Shown here one piece after another: positions 1-42,118 of a stretch of 42,118 nt of DNA (the first letter of the stretch is position 1; the number at the start of each line of letters is the position of its first letter). The notes beneath the pieces are model-generated. The model saw only the letters and a program-made list of their open reading frames with translations, had not been told where the DNA came from and did not search any database. The translations under genes and the position numbers were made by a program. Origin of the DNA: an uncultured Modestobacter sp. (GTDB lineage: Bacteria > Actinomycetota > Actinomycetes > Mycobacteriales > Geodermatophilaceae); the NCBI RefSeq assembly GCF_947486615.1, contig NZ_CANKUD010000018.1, positions 1 to 42,118 of the forward strand. The letters run 5' to 3'.

Positions 1-28
1 GAGTGCTGACCCACCGGCCGCTACCGGC

Positions 29-59
29 ACCGAACCTGCCAGAGACCAGCAGGCTCGGT
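29..59 (-). terminator. Hairpin after lipoprotein gene
   Basis: Eleven-base arms ACCGAACCTGC and GCAGGCTCGGT pair with a single A/C mismatch around a 9-nt loop. The hairpin starts 8 nt beyond the stop codon of the minus-strand lipoprotein gene. There is no T tract, which is usual for actinobacterial terminators. The first 28 bases of the window show nothing I can name. Confidence 0.55.
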
Positions 60-67
60 AAGCCCCA

Positions 68-628
68 TTAGTCGTCGCTGGTGGTGGCGCCGCCCGGCTC
101 CGGGACGCCGGTCTCGTCACCCGGGTCCGGCTCCTCGGGGGACACGGTGGCCTCCACGTCGACCGTGCCGGCGTCGGCGAACTCCAGCGTCACCGGGACC
201 GCCTGGGCCGAGCGCAGGCTCTGGGTCAGCCCGACCAGCGTCAGCCGGGCCACCCCGTCGTCCCCGAGCAGGACGGTCTCGCCGGCCGGGATGGTGAGGT
301 CCACGCCGGTGGTGCCGTCGGCGTCCCGGACGTCGGTGAACCCCTCGCCGGTCACCCCGACCAGCCGCGCCTCGGTCGGGCCGGTGTTGCTGATCGCCAT
401 CTGCAGCTCGACGTCCGCGCCGGCCTCCCAGACGCCGTCGGGCGGGTAGGGCAGCTCGACGTTGGTCACCTTGACGTCCTCGCTGACCCGCTCATCGGCC
501 ATGGCGTTGCCGCCCGGCACCTCGACCCCCGGGGTCTGGCTGGGTGCGTCGCTGCTGCAGGCCGCGGTGCTCAGCGCGGCGGCCAGCGCCAGCACCGGGA
601 CCCAGCGCCGGGGAGTGTGCTCGCTCAT
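68..628 (-). CDS. PCuAC/DUF461-like lipoprotein lacking copper ligands
   Basis: This is a 186-residue secreted lipoprotein. It has a basic N-terminus, a hydrophobic stretch and the lipobox LSTAAC, so Cys24 should be lipidated. The mature part resembles the cupredoxin-like PCu(A)C fold: an N-terminal strand region, then IPAGETV..., then LTLVGLTQSLRSAQAVPVTLEF-like strands that match the family core by eye. Known members bind copper through conserved Met and His residues, with His in a GYHLMLMGL-type segment. Here the equivalent segment is GVARLTLVGL and the mature chain contains no histidine, so copper delivery is doubtful. The tail is acidic and Pro/Gly-rich. The start ATG has GGAGAGGA seven or so bases upstream. 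Family assignment is moderately secure; function is not. Confidence 0.75.
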   Translation of the reverse strand: MSEHTPRRWVPVLALAAALSTAACSSDAPSQTPGVEVPGGNAMADERVSEDVKVTNVELPYPPDGVWEAGADVELQMAISNTGPTEARLVGVTGEGFTDVRDADGTTGVDLTIPAGETVLLGDDGVARLTLVGLTQSLRSAQAVPVTLEFADAGTVDVEATVSPEEPDPGDETGVPEPGGATTSDD

Positions 629-767
629 GGTCGTCCTCTCCGTCGTCCTCGTTCGGTGTCCGCCCGTCGGGTACCCCGGGGCGGCCGATCCGTGCGACGT
701 GGGCCCCCGACGTCATCTGTTCGCAAGGTCGGGTGCGCCGCCGGTGCCGGCGCGGCACCATGACCGG

Positions 768-1922
768 GTGGACACCGATGTCTTCCGCCAGGTCCAGGAC
801 GCCGTTCGCCAGCTGGTGCGGGGGGTGGTCGTCCCCCGCGAGGAGGAGATCGACCGCCACGACCGCATCCCCGACGAGCTGCGCGCCGCCGCCGCCGAGA
901 TGGGGCTGTTCGGGTACGCGCTGCCCGAGGAGCACGGCGGGCTCGGCGTGACGATGAGCGAGGACGTGCAGCTGGCCTTCGAGTTCGGCTACACGACGCC
1001 GGCGTTCCGCTCGCTGTTCGGCACGAACAACGGCATCGCCGGGCAGGTGATCGCCAGGTTCGGGAACGGGGAGCAGCAGAAGACGTACCTGCCTCGGCTG
1101 GCGGCCGGTGAGCTGATCGGCTCCTTCGCCCTCACCGAGGCCGAGGCCGGCTCCGACCCGGCCGGGCTGCGCACCACCGCCCGCCGGGACGGCGAGGACT
1201 GGGTGATCAGCGGCGGGAAGCGCTACATCACCAACGCGCCGATCGCTGACCTGTTCGTCGTCTTCGCCCGCAGCGACCCGGCCGAGCGCGGCGGCCGCGG
1301 CATCTCCACCTTCGTCGTGGACGCCACCGCACCCGGGGTCACCGTCGGGCCGAAGGACGCGAAGATGGGCCAGTCCGGTGCCTGGACGGCGGAGGTCTTC
1401 TTCGACGAGGCGCGGGTGCCGGCCTCCGCGCTGATCGGTGAGGAGGGCCGCGGCTACGCGAAGGCGCTCACCGTGCTCTCCCGCGGTCGGCTGCACATCG
1501 CGGCGCTGTGCGTCGGGATGGCGCAGCGGGTGCTGGACGAGTCGGTCGCCTACGCGGCCACCGCCAAGCAGGGCGGGGCGCCGATCGGCCGCTTCCAGCT
1601 GGTGCAGGCGATGCTCGCCGACATGCACACCGAGCTGCTGGCCGCCCGCAGCATGGTGGTCGACGTCGCCGCCCGCTACGACTCGGGCGAGGACACCTCG
1701 GTCGGCCCGTCGGCGGCGAAGCTCTTCTGCAGCGAGATGGTCGGCCGGGCCACCGACCGCGCCGTGCAGGTGCACGGCGGGCTGGGCTACCTGCGCAGCA
1801 CGCCGGTCGAGCGCTTCTACCGCGACGCCCGGCTCTACCGGCTGTACGAGGGCACCAGCGAGGTGCAGAAGGTCATCATCGGCGGCGCGCTGCTGCGCGC
1901 CGCCGGCATGCCCAGGCCCTGA
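768..1922 (+). CDS. Acyl-CoA dehydrogenase (FadE-type)
   Basis: This 384-residue flavoenzyme would oxidise an acyl-CoA to the 2,3-enoyl-CoA and pass electrons to ETF. The normal order of family signatures is present: an N-terminal helical domain (LRAAAAEMGLFGYALPEEHGG), the FAD/substrate segment FALTEAEAGSDPAGL, the beta domain, and the C-terminal YRDARLYRLYEGTSEVQ. The Glu in YEGTS occupies the catalytic-base position of medium- and short-chain enzymes. The open frame runs upstream to about 462, but that part is antisense to the lipoprotein gene. Homology begins at VDTDVFRQVQDAV, so I chose GTG 768. No Shine-Dalgarno is visible; CACCAT lies exactly 6 nt upstream, so a leaderless start is possible. 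Substrate unknown. Confidence 0.88.
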   Translation: MDTDVFRQVQDAVRQLVRGVVVPREEEIDRHDRIPDELRAAAAEMGLFGYALPEEHGGLGVTMSEDVQLAFEFGYTTPAFRSLFGTNNGIAGQVIARFGNGEQQKTYLPRLAAGELIGSFALTEAEAGSDPAGLRTTARRDGEDWVISGGKRYITNAPIADLFVVFARSDPAERGGRGISTFVVDATAPGVTVGPKDAKMGQSGAWTAEVFFDEARVPASALIGEEGRGYAKALTVLSRGRLHIAALCVGMAQRVLDESVAYAATAKQGGAPIGRFQLVQAMLADMHTELLAARSMVVDVAARYDSGEDTSVGPSAAKLFCSEMVGRATDRAVQVHGGLGYLRSTPVERFYRDARLYRLYEGTSEVQKVIIGGALLRAAGMPRP

Positions 1923-1925
1923 CGC

Positions 1926-2011
1926 AGGACCCCCTCGCCCCCGCCCCTCTACCCGGCCCCCTCGCAGGGCCCCGCCGCGAGCCTGCGAGCGGTGGGGGGC
2001 GAGGGGGTCCT
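1926..2011. terminator. Structured repeat A, copy 1, between convergent genes
   Basis: An intergenic element separates the convergent acyl-CoA dehydrogenase and SDR genes. Its outer 17-bp arms (1926-1942 and 1995-2011, starting AGGACCCCC) are perfect. Within it, 1955-2010 is a 56-bp unit that recurs at 16985-17040 (reversed, 52/56 identical) and 29298-29353 (45/56). The unit folds as CCCCCTCGC/GCGAGGGGG outside CCCCGCCGC/GCGGTGGGG with a 10-nt loop. Differences between copies are largely compensatory. It probably works as a U-less terminator, perhaps for both directions. Confidence 0.75.
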
Positions 2012-2015
2012 TTGA

Positions 2016-3095
2016 CTAGGCGGGGGTGTGCTCGGGGCCGGTGCCGCCGTGCAGGAGTGGGCCGGTGTGGCCCTGCCCGCTGCCCAGCGCGGCCACGAAC
2101 TCGCGCAGCAGGTCCCCACCGTTGTGCGTGGCCCGCCAGCCCAGCTCGGTGCGCGCCCGGGTGGTGTCCAGCGGGGGCACGCCGAGGCCGAGGTCCAGCC
2201 AGCCCGGCTCGATCTGCAGCACGCGGGCGAGGAACGCCCCCTGCATGCCGGCGCGCAGCACCGCGGCCGGCACCGGCACCCGCCGGACGCCGAGCGCCCC
2301 GGCCAGCCCGTCGGCGTCGAAGTGGGGCGGCGCGGAGAGGTTGAACGGCCCCGGTGCCCGGCGGTCGAGGATCCGGGCGATCGCGTCGGCGACGTCGTCG
2401 GCGTGCACGAACCCCAGGTGCAGCGAGCCCGGCAGCGGCAGCGGCAGCAGCTTCGCCACCGCGCCGGGCAGGGCGCGGGCGGCCGGGAAGGCGATCGGGC
2501 CGAGGAAGTAGCGGCCGATCTCGCTGGCCGCGTCGGGCTGCAGCACCAGCGTCGGGCGGGTCACCGAGACGGTGACGTCGGGGTGCGCGGCGTCGAACTC
2601 GGCCACCATCCGCTCGCACTCGACCTTCTGCCGGCTGTACTGCGAGCTGGGCACCCCGGTGGCCGGCCAGTCCTCGCCCACCGGGTGGGTCTGCGGGCCG
2701 GCGGCGTAGGTGCCGATCGAGGACATGTGCACCACATGCGGCACCCCGGCTGCGCCGGCGGCGGCCAGCACCCGGCGGGTGCCCTCGACGTTCACCGCGT
2801 GCAGCACCTCGGGCTCGCGGTCGGGGACGAGCGCCCACGCCAGGTGCACCACGGCGTCGACCCCGTCCAGGAACTCGGCCAGCACCGGCTCGCTGTCGGG
2901 GGACTGCAGGTCGGCGCTGTACCAGCGCACGCCGGCGTAGGGCTCGGTCTGCGGTGGCCGCCGCCGGGCGAGGCCCCGGACCTCGGTGACGCCGGCCTCG
3001 GCGAGCCGGCGCAGCAGCGCCGTCCCGACGTTGCCGCTCGCGCCGGTGATCGCCACGGTCATGCCGGGGAGGAGCCTGCCGGGTGTCTCAGCCAT
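2016..3095 (-). CDS. NAD-dependent epimerase/dehydratase family (extended SDR)
   Basis: The 359-residue protein has an N-terminal Rossmann motif (VAITGASGNVG, residues 14-24), a DAVVHLAW segment and the SDR active-site pair in SSQYSRQKVECE (Tyr and Lys four apart). These mark an extended short-chain dehydrogenase of the nucleotide-sugar epimerase/dehydratase superfamily. The substrate cannot be read from sequence. The ATG at 3095 overlaps the last 8 bases of the upstream hydrolase gene, so the two are likely translated from one message. A second possible start (MTVAITG) lies 11 codons further in. The stop is followed within 2 nt by AAAGGACCCCC of repeat A copy 1. Confidence 0.85.
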   Translation of the reverse strand: MAETPGRLLPGMTVAITGASGNVGTALLRRLAEAGVTEVRGLARRRPPQTEPYAGVRWYSADLQSPDSEPVLAEFLDGVDAVVHLAWALVPDREPEVLHAVNVEGTRRVLAAAGAAGVPHVVHMSSIGTYAAGPQTHPVGEDWPATGVPSSQYSRQKVECERMVAEFDAAHPDVTVSVTRPTLVLQPDAASEIGRYFLGPIAFPAARALPGAVAKLLPLPLPGSLHLGFVHADDVADAIARILDRRAPGPFNLSAPPHFDADGLAGALGVRRVPVPAAVLRAGMQGAFLARVLQIEPGWLDLGLGVPPLDTTRARTELGWRATHNGGDLLREFVAALGSGQGHTGPLLHGGTGPEHTPA

Positions 3096-3954
3096 GCCCA
3101 GGCGCTACCCCCGCCGTCCGGTCGTCACCCCTCGTGCGGACGTGTGCGGTGACCAGCTCGCCGACCCGCTCGGCGGCGAGCTCCGGCAGCCAGTGGTCCG
3201 CGTCCTCGAGCACCTCCAGCGCGTAGCGGGCGGTGACGAACTCCCGGGTCGCCTCGGTGGCCGCCCGGCCGAGGAACGCGTCGTGGGCGCCCCACACGTG
3301 CAGGGTGGGCACCCGGACGGTGCCCACCGGGGCGCCGGGCAGCGGCAGCGCGCGGTACCAGTTCAGCGCCGCGGTCAGCGCGCCCGGCTCCCGCATCCGG
3401 TCGACGTAGTGGTCGACCAGGTGCTCGGGGAGGCCACCGTTGCGGAGCACCCGGCGCAGCACGGCGCCCTGGCGGGCCAGCAGCACGCCCTCGGGGACGG
3501 CGGGCAGCTGGAAGAAGCCGATGTAGCCCGACCGCAGGCCCTGGTCGCTGTGCAGCACCGCCTGCGTCATCGCGGCCGGGTGCGGCACCGACAGGGCGGT
3601 CAGCGTGCGGACCCGCCACGGGTGCCAGGCCGCCAGCGCCCACGCCGCGACGCCGCCCCAGTCGTGCCCGACCACGTGCGCGCTGGACAGCCCGGCGGCG
3701 TCCAGCAGGGCCAGCACGTCGTCGACCACCGCACGCAGCGAGTACGCCGACCGCCCCGGGGGCCGCGCGCCGGGGGAGTACCCGCGCTGGTCGGGGGCGA
3801 GGGTGCGCAGCCCGGCCGAGTGCAGCACCGGCGCCAGCCGGTCGAAGGCGCCGCCGTCCTGCGGGAAGCCGTGCAGCAGGACGACCGGCTCGCCGTCGGC
3901 CGGGCCGGAGTCGCGGACGTCGAAGACCAGGTCGCCCCGGCGGAAGGTGTCCAT
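3088..3954 (-). CDS. Alpha/beta hydrolase, epoxide-hydrolase-like
   Basis: The 288-residue soluble hydrolase carries VVLLHGFPQDGGAFD (HGFP oxyanion motif), the nucleophile elbow VGHDWGG (Asp nucleophile), and a late acid/His region (WGAHDAFLG and EDADHWLPELA). An Asp rather than Ser at the elbow (HDWGG) is typical of epoxide hydrolases and haloalkane dehalogenase relatives; with the HGFP motif I favour epoxide hydrolase. The frame opens at 3987, but homology starts at MDTFRRGDLVFDV, so ATG 3954 is preferred. It is the middle gene of a minus-strand set with the c-di-GMP protein (35 nt upstream) and the SDR (8-bp overlap). Physiological substrate unknown. Confidence 0.83.
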   Translation of the reverse strand: MDTFRRGDLVFDVRDSGPADGEPVVLLHGFPQDGGAFDRLAPVLHSAGLRTLAPDQRGYSPGARPPGRSAYSLRAVVDDVLALLDAAGLSSAHVVGHDWGGVAAWALAAWHPWRVRTLTALSVPHPAAMTQAVLHSDQGLRSGYIGFFQLPAVPEGVLLARQGAVLRRVLRNGGLPEHLVDHYVDRMREPGALTAALNWYRALPLPGAPVGTVRVPTLHVWGAHDAFLGRAATEATREFVTARYALEVLEDADHWLPELAAERVGELVTAHVRTRGDDRTAGVAPGHG

Positions 3955-3989
3955 GCCGGGTCTGTGCCCGCTGGAGCGGAGGCCCACGC

Positions 3990-6560
3990 TCAGCCGACGG
4001 CGGCCACCGGGGCGGGCTCGGGGACGACGTGGGCGAACACCGAGGTGGCCCGGCCGTCGGCGTCCCGGACCACCGAGACCCGCACGGTCACCGGCACCTG
4101 CGAGCCGTCGGCGTGCCGGAAGCTGGTGGACAGCTGCGTGCGCCCGGTGGTCTGGCCGAACAGCTCGGTGACCGCGGAGGTCTGGCCGGGCCGGTCCTCC
4201 AGCGGGGTCAGGTCCTGCACCCGCCGGCCGTGCAGCTGCTCGGTGGGGGTGCCCAGCAGTGCCGCGAGGGCCCGGTTGGCCCGCAGCAGCGAACCGTCCG
4301 GGCGGGCCAGCAGCATGCCGATCGGGGCGTCGTCGAAGGCGTGCCGGAACATCAGCTCGCTGTCGGCCAGCGCCCGGCGTGCCACGACGGCCTCGGTCAC
4401 GTCGCGGGAGACCGACAGCACCTCGCGCACCGCACCGTCCTCACCGGTCAGCCGGCGGGTCGTGCTCTCCAGCCACCGCACGCTGCCGTCGCGGTGCCGG
4501 ACCCGGTGGACCGCCGTGCCCTCGTCCCAGCGTCCGGCCGAGGCGGGGTCGGCGGTGACCCGGTCGGGATCGTCCAGGTACAGGATCCCGGTCACGTCTG
4601 TGCCGGTGATCTCCTGGGGGAGCCAGCCGAGGACCGCACCGCTGCTGGCCGACGCGTACGTGACGATCCGCTCCGGGGTGGTGACGAGCACGAGCTCGTC
4701 GTTGCCACCGAGCGGGAGGACGGCGCCCTCGGCCAGCGGCTCGGCCAGCGACCGGGAGGTGAGCAGGGCGGTGAGCCGGGCGGAGGCCGGCTGCGGCCGG
4801 CCGAACAGCCAGCCCTGCGCGGAGTCGCAGCCCATCGCGACCAGTTGCTGGGCCTGCTCGGTGGTCTCCACGCCCTCGGCGCAGACCTGGCGCCCCAGGC
4901 TGTGCGCGGCCTCGATGACCAGCCGGGCGAGCACCGCGTCGGCGGTGTCGCTGGTGACCCGTTCGATGAAGGAGCGGTCGACCTTGACCAGGTGGACCGG
5001 GAGGGCGCGCAGCAGGCTCAGCGCCGAGTGGCCGGTGCCGAAGTCGTCCAGCGCCAGCCGGACGCCGAGGTCGCGCACCTGCTGCAGCCGGGCGGCGGTG
5101 GCGGCCAGGTCGGTGATCGCCGCGGTCTCGGTGATCTCCAGGCACAGCCGGTCCGGCGCCAGGCCGCTGTCGGTGAGCGCCTGGGTGACGTCGTCGATGA
5201 ACCCGCGCTGGGCCAGCTGCACCGGGGAGACGTTGACCGCCACGGTGGGCGGCAGCCCTGAGGGGCCGGTGGACCAGCCCGCGGCCTCCCGGCAGGCGGT
5301 GCGCAGCACCCAGCGGCCCAGGTCGACGATCAGGCCGGTCCGCTCGGCCAGCGGGATGAACTGGTCGGGGGGCACCCGACCCAGCTCGTCGTCCTCCCAC
5401 CGGGCCAGCGCCTCGACGCCGGTGACCTGGGCGGAGGGCAGGGAGACGACGGGCTGGTAGTGCAGGGCGAGCGAGCGGGTCTCGATGGCCTGGCGCAGCC
5501 GCCGTTCCATCTCGTGCCGGGCCCGCACGGCGGTGGTGTCCTCGGCGTCCTCCAGCAGCTCGGTGCCGAAGTGCGCCACCCGGCCCCGGCCCAGGGACTT
5601 GGCCCGGTACATGGCCAGGTCGGCCTGGTGCAGCAGGGCGTCGGGGGAGTCGGCCCCGGCGGCGACGCCCACGCTGGCGCCCAGGCTGACCAGCTGCTCA
5701 CCCGTCTCGACCGCCCCGCGCGCGGTGAGCACGAAGGGCGCGGCGGCGGTGAGCACGATCCGTTCGGCCAGCGCGGTGCTCTGCGCGGCGGTCAGCGGCG
5801 CCTCGGTGAGCACCGCGAACTCGTCGCCGCTGAGCCGGACGACGAGGTCGTCGGTGCGGGCGACGGTGCGCAGCCGGGCGGAGAACTCGACCAGCACCTC
5901 GTCGCCGGCGCCGTGACCGAGGTGGTCGTTGACGTCCTTGAAGCGGTCCAGGTCGATGAAGAACAGCACCCCGGAGGTGCCCGCCGCGTGGGCCTGGCGC
6001 AGCCGCTCCAGCAGGAACAGCCGGTTGGGCAGCCCGGTGAGCGGGTCGTGCAGCGCCTGGTAGGCGTACTGCTGGGCGAGCTGCTCGAACACGGCGGTGA
6101 CCGGGGCGACCCCGAGCCGGCCGTCGGGCCAGCAGACCAGCACCCCGTCGAGCAGGTGGTCGCCGGTCGCCCGGCGGTGGATGACCGCGGCGGCCACCCG
6201 GGCCACCGGGCAGTCGACCGGGAACTCCAGGGCCGACGGCGGTGCGCCGTCGGCGACCCGGCGCCGCTGGTGCAGCAGCCGGCCGTAGCCGAGCCGGCCG
6301 GTCATGGTGACCTCGAACCAGGTCCGGCTGACCAGCAGGGGCGCGCCGGGCACGTCGACGACGACCCAGCGCAGCGTGGCGTCCCGCCGGAACATGCTGT
6401 CCAGGGCGGCCATGGTGGTGCTCGCCGGCACCCGGTGCACCGGCAGTGCGAGCGACCCGAGGGTCGCCTCGGTCTGGGTCAGGGCCAGCTCTGCGGTGAG
6501 CGCGACCTGCAGCACGCCGCCGGGCAGGGCGGCGTCGAGCGTCGTCCCGGTGCTGGTCAT
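3990..6560 (-). CDS. CBS-like/GGDEF/EAL/PAS/PAS cyclic-di-GMP protein
   Basis: This is an 856-residue cytosolic protein with no membrane segment. Residues 15-155 resemble a CBS-pair sensory module (VPASTTMAALDSMFRR; GRLGYGRLLHQRR). A GGDEF domain follows (about 165-335) with signature SGDEF at 244-248, a variant often still active, plus FIDLDRFKDVND. An EAL domain (about 345-600) keeps the EAL at 383-385, NVSPVQL, EITETA, DDFGTG (505-510), the Lys in VKVDRSF, and EGVET. These look complete, so both cyclase and phosphodiesterase activity are possible. Two PAS domains (about 622-725 and 735-850) sit at the C-terminus instead of the usual N-terminus. ATG 6560 was chosen because homology begins shortly after it and GAGAGGCAGG lies upstream; the open frame continues to 6689. 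Confidence 0.9.
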   Translation of the reverse strand: MTSTGTTLDAALPGGVLQVALTAELALTQTEATLGSLALPVHRVPASTTMAALDSMFRRDATLRWVVVDVPGAPLLVSRTWFEVTMTGRLGYGRLLHQRRRVADGAPPSALEFPVDCPVARVAAAVIHRRATGDHLLDGVLVCWPDGRLGVAPVTAVFEQLAQQYAYQALHDPLTGLPNRLFLLERLRQAHAAGTSGVLFFIDLDRFKDVNDHLGHGAGDEVLVEFSARLRTVARTDDLVVRLSGDEFAVLTEAPLTAAQSTALAERIVLTAAAPFVLTARGAVETGEQLVSLGASVGVAAGADSPDALLHQADLAMYRAKSLGRGRVAHFGTELLEDAEDTTAVRARHEMERRLRQAIETRSLALHYQPVVSLPSAQVTGVEALARWEDDELGRVPPDQFIPLAERTGLIVDLGRWVLRTACREAAGWSTGPSGLPPTVAVNVSPVQLAQRGFIDDVTQALTDSGLAPDRLCLEITETAAITDLAATAARLQQVRDLGVRLALDDFGTGHSALSLLRALPVHLVKVDRSFIERVTSDTADAVLARLVIEAAHSLGRQVCAEGVETTEQAQQLVAMGCDSAQGWLFGRPQPASARLTALLTSRSLAEPLAEGAVLPLGGNDELVLVTTPERIVTYASASSGAVLGWLPQEITGTDVTGILYLDDPDRVTADPASAGRWDEGTAVHRVRHRDGSVRWLESTTRRLTGEDGAVREVLSVSRDVTEAVVARRALADSELMFRHAFDDAPIGMLLARPDGSLLRANRALAALLGTPTEQLHGRRVQDLTPLEDRPGQTSAVTELFGQTTGRTQLSTSFRHADGSQVPVTVRVSVVRDADGRATSVFAHVVPEPAPVAAVG

Positions 6561-6715
6561 CCTCGCTGTGCCTGCCTCTCGTGGTCCCCGTCCGTGGTGA
6601 CGCGGCCAGTGTGTGGGCGGTTGCTCTGCGTGACGACCGCTCCTCACCCATCCGAGTCGATCTTGGTGTGGGGGTGTTTGGTGCACCACGTGCCGGCGTC
6701 GGGGACGATGGAGCC

Positions 6716-7273
6716 GTGGTGGCGTCTCCGGCAGCAGAGCTGATCGTCCTGGTCGACGAGGACGGGACGGCGATCGGCAGCATGCCCAAACCGCTGGTCC
6801 ACCACGGGGACACCCCGCTGCACCGGGCCTTCTCCGCCTACCTCTTCGACGACTCCGGGCGGCTGCTGGTCACCCGCCGCGCGGACTCGAAGGCGACCTT
6901 CCCGGGGATGTGGACCAACACCGTCTGCGGGCACCCCGGACCCGGGGAGGCCGACGACGAGGCGATCGCCCGCCGGGCGGACTACGAGCTGGGGCTGACC
7001 GTGGACCGACTGCGCCCGGCGCTGCCCTCCTACCGCTACCGCGCGGAGTTCCGCGGGGTCGTGGAGAACGAGGTGTGCCCGGTCTACCTGGGCCGGTTCG
7101 CCGGCCTCCCGGCGCCGGACCCCACCGAGGTGGGGGAGTGGGAGCTGCTGGACTGGGCGACGTTCCGGGCCCGGCAGGAGACCACCCAGTACGACGCCTG
7201 GTCGCCCTGGTGCCGGGAACAGGCCCGGCTGATCGAGGCCGCCGGCCTGCTGGCCGACCTCACCACCACCTGA
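6716..7273 (+). CDS. idi: Isopentenyl-diphosphate delta-isomerase, type I
   Basis: The 185-residue Nudix-fold enzyme interconverts IPP and DMAPP for isoprenoid synthesis. Key residues are present: TNTVCGHP with catalytic Cys71 and metal ligand His73, HRAF (His36), and ENEVCPVY with Glu117 and Glu119. Length matches the bacterial family. The frame opens at 6581, but only the part from VVASPAAELIVLVDEDG is homologous; tandem GTG codons at 6716 and 6719 are candidate starts. No Shine-Dalgarno is obvious. GACGAT ends 6 nt before GTG 6716, so leaderless initiation is possible. It is divergent from the c-di-GMP gene and convergent with the MEDS gene. Confidence 0.92.
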   Translation: MVASPAAELIVLVDEDGTAIGSMPKPLVHHGDTPLHRAFSAYLFDDSGRLLVTRRADSKATFPGMWTNTVCGHPGPGEADDEAIARRADYELGLTVDRLRPALPSYRYRAEFRGVVENEVCPVYLGRFAGLPAPDPTEVGEWELLDWATFRARQETTQYDAWSPWCREQARLIEAAGLLADLTTT

Positions 7274-7278
7274 TCACC

Positions 7279-7307
7279 CGCGCGGCACGTGCTGCGTGGG
7301 CCGCGCG
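7279..7307. terminator. Hairpin between convergent idi and MEDS genes
   Basis: Perfect 8-bp arms CGCGCGGC (7279-7286) and GCCGCGCG (7300-7307) flank a 13-nt loop. The right arm touches the stop codon of the minus-strand MEDS gene; idi stops 5 nt to the left. Likely shared terminator. Confidence 0.55.
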
Positions 7308-8282
7308 TCAGGCGTTGACGACCAGCCGCACCGTGCACCCGTCGCCGGAGTCGTCGGCCGGGGCCGCGGTCAGGCTGTCGACCGACCGCCGGGCCAGCCA
7401 CAGGCCCATCCCGCCGACCGCCATGTCGCCGTGCGCCGGCCCGTAGCCGGCCAGCGGGTCCTCGAACGCGGTGCCGCGGTCGGTCACCGCGCACAGCAGC
7501 CGCTCCGGGGTGCACCACAGCTTCACGTCCACCGGCGGGATGCCGTGCTCGGTGGCGTTGGCGGTCACCTCGTCGATCGCCAGCACGAAGTCCTGCGCGG
7601 CGTCGGCGGACAGGGCGCTCTCGGCCAGCACCCGGTTCAGCGCCCGGCGCAGCGCGCGCATGTCGTCCATGTCGACCATGGCCAGCGTCGGCTCGGTCTC
7701 CTCCAGCGGGTCGGGGATGCCGGCCCGCTGCAGCTCCCGGAGCAGCTCGGCCGGCGGGCGGAAGTCCGGATTGCGGACGGTGCCCTCGCTGGTGAGCAGC
7801 CACGGGTGGGTGGCCCGCGCGACCGCCCAGGGGTCGGAGCCCTCTGCCGCCATCGGGGCCAGCAGGCAGATGTGGTCGACCGGCCGCTCGGCCAGCACGT
7901 GGTTCAGCAGCGCCTCGGTCTGCACCCAGGCAGCCGGGTCGGCGTCCGGACCGCCCGGGCCGGTCACCAGGTGCAGCCGGCGGCCGGTGCTGGGCACCCG
8001 CTCGTCGACCAGCCGGGCGATCGCCGCCAGCGCCGCCGGCGGGCGGTCGGCCAGCGGCTCGGTGGGGGCCAGGTGGACGTCACCGGCGTCCTGGAGCGCT
8101 GCGGTCAGCGCGGACGCGACGGTCTCCGGGCAGGCGATCACCACCGGCTCGCCCTCGGCCACGGCGCGGCTCAGGATCGGCCCCACGACCGTGGCGACGT
8201 CCTCACCCGGGCTGAGCACGTACCCCACGTGGCGGTAACCCTGGTGCTCGTGGGGCTGGTGCTCTTCGATGCGCTGTGTCAC
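7308..8282 (-). CDS. MEDS-domain anti-sigma/HATPase regulatory protein
   Basis: The 324-residue protein has an N-terminal MEDS-like sensor (about 10-180, GYRHVGYVLSPGEDVATVV) and a C-terminal GHKL ATPase of the anti-sigma kinase type (about 200-320). The ATPase motifs are readable: N box DEVTANATEHG, G1 VTDRGTAF and G2 GGMGLWLARR. Such proteins bind a sigma factor or phosphorylate a STAS antagonist in partner switching. Neither partner is encoded in this window. The frame stays open to 9347, but that extension is antisense to the flavoprotein gene; GTG 8282 is preceded by GAGGAGG at good spacing. The bphP phosphatase gene 1.6 kb away could supply the opposing activity (inference). Confidence 0.88.
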   Translation of the reverse strand: MTQRIEEHQPHEHQGYRHVGYVLSPGEDVATVVGPILSRAVAEGEPVVIACPETVASALTAALQDAGDVHLAPTEPLADRPPAALAAIARLVDERVPSTGRRLHLVTGPGGPDADPAAWVQTEALLNHVLAERPVDHICLLAPMAAEGSDPWAVARATHPWLLTSEGTVRNPDFRPPAELLRELQRAGIPDPLEETEPTLAMVDMDDMRALRRALNRVLAESALSADAAQDFVLAIDEVTANATEHGIPPVDVKLWCTPERLLCAVTDRGTAFEDPLAGYGPAHGDMAVGGMGLWLARRSVDSLTAAPADDSGDGCTVRLVVNA

Positions 8283-8405
8283 GGGAGCACCTCCTCGTCG
8301 TCTGCTCCGACGGGGGTGCCTGTGCCCCCGAACCGTGATCGGGACACATGCGGCCACCGAGGTCACACCCGGAACGAGCGAGCCGGTGGCGCTGTTGCCG
8401 CCCGT
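8283..8405. other. Divergent intergenic region, MEDS/flavoprotein
   Basis: These 123 bp hold the start regions of two divergent genes. I see the AGGAGG of the MEDS gene at its left end, and no convincing -10/-35 pair or inverted repeat. Confidence 0.4.
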
Positions 8406-9452
8406 GTGCACAACGACGTCGTGGTGATCGGGGCCGGTCAGGCCGGGTTGTCGGCCGCCCACGGCCTGCGCCGGGCGGGTGCGGACTTCGTGCTGCTGGA
8501 CGCCAACGAGGGCCCGGGCGGGGCCTGGCAGCACCGCTGGCCCTCGCTGCGGCTGGACCGCGCGCACCGGATCGCCCCGCTGCCCGGCCTCCCGCTGCCC
8601 GACGCCGACCCGGCCGCCCCGGCCAGCGAGGTGGTGGCCGCCTACTTCGCCGAGCACGAGCGCCGCTTCGACCTGCCGGTGCACCGCCCGGTCGCCGTCC
8701 GGGCGGTGCACCGCACCGACGACGGCTTCGCGCTGGACACGAGCGCAGGGGAGTGGACGGCGCGCGGGGTGGTCAACGCCACCGGCACCTGGACCCGCCC
8801 GTTCTGGCCGGCCTACCCCGGCCGGGAGCTGTTCGGCGGCCGGCAGCTGCACGCCGCCGACTACCGCGGCGCCGAGGAGTTCCGCGGCCGGCACGTGGTG
8901 GTCGTCGGCGGCGGTACGTCGGCGGTGCAGCAGCTCATCGAGATCAGCGAGGTCACCAGCACGACCTGGGTCACCCGCCGGGAGCCGGTCTGGCGCACGG
9001 ACGGCTTCGACGAGGACGCCGGCCGGGCCGCCGTGGCGCTGGTCGACCGGCGGGTGCGGGCCGGCCTGCCGCCGGGCAGCGTCGTCGGCGTCACCGGGCT
9101 GGTGGAGACCGACGCGGTGCTGGCCGCCCGCGCCCGCGGCGTGCTGGAGCGGCTGCCGGTGTTCGACCGGCTCGACGCCGACGGGGTGGTCTGGGACGCC
9201 GACGACCGGCACGCGCGTGCCGACGTCGTCCTGTGGGCCACCGGGTTCCGGCCCGCGCTGGAGCACCTGGCCCCGCTGCGGTTGCGCGCGCCGGGGGGTG
9301 GCATCGCGATGGACGGCACCCGGGTGGTCGCCGAGCCGCGGTTGCACCTGGTGGGCTACGGACCCTCGGCGAGCACCATCGGCGCCAACCGGGCCGGGCA
9401 GTCCGCCGTCCGGGAGCTGCTGCGCACCCTGTCCGCCGACGCCGCGGCCTGA
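8406..9452 (+). CDS. FAD-dependent monooxygenase, flavin-containing type
   Basis: The 348-residue protein opens with a classic FAD dinucleotide-binding motif (VVVIGAGQAGLSAA) followed by GGAWQHRWPSLRLD, typical of flavin-containing and Baeyer-Villiger-like monooxygenases. A second Rossmann motif for NADPH (VVVVGGGTSAVQ) lies near residues 160-172, and the ATG-type motif (LWATGF) near 280. It therefore should be an NAD(P)H-dependent oxygenase or reductase; the substrate is not deducible. The open frame starts far upstream, but homology begins at GTG 8406. The stop precedes the RBS of the next small gene by about 20 nt, suggesting co-transcription. Confidence 0.86.
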   Translation: MHNDVVVIGAGQAGLSAAHGLRRAGADFVLLDANEGPGGAWQHRWPSLRLDRAHRIAPLPGLPLPDADPAAPASEVVAAYFAEHERRFDLPVHRPVAVRAVHRTDDGFALDTSAGEWTARGVVNATGTWTRPFWPAYPGRELFGGRQLHAADYRGAEEFRGRHVVVVGGGTSAVQQLIEISEVTSTTWVTRREPVWRTDGFDEDAGRAAVALVDRRVRAGLPPGSVVGVTGLVETDAVLAARARGVLERLPVFDRLDADGVVWDADDRHARADVVLWATGFRPALEHLAPLRLRAPGGGIAMDGTRVVAEPRLHLVGYGPSASTIGANRAGQSAVRELLRTLSADAAA

Positions 9453-9488
9453 GGGTTGTCAGAAGCCCGGACCAGGTAGGAGAGGGCC

Positions 9489-9770
9489 ATGAGCGCCCAG
9501 CCCGAGAGCCCCGACCCGAGCCTGCCCGACACTGGGATGGCCACCGGCAACGACGAGGGCGAGCCCGGCCACCTCGACAGTCGTCCGCTGGCCAAGGACG
9601 AGCGGCGGCTGCTGAAGCAGCTGCGCAAGCCCGGTGAGGGCACCGCCGAGCCCGCCGTCGAGGACGACGCGGCGGTTGCGGCCGCGGCGGCCGACGACGC
9701 CCCACTGCCGGCCGAGGGAGCGGCCGGCGGCAACGCCGACGGCCTGGACGCGCAGTTCACCGACCGCTGA
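9489..9770 (+). CDS. Small acidic Ala-rich protein, unknown
   Basis: The 93-residue hydrophilic protein begins 36 nt after the flavoprotein stop. GTAGGAGAGGGCC lies just before its ATG, which makes this a well-supported start. It has a basic patch (KDERRLLKQLRKPGEG, about 37-52) flanked by acidic, Pro- and Ala-rich segments that look disordered. There is no signal peptide, cysteine or membrane segment. I do not recognise the family. Position suggests it shares a transcript with the flavoprotein. Confidence 0.7.
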   Translation: MSAQPESPDPSLPDTGMATGNDEGEPGHLDSRPLAKDERRLLKQLRKPGEGTAEPAVEDDAAVAAAAADDAPLPAEGAAGGNADGLDAQFTDR

Positions 9771-9789
9771 CCCCACGCCCGGCCCCGCC

Positions 9790-9901
9790 CGGCCATGTTG
9801 GCCAACATGGCCGGACGGGCGGCTCCGCGAACATGGCCGGACGGCGGGCGGCCCCGCTGACATGGCCGGACCGAGAGCGGCCATGTTGGCGAACATGGCC
9901 G
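9790..9901. repeat. Palindrome cluster B between convergent genes
   Basis: This region has one perfect 22-bp palindrome at 9791-9812 (GGCCATGTTGG followed by its exact reverse complement). A near-perfect copy at 9879-9900 differs only at the centre (TTGGCGAA). Two half copies end in ACATGGCC at 9831-9838 and 9860-9867. ACATGGCCGGAC occurs three times exactly (9805, 9831, 9860). The cluster fills the gap between the convergent small-protein and bphP genes. Another perfect copy is at 15310-15331. Possible roles are a terminator array, a REP-like repeat or a protein-binding site. Confidence 0.85.
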
Positions 9902-9909
9902 CTGGTGGG

Positions 9910-12291
9910 TCAGTCGTGCTGGGGGTTCAGCCGGACCGCGATCAGGGCCACGTCGTCCTCGGCGCGGTCGGGGAGCAGCCGGTCCAGCAGCTGGTCGGCC
10001 AGCTCGGCCATCGGCACCCCGCCCATCGTGGTGAGCTCCGCTGCCAGCCGGTCGATGCCGACGTCGAACACCTGGTCGCGCCGTTCCACCAGGCCGTCGG
10101 TGTAGAAGAGCACCGTCGAGCCGCGGGGCACGGTGACCACGTGGTCCCGGCGCACCGCGTCCAGGTGCACGCCCACCAGCAGTTCAGCGCGGTCGGCGGT
10201 CAGCACCCGGGTGGAGCCGTCGGGCAGCAGCAGCACCGGCGGCGGGTGCCCGGCGTTCGACCAGCGCAGCCGGGTGACGCCCTGCTCGAACTCCTCGGGG
10301 GTCTGCTCCAGCCGGGCCACGATCAGCGAGGCGAGGGTCTGCAGCTGCAGCCCGTCCATCGCCCGGTCCAGCCGGGCCAGCACGCCGGCCGGGCTGTCGG
10401 CGCTGTCGTAGCTGATCCCGCGGAGCAGGCCGCGCAGCTGGCCCATGCAGGCCGCGGCCTCGGTGTCGTGCCCGACGACGTCGCCGATCACCAGCGCGGT
10501 GGCCCCGTCGGGCTGCTGGAAGACGTCGTACCAGTCGCCCCCGACCTGGGCCTCGCGGGCGGCCGGCACGTACCGGACGGCGAACTCCAGGTGGTCGGGG
10601 TCCGGCGGCTCGGACAGCAGGCTGCGCTGCAGGGTCAGCGCGGCCTGCGCCACCCGCCGGGACCGGGCGTACAGCGCCTCGAGCAGGTTGGTGCGCAGGT
10701 CGCCGACCTCGGCCAGCTGGGCCGGTGACCAGGCGTCCGACCGGTTGCGCACGGTCTCCCGCCACCGGTCGAAGGACTTGCGCGGGGACAGCCGCACCGA
10801 GTCGCCCTCGCGCTCGGCGATCGCCTTGTTGTGCGGGTCGCCGCCCCAGTCGACCGAGTGCACCGTCTCCGCGCGGGTCCAGACCACGTACTGCCCCTCG
10901 GGCAGCGGCAGCGCCAGCACCCCGCAGGCCAGGTCGGCCGGGACGTCCAGCTGCGGGGCGACCAGCGGGAGCCGGTCGGTGCAGACGACGTCCTCGCCCT
11001 GGGCGGCGGCCCAGCCGGCGACGGCGCGGACCACCTCGGGCGGCAGCGGGACGCCGGCGCTGCCGGTGGCGCCCTGCAGGTTCACCACCACCGACTCGGC
11101 CGGGACGACGTCGAGCAGGCCGGGGTGGCCGAGCAGGGTGTCGGCCAGCGGCCGGTCCTCGTCCAGGGCGGCGGCGGTCAGCCAGGCCATGGTGGAGCGC
11201 ACCTGCAGCGCCCGCCGGTGCTCCTCGTCCTCGGCCCGGTCGACCAGCCGCAGCGACAGCGTCGAGCCGAGGAACTCCGCGGCCGCGCGGGTGGCGTAGG
11301 GCGGCGCGTGCGGGCCCGAGTAGTGGTGGCAGGCGATGAGGCCCCACAGCTTGTCGTCGCGCAGCAGCGAGATCGACATGGACGCCCGCACGCCCATGTT
11401 CTGCAGGTACTCGCAGTGGATCGGCGAGACGCTGCGCAGCGTCGAGTAGGTGAGGTCCAGCGGCTGTCCGGTCGCCGGCAGGTCGACCGGCTCCAGCGGG
11501 GCCGGCGTGTACGTGACGTCGGAGATCAGCCGGATCCAGTTCTTCTCGTACAGCGCCCGGGCCTGCGCCGGGATGTCCGAGGCCGGGTAGTGCAGCCCGA
11601 GGAAGGAGTTCAGCTCCGGCAGCTTGGCCTCGGCCACGACCTCGCCGTTGAAGTCGGCGTCGTACCGGTAGACCATCACCCGGTCGAAGCCGGTCAGCGT
11701 GCGCACCGCCTCGGCGGTGATGTCGTAGAGCTGCTGCAGCGAGGTCGCGCGGTTCAGGTCGCTGATCGTCCCGCGCACCGCCTGGTAGGTGTTCGGGAAG
11801 GAGAACGGGCGCGGGCCGTAGGCCGGCTCCAGCTCCACCACGAGCGTGCTCGTCGCGGTGGTCTGGCGGACGCCGCTCACCGGGGGCCCGGCCTCGGCAG
11901 GCGGCCGCGTGCCGTCCTCCACCGAGTGCACGGCGCGGTGCAGGATCGCGTCGACCGGGCAGGGCGTGCCGTCGCAGTCCAGGGTCAGCTCGACCGGGTT
12001 GCGCTCGCGCAGGTCACCGAAGGCGCGGGCGGAGCGGGCGATCGCCTGGGCGGGCACCACGCCGACGACGTCGGCCAGCGGGCGGCCCAGGGCGTCGTCC
12101 CAGGCCACGCCGACCAGGTCGGCGAGGTTGCAGGAGACCTGCCGGACCACCATGTCCGGCTCGCTGACCGCCAGCAGCACGCCCCGGGGCTGGATGCTGC
12201 CCGGCACGTGGATCGGTTCGCGCTCGCAGTTGGTGAGGTCGACCGGCTCGCCGGGGGCGAGCCAGGGGCCGGCCTGCAACTGGTCCGTCAC
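9910..12291 (-). CDS. bphP: Bacteriophytochrome fused to SpoIIE/PP2C phosphatase
   Basis: The 793-residue photoreceptor has domains PAS (about 15-155), GAF (170-350), PHY (360-530) and SpoIIE-type PP2C (565-790). The biliverdin-binding Cys22 sits in NCEREPIHVPG. The GAF domain keeps Tyr208, PASDIP with Asp239, Tyr248, His292 and Tyr295 in SPIHCEYL, and ACHH around 322. The PHY tongue keeps WGGDP (482-486) and PRKSF (503-507). By comparison with Deinococcus BphP, every main chromophore-pocket residue is present, so red/far-red switching is expected. The output is a phosphatase, with metal-binding Asp in VGGDWYD, VIGDVVGH, YTDGLVE and EDDVAL, not the usual histidine kinase. GTG 12291 overlaps the heme-oxygenase stop by 4 bp (GTGA). 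IQPRG replaces the usual IQPHG. Confidence 0.94.
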   Translation of the reverse strand: MTDQLQAGPWLAPGEPVDLTNCEREPIHVPGSIQPRGVLLAVSEPDMVVRQVSCNLADLVGVAWDDALGRPLADVVGVVPAQAIARSARAFGDLRERNPVELTLDCDGTPCPVDAILHRAVHSVEDGTRPPAEAGPPVSGVRQTTATSTLVVELEPAYGPRPFSFPNTYQAVRGTISDLNRATSLQQLYDITAEAVRTLTGFDRVMVYRYDADFNGEVVAEAKLPELNSFLGLHYPASDIPAQARALYEKNWIRLISDVTYTPAPLEPVDLPATGQPLDLTYSTLRSVSPIHCEYLQNMGVRASMSISLLRDDKLWGLIACHHYSGPHAPPYATRAAAEFLGSTLSLRLVDRAEDEEHRRALQVRSTMAWLTAAALDEDRPLADTLLGHPGLLDVVPAESVVVNLQGATGSAGVPLPPEVVRAVAGWAAAQGEDVVCTDRLPLVAPQLDVPADLACGVLALPLPEGQYVVWTRAETVHSVDWGGDPHNKAIAEREGDSVRLSPRKSFDRWRETVRNRSDAWSPAQLAEVGDLRTNLLEALYARSRRVAQAALTLQRSLLSEPPDPDHLEFAVRYVPAAREAQVGGDWYDVFQQPDGATALVIGDVVGHDTEAAACMGQLRGLLRGISYDSADSPAGVLARLDRAMDGLQLQTLASLIVARLEQTPEEFEQGVTRLRWSNAGHPPPVLLLPDGSTRVLTADRAELLVGVHLDAVRRDHVVTVPRGSTVLFYTDGLVERRDQVFDVGIDRLAAELTTMGGVPMAELADQLLDRLLPDRAEDDVALIAVRLNPQHD

Positions 12292-13004
12292 GCGACGTCC
12301 TCGTTCCCTCGGGTGTGTCCCCGGCGGGACGGCGTCTGTGTCCAGGGTGCCTGCTCGGGCCCTGCCGCGCCGCACCAGCGCGCCAGGGTGCCGAACGTCT
12401 CGCGGGCGGCGGCGACCAGCCGGTCGGCGTCCCCACCGGCGGCGGTGACCCGGTGCCGGGTCACCGTACGGAAGGCGTGCCACATCTGGCCGGTGCGCGC
12501 GCCGTAGGGGGAGAAACAGCTGAGCCGGGCAGTGCCGCTCAGCTGGGGCAGCGTGGCCAGGTGCCGGTCGATGAACACCCCGCCCAGCGAGGAGCCCTCC
12601 AGCACGTACAGCCGGCCCAGCGCCTGATCGGTGTCCGCGACGTCGGGCAGCGGGGTGCGGTCCACCGCCGCCGGGGCGCCGAGCGCGGCCAGGTCGGCGG
12701 CGAACAGGTGCGACCGGCGGCGGGCGGCCCAGTCGACCTCGGCGGCGTCGGCCGGGTGCGCCGCGGCCCAGGCGTCCAGACCGGCCTCGGCGGCCAGCCA
12801 GAACCCGTGCATCCGGGTGAGCGCCCCGACCAGCCGCTCCCGCGTCAGGTCGGCGTCGAGCAGGTCCAGGGTGTCCTCGACGGCCTGGTGCTCCGCGGCG
12901 GTCTCGGTGCGCAGGCGGCGCAGCACGTCTCGGTCGTCCACCCGGTCCCCGTCGTCGATCGCGTCGTCCCGGGGCGCGGGTGTCGCGTTCTCTCCAGCTG
13001 TCAT
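12288..13004 (-). CDS. bphO: Biliverdin-producing heme oxygenase
   Basis: The 238-residue enzyme opens heme to biliverdin, iron and CO. The proximal heme ligand is expected to be His39 in AAEHQAVE, and the distal helix motif YVLEGSSLGG is at about 133-142. The length is slightly above the bacterial norm because of an acidic N-terminal extension and a charged C-terminal tail. Its ATG overlaps the PucR stop (ATGA) and its stop overlaps the phytochrome start (GTGA), so the three are translationally coupled. Making the chromophore for BphP is the obvious role; iron release is secondary. Confidence 0.9.
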   Translation of the reverse strand: MTAGENATPAPRDDAIDDGDRVDDRDVLRRLRTETAAEHQAVEDTLDLLDADLTRERLVGALTRMHGFWLAAEAGLDAWAAAHPADAAEVDWAARRRSHLFAADLAALGAPAAVDRTPLPDVADTDQALGRLYVLEGSSLGGVFIDRHLATLPQLSGTARLSCFSPYGARTGQMWHAFRTVTRHRVTAAGGDADRLVAAARETFGTLARWCGAAGPEQAPWTQTPSRRGHTRGNEDVA

Positions 13005-14182
13005 GAGCGCGTCAAGAGTAGGTCACCGGGCGGCCGAGGTGGTTGCGCCACCCACCCGATCCCGGCCAGCCGGGCGGCCCGCACGCCGAGGTGCAGCAGC
13101 AGCCGGTCGGCGCCGTCGGCGAGGTCCAGACCGGTGAGCTGCTCGATCCTCCCGAGCCGGTAGTACAGCGTCTGCCGGTGGATGCACAGCTCGCCCGCCG
13201 CGCGCTGCGGGCTGCCCGCGCAGTCCAGCCAGGTCGCCGCCGTCGCGGTCAGCACCGGGTCGGCCAGCAGCGGCGCCAGCACCGGGTCCGGTGCGGGCAG
13301 CGCGGCCACGGCCCGCCAGGCGCCCAGCTCGGCCCACGACGCGGCCGGGGCGAGCCGCGGGTCGGCGGCGGCCACCCGCGCCGCCGTCCGGGCCTCGTGC
13401 CACTGGGCGGTCAGCTCGCTGCAGCCGTGCCGGGCAGCAGCCACCCCCGCGGTGCTGCCCGGCGGCAGGCCACCCAGGGCCGCTCCGCTCAGCGCACCGG
13501 CGGGCCGGTGGTCGCCGCGGCCGGGCAGCGGCAGCAGGACGGCGACCGCGCCGTCGTCCAGCACCGTCGGGACGGCGCCGGCGCCCGGTGGGGTCCAGCC
13601 CGGCGGGAGCCCCGGCTCGGCGGGCAACAGCGCGACCAGGGTGACCGGGGTGCCGGCGCCCAGTGCCTCGGTGAGCGTGCGCACCGCCCGGCCCGGGGAG
13701 GGGGCGGTGAGCGCGGTGCGCAGCGCGGCCGAGAGGTCCGCGGTGCCCGGCCGGCCCTCGGCGAGCAGCCGGCCGGCCTCCGCGGCCAGCGCCACCGCCT
13801 CGGCCAGGCCGGGGGCGCCGGGGTCGGTGACGTCGGTGCGCTCCTCGTCGAGCAGCCACAGGTAGCCGTGCAGCCGGCCACCGGCACGCACCGGCAGGCA
13901 CAGCCGGGTGAGGATGCCGGCCGCCGGGTCGGCGGGCACCCGCAGCGGGGCGGTGGCCCGGGCGATGCCGTGGCTCTCGAACCAGGCGCGCACCTCGGGG
14001 GTGGAGCTGCGGCCGAGGATGGAGCGGGCCCGGACGGCGTCCATCGTGACGCCGGGGGTGGCCGGGCCGGTGCCGTCGTGGGCGCAGAAGGCCAGCAGGG
14101 TGAAGTCGCGGTCCTCCAGCGTGGCCGGGGCGCCGAGCAGCGCCGACACCTCGTCCACCAGGTCCTGCAGGTCGTCGCGCAC
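13001..14182 (-). CDS. PucR-family regulator (PruC-like)
   Basis: This 393-residue regulator has a GAF-like N-terminal half (FTLLAFCAHDG; SILGRSSTPEVRAWF) and a C-terminal PucR-type helix-turn-helix (AAGELCIHRQTLYYRLGRIE, about 330-350). It is divergently transcribed from proline dehydrogenase. In mycobacteria the PucR-type regulator PruC sits beside pruA-pruB and activates them, so control of proline catabolism is the likeliest role. GTG 14182 is preceded by GAGGAGGAG. Unusually, its stop codon overlaps the heme-oxygenase start (ATGA), placing it in one message with the light-sensing genes. Confidence 0.85.
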   Translation of the reverse strand: MRDDLQDLVDEVSALLGAPATLEDRDFTLLAFCAHDGTGPATPGVTMDAVRARSILGRSSTPEVRAWFESHGIARATAPLRVPADPAAGILTRLCLPVRAGGRLHGYLWLLDEERTDVTDPGAPGLAEAVALAAEAGRLLAEGRPGTADLSAALRTALTAPSPGRAVRTLTEALGAGTPVTLVALLPAEPGLPPGWTPPGAGAVPTVLDDGAVAVLLPLPGRGDHRPAGALSGAALGGLPPGSTAGVAAARHGCSELTAQWHEARTAARVAAADPRLAPAASWAELGAWRAVAALPAPDPVLAPLLADPVLTATAATWLDCAGSPQRAAGELCIHRQTLYYRLGRIEQLTGLDLADGADRLLLHLGVRAARLAGIGWVAQPPRPPGDLLLTRS

Positions 14183-14316
14183 CGGGCTCCTCCTCCTCGT
14201 TCAGACGATCGTACGAGAGCTGCCCGGCGAGTCCGGACATCTGTCGCTGGTGCGCCGGCACGGGCGTCCCTAGCGTTCGCAGGCACCACCCGCCACCAGT
14301 CGCCCGCGGAGGCGCC
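14183..14316. promoter_or_regulatory. Divergent control region, PucR gene/pruB
   Basis: The 134-bp region contains an 8-bp palindrome TCGTACGA at 14209-14216, 27 nt upstream of the regulator start and a candidate operator. A candidate -10 TAGCGT lies at 14271-14276, about 40 nt before the pruB start. No clear -35 is visible. PucR regulators usually act at such divergent regions; binding here is inference. Confidence 0.4.
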
Positions 14317-15249
14317 GTGCTCACCCAGAAGGCCCTGCTCGCCGCCGCCCGCCGTCCCGGCCTGCGCCGGGTGATCACCGGCACGCCGGTCACCCGGCGG
14401 GTGGTCGACCGCTTCGTGGCCGGGGAGACCCTCCCCGAGGCGCTCGAGGTGGTGCGCACGCTCTCCGCCGACGGGCTCGCCGTCACCCTGGACCACCTCG
14501 GCGAGGACGTGACCGACCGCAGCGAGGCCCAGCGCACCCGGGACGCCTACCTCGACGCGCTCGAGGGGCTCGCCCCGCTCGGGCTCGGCGCGGCCGCGGA
14601 GGTCTCGGTGAAGCTGTCCGCCTTCGGCCAGGCACTACCGGTCGGCGGGGACGACGTCGCGCTCGCCCTCGTGCGCCCGGTCGTCGAGGCCGCCACCGCC
14701 CAGGGCACCACGGTCACCCTGGACATGGAGGACTCCCGCACCGTCGACTCCACCCTCGGTGTGCTCGCCGAGCTGCGCCGCGACCACCCCGGCACCGGCG
14801 CCGTCCTGCAGGCGATGCTGCACCGCACCGAGGACGACGCCCGGGCCCTCGCCGTCCCCGGGTCGCGGGTGCGGCTGGTCAAGGGCGCCTACCGCGAGCC
14901 CGCCTCGGTGGCGTACCAGGACAAGGCCGACGTGGACGCCGCCTACGCCCGCGGCCTGGAGGTGCTGGTCCGCGGCGGCGGGTACCCGATGGCCGGCACC
15001 CACGACCCGGCGATGATCGACCGGCTGCTGGCGCTGGTCGCCGAGACCGGCCGCGACCGCGACAGCTACGAGTTCCAGCTGCTGTACGGCATCCGCCCCG
15101 ACGAGCAGCTGCGGCTGGCCCGCGCCGGGCACACCGTGCGCGCCTACGTGCCCTACGGCGCCGACTGGTACGGCTACTTCATGCGCCGGCTGGCCGAGCG
15201 CCCCGCCAACCTGCAGTTCTTCCTCCGCTCCCTCGCCACCCGTTCCTGA
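14317..15249 (+). CDS. pruB: Proline dehydrogenase (monofunctional)
   Basis: The 310-residue flavoenzyme oxidises L-proline to pyrroline-5-carboxylate. It shows the PRODH barrel signatures VSVKLSAFG, TLDMEDS, RLVKGAYREP (about 188-197), GTHDPAMI and YEFQLLYGIR, with the substrate-binding arginines near the C-terminus (MRRLAERP). It is the short actinobacterial form without a PutA DNA-binding or aldehyde-dehydrogenase part. GTG 14317 has GGAGG six bases upstream. It is followed by pruA after 109 bp of repeats and palindrome; the two enzymes normally act together to turn proline into glutamate. Confidence 0.92.
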   Translation: MLTQKALLAAARRPGLRRVITGTPVTRRVVDRFVAGETLPEALEVVRTLSADGLAVTLDHLGEDVTDRSEAQRTRDAYLDALEGLAPLGLGAAAEVSVKLSAFGQALPVGGDDVALALVRPVVEAATAQGTTVTLDMEDSRTVDSTLGVLAELRRDHPGTGAVLQAMLHRTEDDARALAVPGSRVRLVKGAYREPASVAYQDKADVDAAYARGLEVLVRGGGYPMAGTHDPAMIDRLLALVAETGRDRDSYEFQLLYGIRPDEQLRLARAGHTVRAYVPYGADWYGYFMRRLAERPANLQFFLRSLATRS

Positions 15250-15308
15250 ACCACCCCCGCTTCCTGAACCACCCCCGCTTCTGAACCACCCCCGCTTCTG
15301 AACCACCC
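15243..15308 (+). repeat. Tandem 17/18-bp repeats between pruB and pruA
   Basis: There are three consecutive units: 15243-15260 and 15261-15278 (both TTCCTGAACCACCCCCGC) and 15279-15295 (the same less one C). A partial fourth unit starts at 15296 and runs into the palindrome. The first unit overlaps the pruB stop codon. Each unit carries TGA. The array has no hairpin of its own. Confidence 0.9.
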
Positions 15309-15332
15309 CGGCCATGTTGGCCAACATGGCCG
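15309..15332. repeat. Palindrome B, perfect copy inside proline operon
   Basis: A 24-bp perfect palindrome consists of C, then GGCCATGTTGG, its reverse complement, then G. It is identical in core to the copy at 9791-9812. It lies 27 nt upstream of the pruA start, in the same-strand gap between pruB and pruA, so it could act as an intra-operon attenuator, RNA processing site or protein-binding site rather than a plain terminator. Confidence 0.85.
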
Positions 15333-15358
15333 CCACCCGACCGCAGGAGCTGCACCTC

Positions 15359-16984
<1,626 letters not shown>

Positions 16985-17040
16985 GGACCCCCTTGCCCCC
17001 CACCGCTCGCAAGCTCGCGGCGGGACCCTGCAAGGGGGCC
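16985..17040. terminator. Structured repeat A, copy 2 (reverse orientation)
   Basis: This 56-bp unit is 52/56 identical to 1955-2010 when reverse-complemented. One C-G pair of the outer stem is T-A here (CCCCCTTGC/GCAAGGGGG). The other two differences are a loop change and a change that leaves a wobble pair. It begins immediately after the pruA stop codon and is the likely pruA terminator. Confidence 0.78.
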
Positions 17041-17049
17041 GGCGAGCGA

Positions 17050-17082
17050 CCTCGGTGAGTGGCGCTCCGCCACTCACCGAGG
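17050..17082. terminator. Perfect 15-bp hairpin after gluconokinase gene
   Basis: The arms CCTCGGTGAGTGGCG and its exact reverse complement have a 3-nt loop CTC. The hairpin is 9 nt beyond the gluconokinase stop. With repeat A copy 2, each of the two convergent genes has its own hairpin. Confidence 0.75.
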
Positions 17083-17091
17083 GCACGGTGC

Positions 17092-17640
17092 TCAGTCCGG
17101 GAGCGGGATCTGGCGCTCGTCGCAGAGCTCGGCGAGCAGGTCGCCGACGGTCTCCTCGACCGAGCCCTCGCCGGGGACGACGGCGCCCGGCTCGTCCTCG
17201 CCCAGCGGCTCCAGGGTGTCCAGCTGGCTGCGCAGCAGGGACGGCGGCATGTAGTGGCCCTGCCGCTTGGCCAGCCGTTCGGTGAGCGTCTCCTCCGAGG
17301 TGTTCGCGTGGGCGAACCACACCGACGGGTTGTCGTCGCGGAGCCGGTCGCGGTAGCTGCGCTTGAGCGCCGAGCAGGTGAGGATGAACGAGGTGCCGGC
17401 CGCCTCGTGCTCGCCGATCAGCTCGGCGATGCGGTCCAGCCAGGGCCAGCGGTCCTCGTCGTCCAGCGGGGTGCCGCTGCGCATCTTCTCGACGTTCTCC
17501 GGCGGGTGCAGGTCGTCGCCCTCGATGAACTCCCACTGCAGCCGGCGGGCGATCTCGGTGGCGGTGGTCGACTTGCCGGAGCCGGAGACCCCCATGACGA
17601 CGATCGAGGTGGTCGCCGGGATGCTGGGCGTGGATTCCAT
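17092..17640 (-). CDS. gntK: Gluconokinase
   Basis: The 182-residue P-loop kinase makes 6-phosphogluconate, feeding the pentose-phosphate pathway. Walker A GVSGSGKST is at 17-25. EGDDLHPPENVEKM and TCSALKRSYRD are hallmarks of the GntK family, as is RQGHYMPPSLLRSQLDTLE. The frame opens 9 codons earlier, but MESTPSIPATTSIVVMG is the better N-terminus. No gluconate transporter or regulator is adjacent; the divergent neighbour is an MFS protein of unknown substrate. Confidence 0.93.
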   Translation of the reverse strand: MESTPSIPATTSIVVMGVSGSGKSTTATEIARRLQWEFIEGDDLHPPENVEKMRSGTPLDDEDRWPWLDRIAELIGEHEAAGTSFILTCSALKRSYRDRLRDDNPSVWFAHANTSEETLTERLAKRQGHYMPPSLLRSQLDTLEPLGEDEPGAVVPGEGSVEETVGDLLAELCDERQIPLPD

Positions 17641-17696
17641 GTGCCGACCGTAGGCAGTCGGGCGCACGGTTGTGAACCGGGGCGGGGGCTTGACGG

Positions 17697-18872
17697 GTGA
17701 CGACGACGGAACGGCGTGCCTCGCTGTGGCGCCTGCCGGCGGTGCGCTCCCTGTTCGCGCTGAACGCGCTGGGCTTCCTCAGCTACTCGCTGCTGCTGTC
17801 GGCGCTGCCCGCCCATGCCGCCTCGCTCGGCGCCGGGCTGACCGCGGCCGGGTCGGTCACCACGGTGTTCCTGGTCGCCACCGTGCTCGCCCAGACGGCG
17901 GTGCCGGCGCTGGTCGCGCGGCTGGGCATCGGCCCGGTGCTCGCCGCCGGGCTGGTCGCGATCGGGGCGCCGTCGCCGCTGTACCTGCTCGCCGACGACG
18001 TGCGCTGGTTCGCCGTCGTCTCGGTCGTCCGCGGGGTCGGGTTCGCGGTGATCACGGTGCTGGGCTCCACCGTCGCCGCCCAGGCGGTGCCGCCGGAGCG
18101 GCGCGGTGAGTCGATCGGCATCTACGGCCTGGCGATCTCCGTGCCGACGCTGGCCGCCGTCCCGGGTGGGACGGCGCTGACCCTCGCCGGCCACTTCCCG
18201 GTGGTCGCGGCAGCGGCGGCCGCCCCGGTGCTGGCGCTGGTGTTCGTGCCGGGCCTGGTGCGGGCGCTCGGCCCGCCGGAGGTGACCGCTCCCGGCGGCT
18301 CCCGGGCGGCGGTGTGGGCGGCGGCCGCGCCGTCGCTGGTGCTGCTGGTGGTGACGCTGGCCGGTGGGGGCCTGGTCACCTTCCTGCCGATCGAGCTGCC
18401 CGACGGCGCGCTGGCCGTGGTCGCGCTGCTGGTGTTCGGGGTGAGCACCGGGTTGTGCCGCTGGGGCGCCGGGGTGCTGGTCGACCGGCTGGGGGCGCGG
18501 GTGCTGATGCCCGCGGCGCTGGCCAGCGGGGTGGCCGGACTGCTCCTGCTCGCGCTGGGGCTGCGCGCCGCGGGCACCGGCGGGGCTGCGGCTGTGCTGG
18601 CCGGTGCCTTCGCGCTGGGCATCGCCTACGGCGCGGTGCAGAACCTGACCCTGGTCATCGCGCTGGCCCGGGCCGGTGCCGGGCAGACCACCACGGTCAG
18701 CGCCGTGTGGAACGCCTGCTACGACAGCGGCACCGCGATCGGGGCGCTGGCCGTCGGGGTCGTCGCCGCCCAGGTCGGGCTGTCCACCAGCTACGTGCTG
18801 GTGGCGGTGCTGCTCGCTCTCGCCCTGCCGCTGGCGGTCACGCTGCCCCGCGCCCTGCGCACCGCGGGCTGA
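17697..18872 (+). CDS. MFS transporter
   Basis: The 391-residue integral membrane protein has about 12 hydrophobic segments arranged in two halves, with a central basic/Pro-rich loop near residues 185-205. The pattern (SLFALNALGFLSYSLLLSALP, then LGAGLTAAGSVTTVFLVA) fits drug/metabolite MFS exporters of the YcaD/Bcr type. The substrate is not readable. GTG 17697 is assumed from the position of the first hydrophobic segment. It is divergent from gntK across 56 bp. Its stop is 4 nt from the stop of the convergent small gene. Confidence 0.85.
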   Translation: MTTTERRASLWRLPAVRSLFALNALGFLSYSLLLSALPAHAASLGAGLTAAGSVTTVFLVATVLAQTAVPALVARLGIGPVLAAGLVAIGAPSPLYLLADDVRWFAVVSVVRGVGFAVITVLGSTVAAQAVPPERRGESIGIYGLAISVPTLAAVPGGTALTLAGHFPVVAAAAAAPVLALVFVPGLVRALGPPEVTAPGGSRAAVWAAAAPSLVLLVVTLAGGGLVTFLPIELPDGALAVVALLVFGVSTGLCRWGAGVLVDRLGARVLMPAALASGVAGLLLLALGLRAAGTGGAAAVLAGAFALGIAYGAVQNLTLVIALARAGAGQTTTVSAVWNACYDSGTAIGALAVGVVAAQVGLSTSYVLVAVLLALALPLAVTLPRALRTAG

Positions 18873-18882
18873 CGGCTCAGCC
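18867..18882. terminator. Mini-hairpin spanning two convergent stop codons
   Basis: GGCTGA (18867-18872) pairs with TCAGCC (18877-18882) around CGGC. Both TGA stop codons lie in the stem. The stem is only 6 bp, so terminator function is uncertain. Confidence 0.35.
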
Positions 18883-19248
18883 GGCGGTGGCCTGGTCGCC
18901 CAGCCGCTCCCGGACCGTCTCGGCGAGCCGCTCGACCATCCGGACCTCCTCGGCGGACGCCCGCAGCCACGAGCGCAGCCCGTCGACGTCGCGGCGGTTC
19001 GCGTCGCGCAGCTGACCGAGCAGCACTTGCCGGCTGCTGGACTGCGCGCGCATCGCCGTGGGCAGCGTGCGGCCGGTGCGGCGGGCGGTGGTGGTCAGCG
19101 CGGCCCCGACGAACGCCAGCTCCCGGGGGTCGGACAGGCCGGCGAGCAGCGCCTCGGCGTCGTCGGTGCGCCCGTCGGCGATCAGCTGCAGGTACTCGGC
19201 GGCGCGGCGGGCGCCGGTGTCGGCGGGGGACTCAGACGGTGCGGTCAC
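18877..19248 (-). CDS. Hypothetical helical protein
   Basis: The 123-residue soluble protein looks almost entirely alpha-helical (AAEYLQLIADGRTDDAEALLAGL; EEVRMVERLAETVRERLG). It has no cysteine, signal peptide or known motif. The middle part is rich in Ser, Thr and Arg. It begins 14 nt downstream of the enoyl-CoA hydratase stop, so it is likely the last gene of that unit. I do not recognise a family; a tetratricopeptide-like or protein-binding role cannot be judged from sequence alone. Confidence 0.7.
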   Translation of the reverse strand: MTAPSESPADTGARRAAEYLQLIADGRTDDAEALLAGLSDPRELAFVGAALTTTARRTGRTLPTAMRAQSSSRQVLLGQLRDANRRDVDGLRSWLRASAEEVRMVERLAETVRERLGDQATAG

Positions 19249-19262
19249 CCCTCCACTGTCCC

Positions 19263-20057
19263 TCAGCGCCCGGACCAGCGTGGTGGCCGCTTCTCCAGGT
19301 AGGCGGCGATGCCCTCGCGGCGGTCCTCGCTGAGGTAGGGGTTCGGCCCGACGTCCAGCCGGAGCGCGGCCGACAGCGGCAGCTCCACGCCCTTGACCGC
19401 GGTCTCCTTCATCCGCCGCACCGACAGCGGCGCGTTCGCCGCGATCCGCTCGGCCAGCGCCAGCGCGGTCGGCAGCACCTCCTCGACCGGGACGACGCGG
19501 TTGACCAGCCCCCAGCGGGCGGCGTCCTCGCTGGTCACGTACTCGCCGGTGAGCAGCATCTCCAGGGCGATCCCCATCGGGACGCGCTTGGGCAGCACGA
19601 CCGAGCCGTAGTTGGCGCCCATGCCGATGGTCGCCTCCGGCAGGCCGAGCTTGATGCCGGGGGCGGCGACCCGCAGGTCGCAGGCCAGGGCCAGCTCGAA
19701 GCCGCCGGCGACCGCGTGCCCGCCGAGCGCGGCGACGACCGGGACGTACGTCTCGCCGAGCACCTCGAAGAGATTGCGGCCCGGCCGGCTCATCGGCGGC
19801 CGGAAGTGCTCACCGCGCTGGTCGCGCTCCCGGATCTCCTTGAGGTCGAAGCCGGCGCAGAAGGCCGGCCCGTTGCCGGTCAGCACGATCGCCCGCACGT
19901 CGGCGTCCTCGGCGCAGGACAGCAGCTCCTCGACCAGGTCGGCCTGCAGGTCGCTGGAGAGCGCGTTGCGGCGCTCGGGGCGGTCCAGGGTGAGCACGCG
20001 GACGTGCCCCCGGGTCTCGGTGACCAGTCCCGACTCGCGGCGCTGCGGTTCGCTCAT
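19263..20057 (-). CDS. Enoyl-CoA hydratase/isomerase
   Basis: This is a 264-residue crotonase-fold protein. Both catalytic glutamates of true hydratases are present: GGFELALACDL and GLPEATIG. The oxyanion-hole segment is AFCAGFDLKEIRERD. It should hydrate a 2-enoyl-CoA; the chain length or specific pathway is unclear. The frame is open far upstream over the ANTAR gene, but ATG 20057 and MSEPQRRESGLVTETRG mark the start. It lies 29 nt downstream of the GAF-ANTAR gene and 14 nt upstream of the hypothetical gene. Confidence 0.88.
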   Translation of the reverse strand: MSEPQRRESGLVTETRGHVRVLTLDRPERRNALSSDLQADLVEELLSCAEDADVRAIVLTGNGPAFCAGFDLKEIRERDQRGEHFRPPMSRPGRNLFEVLGETYVPVVAALGGHAVAGGFELALACDLRVAAPGIKLGLPEATIGMGANYGSVVLPKRVPMGIALEMLLTGEYVTSEDAARWGLVNRVVPVEEVLPTALALAERIAANAPLSVRRMKETAVKGVELPLSAALRLDVGPNPYLSEDRREGIAAYLEKRPPRWSGR

Positions 20058-20086
20058 GGCCGTGATCCTGCCCGGTCGCCGGCCGG

Positions 20087-20812
20087 TCAGCTCGAGGGGA
20101 GCTCGCCGGTGCGCACGAACTGCTCGGCGATGTCGCGCACCTTGGTGTTGGTCTCCATCGACAGCTGCGCCAGCGCGGAGAAGGCCCGGTCGGCGGAGAG
20201 CTTGTGCCGCTCCATCAGGATGCCCTTGGCCTGGTCGATGACCGCCCGGGAGTCCAGCGCCGCGCGCAGGTGCTCGGCCCGCTCGACCGCACTCTCGTAC
20301 AGGTACATGTTCGACACCGGGACCACCGCGTAGGCCGCGAACCGGGCGGTCAGCTCCCGGGTGCGGGCGTCCAGCGGGTCGTCGGTGCGGGCGTAGACGT
20401 TCAGCCCACCGGAGATCAGCTCCTGCGGGGGCAGCGGGAAGGACAGCATGCTCCGGCAGCCGCGCTGGGCGGCCAGCTGCGGGAACGATCCCCAGCGCCG
20501 GTCGGCGCCGGTGTCGACCACCTCGACCAGGTGACCGCTGGTGGCCGCCTCCATGCAGGGGCCGGCGCCCAGGGCGTACTGCGCCTGGTCGAGCTGGCGG
20601 GCGAGGGGCCCACTGGCGGCCACGGTGGCGGGCGGGCCGTCGCCGATGATGGTCACCGAGGTGACCGGCTCGCCGGGGAGCACCCGGGCGGCCAGGTCGG
20701 TGACCTTCTGCAGCACAGACTCCAGCGAGTGCTCGGCGAAGGACATCCGGCCCAGCTCGTCGAAGGCGAGCTGGACGACGTCGGCGTCGGGATCGGGGGT
20801 GGGGCGAGTCAC
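20087..20812 (-). CDS. GAF-ANTAR RNA-binding regulator (paralogue 1)
   Basis: The 241-residue protein has a GAF sensor (about 20-170, ALGAGPCMEAATSG) and a C-terminal ANTAR helical domain (about 180-235, DSRAVIDQAKGILMERHKLS). ANTAR domains bind paired RNA hairpins and act as antiterminators. GTG 20812 is the assumed start. It is divergent from a close paralogue 350 bp away, and the two share nearly the same ANTAR sequence. A candidate -10 (TATGCT, minus strand) lies at 20954-20959, giving a leader of about 135 nt. The ligand of the GAF domain is unknown. Confidence 0.88.
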   Translation of the reverse strand: MTRPTPDPDADVVQLAFDELGRMSFAEHSLESVLQKVTDLAARVLPGEPVTSVTIIGDGPPATVAASGPLARQLDQAQYALGAGPCMEAATSGHLVEVVDTGADRRWGSFPQLAAQRGCRSMLSFPLPPQELISGGLNVYARTDDPLDARTRELTARFAAYAVVPVSNMYLYESAVERAEHLRAALDSRAVIDQAKGILMERHKLSADRAFSALAQLSMETNTKVRDIAEQFVRTGELPSS

Positions 20813-21159
20813 GGTGGTACTCCGGCGTCAGGTGGCACCGGACAGCGCGTGTGCCGGCGGATGTGGAGCCCGGGGAGACCCCGCGGGCCCTGCGGGACGG
20901 GACCCACGGGATCCCGCTGCCGCACGCCGGCTGTGTGACGCGGAGGCTGGACGAGCATAACCAGCAGTTGATCGTGTCCTCGGCAGGCTGTCTGCCGCGC
21001 GTGCGCGCCCCTGAGGAGAGCCCGTGAGCGGGTAGTATCCGCCGTGGTGCCGGGGAGACCCGGCGCCGTGCGTCAGACAGCGGCGTGCGTGTGTGCGGGC
21101 CCCATCGTGGGGCTCTCGCCGAGGCTGCCGCCCCGGTGGACCACAGACCGGAGTCCGAC
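20813..21159. promoter_or_regulatory. Divergent region of the two GAF-ANTAR genes, structured leaders
   Basis: There are two outward -10-like elements: TATGCT on the minus strand (20954-20959) and TAGTAT on the plus strand (21033-21038). The plus leader contains a 9-bp stem closed by a GAGA tetraloop (GGTGCCGGG/CCCGGCGCC, 21046-21067, one wobble) and, about 40 nt on, the short hairpin GCCCCA/TGGGGC. These could be targets of the RNA-binding ANTAR proteins themselves; the loops do not obviously match the published hexaloop pattern. Confidence 0.45.
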
Positions 21160-21894
21160 GTGCCCGCTGACGGCCATGTGACCGATCGCGCCAACGCCGC
21201 GTTAGAGCAGCTCGGCGGGTTGGCGCTGCGCGACCACTCGATGGAGTCGGTGCTGCAGACCGTCGCCGACCTCGCCAAGGAGGTCCTGCCGGGCCGGCTG
21301 GAGACGTCGATCTGCCTGCTGCAGAACGACCGGGCGAGCACGACGGTGTCCACCGGTCAGCTCGCCCTCGACATGGACGAGAGCCAGTACGGACGCGGCC
21401 ACGGGCCCTGCCTGCACGCCGCGGCCACCGGCGAGCTCACCGAGATCCCCGACACCCGCGTCGAGCGGCGCTGGCCCGACTACGCACGCGTGGCCTGGGA
21501 GCGGGGCAACGGCAGCTCGCTGTCCGTGCCGCTCCCCATCCAGGAGTCGGTGCGCGGGGCGCTCAACATCTACGCCGGTCAGCCGCACGCCTTCGACGAC
21601 GAGGCCCGGGCAGCCGCGCAGCGGTTCGCCCCCTACGCCGCCGTGGCGGTGGCCAACATGCACGCGTACGAGACCGCCCGGGGCATGGCCGACAACCTCC
21701 AGGTCGCCCTGGAGTCACGTGCCGTCATCGACCAGGCCAAGGGGATCCTGATGGAGCGGCACAAGCTGACCGCCGACCAGGCGTTCCAGGCGCTGGCCGC
21801 GGTGTCGATGCGGCGCAACCGCAAGGTGCGCGACATCGCCGACCAGCTGGTGCGCACCGGCGAGCTGGACGCCGAGCGGCCCTCCGGGACCTGA
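21160..21894 (+). CDS. GAF-ANTAR RNA-binding regulator (paralogue 2)
   Basis: The 244-residue paralogue of the divergent gene has a GAF domain with GRGHGPCLHAAATG and an ANTAR domain with SRAVIDQAKGILMERHKLT. The frame opens at 21085. I prefer GTG 21160 because the length then matches the paralogue and CCGGAG lies upstream; a GTG at 21178 is also possible. A conserved Cys in GPC appears in both GAF domains. A hairpin at 21987-22018 lies about 90 nt beyond the stop. Confidence 0.87.
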   Translation: MPADGHVTDRANAALEQLGGLALRDHSMESVLQTVADLAKEVLPGRLETSICLLQNDRASTTVSTGQLALDMDESQYGRGHGPCLHAAATGELTEIPDTRVERRWPDYARVAWERGNGSSLSVPLPIQESVRGALNIYAGQPHAFDDEARAAAQRFAPYAAVAVANMHAYETARGMADNLQVALESRAVIDQAKGILMERHKLTADQAFQALAAVSMRRNRKVRDIADQLVRTGELDAERPSGT

Positions 21895-21986
21895 ACACCG
21901 CCTCGGTGACGCCTGGTTGGGGCACCGTGGGTGAGGGCAGAAACCCGAGCAGGGGCCGTCTGTGTGCCGGCACTCAGGGGACCCCA

Positions 21987-22018
21987 GGCTCGGTGGTCGA
22001 ATCGACGGCCACCGAGCC
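21987..22018 (+). terminator. 10-bp hairpin after GAF-ANTAR gene
   Basis: The arms GGCTCGGTGG and CCACCGAGCC are perfect with a 12-nt loop. The hairpin lies in the 280-bp gap before tRNA-Lys. The rest of that gap shows no gene I can support. Confidence 0.45.
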
Positions 22019-22135
22019 GCCTCGCCCGGGAGCCCATCCGGGTCGGCCACGCGATCCGAACACCTGCCGGTCGCGCCGTCCCCGCTGCCCCTGGAGGGCG
22101 GCGTGACCCTCGTCGGGACGCCCCCCAGACGACGA

Positions 22136-22166
22136 AACGGCCCCGTCCGAGGTGGACGGGGCCGTT
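22136..22166 (-). terminator. tRNA-Lys terminator
   Basis: Perfect 13-bp arms AACGGCCCCGTCC and GGACGGGGCCGTT have a 5-nt loop. On the minus strand the stem ends in TTT. It lies 11 nt past the tRNA 3' end. Confidence 0.75.
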
Positions 22167-22176
22167 CGCGTTGCGG

Positions 22177-22252
<76 letters not shown>

Positions 22253-22446
22253 GTGTCGCGCGGCAGGGCCGGGCAACAGGAGAGGACTCTACACGCCGAT
22301 CCGGCGCCGCGATGAGGTGGGGCCGGACACCGCGACATGTCCTCGGACACATCCAACTGTCAGCGGGAGCGTGTTCACTGGAGTGCGGCGCACCCACCGG
22401 GAGGGTCCCGGACCGGGTGCGCGCCGGTACAGGAGGCAGGGTCTTC
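22253..22446. other. Divergent region, tRNA-Lys/L,D-transpeptidase
   Basis: These 194 bp must hold the tRNA promoter and the transpeptidase promoter. Only the AGGAGG before the transpeptidase start is clear; I see no convincing -35/-10 pair. Confidence 0.4.
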
Positions 22447-23640
22447 GTGGGGTCGCACCAGGCGAGACGGATCGCCGCAGTGCTCATCGCCGTCCTGCTC
22501 GCGTTGCTCGCGGGCTGCTCGGGGTCGTCCGACGACGAGAGCGAGGCCGCGGCGTCGTCGTCGTCCGCCCCGCCGGCGGAGCTGACGCTGAGCCTGGCCG
22601 ACGGCGCCGTCGACGTGCCCCCGACCACCCCGCTGGAGGTCACGGTCACCGGTGGGGAGCTCGGCGACGTGACCGTCGTCGACGCCACCGGCACCGCGGT
22701 GCCGGGCAGCGTCGCCGCCGGCGAGACGGGCGCGACGGTCTGGACGCCGGAGACCGACCTCGCCTACGGCACCAGCTACACGGTCACCGCGACCGCGATC
22801 AACGAGACCGACGACGAGGCGACGACCGAGTCGACGTTCACCACCGTCACCCCGGGCACGCTGTCCACCCCCGGCATCGGGCCGCTGGACGGCACGACCG
22901 TGGGCGTGGGCATGCCGATCCGGGTCTTCTTCGACGAGCCGGTGGCCGACAAGGCCGCGGTCGAGAGCCACCTGCTGGTGACCTCCTCCGCCCCGACCGA
23001 CGGGGTCTGGAACTGGGTCCGCGACGACGAGGTGCACTTCCGCCCCTCCACCTACTGGCCGGCGAACTCCGAGGTCACGCTGGAGGCCGACCTGTACGGG
23101 GTCGACTTCGGCGAGGGCGTGTGGGGTGAGAAGGACCGCACGGTGTCCTTCTCCGTCGGTGCGAAGCACGTGAGCGTCGCCGACGCGGCCGCGCACACGC
23201 TGACCGTCTACGACGGCGACCAGCTGGTGCAGAGCTGGCCGATGAGCGCCGGCAGCGCGGAGAACCCGACCCACAACGGGGCGCACGTCGTGCTGGAGAA
23301 GTTCGCCGACATCACCATGGACTCCTCGACGTTCGGCCTGGCCGTGGACGCCCCCGGCGGCTACCGCACCGACGTCGAGTACGCCACGCGCATCTCCAAC
23401 AACGGCGAGTTCGTGCACGCCGCCCCGTGGTCGGTGGCCGACCAGGGCTCGGCGAACGTGAGCCACGGCTGCATCAACCTCGCCACCGAGAACGCCCGGT
23501 GGTTCTACGACTTCTCCCAGCCCGGTGACGTGGTGGAGGTGGTCAACTCCATCGGCGGCACGCTGACCGCCGCCGACGGCGACATCTACGACTGGGCCAT
23601 CCCCTGGGACCAGTGGACGGCCGGCAGCGCGCTGTCCTGA
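22447..23640 (+). CDS. L,D-transpeptidase lipoprotein (Ig-like domains + YkuD)
   Basis: This is a 397-residue lipoprotein. After a basic start comes a hydrophobic helix and the lipobox LLAGC (Cys24), then a Ser/Ala-rich linker. Two Ig-like domains (about 45-140 and 140-240) precede a YkuD catalytic domain (about 240-370) whose signature SHGCINL carries the nucleophilic Cys. This is the layout of mycobacterial LdtMt2-type enzymes, which make 3-3 peptidoglycan cross-links and resist most beta-lactams apart from carbapenems. The GTG start is set by AGGAGG about 10 nt upstream and by the signal peptide. A strong hairpin follows the stop. Confidence 0.92.
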   Translation: MGSHQARRIAAVLIAVLLALLAGCSGSSDDESEAAASSSSAPPAELTLSLADGAVDVPPTTPLEVTVTGGELGDVTVVDATGTAVPGSVAAGETGATVWTPETDLAYGTSYTVTATAINETDDEATTESTFTTVTPGTLSTPGIGPLDGTTVGVGMPIRVFFDEPVADKAAVESHLLVTSSAPTDGVWNWVRDDEVHFRPSTYWPANSEVTLEADLYGVDFGEGVWGEKDRTVSFSVGAKHVSVADAAAHTLTVYDGDQLVQSWPMSAGSAENPTHNGAHVVLEKFADITMDSSTFGLAVDAPGGYRTDVEYATRISNNGEFVHAAPWSVADQGSANVSHGCINLATENARWFYDFSQPGDVVEVVNSIGGTLTAADGDIYDWAIPWDQWTAGSALS

Positions 23641-23649
23641 CCAGCTGAG

Positions 23650-23690
23650 CACAGGAGGCCGCGACCCACTCCGGGTCGCGGCCTCCTGTG
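23650..23690. terminator. Perfect 18-bp bidirectional terminator
   Basis: The arms start CACAGGAGGCCGCGACCC and pair perfectly with the right arm around a 5-nt loop. The hairpin is centred between the convergent transpeptidase and DUF1353 genes, 9 and 4 nt from their stop codons. Confidence 0.85.
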
Positions 23691-23694
23691 CGTC

Positions 23695-24237
23695 TCAGAG
23701 CCGCAGCCCCCGGTCCTGTCGCCCTCCCTCGCCAGCGACGAGCCGGCTGACCACCGCCTCGACGGCGGTGTAGGCGCCCAGGGCCACTGCGATGACCGCA
23801 GCCGGTGGGACGACGAGCGGTGCGGCCAGCACCGACAGGCCCAGCAGCCGCGGGACGTCGAGCCACCAGCCGGGGCGGCGCACCGGGTTGGCCAGGGCGG
23901 ACCAGCGCACCCCGCACCACATCAGCCAGCGGCGCACCGGGGGCACCCCCAGCTCGCGCATCACCCGGCGGAAGAGGCCGTCGGCGTCCCGGGCGGAGAC
24001 GGCCCCGGCGGCGATTCCGACGTCGGTCAGCCAGTCGTGCAGCACCGCGGCCAGCGTGTAGCGCCCGAACCGGGGGAACAGCCACACCGCGACCCGGGGC
24101 ACCGAGGCGAAGTCGGTGCGGAAGCCGACCGGGACGACGAAGGTGTCCCGGCGCCCGCGGTAGGTCAGCGGCTCGAGGACCTCCCACGACTGGTCGGTGA
24201 CCCGCCGGACGGTCAGGGTGGGGGAGTCGAAGGGCAC
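23695..24237 (-). CDS. DUF1353 family protein with C-terminal hydrophobic segment
   Basis: The 180-residue protein's N-terminal half matches the DUF1353 pattern: VPVGFRTDFASVPR and LAAVLHDWLTD, with a conserved His-Asp pair. A hydrophobic stretch near residues 130-155 (LGLSVLAAPLVVPPAAVIAVALG) may anchor it in the membrane. DUF1353 is found in phage and bacterial genomes and has no established function. The start is GTG 24237. No phage genes surround it. Confidence 0.78.
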   Translation of the reverse strand: MPFDSPTLTVRRVTDQSWEVLEPLTYRGRRDTFVVPVGFRTDFASVPRVAVWLFPRFGRYTLAAVLHDWLTDVGIAAGAVSARDADGLFRRVMRELGVPPVRRWLMWCGVRWSALANPVRRPGWWLDVPRLLGLSVLAAPLVVPPAAVIAVALGAYTAVEAVVSRLVAGEGGRQDRGLRL

Positions 24238-24663
24238 GGCTCGTCACTTCCCGTCGAGCCGCGGCCCACACCCAGCGGGGGATGGACAGATGCCCTGGTC
24301 AGCCGGCCGACCACGCCATCCCGCCGGCACGGGCGCCCGGATCGGGAGCGGCGAGGTCAGATCGTGGCGGCTCGCAGGTCCAGATCCGGCCCGTGGCAGC
24401 GTACGGTCGGCGTCAGCACTGACACGTTGAACAAGCGGCGTGTGCTCGTGGGGCCGCACCTCGTGGCCCTCGCCGTGGCCCTCCCCCCCCCCGGTGCCAG
24501 ACCACCGGAGCTGAGACTTGCCACCAGACACCTGTTGCAGCAGCACGATCGCCGCGGAGGGACACGATCCCCTCGCCCTCCCGGTCCATGCGGAGAGCGG
24601 CTGCCGGACCGCTGCCTCGGTGACCGGGGCGCGGCCGTGATCGCCGGCGCCCGGCACCAGCTG
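24238..24663. other. 426-bp region without a supported gene
   Basis: Open frames here look like GC-driven shadows. It holds an inverted repeat GTCAGCACTGAC (24412-24423) and a run of ten C at 24483-24492. It probably carries the promoters of the divergent DUF1353 gene and the small gene at 24664. Confidence 0.4.
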
Positions 24664-24906
24664 ATGGACGCCGCCCGGGTCCGGGCCCAGCTCACCCTGG
24701 ACGAGCTCTGGGTCCGGTACGCCGCGCTGACCGGCACTGTCGACGTCATCGACCTGGACGGGTTCCTCGCCGGGCTGATGCTCCTGGAGCCCGGTCAGGA
24801 CGCGGTGCTGACACAGACCCTCAACGAGGCCCTAGAAGAGGCTCACCGGGCGAACCTCGTCCCGCTGTCCCCGTTCGCCGCGGTCAGCACCTCTACGGGG
24901 ACCTGA
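24664..24906 (+). CDS. Small conserved-looking protein, unknown
   Basis: The 80-residue protein is MDAARVRAQLTLDELWVRYA followed by an acidic helical region (DLDGFLAGLMLL...EEAHRANLVPLS). No signal peptide or cysteine. The start is uncertain: ATG 24664 or GTG 24637. I believe similar short proteins with an LTLDELWxRY opening occur in related actinobacteria, but that is recollection, not a search. It stands alone between the 426-bp region and tRNA-His. Confidence 0.6.
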   Translation: MDAARVRAQLTLDELWVRYAALTGTVDVIDLDGFLAGLMLLEPGQDAVLTQTLNEALEEAHRANLVPLSPFAAVSTSTGT

Positions 24907-24973
24907 GCGTCCTCTCGAGCGGGCGGAGCGTCCCGGACGGGTCGATGTCGCTCCCGGTGGCAACGAGGGAGAA

Positions 24974-25010
24974 GAAGAGGCCCCGGTCGTGTTCTGACCA
25001 GGGCCTCTTC
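24974..25010 (-). terminator. tRNA-His terminator
   Basis: Arms GAAGAGGCCC-C-GGTC and GACC-A-GGGCCTCTTC pair with one internal mismatch and a 7-nt loop. The hairpin lies 3 nt past the tRNA 3' CCA; the minus strand ends TTC. Confidence 0.75.
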
Positions 25011-25013
25011 CGG

Positions 25014-25090
25014 TGGGGTGAGTGACGGGACTTGAACCCGCGACATCCAGGATCACAACCTGGCGCTCTACCAGCTGAGCTACACCCACC
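25014..25090 (-). tRNA. tRNA-His (anticodon GTG)
   Basis: The minus strand reads GGTGGGTGTAGCTCAGCTGG, then the anticodon arm CCAGGTTGTGATCCTGG and the T arm CGGGTTCAAGTCCCG. The acceptor stem has the extra G at position -1 paired with C73, as expected of tRNA-His, and CCA is encoded (25014-25016). Confidence 0.96.
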
Positions 25091-25151
25091 ATGCACACCG
25101 GGCGGCTGGCGAGAGCCGGCCCGGTGGACGAGCACACGATACCGGAGACCC

Positions 25152-25832
25152 TCAGCCCTCCGACGAGCCCGGGGTGGCGACCGGTCCAGGGCCGGCTGCG
25201 CCGGCCTCCAGCGCCGGCGCGAACGCCGCCACGACCTCGGCCGACGCGGCCTGCGCCTGCTCGCTGGCCGGTCCGGGCGTGGCCACGAACAGCGTCTTCC
25301 GGTAGTACGCCAGCTCGCGGATCGACTCGAGGATGTCGGCCAGCGCCCGGTGGGCGAGCCCCTTGGGCGGCTGGGCGAAGTAGACCCGCGGGAACCAGCG
25401 GCGGGAGAGCTCCTTGATCGAGGAGACGTCGATCATGCGGTAGTGCAGGTGGTCGTCGAGCTCGGGCATGTCGCGGGCCAGGAAACCGCGGTCGGTGCCG
25501 ATCGAGTTGCCGCACAGCGGGGCGGTGCGGCGCTCGGGCACGAACCGCTTCACGTAGGCGAGCACCTGCTCCTGCGCCTCGGCCAGCGTCACGGTCGAGG
25601 CGCGCACCTCCTCGGTGAGCCCCGACTTGGCGTGCATGTCCCGGACCACGCCGACCATCCCGGCCAGGTCGGCGTCGTCGGCGTGGATGATCACGTCGAG
25701 GCCCGGGTCCAGGACGTTGAGCTCGGAGTCGGTCACCACCACCGCGACCTCGATGAGCTTGTCGCGGGTGAGGTCCAGTCCGGTCATCTCACAGTCGATC
25801 CAGACCAGGTTGTTCGCTGCGCTGTCCGCCAC
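25152..25832 (-). CDS. orn: Oligoribonuclease
   Basis: This 226-residue 3'-5' exoribonuclease degrades di- to pentaribonucleotides, including pGpG from cyclic-di-GMP breakdown. The DEDDh motifs are complete: VWIDCEMTG (Asp13, Glu15), [11 protein letters not shown] (Asp114) and HRALADI (His161, Asp166). A disordered Ala/Pro-rich tail of about 35 residues is longer than in E. coli Orn. GTG 25832 gives the canonical N-terminus. TAGGGT lies 7 nt upstream, suggesting a leaderless mRNA. It would complete the c-di-GMP turnover begun by the GGDEF/EAL protein in this window. Confidence 0.95.
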
Positions 25833-25839
25833 GCGGGCG

Positions 25840-25845
25840 ACCCTA
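25840..25845 (-). promoter_or_regulatory. Candidate leaderless -10 of orn
   Basis: TAGGGT on the minus strand fits TAnnnT and ends 7 nt before the GTG start, the spacing expected when transcription begins at the start codon. No Shine-Dalgarno is present. Confidence 0.45.
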
Positions 25846-25932
25846 CGCACCCGGGCGGGGCACACCCGTCCCACCCGCCCCAGAACCGCCGGTCACGTCT
25901 CGAAATCCACCCGGACGGCTGATCCGCGCCGT

Positions 25933-25938
25933 TACGCT
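25933..25938 (+). promoter_or_regulatory. Candidate -10 of membrane protein gene
   Basis: TACGCT fits TAnnnT and would give a leader of about 27 nt containing CGGAG before GTG 25972. Confidence 0.35.
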
Positions 25939-25971
25939 CTGCCCTCCTGCACCGACCTAGCGGAGTCGCTC

Positions 25972-27195
25972 GTGTCCTCCAGCACGCCCCTCGCGCTGCC
26001 TCCCGGTGCGGTCGCACCGGCGCCGTCCTCCCTCGGTGCCGGGCTCCGGCACCCGGTCGCGCTGCTGCGCTGGCTGTGGCAGGCCCACATGACGCCGGGC
26101 CGGCCCGGGCGGCCGACCGGTCCGGACGAGCTCCGCTGGATCTACACGGCCTGGCTGGTGGCCTTCGGGCTGAAGATGCTCGGCTCCTCCTGGGACGTGT
26201 CCTGGCACTTCAAGTGGCTGCGCGACGACCTCGCCCCGCCGCACCTGCTCAACTCCGCCGGGACGGCGCTGGTCGTCGCTCTCGTGGTCTTCCACAGCTA
26301 CAGCGGTTCCGGCGTCGACCGGCGGGCGCTGCGGCTGATGCAGGCCGGCATCGCCACCTTCCTGCTGGCCATCCCGATCGACCTGCTCAACCACCGCATC
26401 AACGGCCTGGACATCACCAGTTGGAGCCCCAGCCACGCGCTGCTGTACCTGGGGACGGCGATCATGCTGGCCGGGGCGATCCGCGGCTGGTGGCTCTACG
26501 CCGCACCGGGCCGGCTGCGGGACCTGGTCTCCCTGGGGCTGTGGCTGTTCTTCGTGGAGAACGTGCTGTTCCCCAACCAGCACCAGGAGTACGGCGTCCT
26601 CGCCCTGGCCGACTACCGGGCCGGGCGGACCACCGCCGAGCCCTCGCTGCTGGACTTCGCCGCCTCGCAGGGGCAGACCCCGGTCCAGTTCATGCTCCCG
26701 GTGCCCTCCTGGGTGCACCCGGCGTGGCTGATCTGCGCCGGACTGCTCGCCCTGGTGGTCGCCCGCCGGACCGTGGGGCTGCGCTGGACCGCCACCGCCG
26801 TCGCCGGGGTCTACCTCGGCTACCGGTTGGTCACCGGGTGGCTGCTCACCGCCACGGGCTTCCCGCCCTCGGTGGTGCCGATGATGCTGCTGGCCGGGGC
26901 GGTCCTGATCGACCTGGCGGTCACCCGTCGGGTGCCCGGCTGGCTGGCCGGACCGCTGGTCGCCGGGGGAGTGATCGCGGCGGCCCTGGCGCAGTCGGCG
27001 GTCGGCGACATCCCGCCGTGGAACTGGGCCGCCCTGCCGGTGATCGCCGTCGGGTTCGCCGTGCTGTGGGCGGGGCTGGACCGGGTGACGGGCACCGCCG
27101 CGTTCGCCCGCTGGCAGGCGGCGGACGAGTCCGGCCGGGAACGGTCGGGGGACACGCCGGGTCTCCTGGTGGGCGGCGGCGCGTCCTCGCGGTGA
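25972..27195 (+). CDS. Polytopic membrane protein, unknown
   Basis: The 407-residue protein has roughly nine to ten hydrophobic segments spread over residues 50-385. Between them are conserved-looking motifs SSWDVSWHFKW, NHRINGLDITSWSPSHALLY and FFVENVLFPNQHQEYG. His, Asp and Glu residues within these membrane-proximal motifs could bind a metal or heme, but this is inference. The C-terminus is charged and probably cytosolic. GTG 25972 was selected from CGGAG upstream and the position of the first segment. No family recognised with confidence. Confidence 0.75.
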   Translation: MSSSTPLALPPGAVAPAPSSLGAGLRHPVALLRWLWQAHMTPGRPGRPTGPDELRWIYTAWLVAFGLKMLGSSWDVSWHFKWLRDDLAPPHLLNSAGTALVVALVVFHSYSGSGVDRRALRLMQAGIATFLLAIPIDLLNHRINGLDITSWSPSHALLYLGTAIMLAGAIRGWWLYAAPGRLRDLVSLGLWLFFVENVLFPNQHQEYGVLALADYRAGRTTAEPSLLDFAASQGQTPVQFMLPVPSWVHPAWLICAGLLALVVARRTVGLRWTATAVAGVYLGYRLVTGWLLTATGFPPSVVPMMLLAGAVLIDLAVTRRVPGWLAGPLVAGGVIAAALAQSAVGDIPPWNWAALPVIAVGFAVLWAGLDRVTGTAAFARWQAADESGRERSGDTPGLLVGGGASSR

Positions 27196-27220
27196 ACCCG
27201 GGACGGGCCGGTCGATGACG

Positions 27221-27226
27221 TAACGT
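27221..27226 (+). promoter_or_regulatory. Candidate -10 of large single-TM protein gene
   Basis: TAACGT lies within the near-palindrome ACGTAACGT. It would give a leader of about 78 nt before GTG 27311. No good -35 is visible. Confidence 0.35.
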
Positions 27227-27310
27227 CGAGCCGGTCCGCTGCCGAGCCGGCGCGGCCCACCGCGGTCGACGCCCTCCCGCCGCGCCCCGCCGCCTGCCCC
27301 TGGAGAGCCC

Positions 27311-29296
27311 GTGCTGATCCTCACGCCGACGCCGTCCCAGACGGCCGCCGAGCGTGCGTTCTTCGCCGAGCTCGCCGGCTGGGACACCGGCGGTGGCGTG
27401 CGGGGCGCCCTGATGGCCGCCCTGCCCATCGTCGAGGGCCCGATGCAGCGCCGGCAGTCCGACGCCGTGCTCTTCGTCCCCGAGGGCGTCGCCGTCGTCC
27501 GGGTCGTGGAGGTCGAGCGTCAGTCCGGGGTGGTGACCGCGGCCCCGGAGGGCGCCTGGACGATCGGCTCGGGGGAGGGGCCCGGCGACGTCCTGCAGCT
27601 GGCCGGTGGCGGCTCGACCCCGCTCGACGGGCTGATGCGGGCCGGCATGCACGTGGCGGTGACGCTGCGCAAGGCCGGCCTGGAGCCGGGCCGGATCGCC
27701 CGGCTGACCGTGCTCACCGGTGCCGTCACCGGGCTCGTCCCCGCCGACGGCGACCTCGGCGAGGGCGACCAGGTGGCCATGCTCGACTCGCGCTCGCTGC
27801 TGCTCGGCGTGGCCCGGGCCAGCCGGCACGCCGGCACCGACAACCCCCGCCTCTGGACGACGGCCGACGTCCGGGCCGCGGTCGAGGCGCTCGGGGTCGG
27901 TGGACGCACCCCGTCGGTGGAGGAGCTCAACGGTGAGGGGTTCCCGTACTCGCCCTACGTCCTCCGCCGGCCGGACCTGCTGACCCCGGCGGCGCTGAAC
28001 GCCTCACCGGGCCGGATCGCCGCTCCGTCCAGCGGCGGACAGCCCGTGCCCGGGGCCGCCCCGGCGACCGGCACCGAGCTGCCCCGGCTCGCGCCGGGCG
28101 GACCGCTGGTGGACCCGGCGGCCGCCGCCCGGGTCGCAGCCGCGGCCGTCCACGCCCAGGAACAGGCCGAGGCGCAGGCGGACGACCATGCCCAGGCGCC
28201 GGACGGCGCTCAGGCGCAGGACCAGAGCCAGGCCCACGCCCAGGCGGAGGATCGTGCCCGGGCGGACGCTCGTGCCCGGGCGGAGGACCGTGCCCGGGCA
28301 GGGGACCACGGGCGGGCTGCGGCGCAGGACCACGCCGAGGTGCGGACGGCGGAGCGAGCCGGCCGGGGGCCGGCGGTGCCGGTGTCCACCGGCCTCCACA
28401 CCGCGCAGCCGCTCGCCGGAGCCGGCGCGCAGCGGAGCTCGGTGTTCCCGACGGCGCGGGCCGGTGACACGCAGGCGCTCGTCCCCGATCCGCCGGCGGG
28501 CGTCGACCGACCGCACCCGTCCGCGGAGGACACCGGTGGTGGCATCGGCGGGCTGTTCGGCGAGTCCCCGGTCGGGGCGTCGGAGCCCCGGCGCGAGCTC
28601 CCACCGGAGCTGCAGCCGCGCCGTCCCGCCGTCCAGTCGGCGCCGCGCGGCAGCAGCCCCTCCGGGCAGGGCGGGGAGTCGACCGGTCGGGGGCGGGTCC
28701 TCGCGCTGGTCCTGGCCGGGCTGGTGCTGGTCGCGGTGCTCATCGGGTTCGGCGTCCGGTCGTTCGGCGGTGACGACGGCGGCACCGCGAACGCCGACCC
28801 CGGCAGCAGCAGCGCCCCGGCCGAGGAGACCGCTCCGGCCGGCCCGGTCGTGGGGAGCACCGAGGTGGTCAACGGCGTGACCTTCACGCTGCAGGCCACC
28901 CAAGTCGACGCCACCTGCCAGGGCCACGCCTACGACGCGGTCGCCGGGTTCTTCCAGCAGAACGACTGCACCGGGCTCGACCGCTCGCTGTGGTCGGCGC
29001 AGGCCGGCGGCCAGCCGGCGGTCGTCTCGCTGTCCCGGGTGACCATGCCCGACGACGCCAGCGCCCAGGCACTGCGCTCGCTCGCCGACACCGACGGCAG
29101 CGGCAACGTCAGCGACCTGCTGCGGGAGGGCGTCACCTGGGAGGGTGGCCCGACCGCGCTGTCCCGCGCCCAGTACGCCAGCAGCCAGCAGGACGTGACC
29201 GTGACCATCGTGGAGACCTCCTGGACGGGCGAGGCCGGCCCCACCTCCGCGCTGGACGAGCTCGCCAGCTCGGCCCTGTCGCTGCCCGCCGACTGA
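27311..29296 (+). CDS. Large single-TM protein with long low-complexity linker
   Basis: This 661-residue protein has four parts. Residues 1-235 form a globular, probably cytosolic domain with alternating strands (SDAVLFVPEGVAVVRVVEVE) that vaguely recalls nuclease-related NERD domains, without a catalytic motif I can confirm. Residues 235-455 are a disordered Ala/Gln/Arg/Asp linker with repeats such as DRARAD, ARARAE and DRARAG. One TM helix follows (about 463-485, VLALVLAGLVLVAVLIGFGV). Residues 490-661 are probably outside, with two Cys (VDATCQGH, QQNDCTG) that could form a disulfide. GTG 27311 follows TGGAGAG. It ends at repeat A copy 3. Function unknown. Confidence 0.75.
   Translation: MLILTPTPSQTAAERAFFAELAGWDTGGGVRGALMAALPIVEGPMQRRQSDAVLFVPEGVAVVRVVEVERQSGVVTAAPEGAWTIGSGEGPGDVLQLAGGGSTPLDGLMRAGMHVAVTLRKAGLEPGRIARLTVLTGAVTGLVPADGDLGEGDQVAMLDSRSLLLGVARASRHAGTDNPRLWTTADVRAAVEALGVGGRTPSVEELNGEGFPYSPYVLRRPDLLTPAALNASPGRIAAPSSGGQPVPGAAPATGTELPRLAPGGPLVDPAAAARVAAAAVHAQEQAEAQADDHAQAPDGAQAQDQSQAHAQAEDRARADARARAEDRARAGDHGRAAAQDHAEVRTAERAGRGPAVPVSTGLHTAQPLAGAGAQRSSVFPTARAGDTQALVPDPPAGVDRPHPSAEDTGGGIGGLFGESPVGASEPRRELPPELQPRRPAVQSAPRGSSPSGQGGESTGRGRVLALVLAGLVLVAVLIGFGVRSFGGDDGGTANADPGSSSAPAEETAPAGPVVGSTEVVNGVTFTLQATQVDATCQGHAYDAVAGFFQQNDCTGLDRSLWSAQAGGQPAVVSLSRVTMPDDASAQALRSLADTDGSGNVSDLLREGVTWEGGPTALSRAQYASSQQDVTVTIVETSWTGEAGPTSALDELASSALSLPAD
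28250..28303 (+). repeat. 18-nt tandem repeat inside the linker coding region
   Basis: There are three consecutive 18-nt units, each containing CGTGCCCGGGC and encoding DRARAD, ARARAE and DRARAG, followed by a degraded fourth. Codon-in-frame expansion would change linker length without breaking the frame. Confidence 0.8.
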
Positions 29297-29297
29297 C

Positions 29298-29353
29298 GGC
29301 CCCGCTGCAGGGGCCCGCCACGAGCTCGCGAGTGGTGGGGGGCAGCGGGGTCC
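29298..29353. terminator. Structured repeat A, copy 3, between convergent genes
   Basis: This is a 56-bp unit of exactly the same length as copies 1 and 2, 45/56 identical to copy 1. Of 11 differences, eight form four compensated base pairs (unit positions 7/49, 8/48, 9/47 and 23/36), two are in the loop and one breaks a pair. It lies between the 661-residue protein gene and the tetR gene, 4 nt from the tetR stop. Confidence 0.78.
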
Positions 29354-29357
29354 TCTC

Positions 29358-29954
29358 TCAGGCAGTTGCCGCGGCGAGGGCCATGTCGGCGAGCAGGGCG
29401 GCCGTCGCCGGGCGGGAGAGCCGGCCGGCGCTGTGCGGGGTGGAGTTGATCAGCCCGAAGACGGCGTGTGCCCGGGCCCGGACGGCCGCGGTCGACGCCT
29501 CCGGGTGCAGTCGGGCCAGCACGGCGACCCACTCCTCGACGTAGCGACGCTGCAGCTGCCGCACCCGCCGGGCGTCGGGGTCGCTGAGCGCGCCGAGGTC
29601 GCGGTCCTGCACGGTGATCAGCGCCGGGTTGTCCAGCGCGAAGTCGACCTGGAAGTCGACCAGGGCGCGCAGCTGGTCGACGGGTGAGTCCCCGGCCGCG
29701 GCGATCCGCTCGGTGCCGCCAGCCAGCAGCCGCTCGCTGATCCGCAGCAGCATCTCGGCCAGCATCGCGTCCTTGCTGGCGAAGTGCCGGTAGATCGCCG
29801 GGCCGGTCACGCCCACCGCGGCCCCGACGTCGTCCACCCCGACGGCCCGGGAACCGCGCTCGGCGAACAGCTGGGCGGCCGCGCGCAGGATCTGCTCCCG
29901 GCGGGAGGGGTTCGTCGAGTCGCTGTGCAGCGCGCTGTCGGGCTCGGACCTCAC
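29358..29954 (-). CDS. TetR-family regulator of the accD1 locus
   Basis: This 198-residue repressor has an N-terminal HTH (REQILRAAAQLFAERGSRAVGVDDVGAAVGVTGPAIYRHFASKDAMLAEM split over residues 19-65) and a C-terminal ligand domain. It is divergent from the carboxylase gene accD1 across 62 bp containing paired palindromic motifs, so repression of acyl-CoA catabolic genes with release by an acyl-CoA is likely. GTG 29954 has TAACCT exactly 6 nt upstream and no independent leader, pointing to a leaderless start. Its stop is followed after 4 nt by repeat A copy 3. Confidence 0.88.
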   Translation of the reverse strand: MRSEPDSALHSDSTNPSRREQILRAAAQLFAERGSRAVGVDDVGAAVGVTGPAIYRHFASKDAMLAEMLLRISERLLAGGTERIAAAGDSPVDQLRALVDFQVDFALDNPALITVQDRDLGALSDPDARRVRQLQRRYVEEWVAVLARLHPEASTAAVRARAHAVFGLINSTPHSAGRLSRPATAALLADMALAAATA

Positions 29955-30016
29955 CCGAGGAGGTTAACCGCGGGTAACCCTGGACCGGCAGAGTGAACGG
30001 TGGTTAACCTCACCTC
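29955..30016. promoter_or_regulatory. Divergent operator/promoter, tetR-accD1
   Basis: GGTTAACC occurs at 29962-29969 and at 30002-30009, with GGTAACC at 29973-29979. Two related sites face each other: AGGTTAACCGCGGGTAACC from 29961 and, reversed, AGGTTAACCACCGTTCAC from 30010. Each overlaps a -10 (TAACCT) that ends 6 nt from the tetR start on the left and 6 nt from the accD1 start on the right. TetR binding here would block both leaderless promoters. Confidence 0.7.
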
Positions 30017-31621
30017 GTGGACGCACCGGTGCTCCCCGTCACTCCGCCGACCGACCCCTCGGCGGCCGCCAGCAACGCCGCCCACCACGCCGCACTCGCC
30101 GCGGAGCTGGCCGCCGAGCTGGCCCGGGCGGCGCAGGGTGGCGGTGAGCGGGCGCGGCAGCGGCACGTCGACCGCGGCAAGCTGCTGCCCCGCGAGCGGG
30201 TCGACGCGCTGCTGGACCCGGGCAGCCCCTTCCTCGAGCTCTCCCCGCTGGCCGCGCACGGGCTGTACGACGGCGAGGCGCCCTCCGCCGGGATCATCAC
30301 CGGCATCGGCCGGGTCGCCGGCCGGGAGGTCGTCGTGGTCGCCAACGACGCCACCGTCAAGGGCGGCACCTACTACCCGATGACGGTCAAGAAGCACCTG
30401 CGGGCGCAGGAGGTCGCGCTCCAGAACAGGCTGCCCTGCGTCTACCTCGTCGACTCCGGGGGTGCCTACCTGCCGCTGCAGGACGAGGTCTTCCCCGACC
30501 GCGACCACTTCGGCCGGATCTTCTTCAACCAGGCCAACCTCTCCAAGGCCGGGATCGCGCAGATCGCCGCCGTCCTCGGGTCGTGCACCGCCGGTGGCGC
30601 CTACGTGCCGGCGATGAGCGACGAGGCGGTCATCGTCCGCGGGCAGGGCACGATCTTCCTGGGCGGCCCGCCGCTGGTGAAGGCGGCCACCGGCGAGGAG
30701 GTCAGCGCCGAGGACCTCGGTGGCGGTGACCTGCACTCCCGGGTCAGCGGGGTCACCGACCACCTCGCCGAGGACGACGCGCACGCCCTGCAGATCGTCC
30801 GGCAGATCGTCGGCACCCTCGGGCCCCGCGAGCCCCGGCCCTGGGACGTCGAGCCGGTCGAGGAGCCGCTGCACCCGGCGGAGAGCCTCTACGACGTCGT
30901 CCCGGTCGACACCCGTACGCCCTACGACGTGCGCGAGGTGATCGCCCGGCTGGTCGACGGCAGCCGGTTCGCCGAGTTCAAGCCGCTCTACGGGCAGACC
31001 CTGGTCACCGGGTTCGCCCGGCTGCACGGCCACCCGGTCGGGATCATCGCCAACAACGGCGTGCTGTTCGCCGAGTCGGCGCTCAAGGGCGCGCACTTCA
31101 TCGAGCTGTGCGACCGCCGGAAGATCCCGCTGCTGTTCCTGCAGAACATCTCCGGCTTCATGGTCGGCCGCGACTACGAGGCCGGCGGCATCGCCAAGCA
31201 CGGCGCGAAGATGGTCACCGCCGTCGCCTGCGCCCGGGTGCCCAAGCTGACCGTGGTCATCGGTGGCTCGTTCGGCGCCGGCAACTACTCGATGTGCGGC
31301 CGGGCCTACTCGCCCCGCTTCCTGTTCACCTGGCCCAACGCCCGCATCTCGGTGATGGGCGGGGAGCAGGCGGCCTCGGTGCTGGCGACGGTGCGCCGGG
31401 AGCGGCTGGGCGAGGACTGGAGCGCCGAGGACGAGGAGGCGTTCAAGGCGCCGATCCGGGCCCGGTACGAGGAGCAGGGACACCCCTTCCACGCCACGGC
31501 GCGGCTCTGGGACGACGGGGTCATCGACCCGGCCCAGACCCGCACCGTGCTCGGGCTCGCGCTCTCCGCGTGCGCCAACGCACCCCTCGAGGAGGTCGGC
31601 TATGGCGTCTTCCGGATGTGA
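30017..31621 (+). CDS. accD1: Acyl-CoA carboxylase beta subunit (methylcrotonyl-CoA type)
   Basis: The 534-residue carboxyltransferase moves CO2 from biotin to an acyl-CoA. The segments [52 protein letters not shown] and [16 protein letters not shown] are typical of the methylcrotonyl-CoA carboxylase beta subunit rather than propionyl- or acetyl-CoA types. In Mycobacterium the genes accD1-accA1-fadE19 form a leucine-catabolic set, and the same three types occur here. GTG 30017 follows TAACCT plus 6 nt with no Shine-Dalgarno. Ferritin and a tiny gene separate it from accA1. Confidence 0.93.
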
Positions 31622-31623
31622 CG

Positions 31624-31655
31624 CGCTCCGCCGAGATGGCCATCGTGGCGGAGCG
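31624..31655. terminator. 9-bp hairpin between accD1 and ferritin genes
   Basis: Perfect arms CGCTCCGCC and GGCGGAGCG have a 14-nt loop containing ATGGCCAT. The hairpin lies 2 nt after the accD1 stop and 6 nt from the convergent ferritin stop. Confidence 0.65.
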
Positions 31656-31661
31656 GAGGGG

Positions 31662-32192
31662 TCAGTCGGCGACGCCGGCGATGGCGGGGGCCGTCGGGTC
31701 AGCGCCCTCGGGCTTGACCTCGCGCAGCACGTAGTCCTCGATCGTCTCCAGGTCGTGGGTCGACCGGCGGACGACGGCGAGCAGGTCGCTCATCTTGCTG
31801 ACCTCCTCGACCTGCTCCTTGATGAACCACTGCATGAACTGGTCGGAGGCGAAGTCGTTGTGCCCCCGGGCGACCGCGGTGAGCTGGTTGATCTGCTCGG
31901 TGACCCGCTTCTCCTGCTCCAGCGCGAGGGCCACCGGCGCGACCACGTCGGAGAACTGGTTGATCGGGGCGGCGATGCCCGGGATCTGCACCGGGGCGTC
32001 GGCGTCGAGCAGGTAGCGCACCATCATCATCGCGTGGTTGCGCTCCTCGGCGGCCTGGTCGAAGAACAGCTGCGCGGTCTGCGGCATGGTCAGGTCGTCG
32101 AAGTAGATGGCGATCGCCACGTACTGTTGGTGGGCGGCGAACTCGTGGCCGATCTGGGCGTTGAGCAGGTCGATGAAGGGCTCGGCGGCCAT
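31662..32192 (-). CDS. bfrB: Non-heme ferritin (BfrB-like)
   Basis: The 176-residue subunit forms an iron-storage cage. Ferroxidase residues are visible: Glu17 and Tyr24 in HEFAAHQQYVAIAIYF, Glu50 and His53 in AAEERNHAMMM, Glu94 in LEQEKRVTEQ, and the fourth-helix FMQWFIKEQVEEV. Similarity to mycobacterial BfrB is clear by eye, including the longer C-terminal tail. The ATG has GGGAG upstream. It is transcribed opposite to its neighbours and interrupts the accD1-accA1-fadE19 series. A degenerate iron-box-like sequence lies about 76-94 nt upstream. Confidence 0.93.
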   Translation of the reverse strand: MAAEPFIDLLNAQIGHEFAAHQQYVAIAIYFDDLTMPQTAQLFFDQAAEERNHAMMMVRYLLDADAPVQIPGIAAPINQFSDVVAPVALALEQEKRVTEQINQLTAVARGHNDFASDQFMQWFIKEQVEEVSKMSDLLAVVRRSTHDLETIEDYVLREVKPEGADPTAPAIAGVAD

Positions 32193-32290
32193 CGTGACTC
32201 CCGGGGATGGTCAACTGGTGTTCACCGCACGTTAGTCGGCGACACGCCGCTCGCGTGGACCGGTGGGGAAGGCATGGCTAACCTCACCGC
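32193..32290. promoter_or_regulatory. Divergent control region, ferritin/small Cys gene
   Basis: To the right, TAACCT at 32279-32284 ends 6 nt before GTG 32291. The surrounding TGGCTAACCTCACC matches 13 of 14 bases of the accD1 start region (30001-30014). The same stretch, GAAGGCATGGCTAACCTCA at 32268-32286, matches 13 of 19 positions of the IdeR/DtxR iron box. Leftward, TAACGT (minus strand, 32229-32234) could be the ferritin -10. Confidence 0.5.
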
Positions 32291-32467
32291 GTGGGGAAGT
32301 CGTCGAAGTTGCCCAAGAAGAAGTGCTGCGTCGACAAGCCCCGGTGCGACCGGTGCCCGCTGCGGGCGCTCGCCGAGGGCACGCTCCCGCCGGGCTACAC
32401 GGTCAAGAAGCGCCGGCTGGTCAAGGTCGATGCGAGCCTCCCGAAGGGCTCCCGCAAGGCAGCCTGA
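32291..32467 (+). CDS. 58-residue Cys-rich basic protein
   Basis: This tiny protein begins MGKSSKLPKKKCC (GTG start) and has four cysteines, Cys12, Cys13, Cys19 and Cys22, in a KKKCC...RCDRCP arrangement followed by Lys/Arg-rich segments (TVKKRRLVKV). The cysteines could bind zinc or an iron-sulfur cluster; the basic charge suggests nucleic-acid contact. I believe short KKCC...RCxRCP proteins occur widely in actinobacteria, without a known function. It starts with a leaderless-type signal (TAACCT, 6 nt, GTG) and ends 31 nt before accA1, so it probably heads the accA1-fadE19 transcript. Confidence 0.78.
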   Translation: MGKSSKLPKKKCCVDKPRCDRCPLRALAEGTLPPGYTVKKRRLVKVDASLPKGSRKAA

Positions 32468-32498
32468 CCGCACCCGCGCCCTCGGCGGGGGGTGCTGA

Positions 32499-34496
32499 GT
32501 GGTGTTCGACACCGTCCTGGTCGCCAACCGTGGTGAGATCGCCGTCCGGGTCATCCGGACCCTGCGAGCGATGGGCATCCGCTCGGTCGCCGTCCACAGC
32601 GACGCCGACGCGGGCGCGCTGCACACCCGGCTGGCCGACGTCGCCGTCCCGATCGGCCCGGCCCCGGCCGCGCAGAGCTACCTGTCCATCGACCGGGTGC
32701 TGGACGCCGCCCGGCGCACCGGCGCGCAGGCCGTGCACCCCGGCTACGGCTTCCTGTCCGAGAACGTCGACTTCGCCCGGGCCTGTGCGGCGGCCGGGAT
32801 CGTCTTCATCGGTCCGCCGGTCGCCGCCATCGAGGCGATGGGCGACAAGATCCGGGCCAAGCAGACCGTCGCCGCCGCCGGCGTCCCGGTCGTGCCCGGC
32901 CGCACCGAACCGGGCATGGACGACGACGCGGTCGCCCGGGCCGCGGTCGAGGTGGGCTTCCCGGTGCTGCTCAAGCCCAGCGCCGGGGGCGGCGGCAAGG
33001 GCATGCGGGTGGTGCGTGGTCCGGGGGAGCTGGCCGGGCAGATCGCCGGCGCCCGCCGCGAGGCGCGCAGTTCCTTCGGCGACGACACGCTGCTGGTCGA
33101 GCGGTACCTGGGGCACTCCCGGCACATCGAGGTGCAGGTCTTCGGCGACGTCCACGGCAACGTCGTCCACCTCGGCGAGCGGGAGTGCAGCCTGCAGCGC
33201 CGGCACCAGAAGGTCATCGAGGAGGCGCCGTCCCCGTTGCTGAGCGCCCACCAGCGGGCCGCGATGGGCAGCGCCGCCGTCGACGCGGCGCGCGCGGTCG
33301 GCTACACCGGCGCGGGCACGGTCGAGTTCATCGTGGACGCGGACTCCCCGGGCGACTTCTTCTTCCTGGAGATGAACACCCGCCTGCAGGTGGAGCACCC
33401 GGTCACCGAGGCCGTCACCGGCCTGGACCTGGTGGAGCTGCAGCTGCGGGTCGCCGCCGGCGAGCGGCTGCCGGTCGACCAGGACGACATCAGCCTCGAC
33501 GGGCACGCCATCGAGGCCCGGGTGTACGCCGAGGACCCGGCCCGCGGCTTCCTGCCGCAGACCGGCGAGGTCGTCGGGCTGCTCGAGCCCGCCGGCCCCG
33601 GCGTCCGGGTCGACAGCTCGCTGCGGGTCGGCGGGGTGGTGGGCTCGGACTACGACCCGATGCTGGCCAAGGTGATCGCCTGGGGCCACGACCGGGAGAC
33701 CGCGCGTGCCCGGCTGGTCGCCGCGCTCGGCGAGACTGCCGTCCTGGGCGTGGTCACCAACACCACCTTCCTCCGCGACCTGCTGGACGACGCCGACGTG
33801 GTCGCCGGCCGGCTGGACACCGGCCTGATCGAGCGGCGCGGCGAGGCGCTGACCCGGGCCGACCCACCTCCGCCGCAGGTGTACTCGGTGGCCGGCCTGG
33901 CCCTGCTGCTGGAGTCCGAGCCGGCCGGTGCCGGCGTCGACCCGTGGCAGGACACCTCCGGGTGGCGGCTGGGCGAGCCGGCCTGGACGGTCCGCCGGCT
34001 GCAGGCGCCGGGCGGTGACCCGGTCACCGTGCGGGTCCGCGGCCGCTCCGGCGCCGCGGAGGTCGCCGTCGGGGACGGCGCCCCGGTGCCCGCCAGGGTC
34101 GAGCGGTACGGCGGCGAGCTGGGCGTGACGCTGGACGGCGTCACCACCCGCTACACCGTGGTGCACGCCGGCGGCACGGTCTGGCTGGCCGTGGACGGGC
34201 ACGTGGCCGCGCTGCGCGAGCACGAGCGGCTCGCGCCCACCGGGGCGGCCGCGAGCGCAGACGGCGCCGTCACCGCCCCGATGCCGGGGACCGTGACGCT
34301 GGTGCAGGTGTCCCTCGGCGACGAGGTGGCTGCGGGGACCCCGCTGCTGGTCGTCGAGGCGATGAAGATGGAGCACGTGCTGACCGCCCCCGTCGGGGGG
34401 ACGGTCACCGAGCTCCCGGTGACGGCCGGCCAGTCGGTCCGGCTGGACGAGCGGGTGGCCGTGGTGACCCCACCGCCGCCCGGCGAGGGGGAGTGA
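32499..34496 (+). CDS. accA1: Acyl-CoA carboxylase alpha subunit (biotin carboxylase + BCCP)
   Basis: This 665-residue protein carries an ATP-grasp biotin carboxylase domain (1-450) and a C-terminal biotin carrier domain. Signatures are [13 protein letters not shown] at the start, [12 protein letters not shown], the glycine-rich loop [43 protein letters not shown], and the biotinylation motif EAMKMEH (Lys near 624). It carboxylates its own biotin for AccD1. Tandem GTG at 32499/32502. Its stop overlaps the fadE19 start (GTGA), so the two are coupled. Together with accD1 and fadE19 this should catabolise leucine-derived acyl-CoAs. Confidence 0.94.
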
Positions 34497-35653
34497 CAGT
34501 GCTGGACTACCGGCTCGACGAGGAGACCGAGGCGCTGCGGAAGGTGGTCCGCGAGTTCGCCGTGGAGGTCATCGCCCCGCAGATCGGCGGGTTCTACGAA
34601 CGCGACGAGTTCCCCACCGACATCGTGCGGCAGATGGGCGAGCTGGGGCTGTTCGGCCTGCCGTTCCCCGAGGAGTACGGCGGCTCGGGGGGCGACTACT
34701 TCACCCTGTGCGTGGCGCTGGAGGAGCTGGCCCGCGTCGACAGCTCGGTGGCGATCACCCTGGAGGCGGGGGTCTCGCTGGGGGCGATGCCGATTTTCCG
34801 GTTCGGCACCGAGGAGCAGAAGCAGCAGTGGCTGCCCCGGCTGTGCGCCGGTGAGGCGCTGGGCGCCTTCGGGCTCACCGAGGCCGGTGGCGGATCGGAC
34901 GCCGGGGCGACGAGGACCACCGCCCGGCTCGAGGACGGCGAGTGGGTGATCAACGGATCGAAGGCGTTCATCACCAACTCCGGCACCGACATCACCGACC
35001 TGGTCATCGTCACCGCGGTCACCGGCACGAAGCCCGACGGCGGCAAGGAGATCTCCACGATCATCGTGCCGTCGGGCACCCCGGGCTTCGCCGTCGGCAA
35101 GCGGTACGCGAAGGTCGGCTGGAACGCCTCGGACACCCGCGAGCTCGCCTTCAGCGACGTCCGGGTGCCGGCGGAGAACCTGGTGGGGGAGCGGGGCCGG
35201 GGCTACGCCCAGTTCCTGTCCATCCTGGACGAGGGCCGGATCGCCATCTCCGCGCTGGCCGTGGGGCTGGCCCAGGGCTGCGTGGACGAGTCGCTCAAGT
35301 ACGCCGGGGAGCGGGAGGCGTTCGGGCAGCCGATCGGCCGCAACCAGGCGGTGCAGTTCATGATCGCCGACATGGAGGTGCGGGCCTCGACCGCGCGGCT
35401 GGCCTACTACCGGGCCGCGGAGAAGATGCTGCGCGGGGAGCCGTTCAAGCGCGAGGCTTCCATCGCCAAGCTCTACAGCTCGGAGATGGCGATGGAGAAC
35501 GCCCGCTACGCCGCCCAGGTGCACGGCGGGTACGGCTTCATGACCGAGTTCCCGGTCGGCCGGTTCTACCGCGACGCCAAGATCCTGGAGATCGGGGAGG
35601 GGACCTCCGAGGTGCAGCGGATGCTGATCGCCCGCTCCCTCGGCCTGGGCTGA
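34493..35653 (+). CDS. fadE19: Acyl-CoA dehydrogenase (FadE19-type)
   Basis: The 386-residue flavoenzyme shows [32 protein letters not shown], and the C-terminal [26 protein letters not shown]. Position beside MCC-type carboxylase genes suggests isovaleryl-CoA or 2-methyl-branched acyl-CoA as substrate. The Glu in IGEGTSEV is present where isovaleryl-CoA dehydrogenases usually have Gly or Ala, which leans towards a short-chain or branched-chain FadE19-type enzyme. GTG 34493 overlaps accA1 by 4 bp; GTG 34499 is an alternative. A 14-bp tandem repeat begins inside the stop codon. Confidence 0.9.
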
Positions 35654-35758
35654 GCGCCTGGAGGCGAGCGCCCGGCGGTGAGCGCCCGGCGGTGAGCGCC
35701 CGGCGGTGAGCGCCCGGCGGTGAGCGCCCGGCGGTGAGCGCCCGGCGGTGAGCGCAGG
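35652..35758 (+). repeat. 14-bp tandem repeat (minisatellite)
   Basis: Six perfect head-to-tail copies of GAGCGCCCGGCGGT occupy 35666-35749. They are preceded by a degenerate copy at 35652-35665 that includes the last two bases of the fadE19 stop and followed by a partial copy from 35750. The exactness implies recent expansion or slippage. No protein is encoded; no CRISPR-like spacers exist. Confidence 0.95.
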
Positions 35759-35787
35759 GCCCCGCCGGGCGCGTGCCGGGCGGGGCC
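35758..35787 (+). terminator. Hairpin ending the accA1-fadE19 transcript
   Basis: Perfect 9-bp arms GGCCCCGCC and GGCGGGGCC have a 12-nt loop and directly follow the 14-bp repeat array. From here to 35944, about 157 bp form the leader and promoter of the metallophosphoesterase gene; no clear -10 seen. Confidence 0.6.
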
Positions 35788-35944
35788 AACGGCCCTGATC
35801 CGGCTCGAAACGTGGAGTGACTACAGCTTCACGCAGCCCTGGGGTGCTGTACACAGACGCGACACCAGCTGGCCACAGCCCCTCGACAGCGTCGTGCGCG
35901 GTGGGACGACCCACCACACCCACGCCAGTCGGAGGACCACACCC

Positions 35945-38275
35945 ATGCTCCTGCTCAGCTCACGGCCCGCGCCCCGCGCGGACGGACCCGGTCGGAGGTC
36001 ACGGCTGCGCGCCCTGGCCGGCCTGGGGGTGGTCACCACCGCGGCTGCCCTGGTCACCGCCGGCGGGCTGGCCAACGCCGCCCCCGCCACCGCCGCCCCC
36101 GCCGCGGCGGCACCGGAGGCCGGCGCGCAGGCCGTGGAGCCGGCCTCCCGGTTCACCTTCCCCGTGCTGCCGGACACGCAGTTCTACTCCCGCTACGCGA
36201 AGTCCGAGTTCGAGCGGCCCGACCGCTACGGCGCGGGGAACAACCCCTTCGCCGTCCAGACCCGCTGGCTGGCCGAGCACGCCGACGAGCTGAACATCCC
36301 GTTCGTCGCCCACCTGGGTGACGTGGTGGACCAGGTGAACACCGAGGGCGAGTGGCGCGTCGCCGACGCCGCCATGCAGGCCCTGGACGACGCCGACCTG
36401 CCCTACTCGATCCTGGCCGGCAACCACGACGTCCGGAACTCCGCGAGCAACTGGTACGACGACCAGTACGACCTGGCCGCCGAGCCCTTCCTCCGCTGGT
36501 TCGGCCCCGACCGCGCCGCCGAGCAGTCGACCTTCGGCGGCAGCGACCCGACGGGGATGAACCAGTACCACGTCTTCGAGGCCGAGGGTCAGCAGTTCAT
36601 GGTGCTGGCGCTGTCCTGGCGCGCCTCGGACGCCACCCTCCGGTGGGCGAACGAGGTGATCGACGCGCACCCGACGGTGCCGGTCATCCTCACCTCGCAC
36701 GACATCATCGCCGTCCAGAACGACGGGGTCTCCCCGCAGGAGACCGACCACGGCCTGCGGCTGTGGAACCAGCTCATCAAGAGCAACGACCAGATCTTCA
36801 TGACGCTGAACGGCCACTTCCACGGCGCGACGCAGCTGGTCAAGCAGAACGACTTCGGGCACGCGGTGACCCAGATCCTGATGGACTACCAGATGGCCTA
36901 CGAGGGTGGGAACGGCTACCTGGGGTTGTTCGAGTTCGACCTCACCAACGACACCATCACGGCGCAGACCGCTTCTCCGTGGGTGGTCGCCAAGCCGCAG
37001 GAGAAGCTCACCTCCTACGACCAGGCGTTCCTCGAGGGCGCGAACCAGCAGTTCACCATCGACATCGACTTCTCGGAGCGGTTCGGCGGCTTCAACCCCG
37101 CGTTCACCGCCGGCTCCGCCGACGAGCCCTCGCTCACCCAGGCGGCGCGGGACATCCTGCTCGACGGCTTCGTCGCCCCGGACCCGGTCACCACGGAGCT
37201 GCCGGGCTCGACCGCGGACTACCCGCGGGTCGAGGGGACGCTGGCGCACTGGCGGATGAACGGGCTGCGCGGCGTGGTCGCCCAGGGCGGCGTCATCCGC
37301 GACGTCGAGGGCGACAACCGCAACAACCTGATGCGCGTGCCGATCAGCCAGTCCGGCTCGCCGACCGCCCAGCTGCGGGACGTCAACTTCTCGCAGGACG
37401 CGCACCCGTACTCCTCCGACGGCGCGGCGGTCTGCTTCACCAACGCCAACAAGCAGACCAACCGGTTCAGCTACCTGAGCACCCGCGGGGACGCGCCGGT
37501 GAACCTGGAGGCGCTGGAGGACGGCTACACGATCGAGACCTTCCTCAAGATCGACCCCAGCTGGAACCAGTCGGACAACGCCTGGATGAAGGCGATCGTG
37601 CGCTCGGGCAACCGCTCGCAGATCGGCGTCCCGCAGACCCGCTGGGACTGGACGGCCTCCCCGGTGGCACTGGGTCTGTCCAACCTCAAGGAGTTCCAGT
37701 GGACCGAGGTCCCGATCGACACCGCCAAGGGTGACCGGACCGCGTGGTCGGGCGAGATCATGGTCGACACGTGGGCGCACGTCGCGCTGGTGAACGACCC
37801 GGCCACGGCCACCACCACGATGTACGTCGACGGCGCCCCGGTGCTGCGCAACGCCTCCAACACCGTGGGCCACGGGCTGGACGGCGCGATGCCGTGGATC
37901 TTCGGGTCCGACTGGGTGGACGACAAGGCCACCAACGGCTGGAACGGCTGCATCGGTGAGACCCGCGTGGTCGACCACCCGATCGGTCAGGACGAGTGGC
38001 TGACCGCCCGGGCCGACATCGAGGGCCTCACGGTCACCTCGCCGGCGGTCGACACGACGGCGAAGCCCGCGGTCACCGCGACCGGCACCGGCACCCCCGG
38101 CGCCACCGTCACGGTCCAGGCCGGCATCACCCGCACGGTGGTCGTCGGCAAGGACGGCACCTGGCGGGCGGCGATGGGCACCCTGCGGCCGGGCAGCTAC
38201 GAGCTGGTCGCGACGCAGTCGCTGGGCGGCCGGACGGCCGACCCGGTGAGCGTGCCGTTCACCGTCGCTCGCTGA
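35945..38275 (+). CDS. Exported metallophosphoesterase with LamG-like and Ig-like domains
   Basis: This is a 776-residue secreted protein. Its signal peptide has a twin-arginine-like start (GRRSRLRALAG, 16-26), a hydrophobic core and an ANA-A cleavage site near 45. The calcineurin-like phosphoesterase domain keeps VLPDTQ (Asp77), GDVVD (125-129), GNHD (159-162), a TSHD and NGHFHG, enough for a two-metal centre. A LamG/concanavalin-like domain (about 420-690) and a small Ig-like domain (about 700-776) follow, suggesting attachment to a polysaccharide or surface. The start ATG is supported by CGGAGG upstream; an in-frame ATG at 35894 has none. Substrate unknown. Confidence 0.88.
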   Translation: MLLLSSRPAPRADGPGRRSRLRALAGLGVVTTAAALVTAGGLANAAPATAAPAAAAPEAGAQAVEPASRFTFPVLPDTQFYSRYAKSEFERPDRYGAGNNPFAVQTRWLAEHADELNIPFVAHLGDVVDQVNTEGEWRVADAAMQALDDADLPYSILAGNHDVRNSASNWYDDQYDLAAEPFLRWFGPDRAAEQSTFGGSDPTGMNQYHVFEAEGQQFMVLALSWRASDATLRWANEVIDAHPTVPVILTSHDIIAVQNDGVSPQETDHGLRLWNQLIKSNDQIFMTLNGHFHGATQLVKQNDFGHAVTQILMDYQMAYEGGNGYLGLFEFDLTNDTITAQTASPWVVAKPQEKLTSYDQAFLEGANQQFTIDIDFSERFGGFNPAFTAGSADEPSLTQAARDILLDGFVAPDPVTTELPGSTADYPRVEGTLAHWRMNGLRGVVAQGGVIRDVEGDNRNNLMRVPISQSGSPTAQLRDVNFSQDAHPYSSDGAAVCFTNANKQTNRFSYLSTRGDAPVNLEALEDGYTIETFLKIDPSWNQSDNAWMKAIVRSGNRSQIGVPQTRWDWTASPVALGLSNLKEFQWTEVPIDTAKGDRTAWSGEIMVDTWAHVALVNDPATATTTMYVDGAPVLRNASNTVGHGLDGAMPWIFGSDWVDDKATNGWNGCIGETRVVDHPIGQDEWLTARADIEGLTVTSPAVDTTAKPAVTATGTGTPGATVTVQAGITRTVVVGKDGTWRAAMGTLRPGSYELVATQSLGGRTADPVSVPFTVAR

Positions 38276-38292
38276 CCTGACCCGCGCACGGC

Positions 38293-38332
38293 GACGCCCC
38301 CTCTCCCGGCCTGAGCCGGGGGAGGGGGCGTC
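38293..38332. terminator. 18-bp bidirectional terminator
   Basis: Arms GACGCCCCCTCTCCCGGC and its complement carry one T-G wobble and a CTGA tetraloop. The hairpin lies between the convergent metallophosphoesterase and oxidoreductase genes. Confidence 0.8.
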
Positions 38333-38369
38333 CTCGCGTCCGGGTCTGCCCCCTGCAGGGAGACCTTCC

Positions 38370-39383
38370 TCAGGCCGTGACGTCGATGAGCACCTTGCCG
38401 ACCGCGCCGTCCTGCACGGCCTGGTGGGCCGCCGCGGTCTCGGCCAGCGGGTAGACGTGCAGCGGGAGCCCGGCGTCCTCGCCGACCCGGACGGCGCCGT
38501 CCAGCACGGCAGCGTTGACGTCCTCCACGGCGAGGTCCTTGGCCCGGGTGGGCTCGGTGTAGACCAGGACGAACTGCCAGCGGGCGTTGGGCCCCATCTG
38601 GGTGCGCACCGGGATGGTGACCTCGGCGCCGCCGTCGTCGGCGTACATGGCGACGGCCCCGTGCGCGCCGATCACCTGGGCGTCGACGGCGGCGTTCTGC
38701 GCCGCGGAGACCTCGACGATCGTGTCGACGCCGGCCGGCACGATCTTGCGCACCTCGGCGACGACGTCCTGCTGCTTGTAGTCGATGACGTGGTGGGCGC
38801 CGGCCTTCGCGGCCAGCTGTGCCTTCGCCGGTGAGCTGACTGTGGCGATCACGGTCGCCTCGGCCCAGCGGGCCAGCTGGATGGCGGCGTTGCCGACTGC
38901 GCCGGCGCCGCCCTGGACGAGCACGGTGCGGCCGTTCAGCGAGCCGGGGGCGAGTCGGTCGGGCAGCGACTCGGCCACGGTCAGGCAGCGGTGCGCGGTG
39001 AGGAAGGGGATGCCCAGGCTGGCGCCGAGCTCGAAGGAGGGGTCCTGGCCGAGCAGCACGGTCTGCCGGGCGGGGACGACGGTGTGCTCCGCCGCGGTGC
39101 CGTGCGGCCGCTGCCAGGCGGCCTCCCAGACCCAGACGCGCTCACCGACGAGCACGGGGTCGACGCCCTGGCCGACCGCCTCGATCGTGCCGGCGCCGTC
39201 CTGGTTGGGGACCTGCCCCTCGGGGCCGGGCTGTGCGCTGCTGCGGGACTTCCAGTCGGTGGGGTTCACGCCGGAGAAGGCCAGGCGCACCCGCACCTCA
39301 CCGGGTCCGGGGTCGGGGGTGTCGCGGTCGACGAGCTGCAGGACGTCGGGACCGCCGGGCTGGGTGTAGGTGATCGCTCGCAC
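38370..39383 (-). CDS. Quinone oxidoreductase-like medium-chain dehydrogenase/reductase
   Basis: The 337-residue protein has a GroES-like N-terminal domain (PGPGEVRVRLAFSGVNPTDW) and a Rossmann domain with VLVQGGAGAVGNAAIQLA, typical of the NADPH:quinone oxidoreductase branch. The zinc-ligand cysteines of alcohol dehydrogenases are missing, so it is a zinc-independent reductase. GTG 39383 gives MRAITYTQPGGPDVL, the normal opening for this family; the longer frame upstream is a shadow of the whiB gene. Substrate unknown. Confidence 0.9.
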   Translation of the reverse strand: MRAITYTQPGGPDVLQLVDRDTPDPGPGEVRVRLAFSGVNPTDWKSRSSAQPGPEGQVPNQDGAGTIEAVGQGVDPVLVGERVWVWEAAWQRPHGTAAEHTVVPARQTVLLGQDPSFELGASLGIPFLTAHRCLTVAESLPDRLAPGSLNGRTVLVQGGAGAVGNAAIQLARWAEATVIATVSSPAKAQLAAKAGAHHVIDYKQQDVVAEVRKIVPAGVDTIVEVSAAQNAAVDAQVIGAHGAVAMYADDGGAEVTIPVRTQMGPNARWQFVLVYTEPTRAKDLAVEDVNAAVLDGAVRVGEDAGLPLHVYPLAETAAAHQAVQDGAVGKVLIDVTA

Positions 39384-39423
39384 GACCGGGTCCCTACCCG
39401 CCGGCCATGCCCTGACGCCTGTC

Positions 39424-39527
39424 GGCCCCTCTGCAGGGGCCCGACGCGAGTGGAAGGACCCCGTCCTCCTCATCCCTCGCAGGCTCGGGACGAGCCTCGG
39501 GACGGGGCCAGGGGCGAAGGGGTCCTT
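39424..39527. terminator. Structured repeat A, divergent copy 4, after whiB
   Basis: AAGGACCCC (39454-39462) pairs with GGGGTCCTT (39519-39527). Nested inside are CCCCGTCC/GGACGGGG and AGGCTCG/CGAGCCT with loop GGA. The left flank has its own hairpin GGCCCCT/AGGGGCC around CTGC (39424-39441). The GGGGTCCTT end is 2 nt from the whiB stop, the same placement as in the other copies, although the interior differs. Confidence 0.65.
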
Positions 39528-39529
39528 CG

Positions 39530-39880
39530 TCAGGAGGCGCGGCGGCGGAGGCGGCGGCGCTCGCGCTCGGACAGGCCGCCCCAGATGCCGAAGCGCTCGT
39601 CGTTGGAGAGCGCGTACTCCAGGCACTCGGCGCGGACCTCGCAGCCGGTGCAGATCTTCTTGGCCTCGCGGGTCGAGCCGCCCTTCTCCGGGAAGAACGC
39701 CTCCGGGTCGGTCTCGGCGCACAGGGCGCGCTCCTGCCAGCCCTGCTCCTCGTCCAGGCCGGTGAAGCCGGCGTCGTAGACGTCCGCCAGGCCGAGCACG
39801 TCCTGCCCGTAGTCCATCGGCGTCGCCTCGACAGCGGCAGCCCGGTAGTCGTCCATCCACGTCACGTCGGCGATGCTCAC
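39530..39880 (-). CDS. whiB: WhiB-family iron-sulfur regulator (WhiB2/WhmD-like)
   Basis: The 116-residue protein has the four WhiB cysteines, Cys54, Cys77, Cys80 and Cys86 (CX22CX2CX5C), which bind a [4Fe-4S] cluster. The turn motif GIWGG (98-102) and a basic tail (RERRRLRRRAS) follow. The core EAFFPEKGGSTREAKKICTG resembles WhiB2/WhmD, linked to septation, but the subclass call is from memory. GTG 39880 has AGGGGGACC upstream. A well-spaced promoter lies about 80 nt upstream, and the gene ends in repeat A copy 4. Confidence 0.92.
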   Translation of the reverse strand: MSIADVTWMDDYRAAAVEATPMDYGQDVLGLADVYDAGFTGLDEEQGWQERALCAETDPEAFFPEKGGSTREAKKICTGCEVRAECLEYALSNDERFGIWGGLSERERRRLRRRAS

Positions 39881-39956
39881 GATTGGTCCCCCTGCGTCGC
39901 GTTCCGGCCTTCGCTGGTGCGGTGGCCGCGCCCTCACGATTCGTGACGACGAGGGA

Positions 39957-39986
39957 ATTACACGGGTGGTGTTCAGCCCGGGTCAA
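39957..39986 (-). promoter_or_regulatory. Sigma-70-type promoter of whiB
   Basis: On the minus strand TTGACC (39981-39986) and TGTAAT (39957-39962) are separated by 18 bp. It is the best housekeeping promoter seen in the window. The leader would be about 70 nt. Confidence 0.6.
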
Positions 39987-40309
39987 ATGTCCACCGTGTT
40001 ACGCCGAGTCACAGGAGCACCACTCGCCGCAGTGGTCTCAGCGAGCCGGTGCAGCGCCACCGACACGCCGTGTCAGGCGTCAGGTATTGCCGACGGACCA
40101 CCCCTGGTTCGTCCAGATCAAGTTGCCCGCCGAGACCGCTCTGGACGCCTCAGCGCCGGTCCGTCGACCACTCGTCACCGCCCGGCCACCCGATCGACCC
40201 CACCCCGCCCGTGCGCGGGAGGCTCGCGCCGGGGACGGTCGGCCCCGGCCCCGGCGCTCCTCCTCCGCGGTCGCCGGCCCGGAGCCGAGGACACCCGTGG
40301 CGGAGGGCG
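39987..40309. other. Intergenic region upstream of whiB promoter
   Basis: These 323 bp lie between the end of the DUF885 gene and the whiB promoter. Open frames here look like GC shadows. I see no convincing terminator, RNA or repeat; upstream regulatory sites for whiB are plausible. Confidence 0.4.
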
Positions 40310-41989
40310 TCAGGAGCGGGCCAGCTCCGCGGCCAGCGGCCCCAGGCCCAGCGGGCCGAGGTCCAGCGCGGCCCGGTGCCAGGCCTTGAGGTCGAAGTCC
40401 GCGCCGGCGCGGGCGCGGGCCTCGTCCCGGCAGGTGAGCCACACCCGCTCGCCGACCTTGTAGGACGGCGCCTGCCCCGGCCAGCCGAGGTAGCGGTGCA
40501 GCTCGTCGACCCGCATCGCGTCCTCCATGTCCACGTGGGCGCGGAGGAACGCCAGGGCCACGTCGTAGGTCCACCGGTTCCCGGCGGCCCGGCCGGCCGG
40601 GATCGGCAGGTCCAGGTGCACCCCGATGTCCAGGACGACGCGGGCGGCCCGCAGCTCCTGGGCGTCCAGCATGCCCAGCCGGTCGCCGAGGTCGTCGAGG
40701 AAGCCCAGCTCGCCCATCAGCCGCTCGGAGTACAGCGCCCAGCCCTCGGCGTGGCCGGAGCACATGGCCAGCAGCCGCTGCCAGCGGTTGAGCAGCGCGG
40801 CGTTGTAGACGGTCTGCCCGATCTGCAGGTGGTGGCCCGGCACGCCCTCGTGGAAGACGGTCGTCGTCTCCCGCCAGGTGGTCATGTCGGTGACCCCGTC
40901 GGGCAGCGACCACCACATCCGGCCCGGGCGGGAGAAGTCCTCGGTCGGGCCGGTGTAGTAGACCCCCTCGCCCGACGTCGGCGTCAGCCGCCCCTCGATC
41001 CGCTTCACCGGGCCGGGGACGTCGAAGTGCACGCCGTCCAGGTCCGCGATGGCCCGGTCGGCGGTCGCCTGCAGCCACGCCTGCAGCGCGTCGCGGCCGC
41101 GCACCTGGCGCGCCGGGTCGGCGTCCAGGGCCGCCACCGCGCCGGCGATGCCCTGCCCGGGGGCGATCTGCTCGGCCACCGCCTCCTTCTCCGCGACGAT
41201 CCGGGCCAGCTCCGCCCAGCCCCAGGCGTAGGTCTCCTCGAGGTCGAGGTCCATGCCGGTGAACAGCCGGGACTCCAGCGCGTACCGCTCGCGGCCCACG
41301 CCGTCGGCCTCCGGCGCGTGCGGCAGCAGCTCGCGCTCCACGGTGTCGGCGAAGGTCAGCAGGGCCGCGTTCGCGCCCGCCACGGCGCGGTCGAGGTCGG
41401 CGCGCAGCGCGTCGCCCACCGGCGCCCGGCCGGCGAACTCGGCGTAGAAGCTCGGCTGCCCGGCTGCGCCGGCCCAGCGGCGGGCGATGCCGGCGGACAG
41501 CCGGACCTGCCGGACGGCGGACACCCTGCCCTTCGCGGCGGCGTCGAGCAGCCCGGCGGTGTAGCCGGCGAGCGCCTCGGGGATCCGGCTGATCCGGCGG
41601 GCGATGGTGGCCCAGTCGTCCTCGGTCTCGGCCGGCATGAGGTCGAAGGTGGTGCGGAAGCCCTGCAGCGGGCTCTCCATGCTGTTCAGCGAGGCCTGCG
41701 TCCAGCCGGCGTCGTGCAGCGCCAGCTCGGCGCCCAACCGCTCCAGCATCGCGCTGCGGGCGACGTCGTCCCGCCGGTCGACCGGATCGGTCCGCTCGAC
41801 CTCCGCGATGGTGCTGCGCAGCAGCTCGGCGCTGGCCGCGTGGCCGTCGGGGGTGAGGTCGGGCCACCGGTCGTCGTGGCCGGGGACGCCCATGTAGGTG
41901 GCCACGGTCGGCTGGTCGGCGGCGTAGGCGTCGACGAAGCGGTCGGCCAGCTGGTCGAGGGGGGACGGCGGACGCACGGGCTCACTCAT
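40310..41989 (-). CDS. DUF885 family protein, metallopeptidase-like
   Basis: The 559-residue DUF885 protein carries the zinc-site-like motif FHEGVPGHHLQ (about 377-388), a downstream CSGHAEGWALYSERL with an expected third ligand Glu, and GNRWTYDVALAFL. These resemble the M32/M2-type peptidase fold. No clear signal peptide, so cytosolic or unconventional. The length matches the family. The physiological peptide is unknown. ATG 41989 is the natural N-terminus (MSEPVRPPSPLDQLADRFVDA). No tight operon partner is visible. Confidence 0.87.
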   Translation of the reverse strand: MSEPVRPPSPLDQLADRFVDAYAADQPTVATYMGVPGHDDRWPDLTPDGHAASAELLRSTIAEVERTDPVDRRDDVARSAMLERLGAELALHDAGWTQASLNSMESPLQGFRTTFDLMPAETEDDWATIARRISRIPEALAGYTAGLLDAAAKGRVSAVRQVRLSAGIARRWAGAAGQPSFYAEFAGRAPVGDALRADLDRAVAGANAALLTFADTVERELLPHAPEADGVGRERYALESRLFTGMDLDLEETYAWGWAELARIVAEKEAVAEQIAPGQGIAGAVAALDADPARQVRGRDALQAWLQATADRAIADLDGVHFDVPGPVKRIEGRLTPTSGEGVYYTGPTEDFSRPGRMWWSLPDGVTDMTTWRETTTVFHEGVPGHHLQIGQTVYNAALLNRWQRLLAMCSGHAEGWALYSERLMGELGFLDDLGDRLGMLDAQELRAARVVLDIGVHLDLPIPAGRAAGNRWTYDVALAFLRAHVDMEDAMRVDELHRYLGWPGQAPSYKVGERVWLTCRDEARARAGADFDLKAWHRAALDLGPLGLGPLAAELARS

Positions 41990-42068
41990 GCCGGCACGCT
42001 AACCCCGGGCGCACCCGGTTTCCCGGGGTCGGCCGCCGGCAGGGTCAGACATCCCATGGGCTTGGAGG

Positions 42069-42118
42069 TCAAGCCGCGGTGGCGGTGAGGTCGGGCCAGG
42101 CGGTTGTCTCGTTGTAGG
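42069..42118 (-). CDS. Possible C-terminal end of a gene leaving the window
   Basis: The minus strand has an open frame of 15 codons and TGA ending YNETTAWPDLTATAA. Its start lies outside the window, so it could be a real gene end or chance. The 79 bp between it and the DUF885 start hold an imperfect hairpin (CCCCGGG...CCCGGGG, 42003-42030) and no other signal I can name. Confidence 0.2.
   Translation of the reverse strand, partial: YNETTAWPDLTATAA

What the first reader, a model, noticed from the sequence alone, without database searches (positions are those of the whole stretch)
1955..29353. 56-bp covarying hairpin element after stop codons (repeat A)
Three exact-length 56-bp units occur at 1955-2010, 16985-17040 (reversed) and 29298-29353. 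Copies 1 and 2 differ at four positions: one C-G to T-A pair swap, one change leaving a wobble, one loop base. Copies 1 and 3 differ at 11 positions: four full pair swaps (unit positions 7/49, 8/48, 9/47, 23/36), two loop bases and one broken pair. This is strong covariation, so structure, not just sequence, is conserved. In every case the GGGGTCC end abuts the stop codon of a gene reading into it (SDR, pruA, tetR).
Basis: seen in the sequence. Interest (0 to 1): 0.85.

Follow-up and report, generated by a model that had tools for sequence, protein, structure and literature searches.

The report
Mobile hairpin anchored behind stop codons
A 58-letter repeat, predicted to fold into a hairpin, sits directly behind the stop codons of more than a hundred genes in one actinobacterium, is missing behind some of the same genes in sister species, and likely marks where a gene's message ends.

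Summary
The three units are copies of a 58-nt hairpin repeat with 154 matches in this genome. It is in 96 of 103 genomes of the same family, probably Geodermatophilaceae, and rarely outside it. Covariation holds in 29 aligned copies, above all 500 shuffles. Placement is far from random: in 114 of 143 copies a coding frame ends at the AAGGACC end, 80 of them exactly 2 nt away (TGAnG-AAGGACC), against 29 of 4000 random positions. The neighbour on the other side runs either way. Copies differ between species in presence and orientation, and nest in one another, one pair inside the window. None of 103 family genomes has a Y1 (REP-type) transposase. I read it as a REP-like mobile hairpin that fills the U-poor hairpin slot behind stop codons and likely ends or shields the message. 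That function is inferred. Against its simplest form: wobble pairs and folding energies favour the strand antisense to the anchored gene. New variant of a known kind.

The parts
1955..2012 (+). Copy 1, 58-nt unit GGCC...GGGGTCCTT; faces the TAG stop (2018-2016) of the minus-strand epimerase gene, 3 nt away
1924..1943 (-). Truncated copy facing the acyl-CoA dehydrogenase stop (TGA 1920-1922), tail to tail with copy 1
   Evidence: TGACGCAGGACC, one mismatch to the consensus
16983..17040 (-). Copy 2; its AAGG overlaps the TAA stop (16982-16984) of the plus-strand aldehyde dehydrogenase (pruA-like) gene
29298..29355 (+). Copy 3; fills the 61-nt gap between two convergent stop codons (TGA 29294-29296 and TGA 29360-29358)
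39454..39509 (-). Copy 4, 56-nt subfamily, nested inside an interrupted 58-nt copy
39424..39527 (+). Interrupted host copy (its halves about 39424-39453 and 39510-39527); faces the TGA stop (39532-39530) of the minus-strand gene 39530-39880 at the 2-nt spacing
   Evidence: 27.7 bits
2016..3062 (-). Anchored gene of copy 1, NAD-dependent epimerase/dehydratase (SDR-type)
15314..16984 (+). Anchored gene of copy 2, aldehyde dehydrogenase family, pruA-like
29358..29954 (-). Anchored gene of copy 3, TetR family regulator

Best explanation
This is a family-specific, REP-like repeat of 56-58 nt that lies right behind stop codons in a fixed orientation, likely spreads as a mobile unit, and likely works as a portable U-poor hairpin that ends or shields the 3' end of the anchored gene's message. 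Shown by the calls: the copies, the anchoring, the compensated pairs, presence/absence and opposite orientations between species, nested copies, and no Y1 transposase. Inferred: RNA made at the end of the gene folds into the hairpin about 4 nt behind the stop codon, where RNA polymerase halts or 3' exonucleases are held off, and copies are kept because they supply the kind of hairpin that unrelated sequences supply behind other stop codons of this genome. Unknown: what moves it.
For: Anchoring: 114 of 143 own copies and 60 of 70 sister-genome copies, with a sharp peak at 2 nt (80 and 33), against 29 of 4000 random positions; 46 of 50 high-scoring copies from other genomes face a stop, 33 at exactly 2 nt. 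Pairing: 7 of 21 pairs with double changes, 0 of 500 shuffles. The same slot is filled by unrelated stems at stops without the element: 52 of 75 convergent and 55 of 158 tandem ends, shuffles 12 and 26; the relatives that lack the element behind pruA mostly show another stem there (by eye). Site persistence: 26 of 70 G018 copies stand behind the same gene, same orientation, as an own copy (L404 left out). Mobility: presence/absence and flips, nesting. U-less terminators near stop codons are described for mycobacteria (PMC12288462, passages).
Against: Wobble polarity: outside pairs 2/54 and 20/39 there are 81 G.U against 25 A.C on the GGCC strand, which is antisense to the anchored gene; 37 against 23 without pair 23/36. 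The GGCC strand also folds better (-43.6, -39.3, -40.3 kcal/mol) than the anchored gene's strand (-37.0, -33.4, -31.8), and in their context the anchored-strand hairpins of the three copies are hardly better than shuffles (z -0.1 to -1.8). No U-tract terminator is called around copies 2 and 3. Convergent sites are not significantly enriched after gap matching (p 0.15). 18 of 72 copies with a start codon on the GGCC side lie under 36 nt from it by called starts, so full termination there would cut the next gene off. Many paired copies are no more alike than random copies, as expected of a selfish element too.
Confidence: 0.48

Rival explanations
1. A purely selfish mobile hairpin: an unknown enzyme recognises the single-stranded GGCC strand and inserts beside stop codons, a harmless niche; the conserved imperfections and loops are recognition marks and the host gains nothing.
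For: Presence/absence, flips and nested copies; conserved AGGG loop and GAGC loop bases (95-100%) and conserved G.T at 2/54 and 20/39; one-strand wobble bias; copy numbers that differ about twofold within the genus.
Against: A neutral niche behind genes would give a broad spread over the gap, not 80 of 143 copies at exactly 2 nt. TGA is not enriched as a target word (118 of 137 beside copies, 423 of 448 elsewhere). No Y1 transposase in 103 family genomes; other transposase types were not tested.
Confidence: 0.27
2. A terminator for transcription that runs towards the anchored gene: RNA of the GGCC strand forms the hairpin followed by UCCUUCnUCA and stops convergent or antisense transcription just before it enters the anchored gene.
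For: G.U pairs and folding energies favour the GGCC strand; T57 and T58 behind the stem are 100% and 90% conserved; all three window copies lie between convergent genes.
Against: Only 57 of 123 stop-facing copies have a convergent neighbour; not significantly enriched after gap matching; G.T at 20/39 is as common in convergent as in tandem copies (30 of 37 and 30 of 43), and G.T at 23/36 is rarer there (5 of 37 and 14 of 43).
Confidence: 0.13
3. A translational element: the hairpin flush behind the stop codon delays the terminating ribosome and lowers output of the anchored gene, as reported for E. coli REPs within 15 nt of a stop codon.
For: Sharp spacing; RepRanger passages cite the earlier E. 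coli work on REPs under 16 nt from a stop codon (PMC12306157, passages).
Against: TGA and TAG copies have different usual spacings (2 nt; 3 or 0 nt), which a ribosome ruler would not predict; wobble polarity favours the other strand.
Confidence: 0.07
4. The covariation is mutational: template switching between the arms of a DNA palindrome rewrites one arm from the other, so the pairing says nothing about RNA function.
For: Outside pairs 2/54, 20/39 and 23/36 G.U exceeds A.C only slightly (37 to 23); in 13 comparable orthologous pairs 28 pairs changed on both sides and still pair, against 8 one-sided changes still paired, 14 one-sided broken and 4 double broken. The mechanism itself is recalled, from no call.
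Against: The conserved imperfections 2/54 (G.T in 151 of 162) and 20/39 (123 of 162) persist, and such rewriting should have removed them. It does not explain the anchoring.
Confidence: 0.05

Closest known systems
REP elements (GTAG and CGTC super-families, RAYT-associated REPs)
   Same: Short palindromic repeats in many copies, mostly behind genes; REP ends of the GTAG type often provide the stop codon of the flanking ORF (PMC3733652, passages); in E. coli some lie within 15 nt of a stop codon (PMC12306157, passages); palindrome kept through complementary changes (PMC2817692, passages).
   Different: No conserved GTAG or CGTC end, longer (56-58 nt) with a two-part stem, one dominant spacing and orientation, confined almost wholly to one actinobacterial family, and no Y1/RAYT transposase in 103 family genomes.
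U-less 'I-shaped' intrinsic terminators of mycobacteria
   Same: GC-rich hairpin without a U-run soon after the stop codon (PMC12288462, passages); unrelated stems of this sort follow many stops in this genome too.
   Different: Those are defined by function and are not a dispersed sequence family; whether U-less hairpins terminate is disputed in the cited titles; termination was not tested here.
MIRU (mycobacterial interspersed repetitive units)
   Same: Apparently mobile short repeats of actinobacteria placed at codons that border genes.
   Different: MIRUs insert at start codons and carry an ORF that couples translation (PMC12548453, passages); this one is a hairpin behind stop codons and I saw no ORF in its 58 nt.

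Membership tests
REP (GTAG/CGTC super-families) | High-copy palindromic repeat, mainly outside genes | tested here: met
   154 matches; 9 of 143 overlap a called gene
REP (GTAG/CGTC super-families) | GTAG or CGTC at one end | tested here: not met
   Flank beside AAGG is TGAnG; the n varies (G 54, C 34, A 32, T 23 of 143), so neither tag is conserved; GGCC end has none
REP (GTAG/CGTC super-families) | RAYT/Y1 transposase in the genome (GTAG type; CGTC type lacks one) | tested here: not met
   PF01797: 0 of 1 own, 0 of 103 family genomes; control positive in 5 of 14
REP (GTAG/CGTC super-families) | Size 20-40 bp | tested here: not met
   56-58 nt unit
Canonical intrinsic terminator | GC hairpin followed by a U-run | tested here: not met
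   Scan of 16500-29600 (copies 2 and 3) finds none; the tail on the GGCC strand is UCCUU
U-less (I-shaped) terminator | Hairpin within about 50 nt behind a stop codon | tested here: met
U-less (I-shaped) terminator | Ends transcription | not testable with these tools
   needs RNA 3'-end data
MIRU | Insertion at a start codon with an ORF inside | tested here: not met
   Anchoring is to stop codons
Rfam family | Match at the gathering score | tested here: not met
   Only two tRNAs in the window; one sub-threshold ybhL match (18.9 of 50 bits) at 1880-1914, outside copy 1

The most novel reading that the evidence does not exclude
A hairpin without a REP-type transposase whose placement machinery reads the end of translation: it is added behind whichever stop codon is there (TGA, TAG or TAA), not at a DNA word, which makes gene 3' ends a portable module that turns over across a whole bacterial family.
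Probability: 0.12. Interest if true: 0.85.

Novelty: new variant of a known kind. Interest (0 to 1): 0.52.

Why it matters
In the passages I read, GTAG-type REPs come with a tyrosine transposase and CGTC-type REPs have no known mover. Here is an actinobacterial family with very many natural copies, one sharp spacing rule and no Y1 enzyme, so both the mover and the effect of a hairpin flush behind a stop codon become testable by comparing occupied and empty orthologous genes. It also offers a natural test of the disputed U-less terminators of high-GC actinobacteria.

Tried and rejected
Chance palindrome: rejected. Canonical terminator: no U-run around copies 2 and 3 (copy 1 lay outside that scan). 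Convergent-gene terminator as the general role: 57 of 123. RAYT-driven REP: no PF01797; other transposase families were not searched. Rfam element: none. A mover gene between close copy pairs: 19 pairs, 2 not covered by one locus; 20 of the 33 enclosed proteins scanned, 19 with ordinary enzyme or regulator families and one without a family. TGA as a DNA target word: TGA is slightly rarer beside copies (whose adjacency test also admits some GGCC-side neighbours). The element as donor of the whole stop codon: at pruA and the copy-1 gene relatives without it end at the same codon. A tail GTTCCAGCACGTCACC behind the GGCC end recurs in some copies of several genomes and stays unexplained. Literature: (Geodermatophilaceae terms) listed 15 of 1,301, 12 of 2,577, 10 of 140 and 8 of 1,327 papers; no listed title or abstract start describes this repeat, which does not prove that none exists. 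Recalled, from no call: the original E. coli paper on REPs and ribosome stalling, template-switch mutagenesis, ribosome geometry.
Full report
WHAT IS THERE. The natural unit is 58 nt, GGCCCC...GGGGTCCTT; read from the anchored gene it is AAGGACCCC...GGGGCC. The GGCC strand folds as an 11-pair outer stem, an asymmetric internal loop, an 8-pair upper stem and a GAGCnnGCGAG loop. A model of 29 copies (R1) finds two more places in the window: a 56-nt copy at 39454-39509 and, around it, an interrupted copy 39424-39527 that faces the stop of gene 39530-39880. A truncated copy at about 1924-1943 faces the acyl-CoA dehydrogenase, tail to tail with copy 1.

HOW MANY, AND WHERE IN THE TREE. The own genome (4.7 Mb, 36 contigs) gives 154 matches at E<=0.1, fragments included; at most about 150 candidates are scored, and the window's 57-bit copy is missing from the listed rows, so the true number is higher. 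All 23 genomes of the genus match, 16 to 158 times each, and 96 of 103 of the family. Of 298 genomes drawn from the order 61 match: 59 in the same family and two outside it, with two matches and one (stricter filters). The best named relatives of the pruA-like protein are Blastococcus (85 and 86% identity) and Geodermatophilus (82 and 81%), so the family is most likely Geodermatophilaceae (inference).

STRUCTURE. In 29 copies 94.4% of cells pair, 7 of 21 pairs change on both sides (29 cells), no shuffle of 500 reaches this, and slid partners fall to 45-65%. Much of the palindrome is fixed in sequence: over 162 distinct copies the outer four positions are 98-99% conserved, the AGGG loop 95-100%, GAGC 97-99% and GCGAG 91-96%. 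Two imperfections are conserved: 2/54 (G.T in 151 of 162; it can also be read as a one-base bulge) and 20/39 (G.T in 123 of 162). On the anchored gene's strand these are A.C. Outside these two pairs G.U outnumbers A.C on the GGCC strand 81 to 25, mostly through pair 23/36 (44 to 2); without it 37 to 23. In tandem and convergent copies G.T at 20/39 is 30 of 43 and 30 of 37; at 23/36 it is 14 of 43 and 5 of 37. The GGCC strand of all three window copies also has the lower folding energy, and in context the anchored-strand fold is hardly better than shuffles (90, 11 and 17 of 200 shuffles fold at least as well for copies 1, 2 and 3). So if one strand is selected it is the GGCC strand, as RNA or single-stranded DNA, which is against the simplest reading.

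PLACEMENT. I used 143 of the 150 listed copies. A gene caller trained on codon use finds a stop facing the AAGGACC end in 123 of 143; on the other side of those the neighbour starts in 65, stops in 57, and one has none. A direct test for a coding frame that ends between -3 and +12 nt gives 114 of 143 (all between -3 and +9; 80 at exactly 2 nt); in sister genome G018 60 of 70 (33 at 2 nt); at random positions 29 of 4000; at the GGCC end 26 of 143, with a smaller peak of 11 at 1 nt. Among 50 high-scoring copies from other genomes of genus and family 46 face a stop, 33 at exactly 2 nt. By stop codon, TGA copies are mostly 2 nt away; TAG copies mostly 3 in the own genome and 0 in G018. The G before AAGG seems to belong to the element: it is present in 14 of 15 own copies in which I saw no stop triplet nearby (by eye). 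TGA is not enriched as a word (118 of 137 beside copies, 423 of 448 elsewhere).

TURNOVER. Behind pruA, among 22 genomes with a match, own and G003 have a copy, G007 a decayed one, and 19 show none in the printed stretch; the gene ends at the same codon with and without it in all but one printed case. At the copy-1 site own, G001, G003 and G004 have one orientation, G006 the opposite, G002 and G022 none. At the copy-3 site G003 carries a 56-nt type copy facing the other gene. Genome-wide 26 of 70 G018 copies stand behind the same gene in the same orientation as an own copy, where about 2 would be expected if roughly 4,400 gene ends (my assumption) were equally likely; by eye six more gaps hold a copy in the opposite orientation and three a decayed own copy. 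Yet in 13 comparable pairs compensated differences are 2.15 per pair against 3.16 between random own copies, and in only 6 of 26 is the orthologous copy the best own match (mean percentile 0.76). Six copies in the two genomes are clear composites, TGAnGAAGG or TAGAAGG followed by TnG or GGG, a second element, and the rest of the first (by eye). So sites persist while the sequence in them is replaced or rapidly rewritten.

BACKGROUND OF 3' ENDS. Stop codons without a listed copy are also often followed by strong U-poor stems: 52 of 75 convergent ends (shuffles 12) and 55 of 158 tandem ends (shuffles 26), mostly starting within 15 nt of the stop but without a sharp peak (single-base shuffles, and many convergent gaps enter from both sides). 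The element thus occupies a slot that other hairpins fill elsewhere, at a sharper position.

HOW IT MOST LIKELY WORKS. Shown: repeat, anchoring, pairing, species differences, nesting, no Y1 transposase. Inferred: it acts at the 3' end of the anchored gene's message as a U-poor hairpin, as described for I-shaped terminators of mycobacteria (PMC12288462, passages), by halting polymerase or blocking 3' exonucleases. Eighteen of 72 copies with a start codon on the GGCC side lie under 36 nt from it by called starts, which speaks for partial effects or protection more than full termination. A purely selfish reading is the main rival, and the mover is unknown.

KNOWN KINDS. It resembles REP elements in copy number and placement; GTAG REPs are said to often provide the stop codon of flanking ORFs (PMC3733652, passages). 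It lacks the GTAG or CGTC end, is longer, and no RAYT is found, so I call it REP-like and not a member. RepRanger (PMC12306157; abstract, outline and passages) surveys REPs in bacteria and archaea; the family and genus names that I searched do not occur in its main text. MIRUs are described as inserting at start codons (PMC12548453, passages).

Noticed in passing
window 9771-9813, 9859-9901, 15290-15332: Another palindromic repeat, GGCCATGTTGGCCAACATGGCCG, three copies in the window; it also turns up behind an own element copy (C5:203418) and behind other stop codons.
   Followed up: no
window 35641-35766: Six or so tandem 14-nt units (CGCCCGGCGGTGAG) right behind the stop of the gene ending at 35653, followed by a GC hairpin.
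   Followed up: no
L065, L075, L086, L350, L351, L357 and own copies such as C8:22035 and C2:484308: A shared tail GTTCCAGCACGTCACC (read from the anchored gene) follows the GGCC end in some copies of several genomes, mostly where the next gene starts on that side.
   Followed up: partly
G155 (2 matches) and G164 (1 match), outside the family: Isolated strong matches (E 2e-13 and 3e-14) in two other families of the order; transfer or contamination.
   Followed up: no
L312 and L315 (copy-3 site of G002 and G020): Short leftovers such as AAGGAGGACGGGGTCCTT before the stop look like collapsed elements with both ends kept.
   Followed up: no
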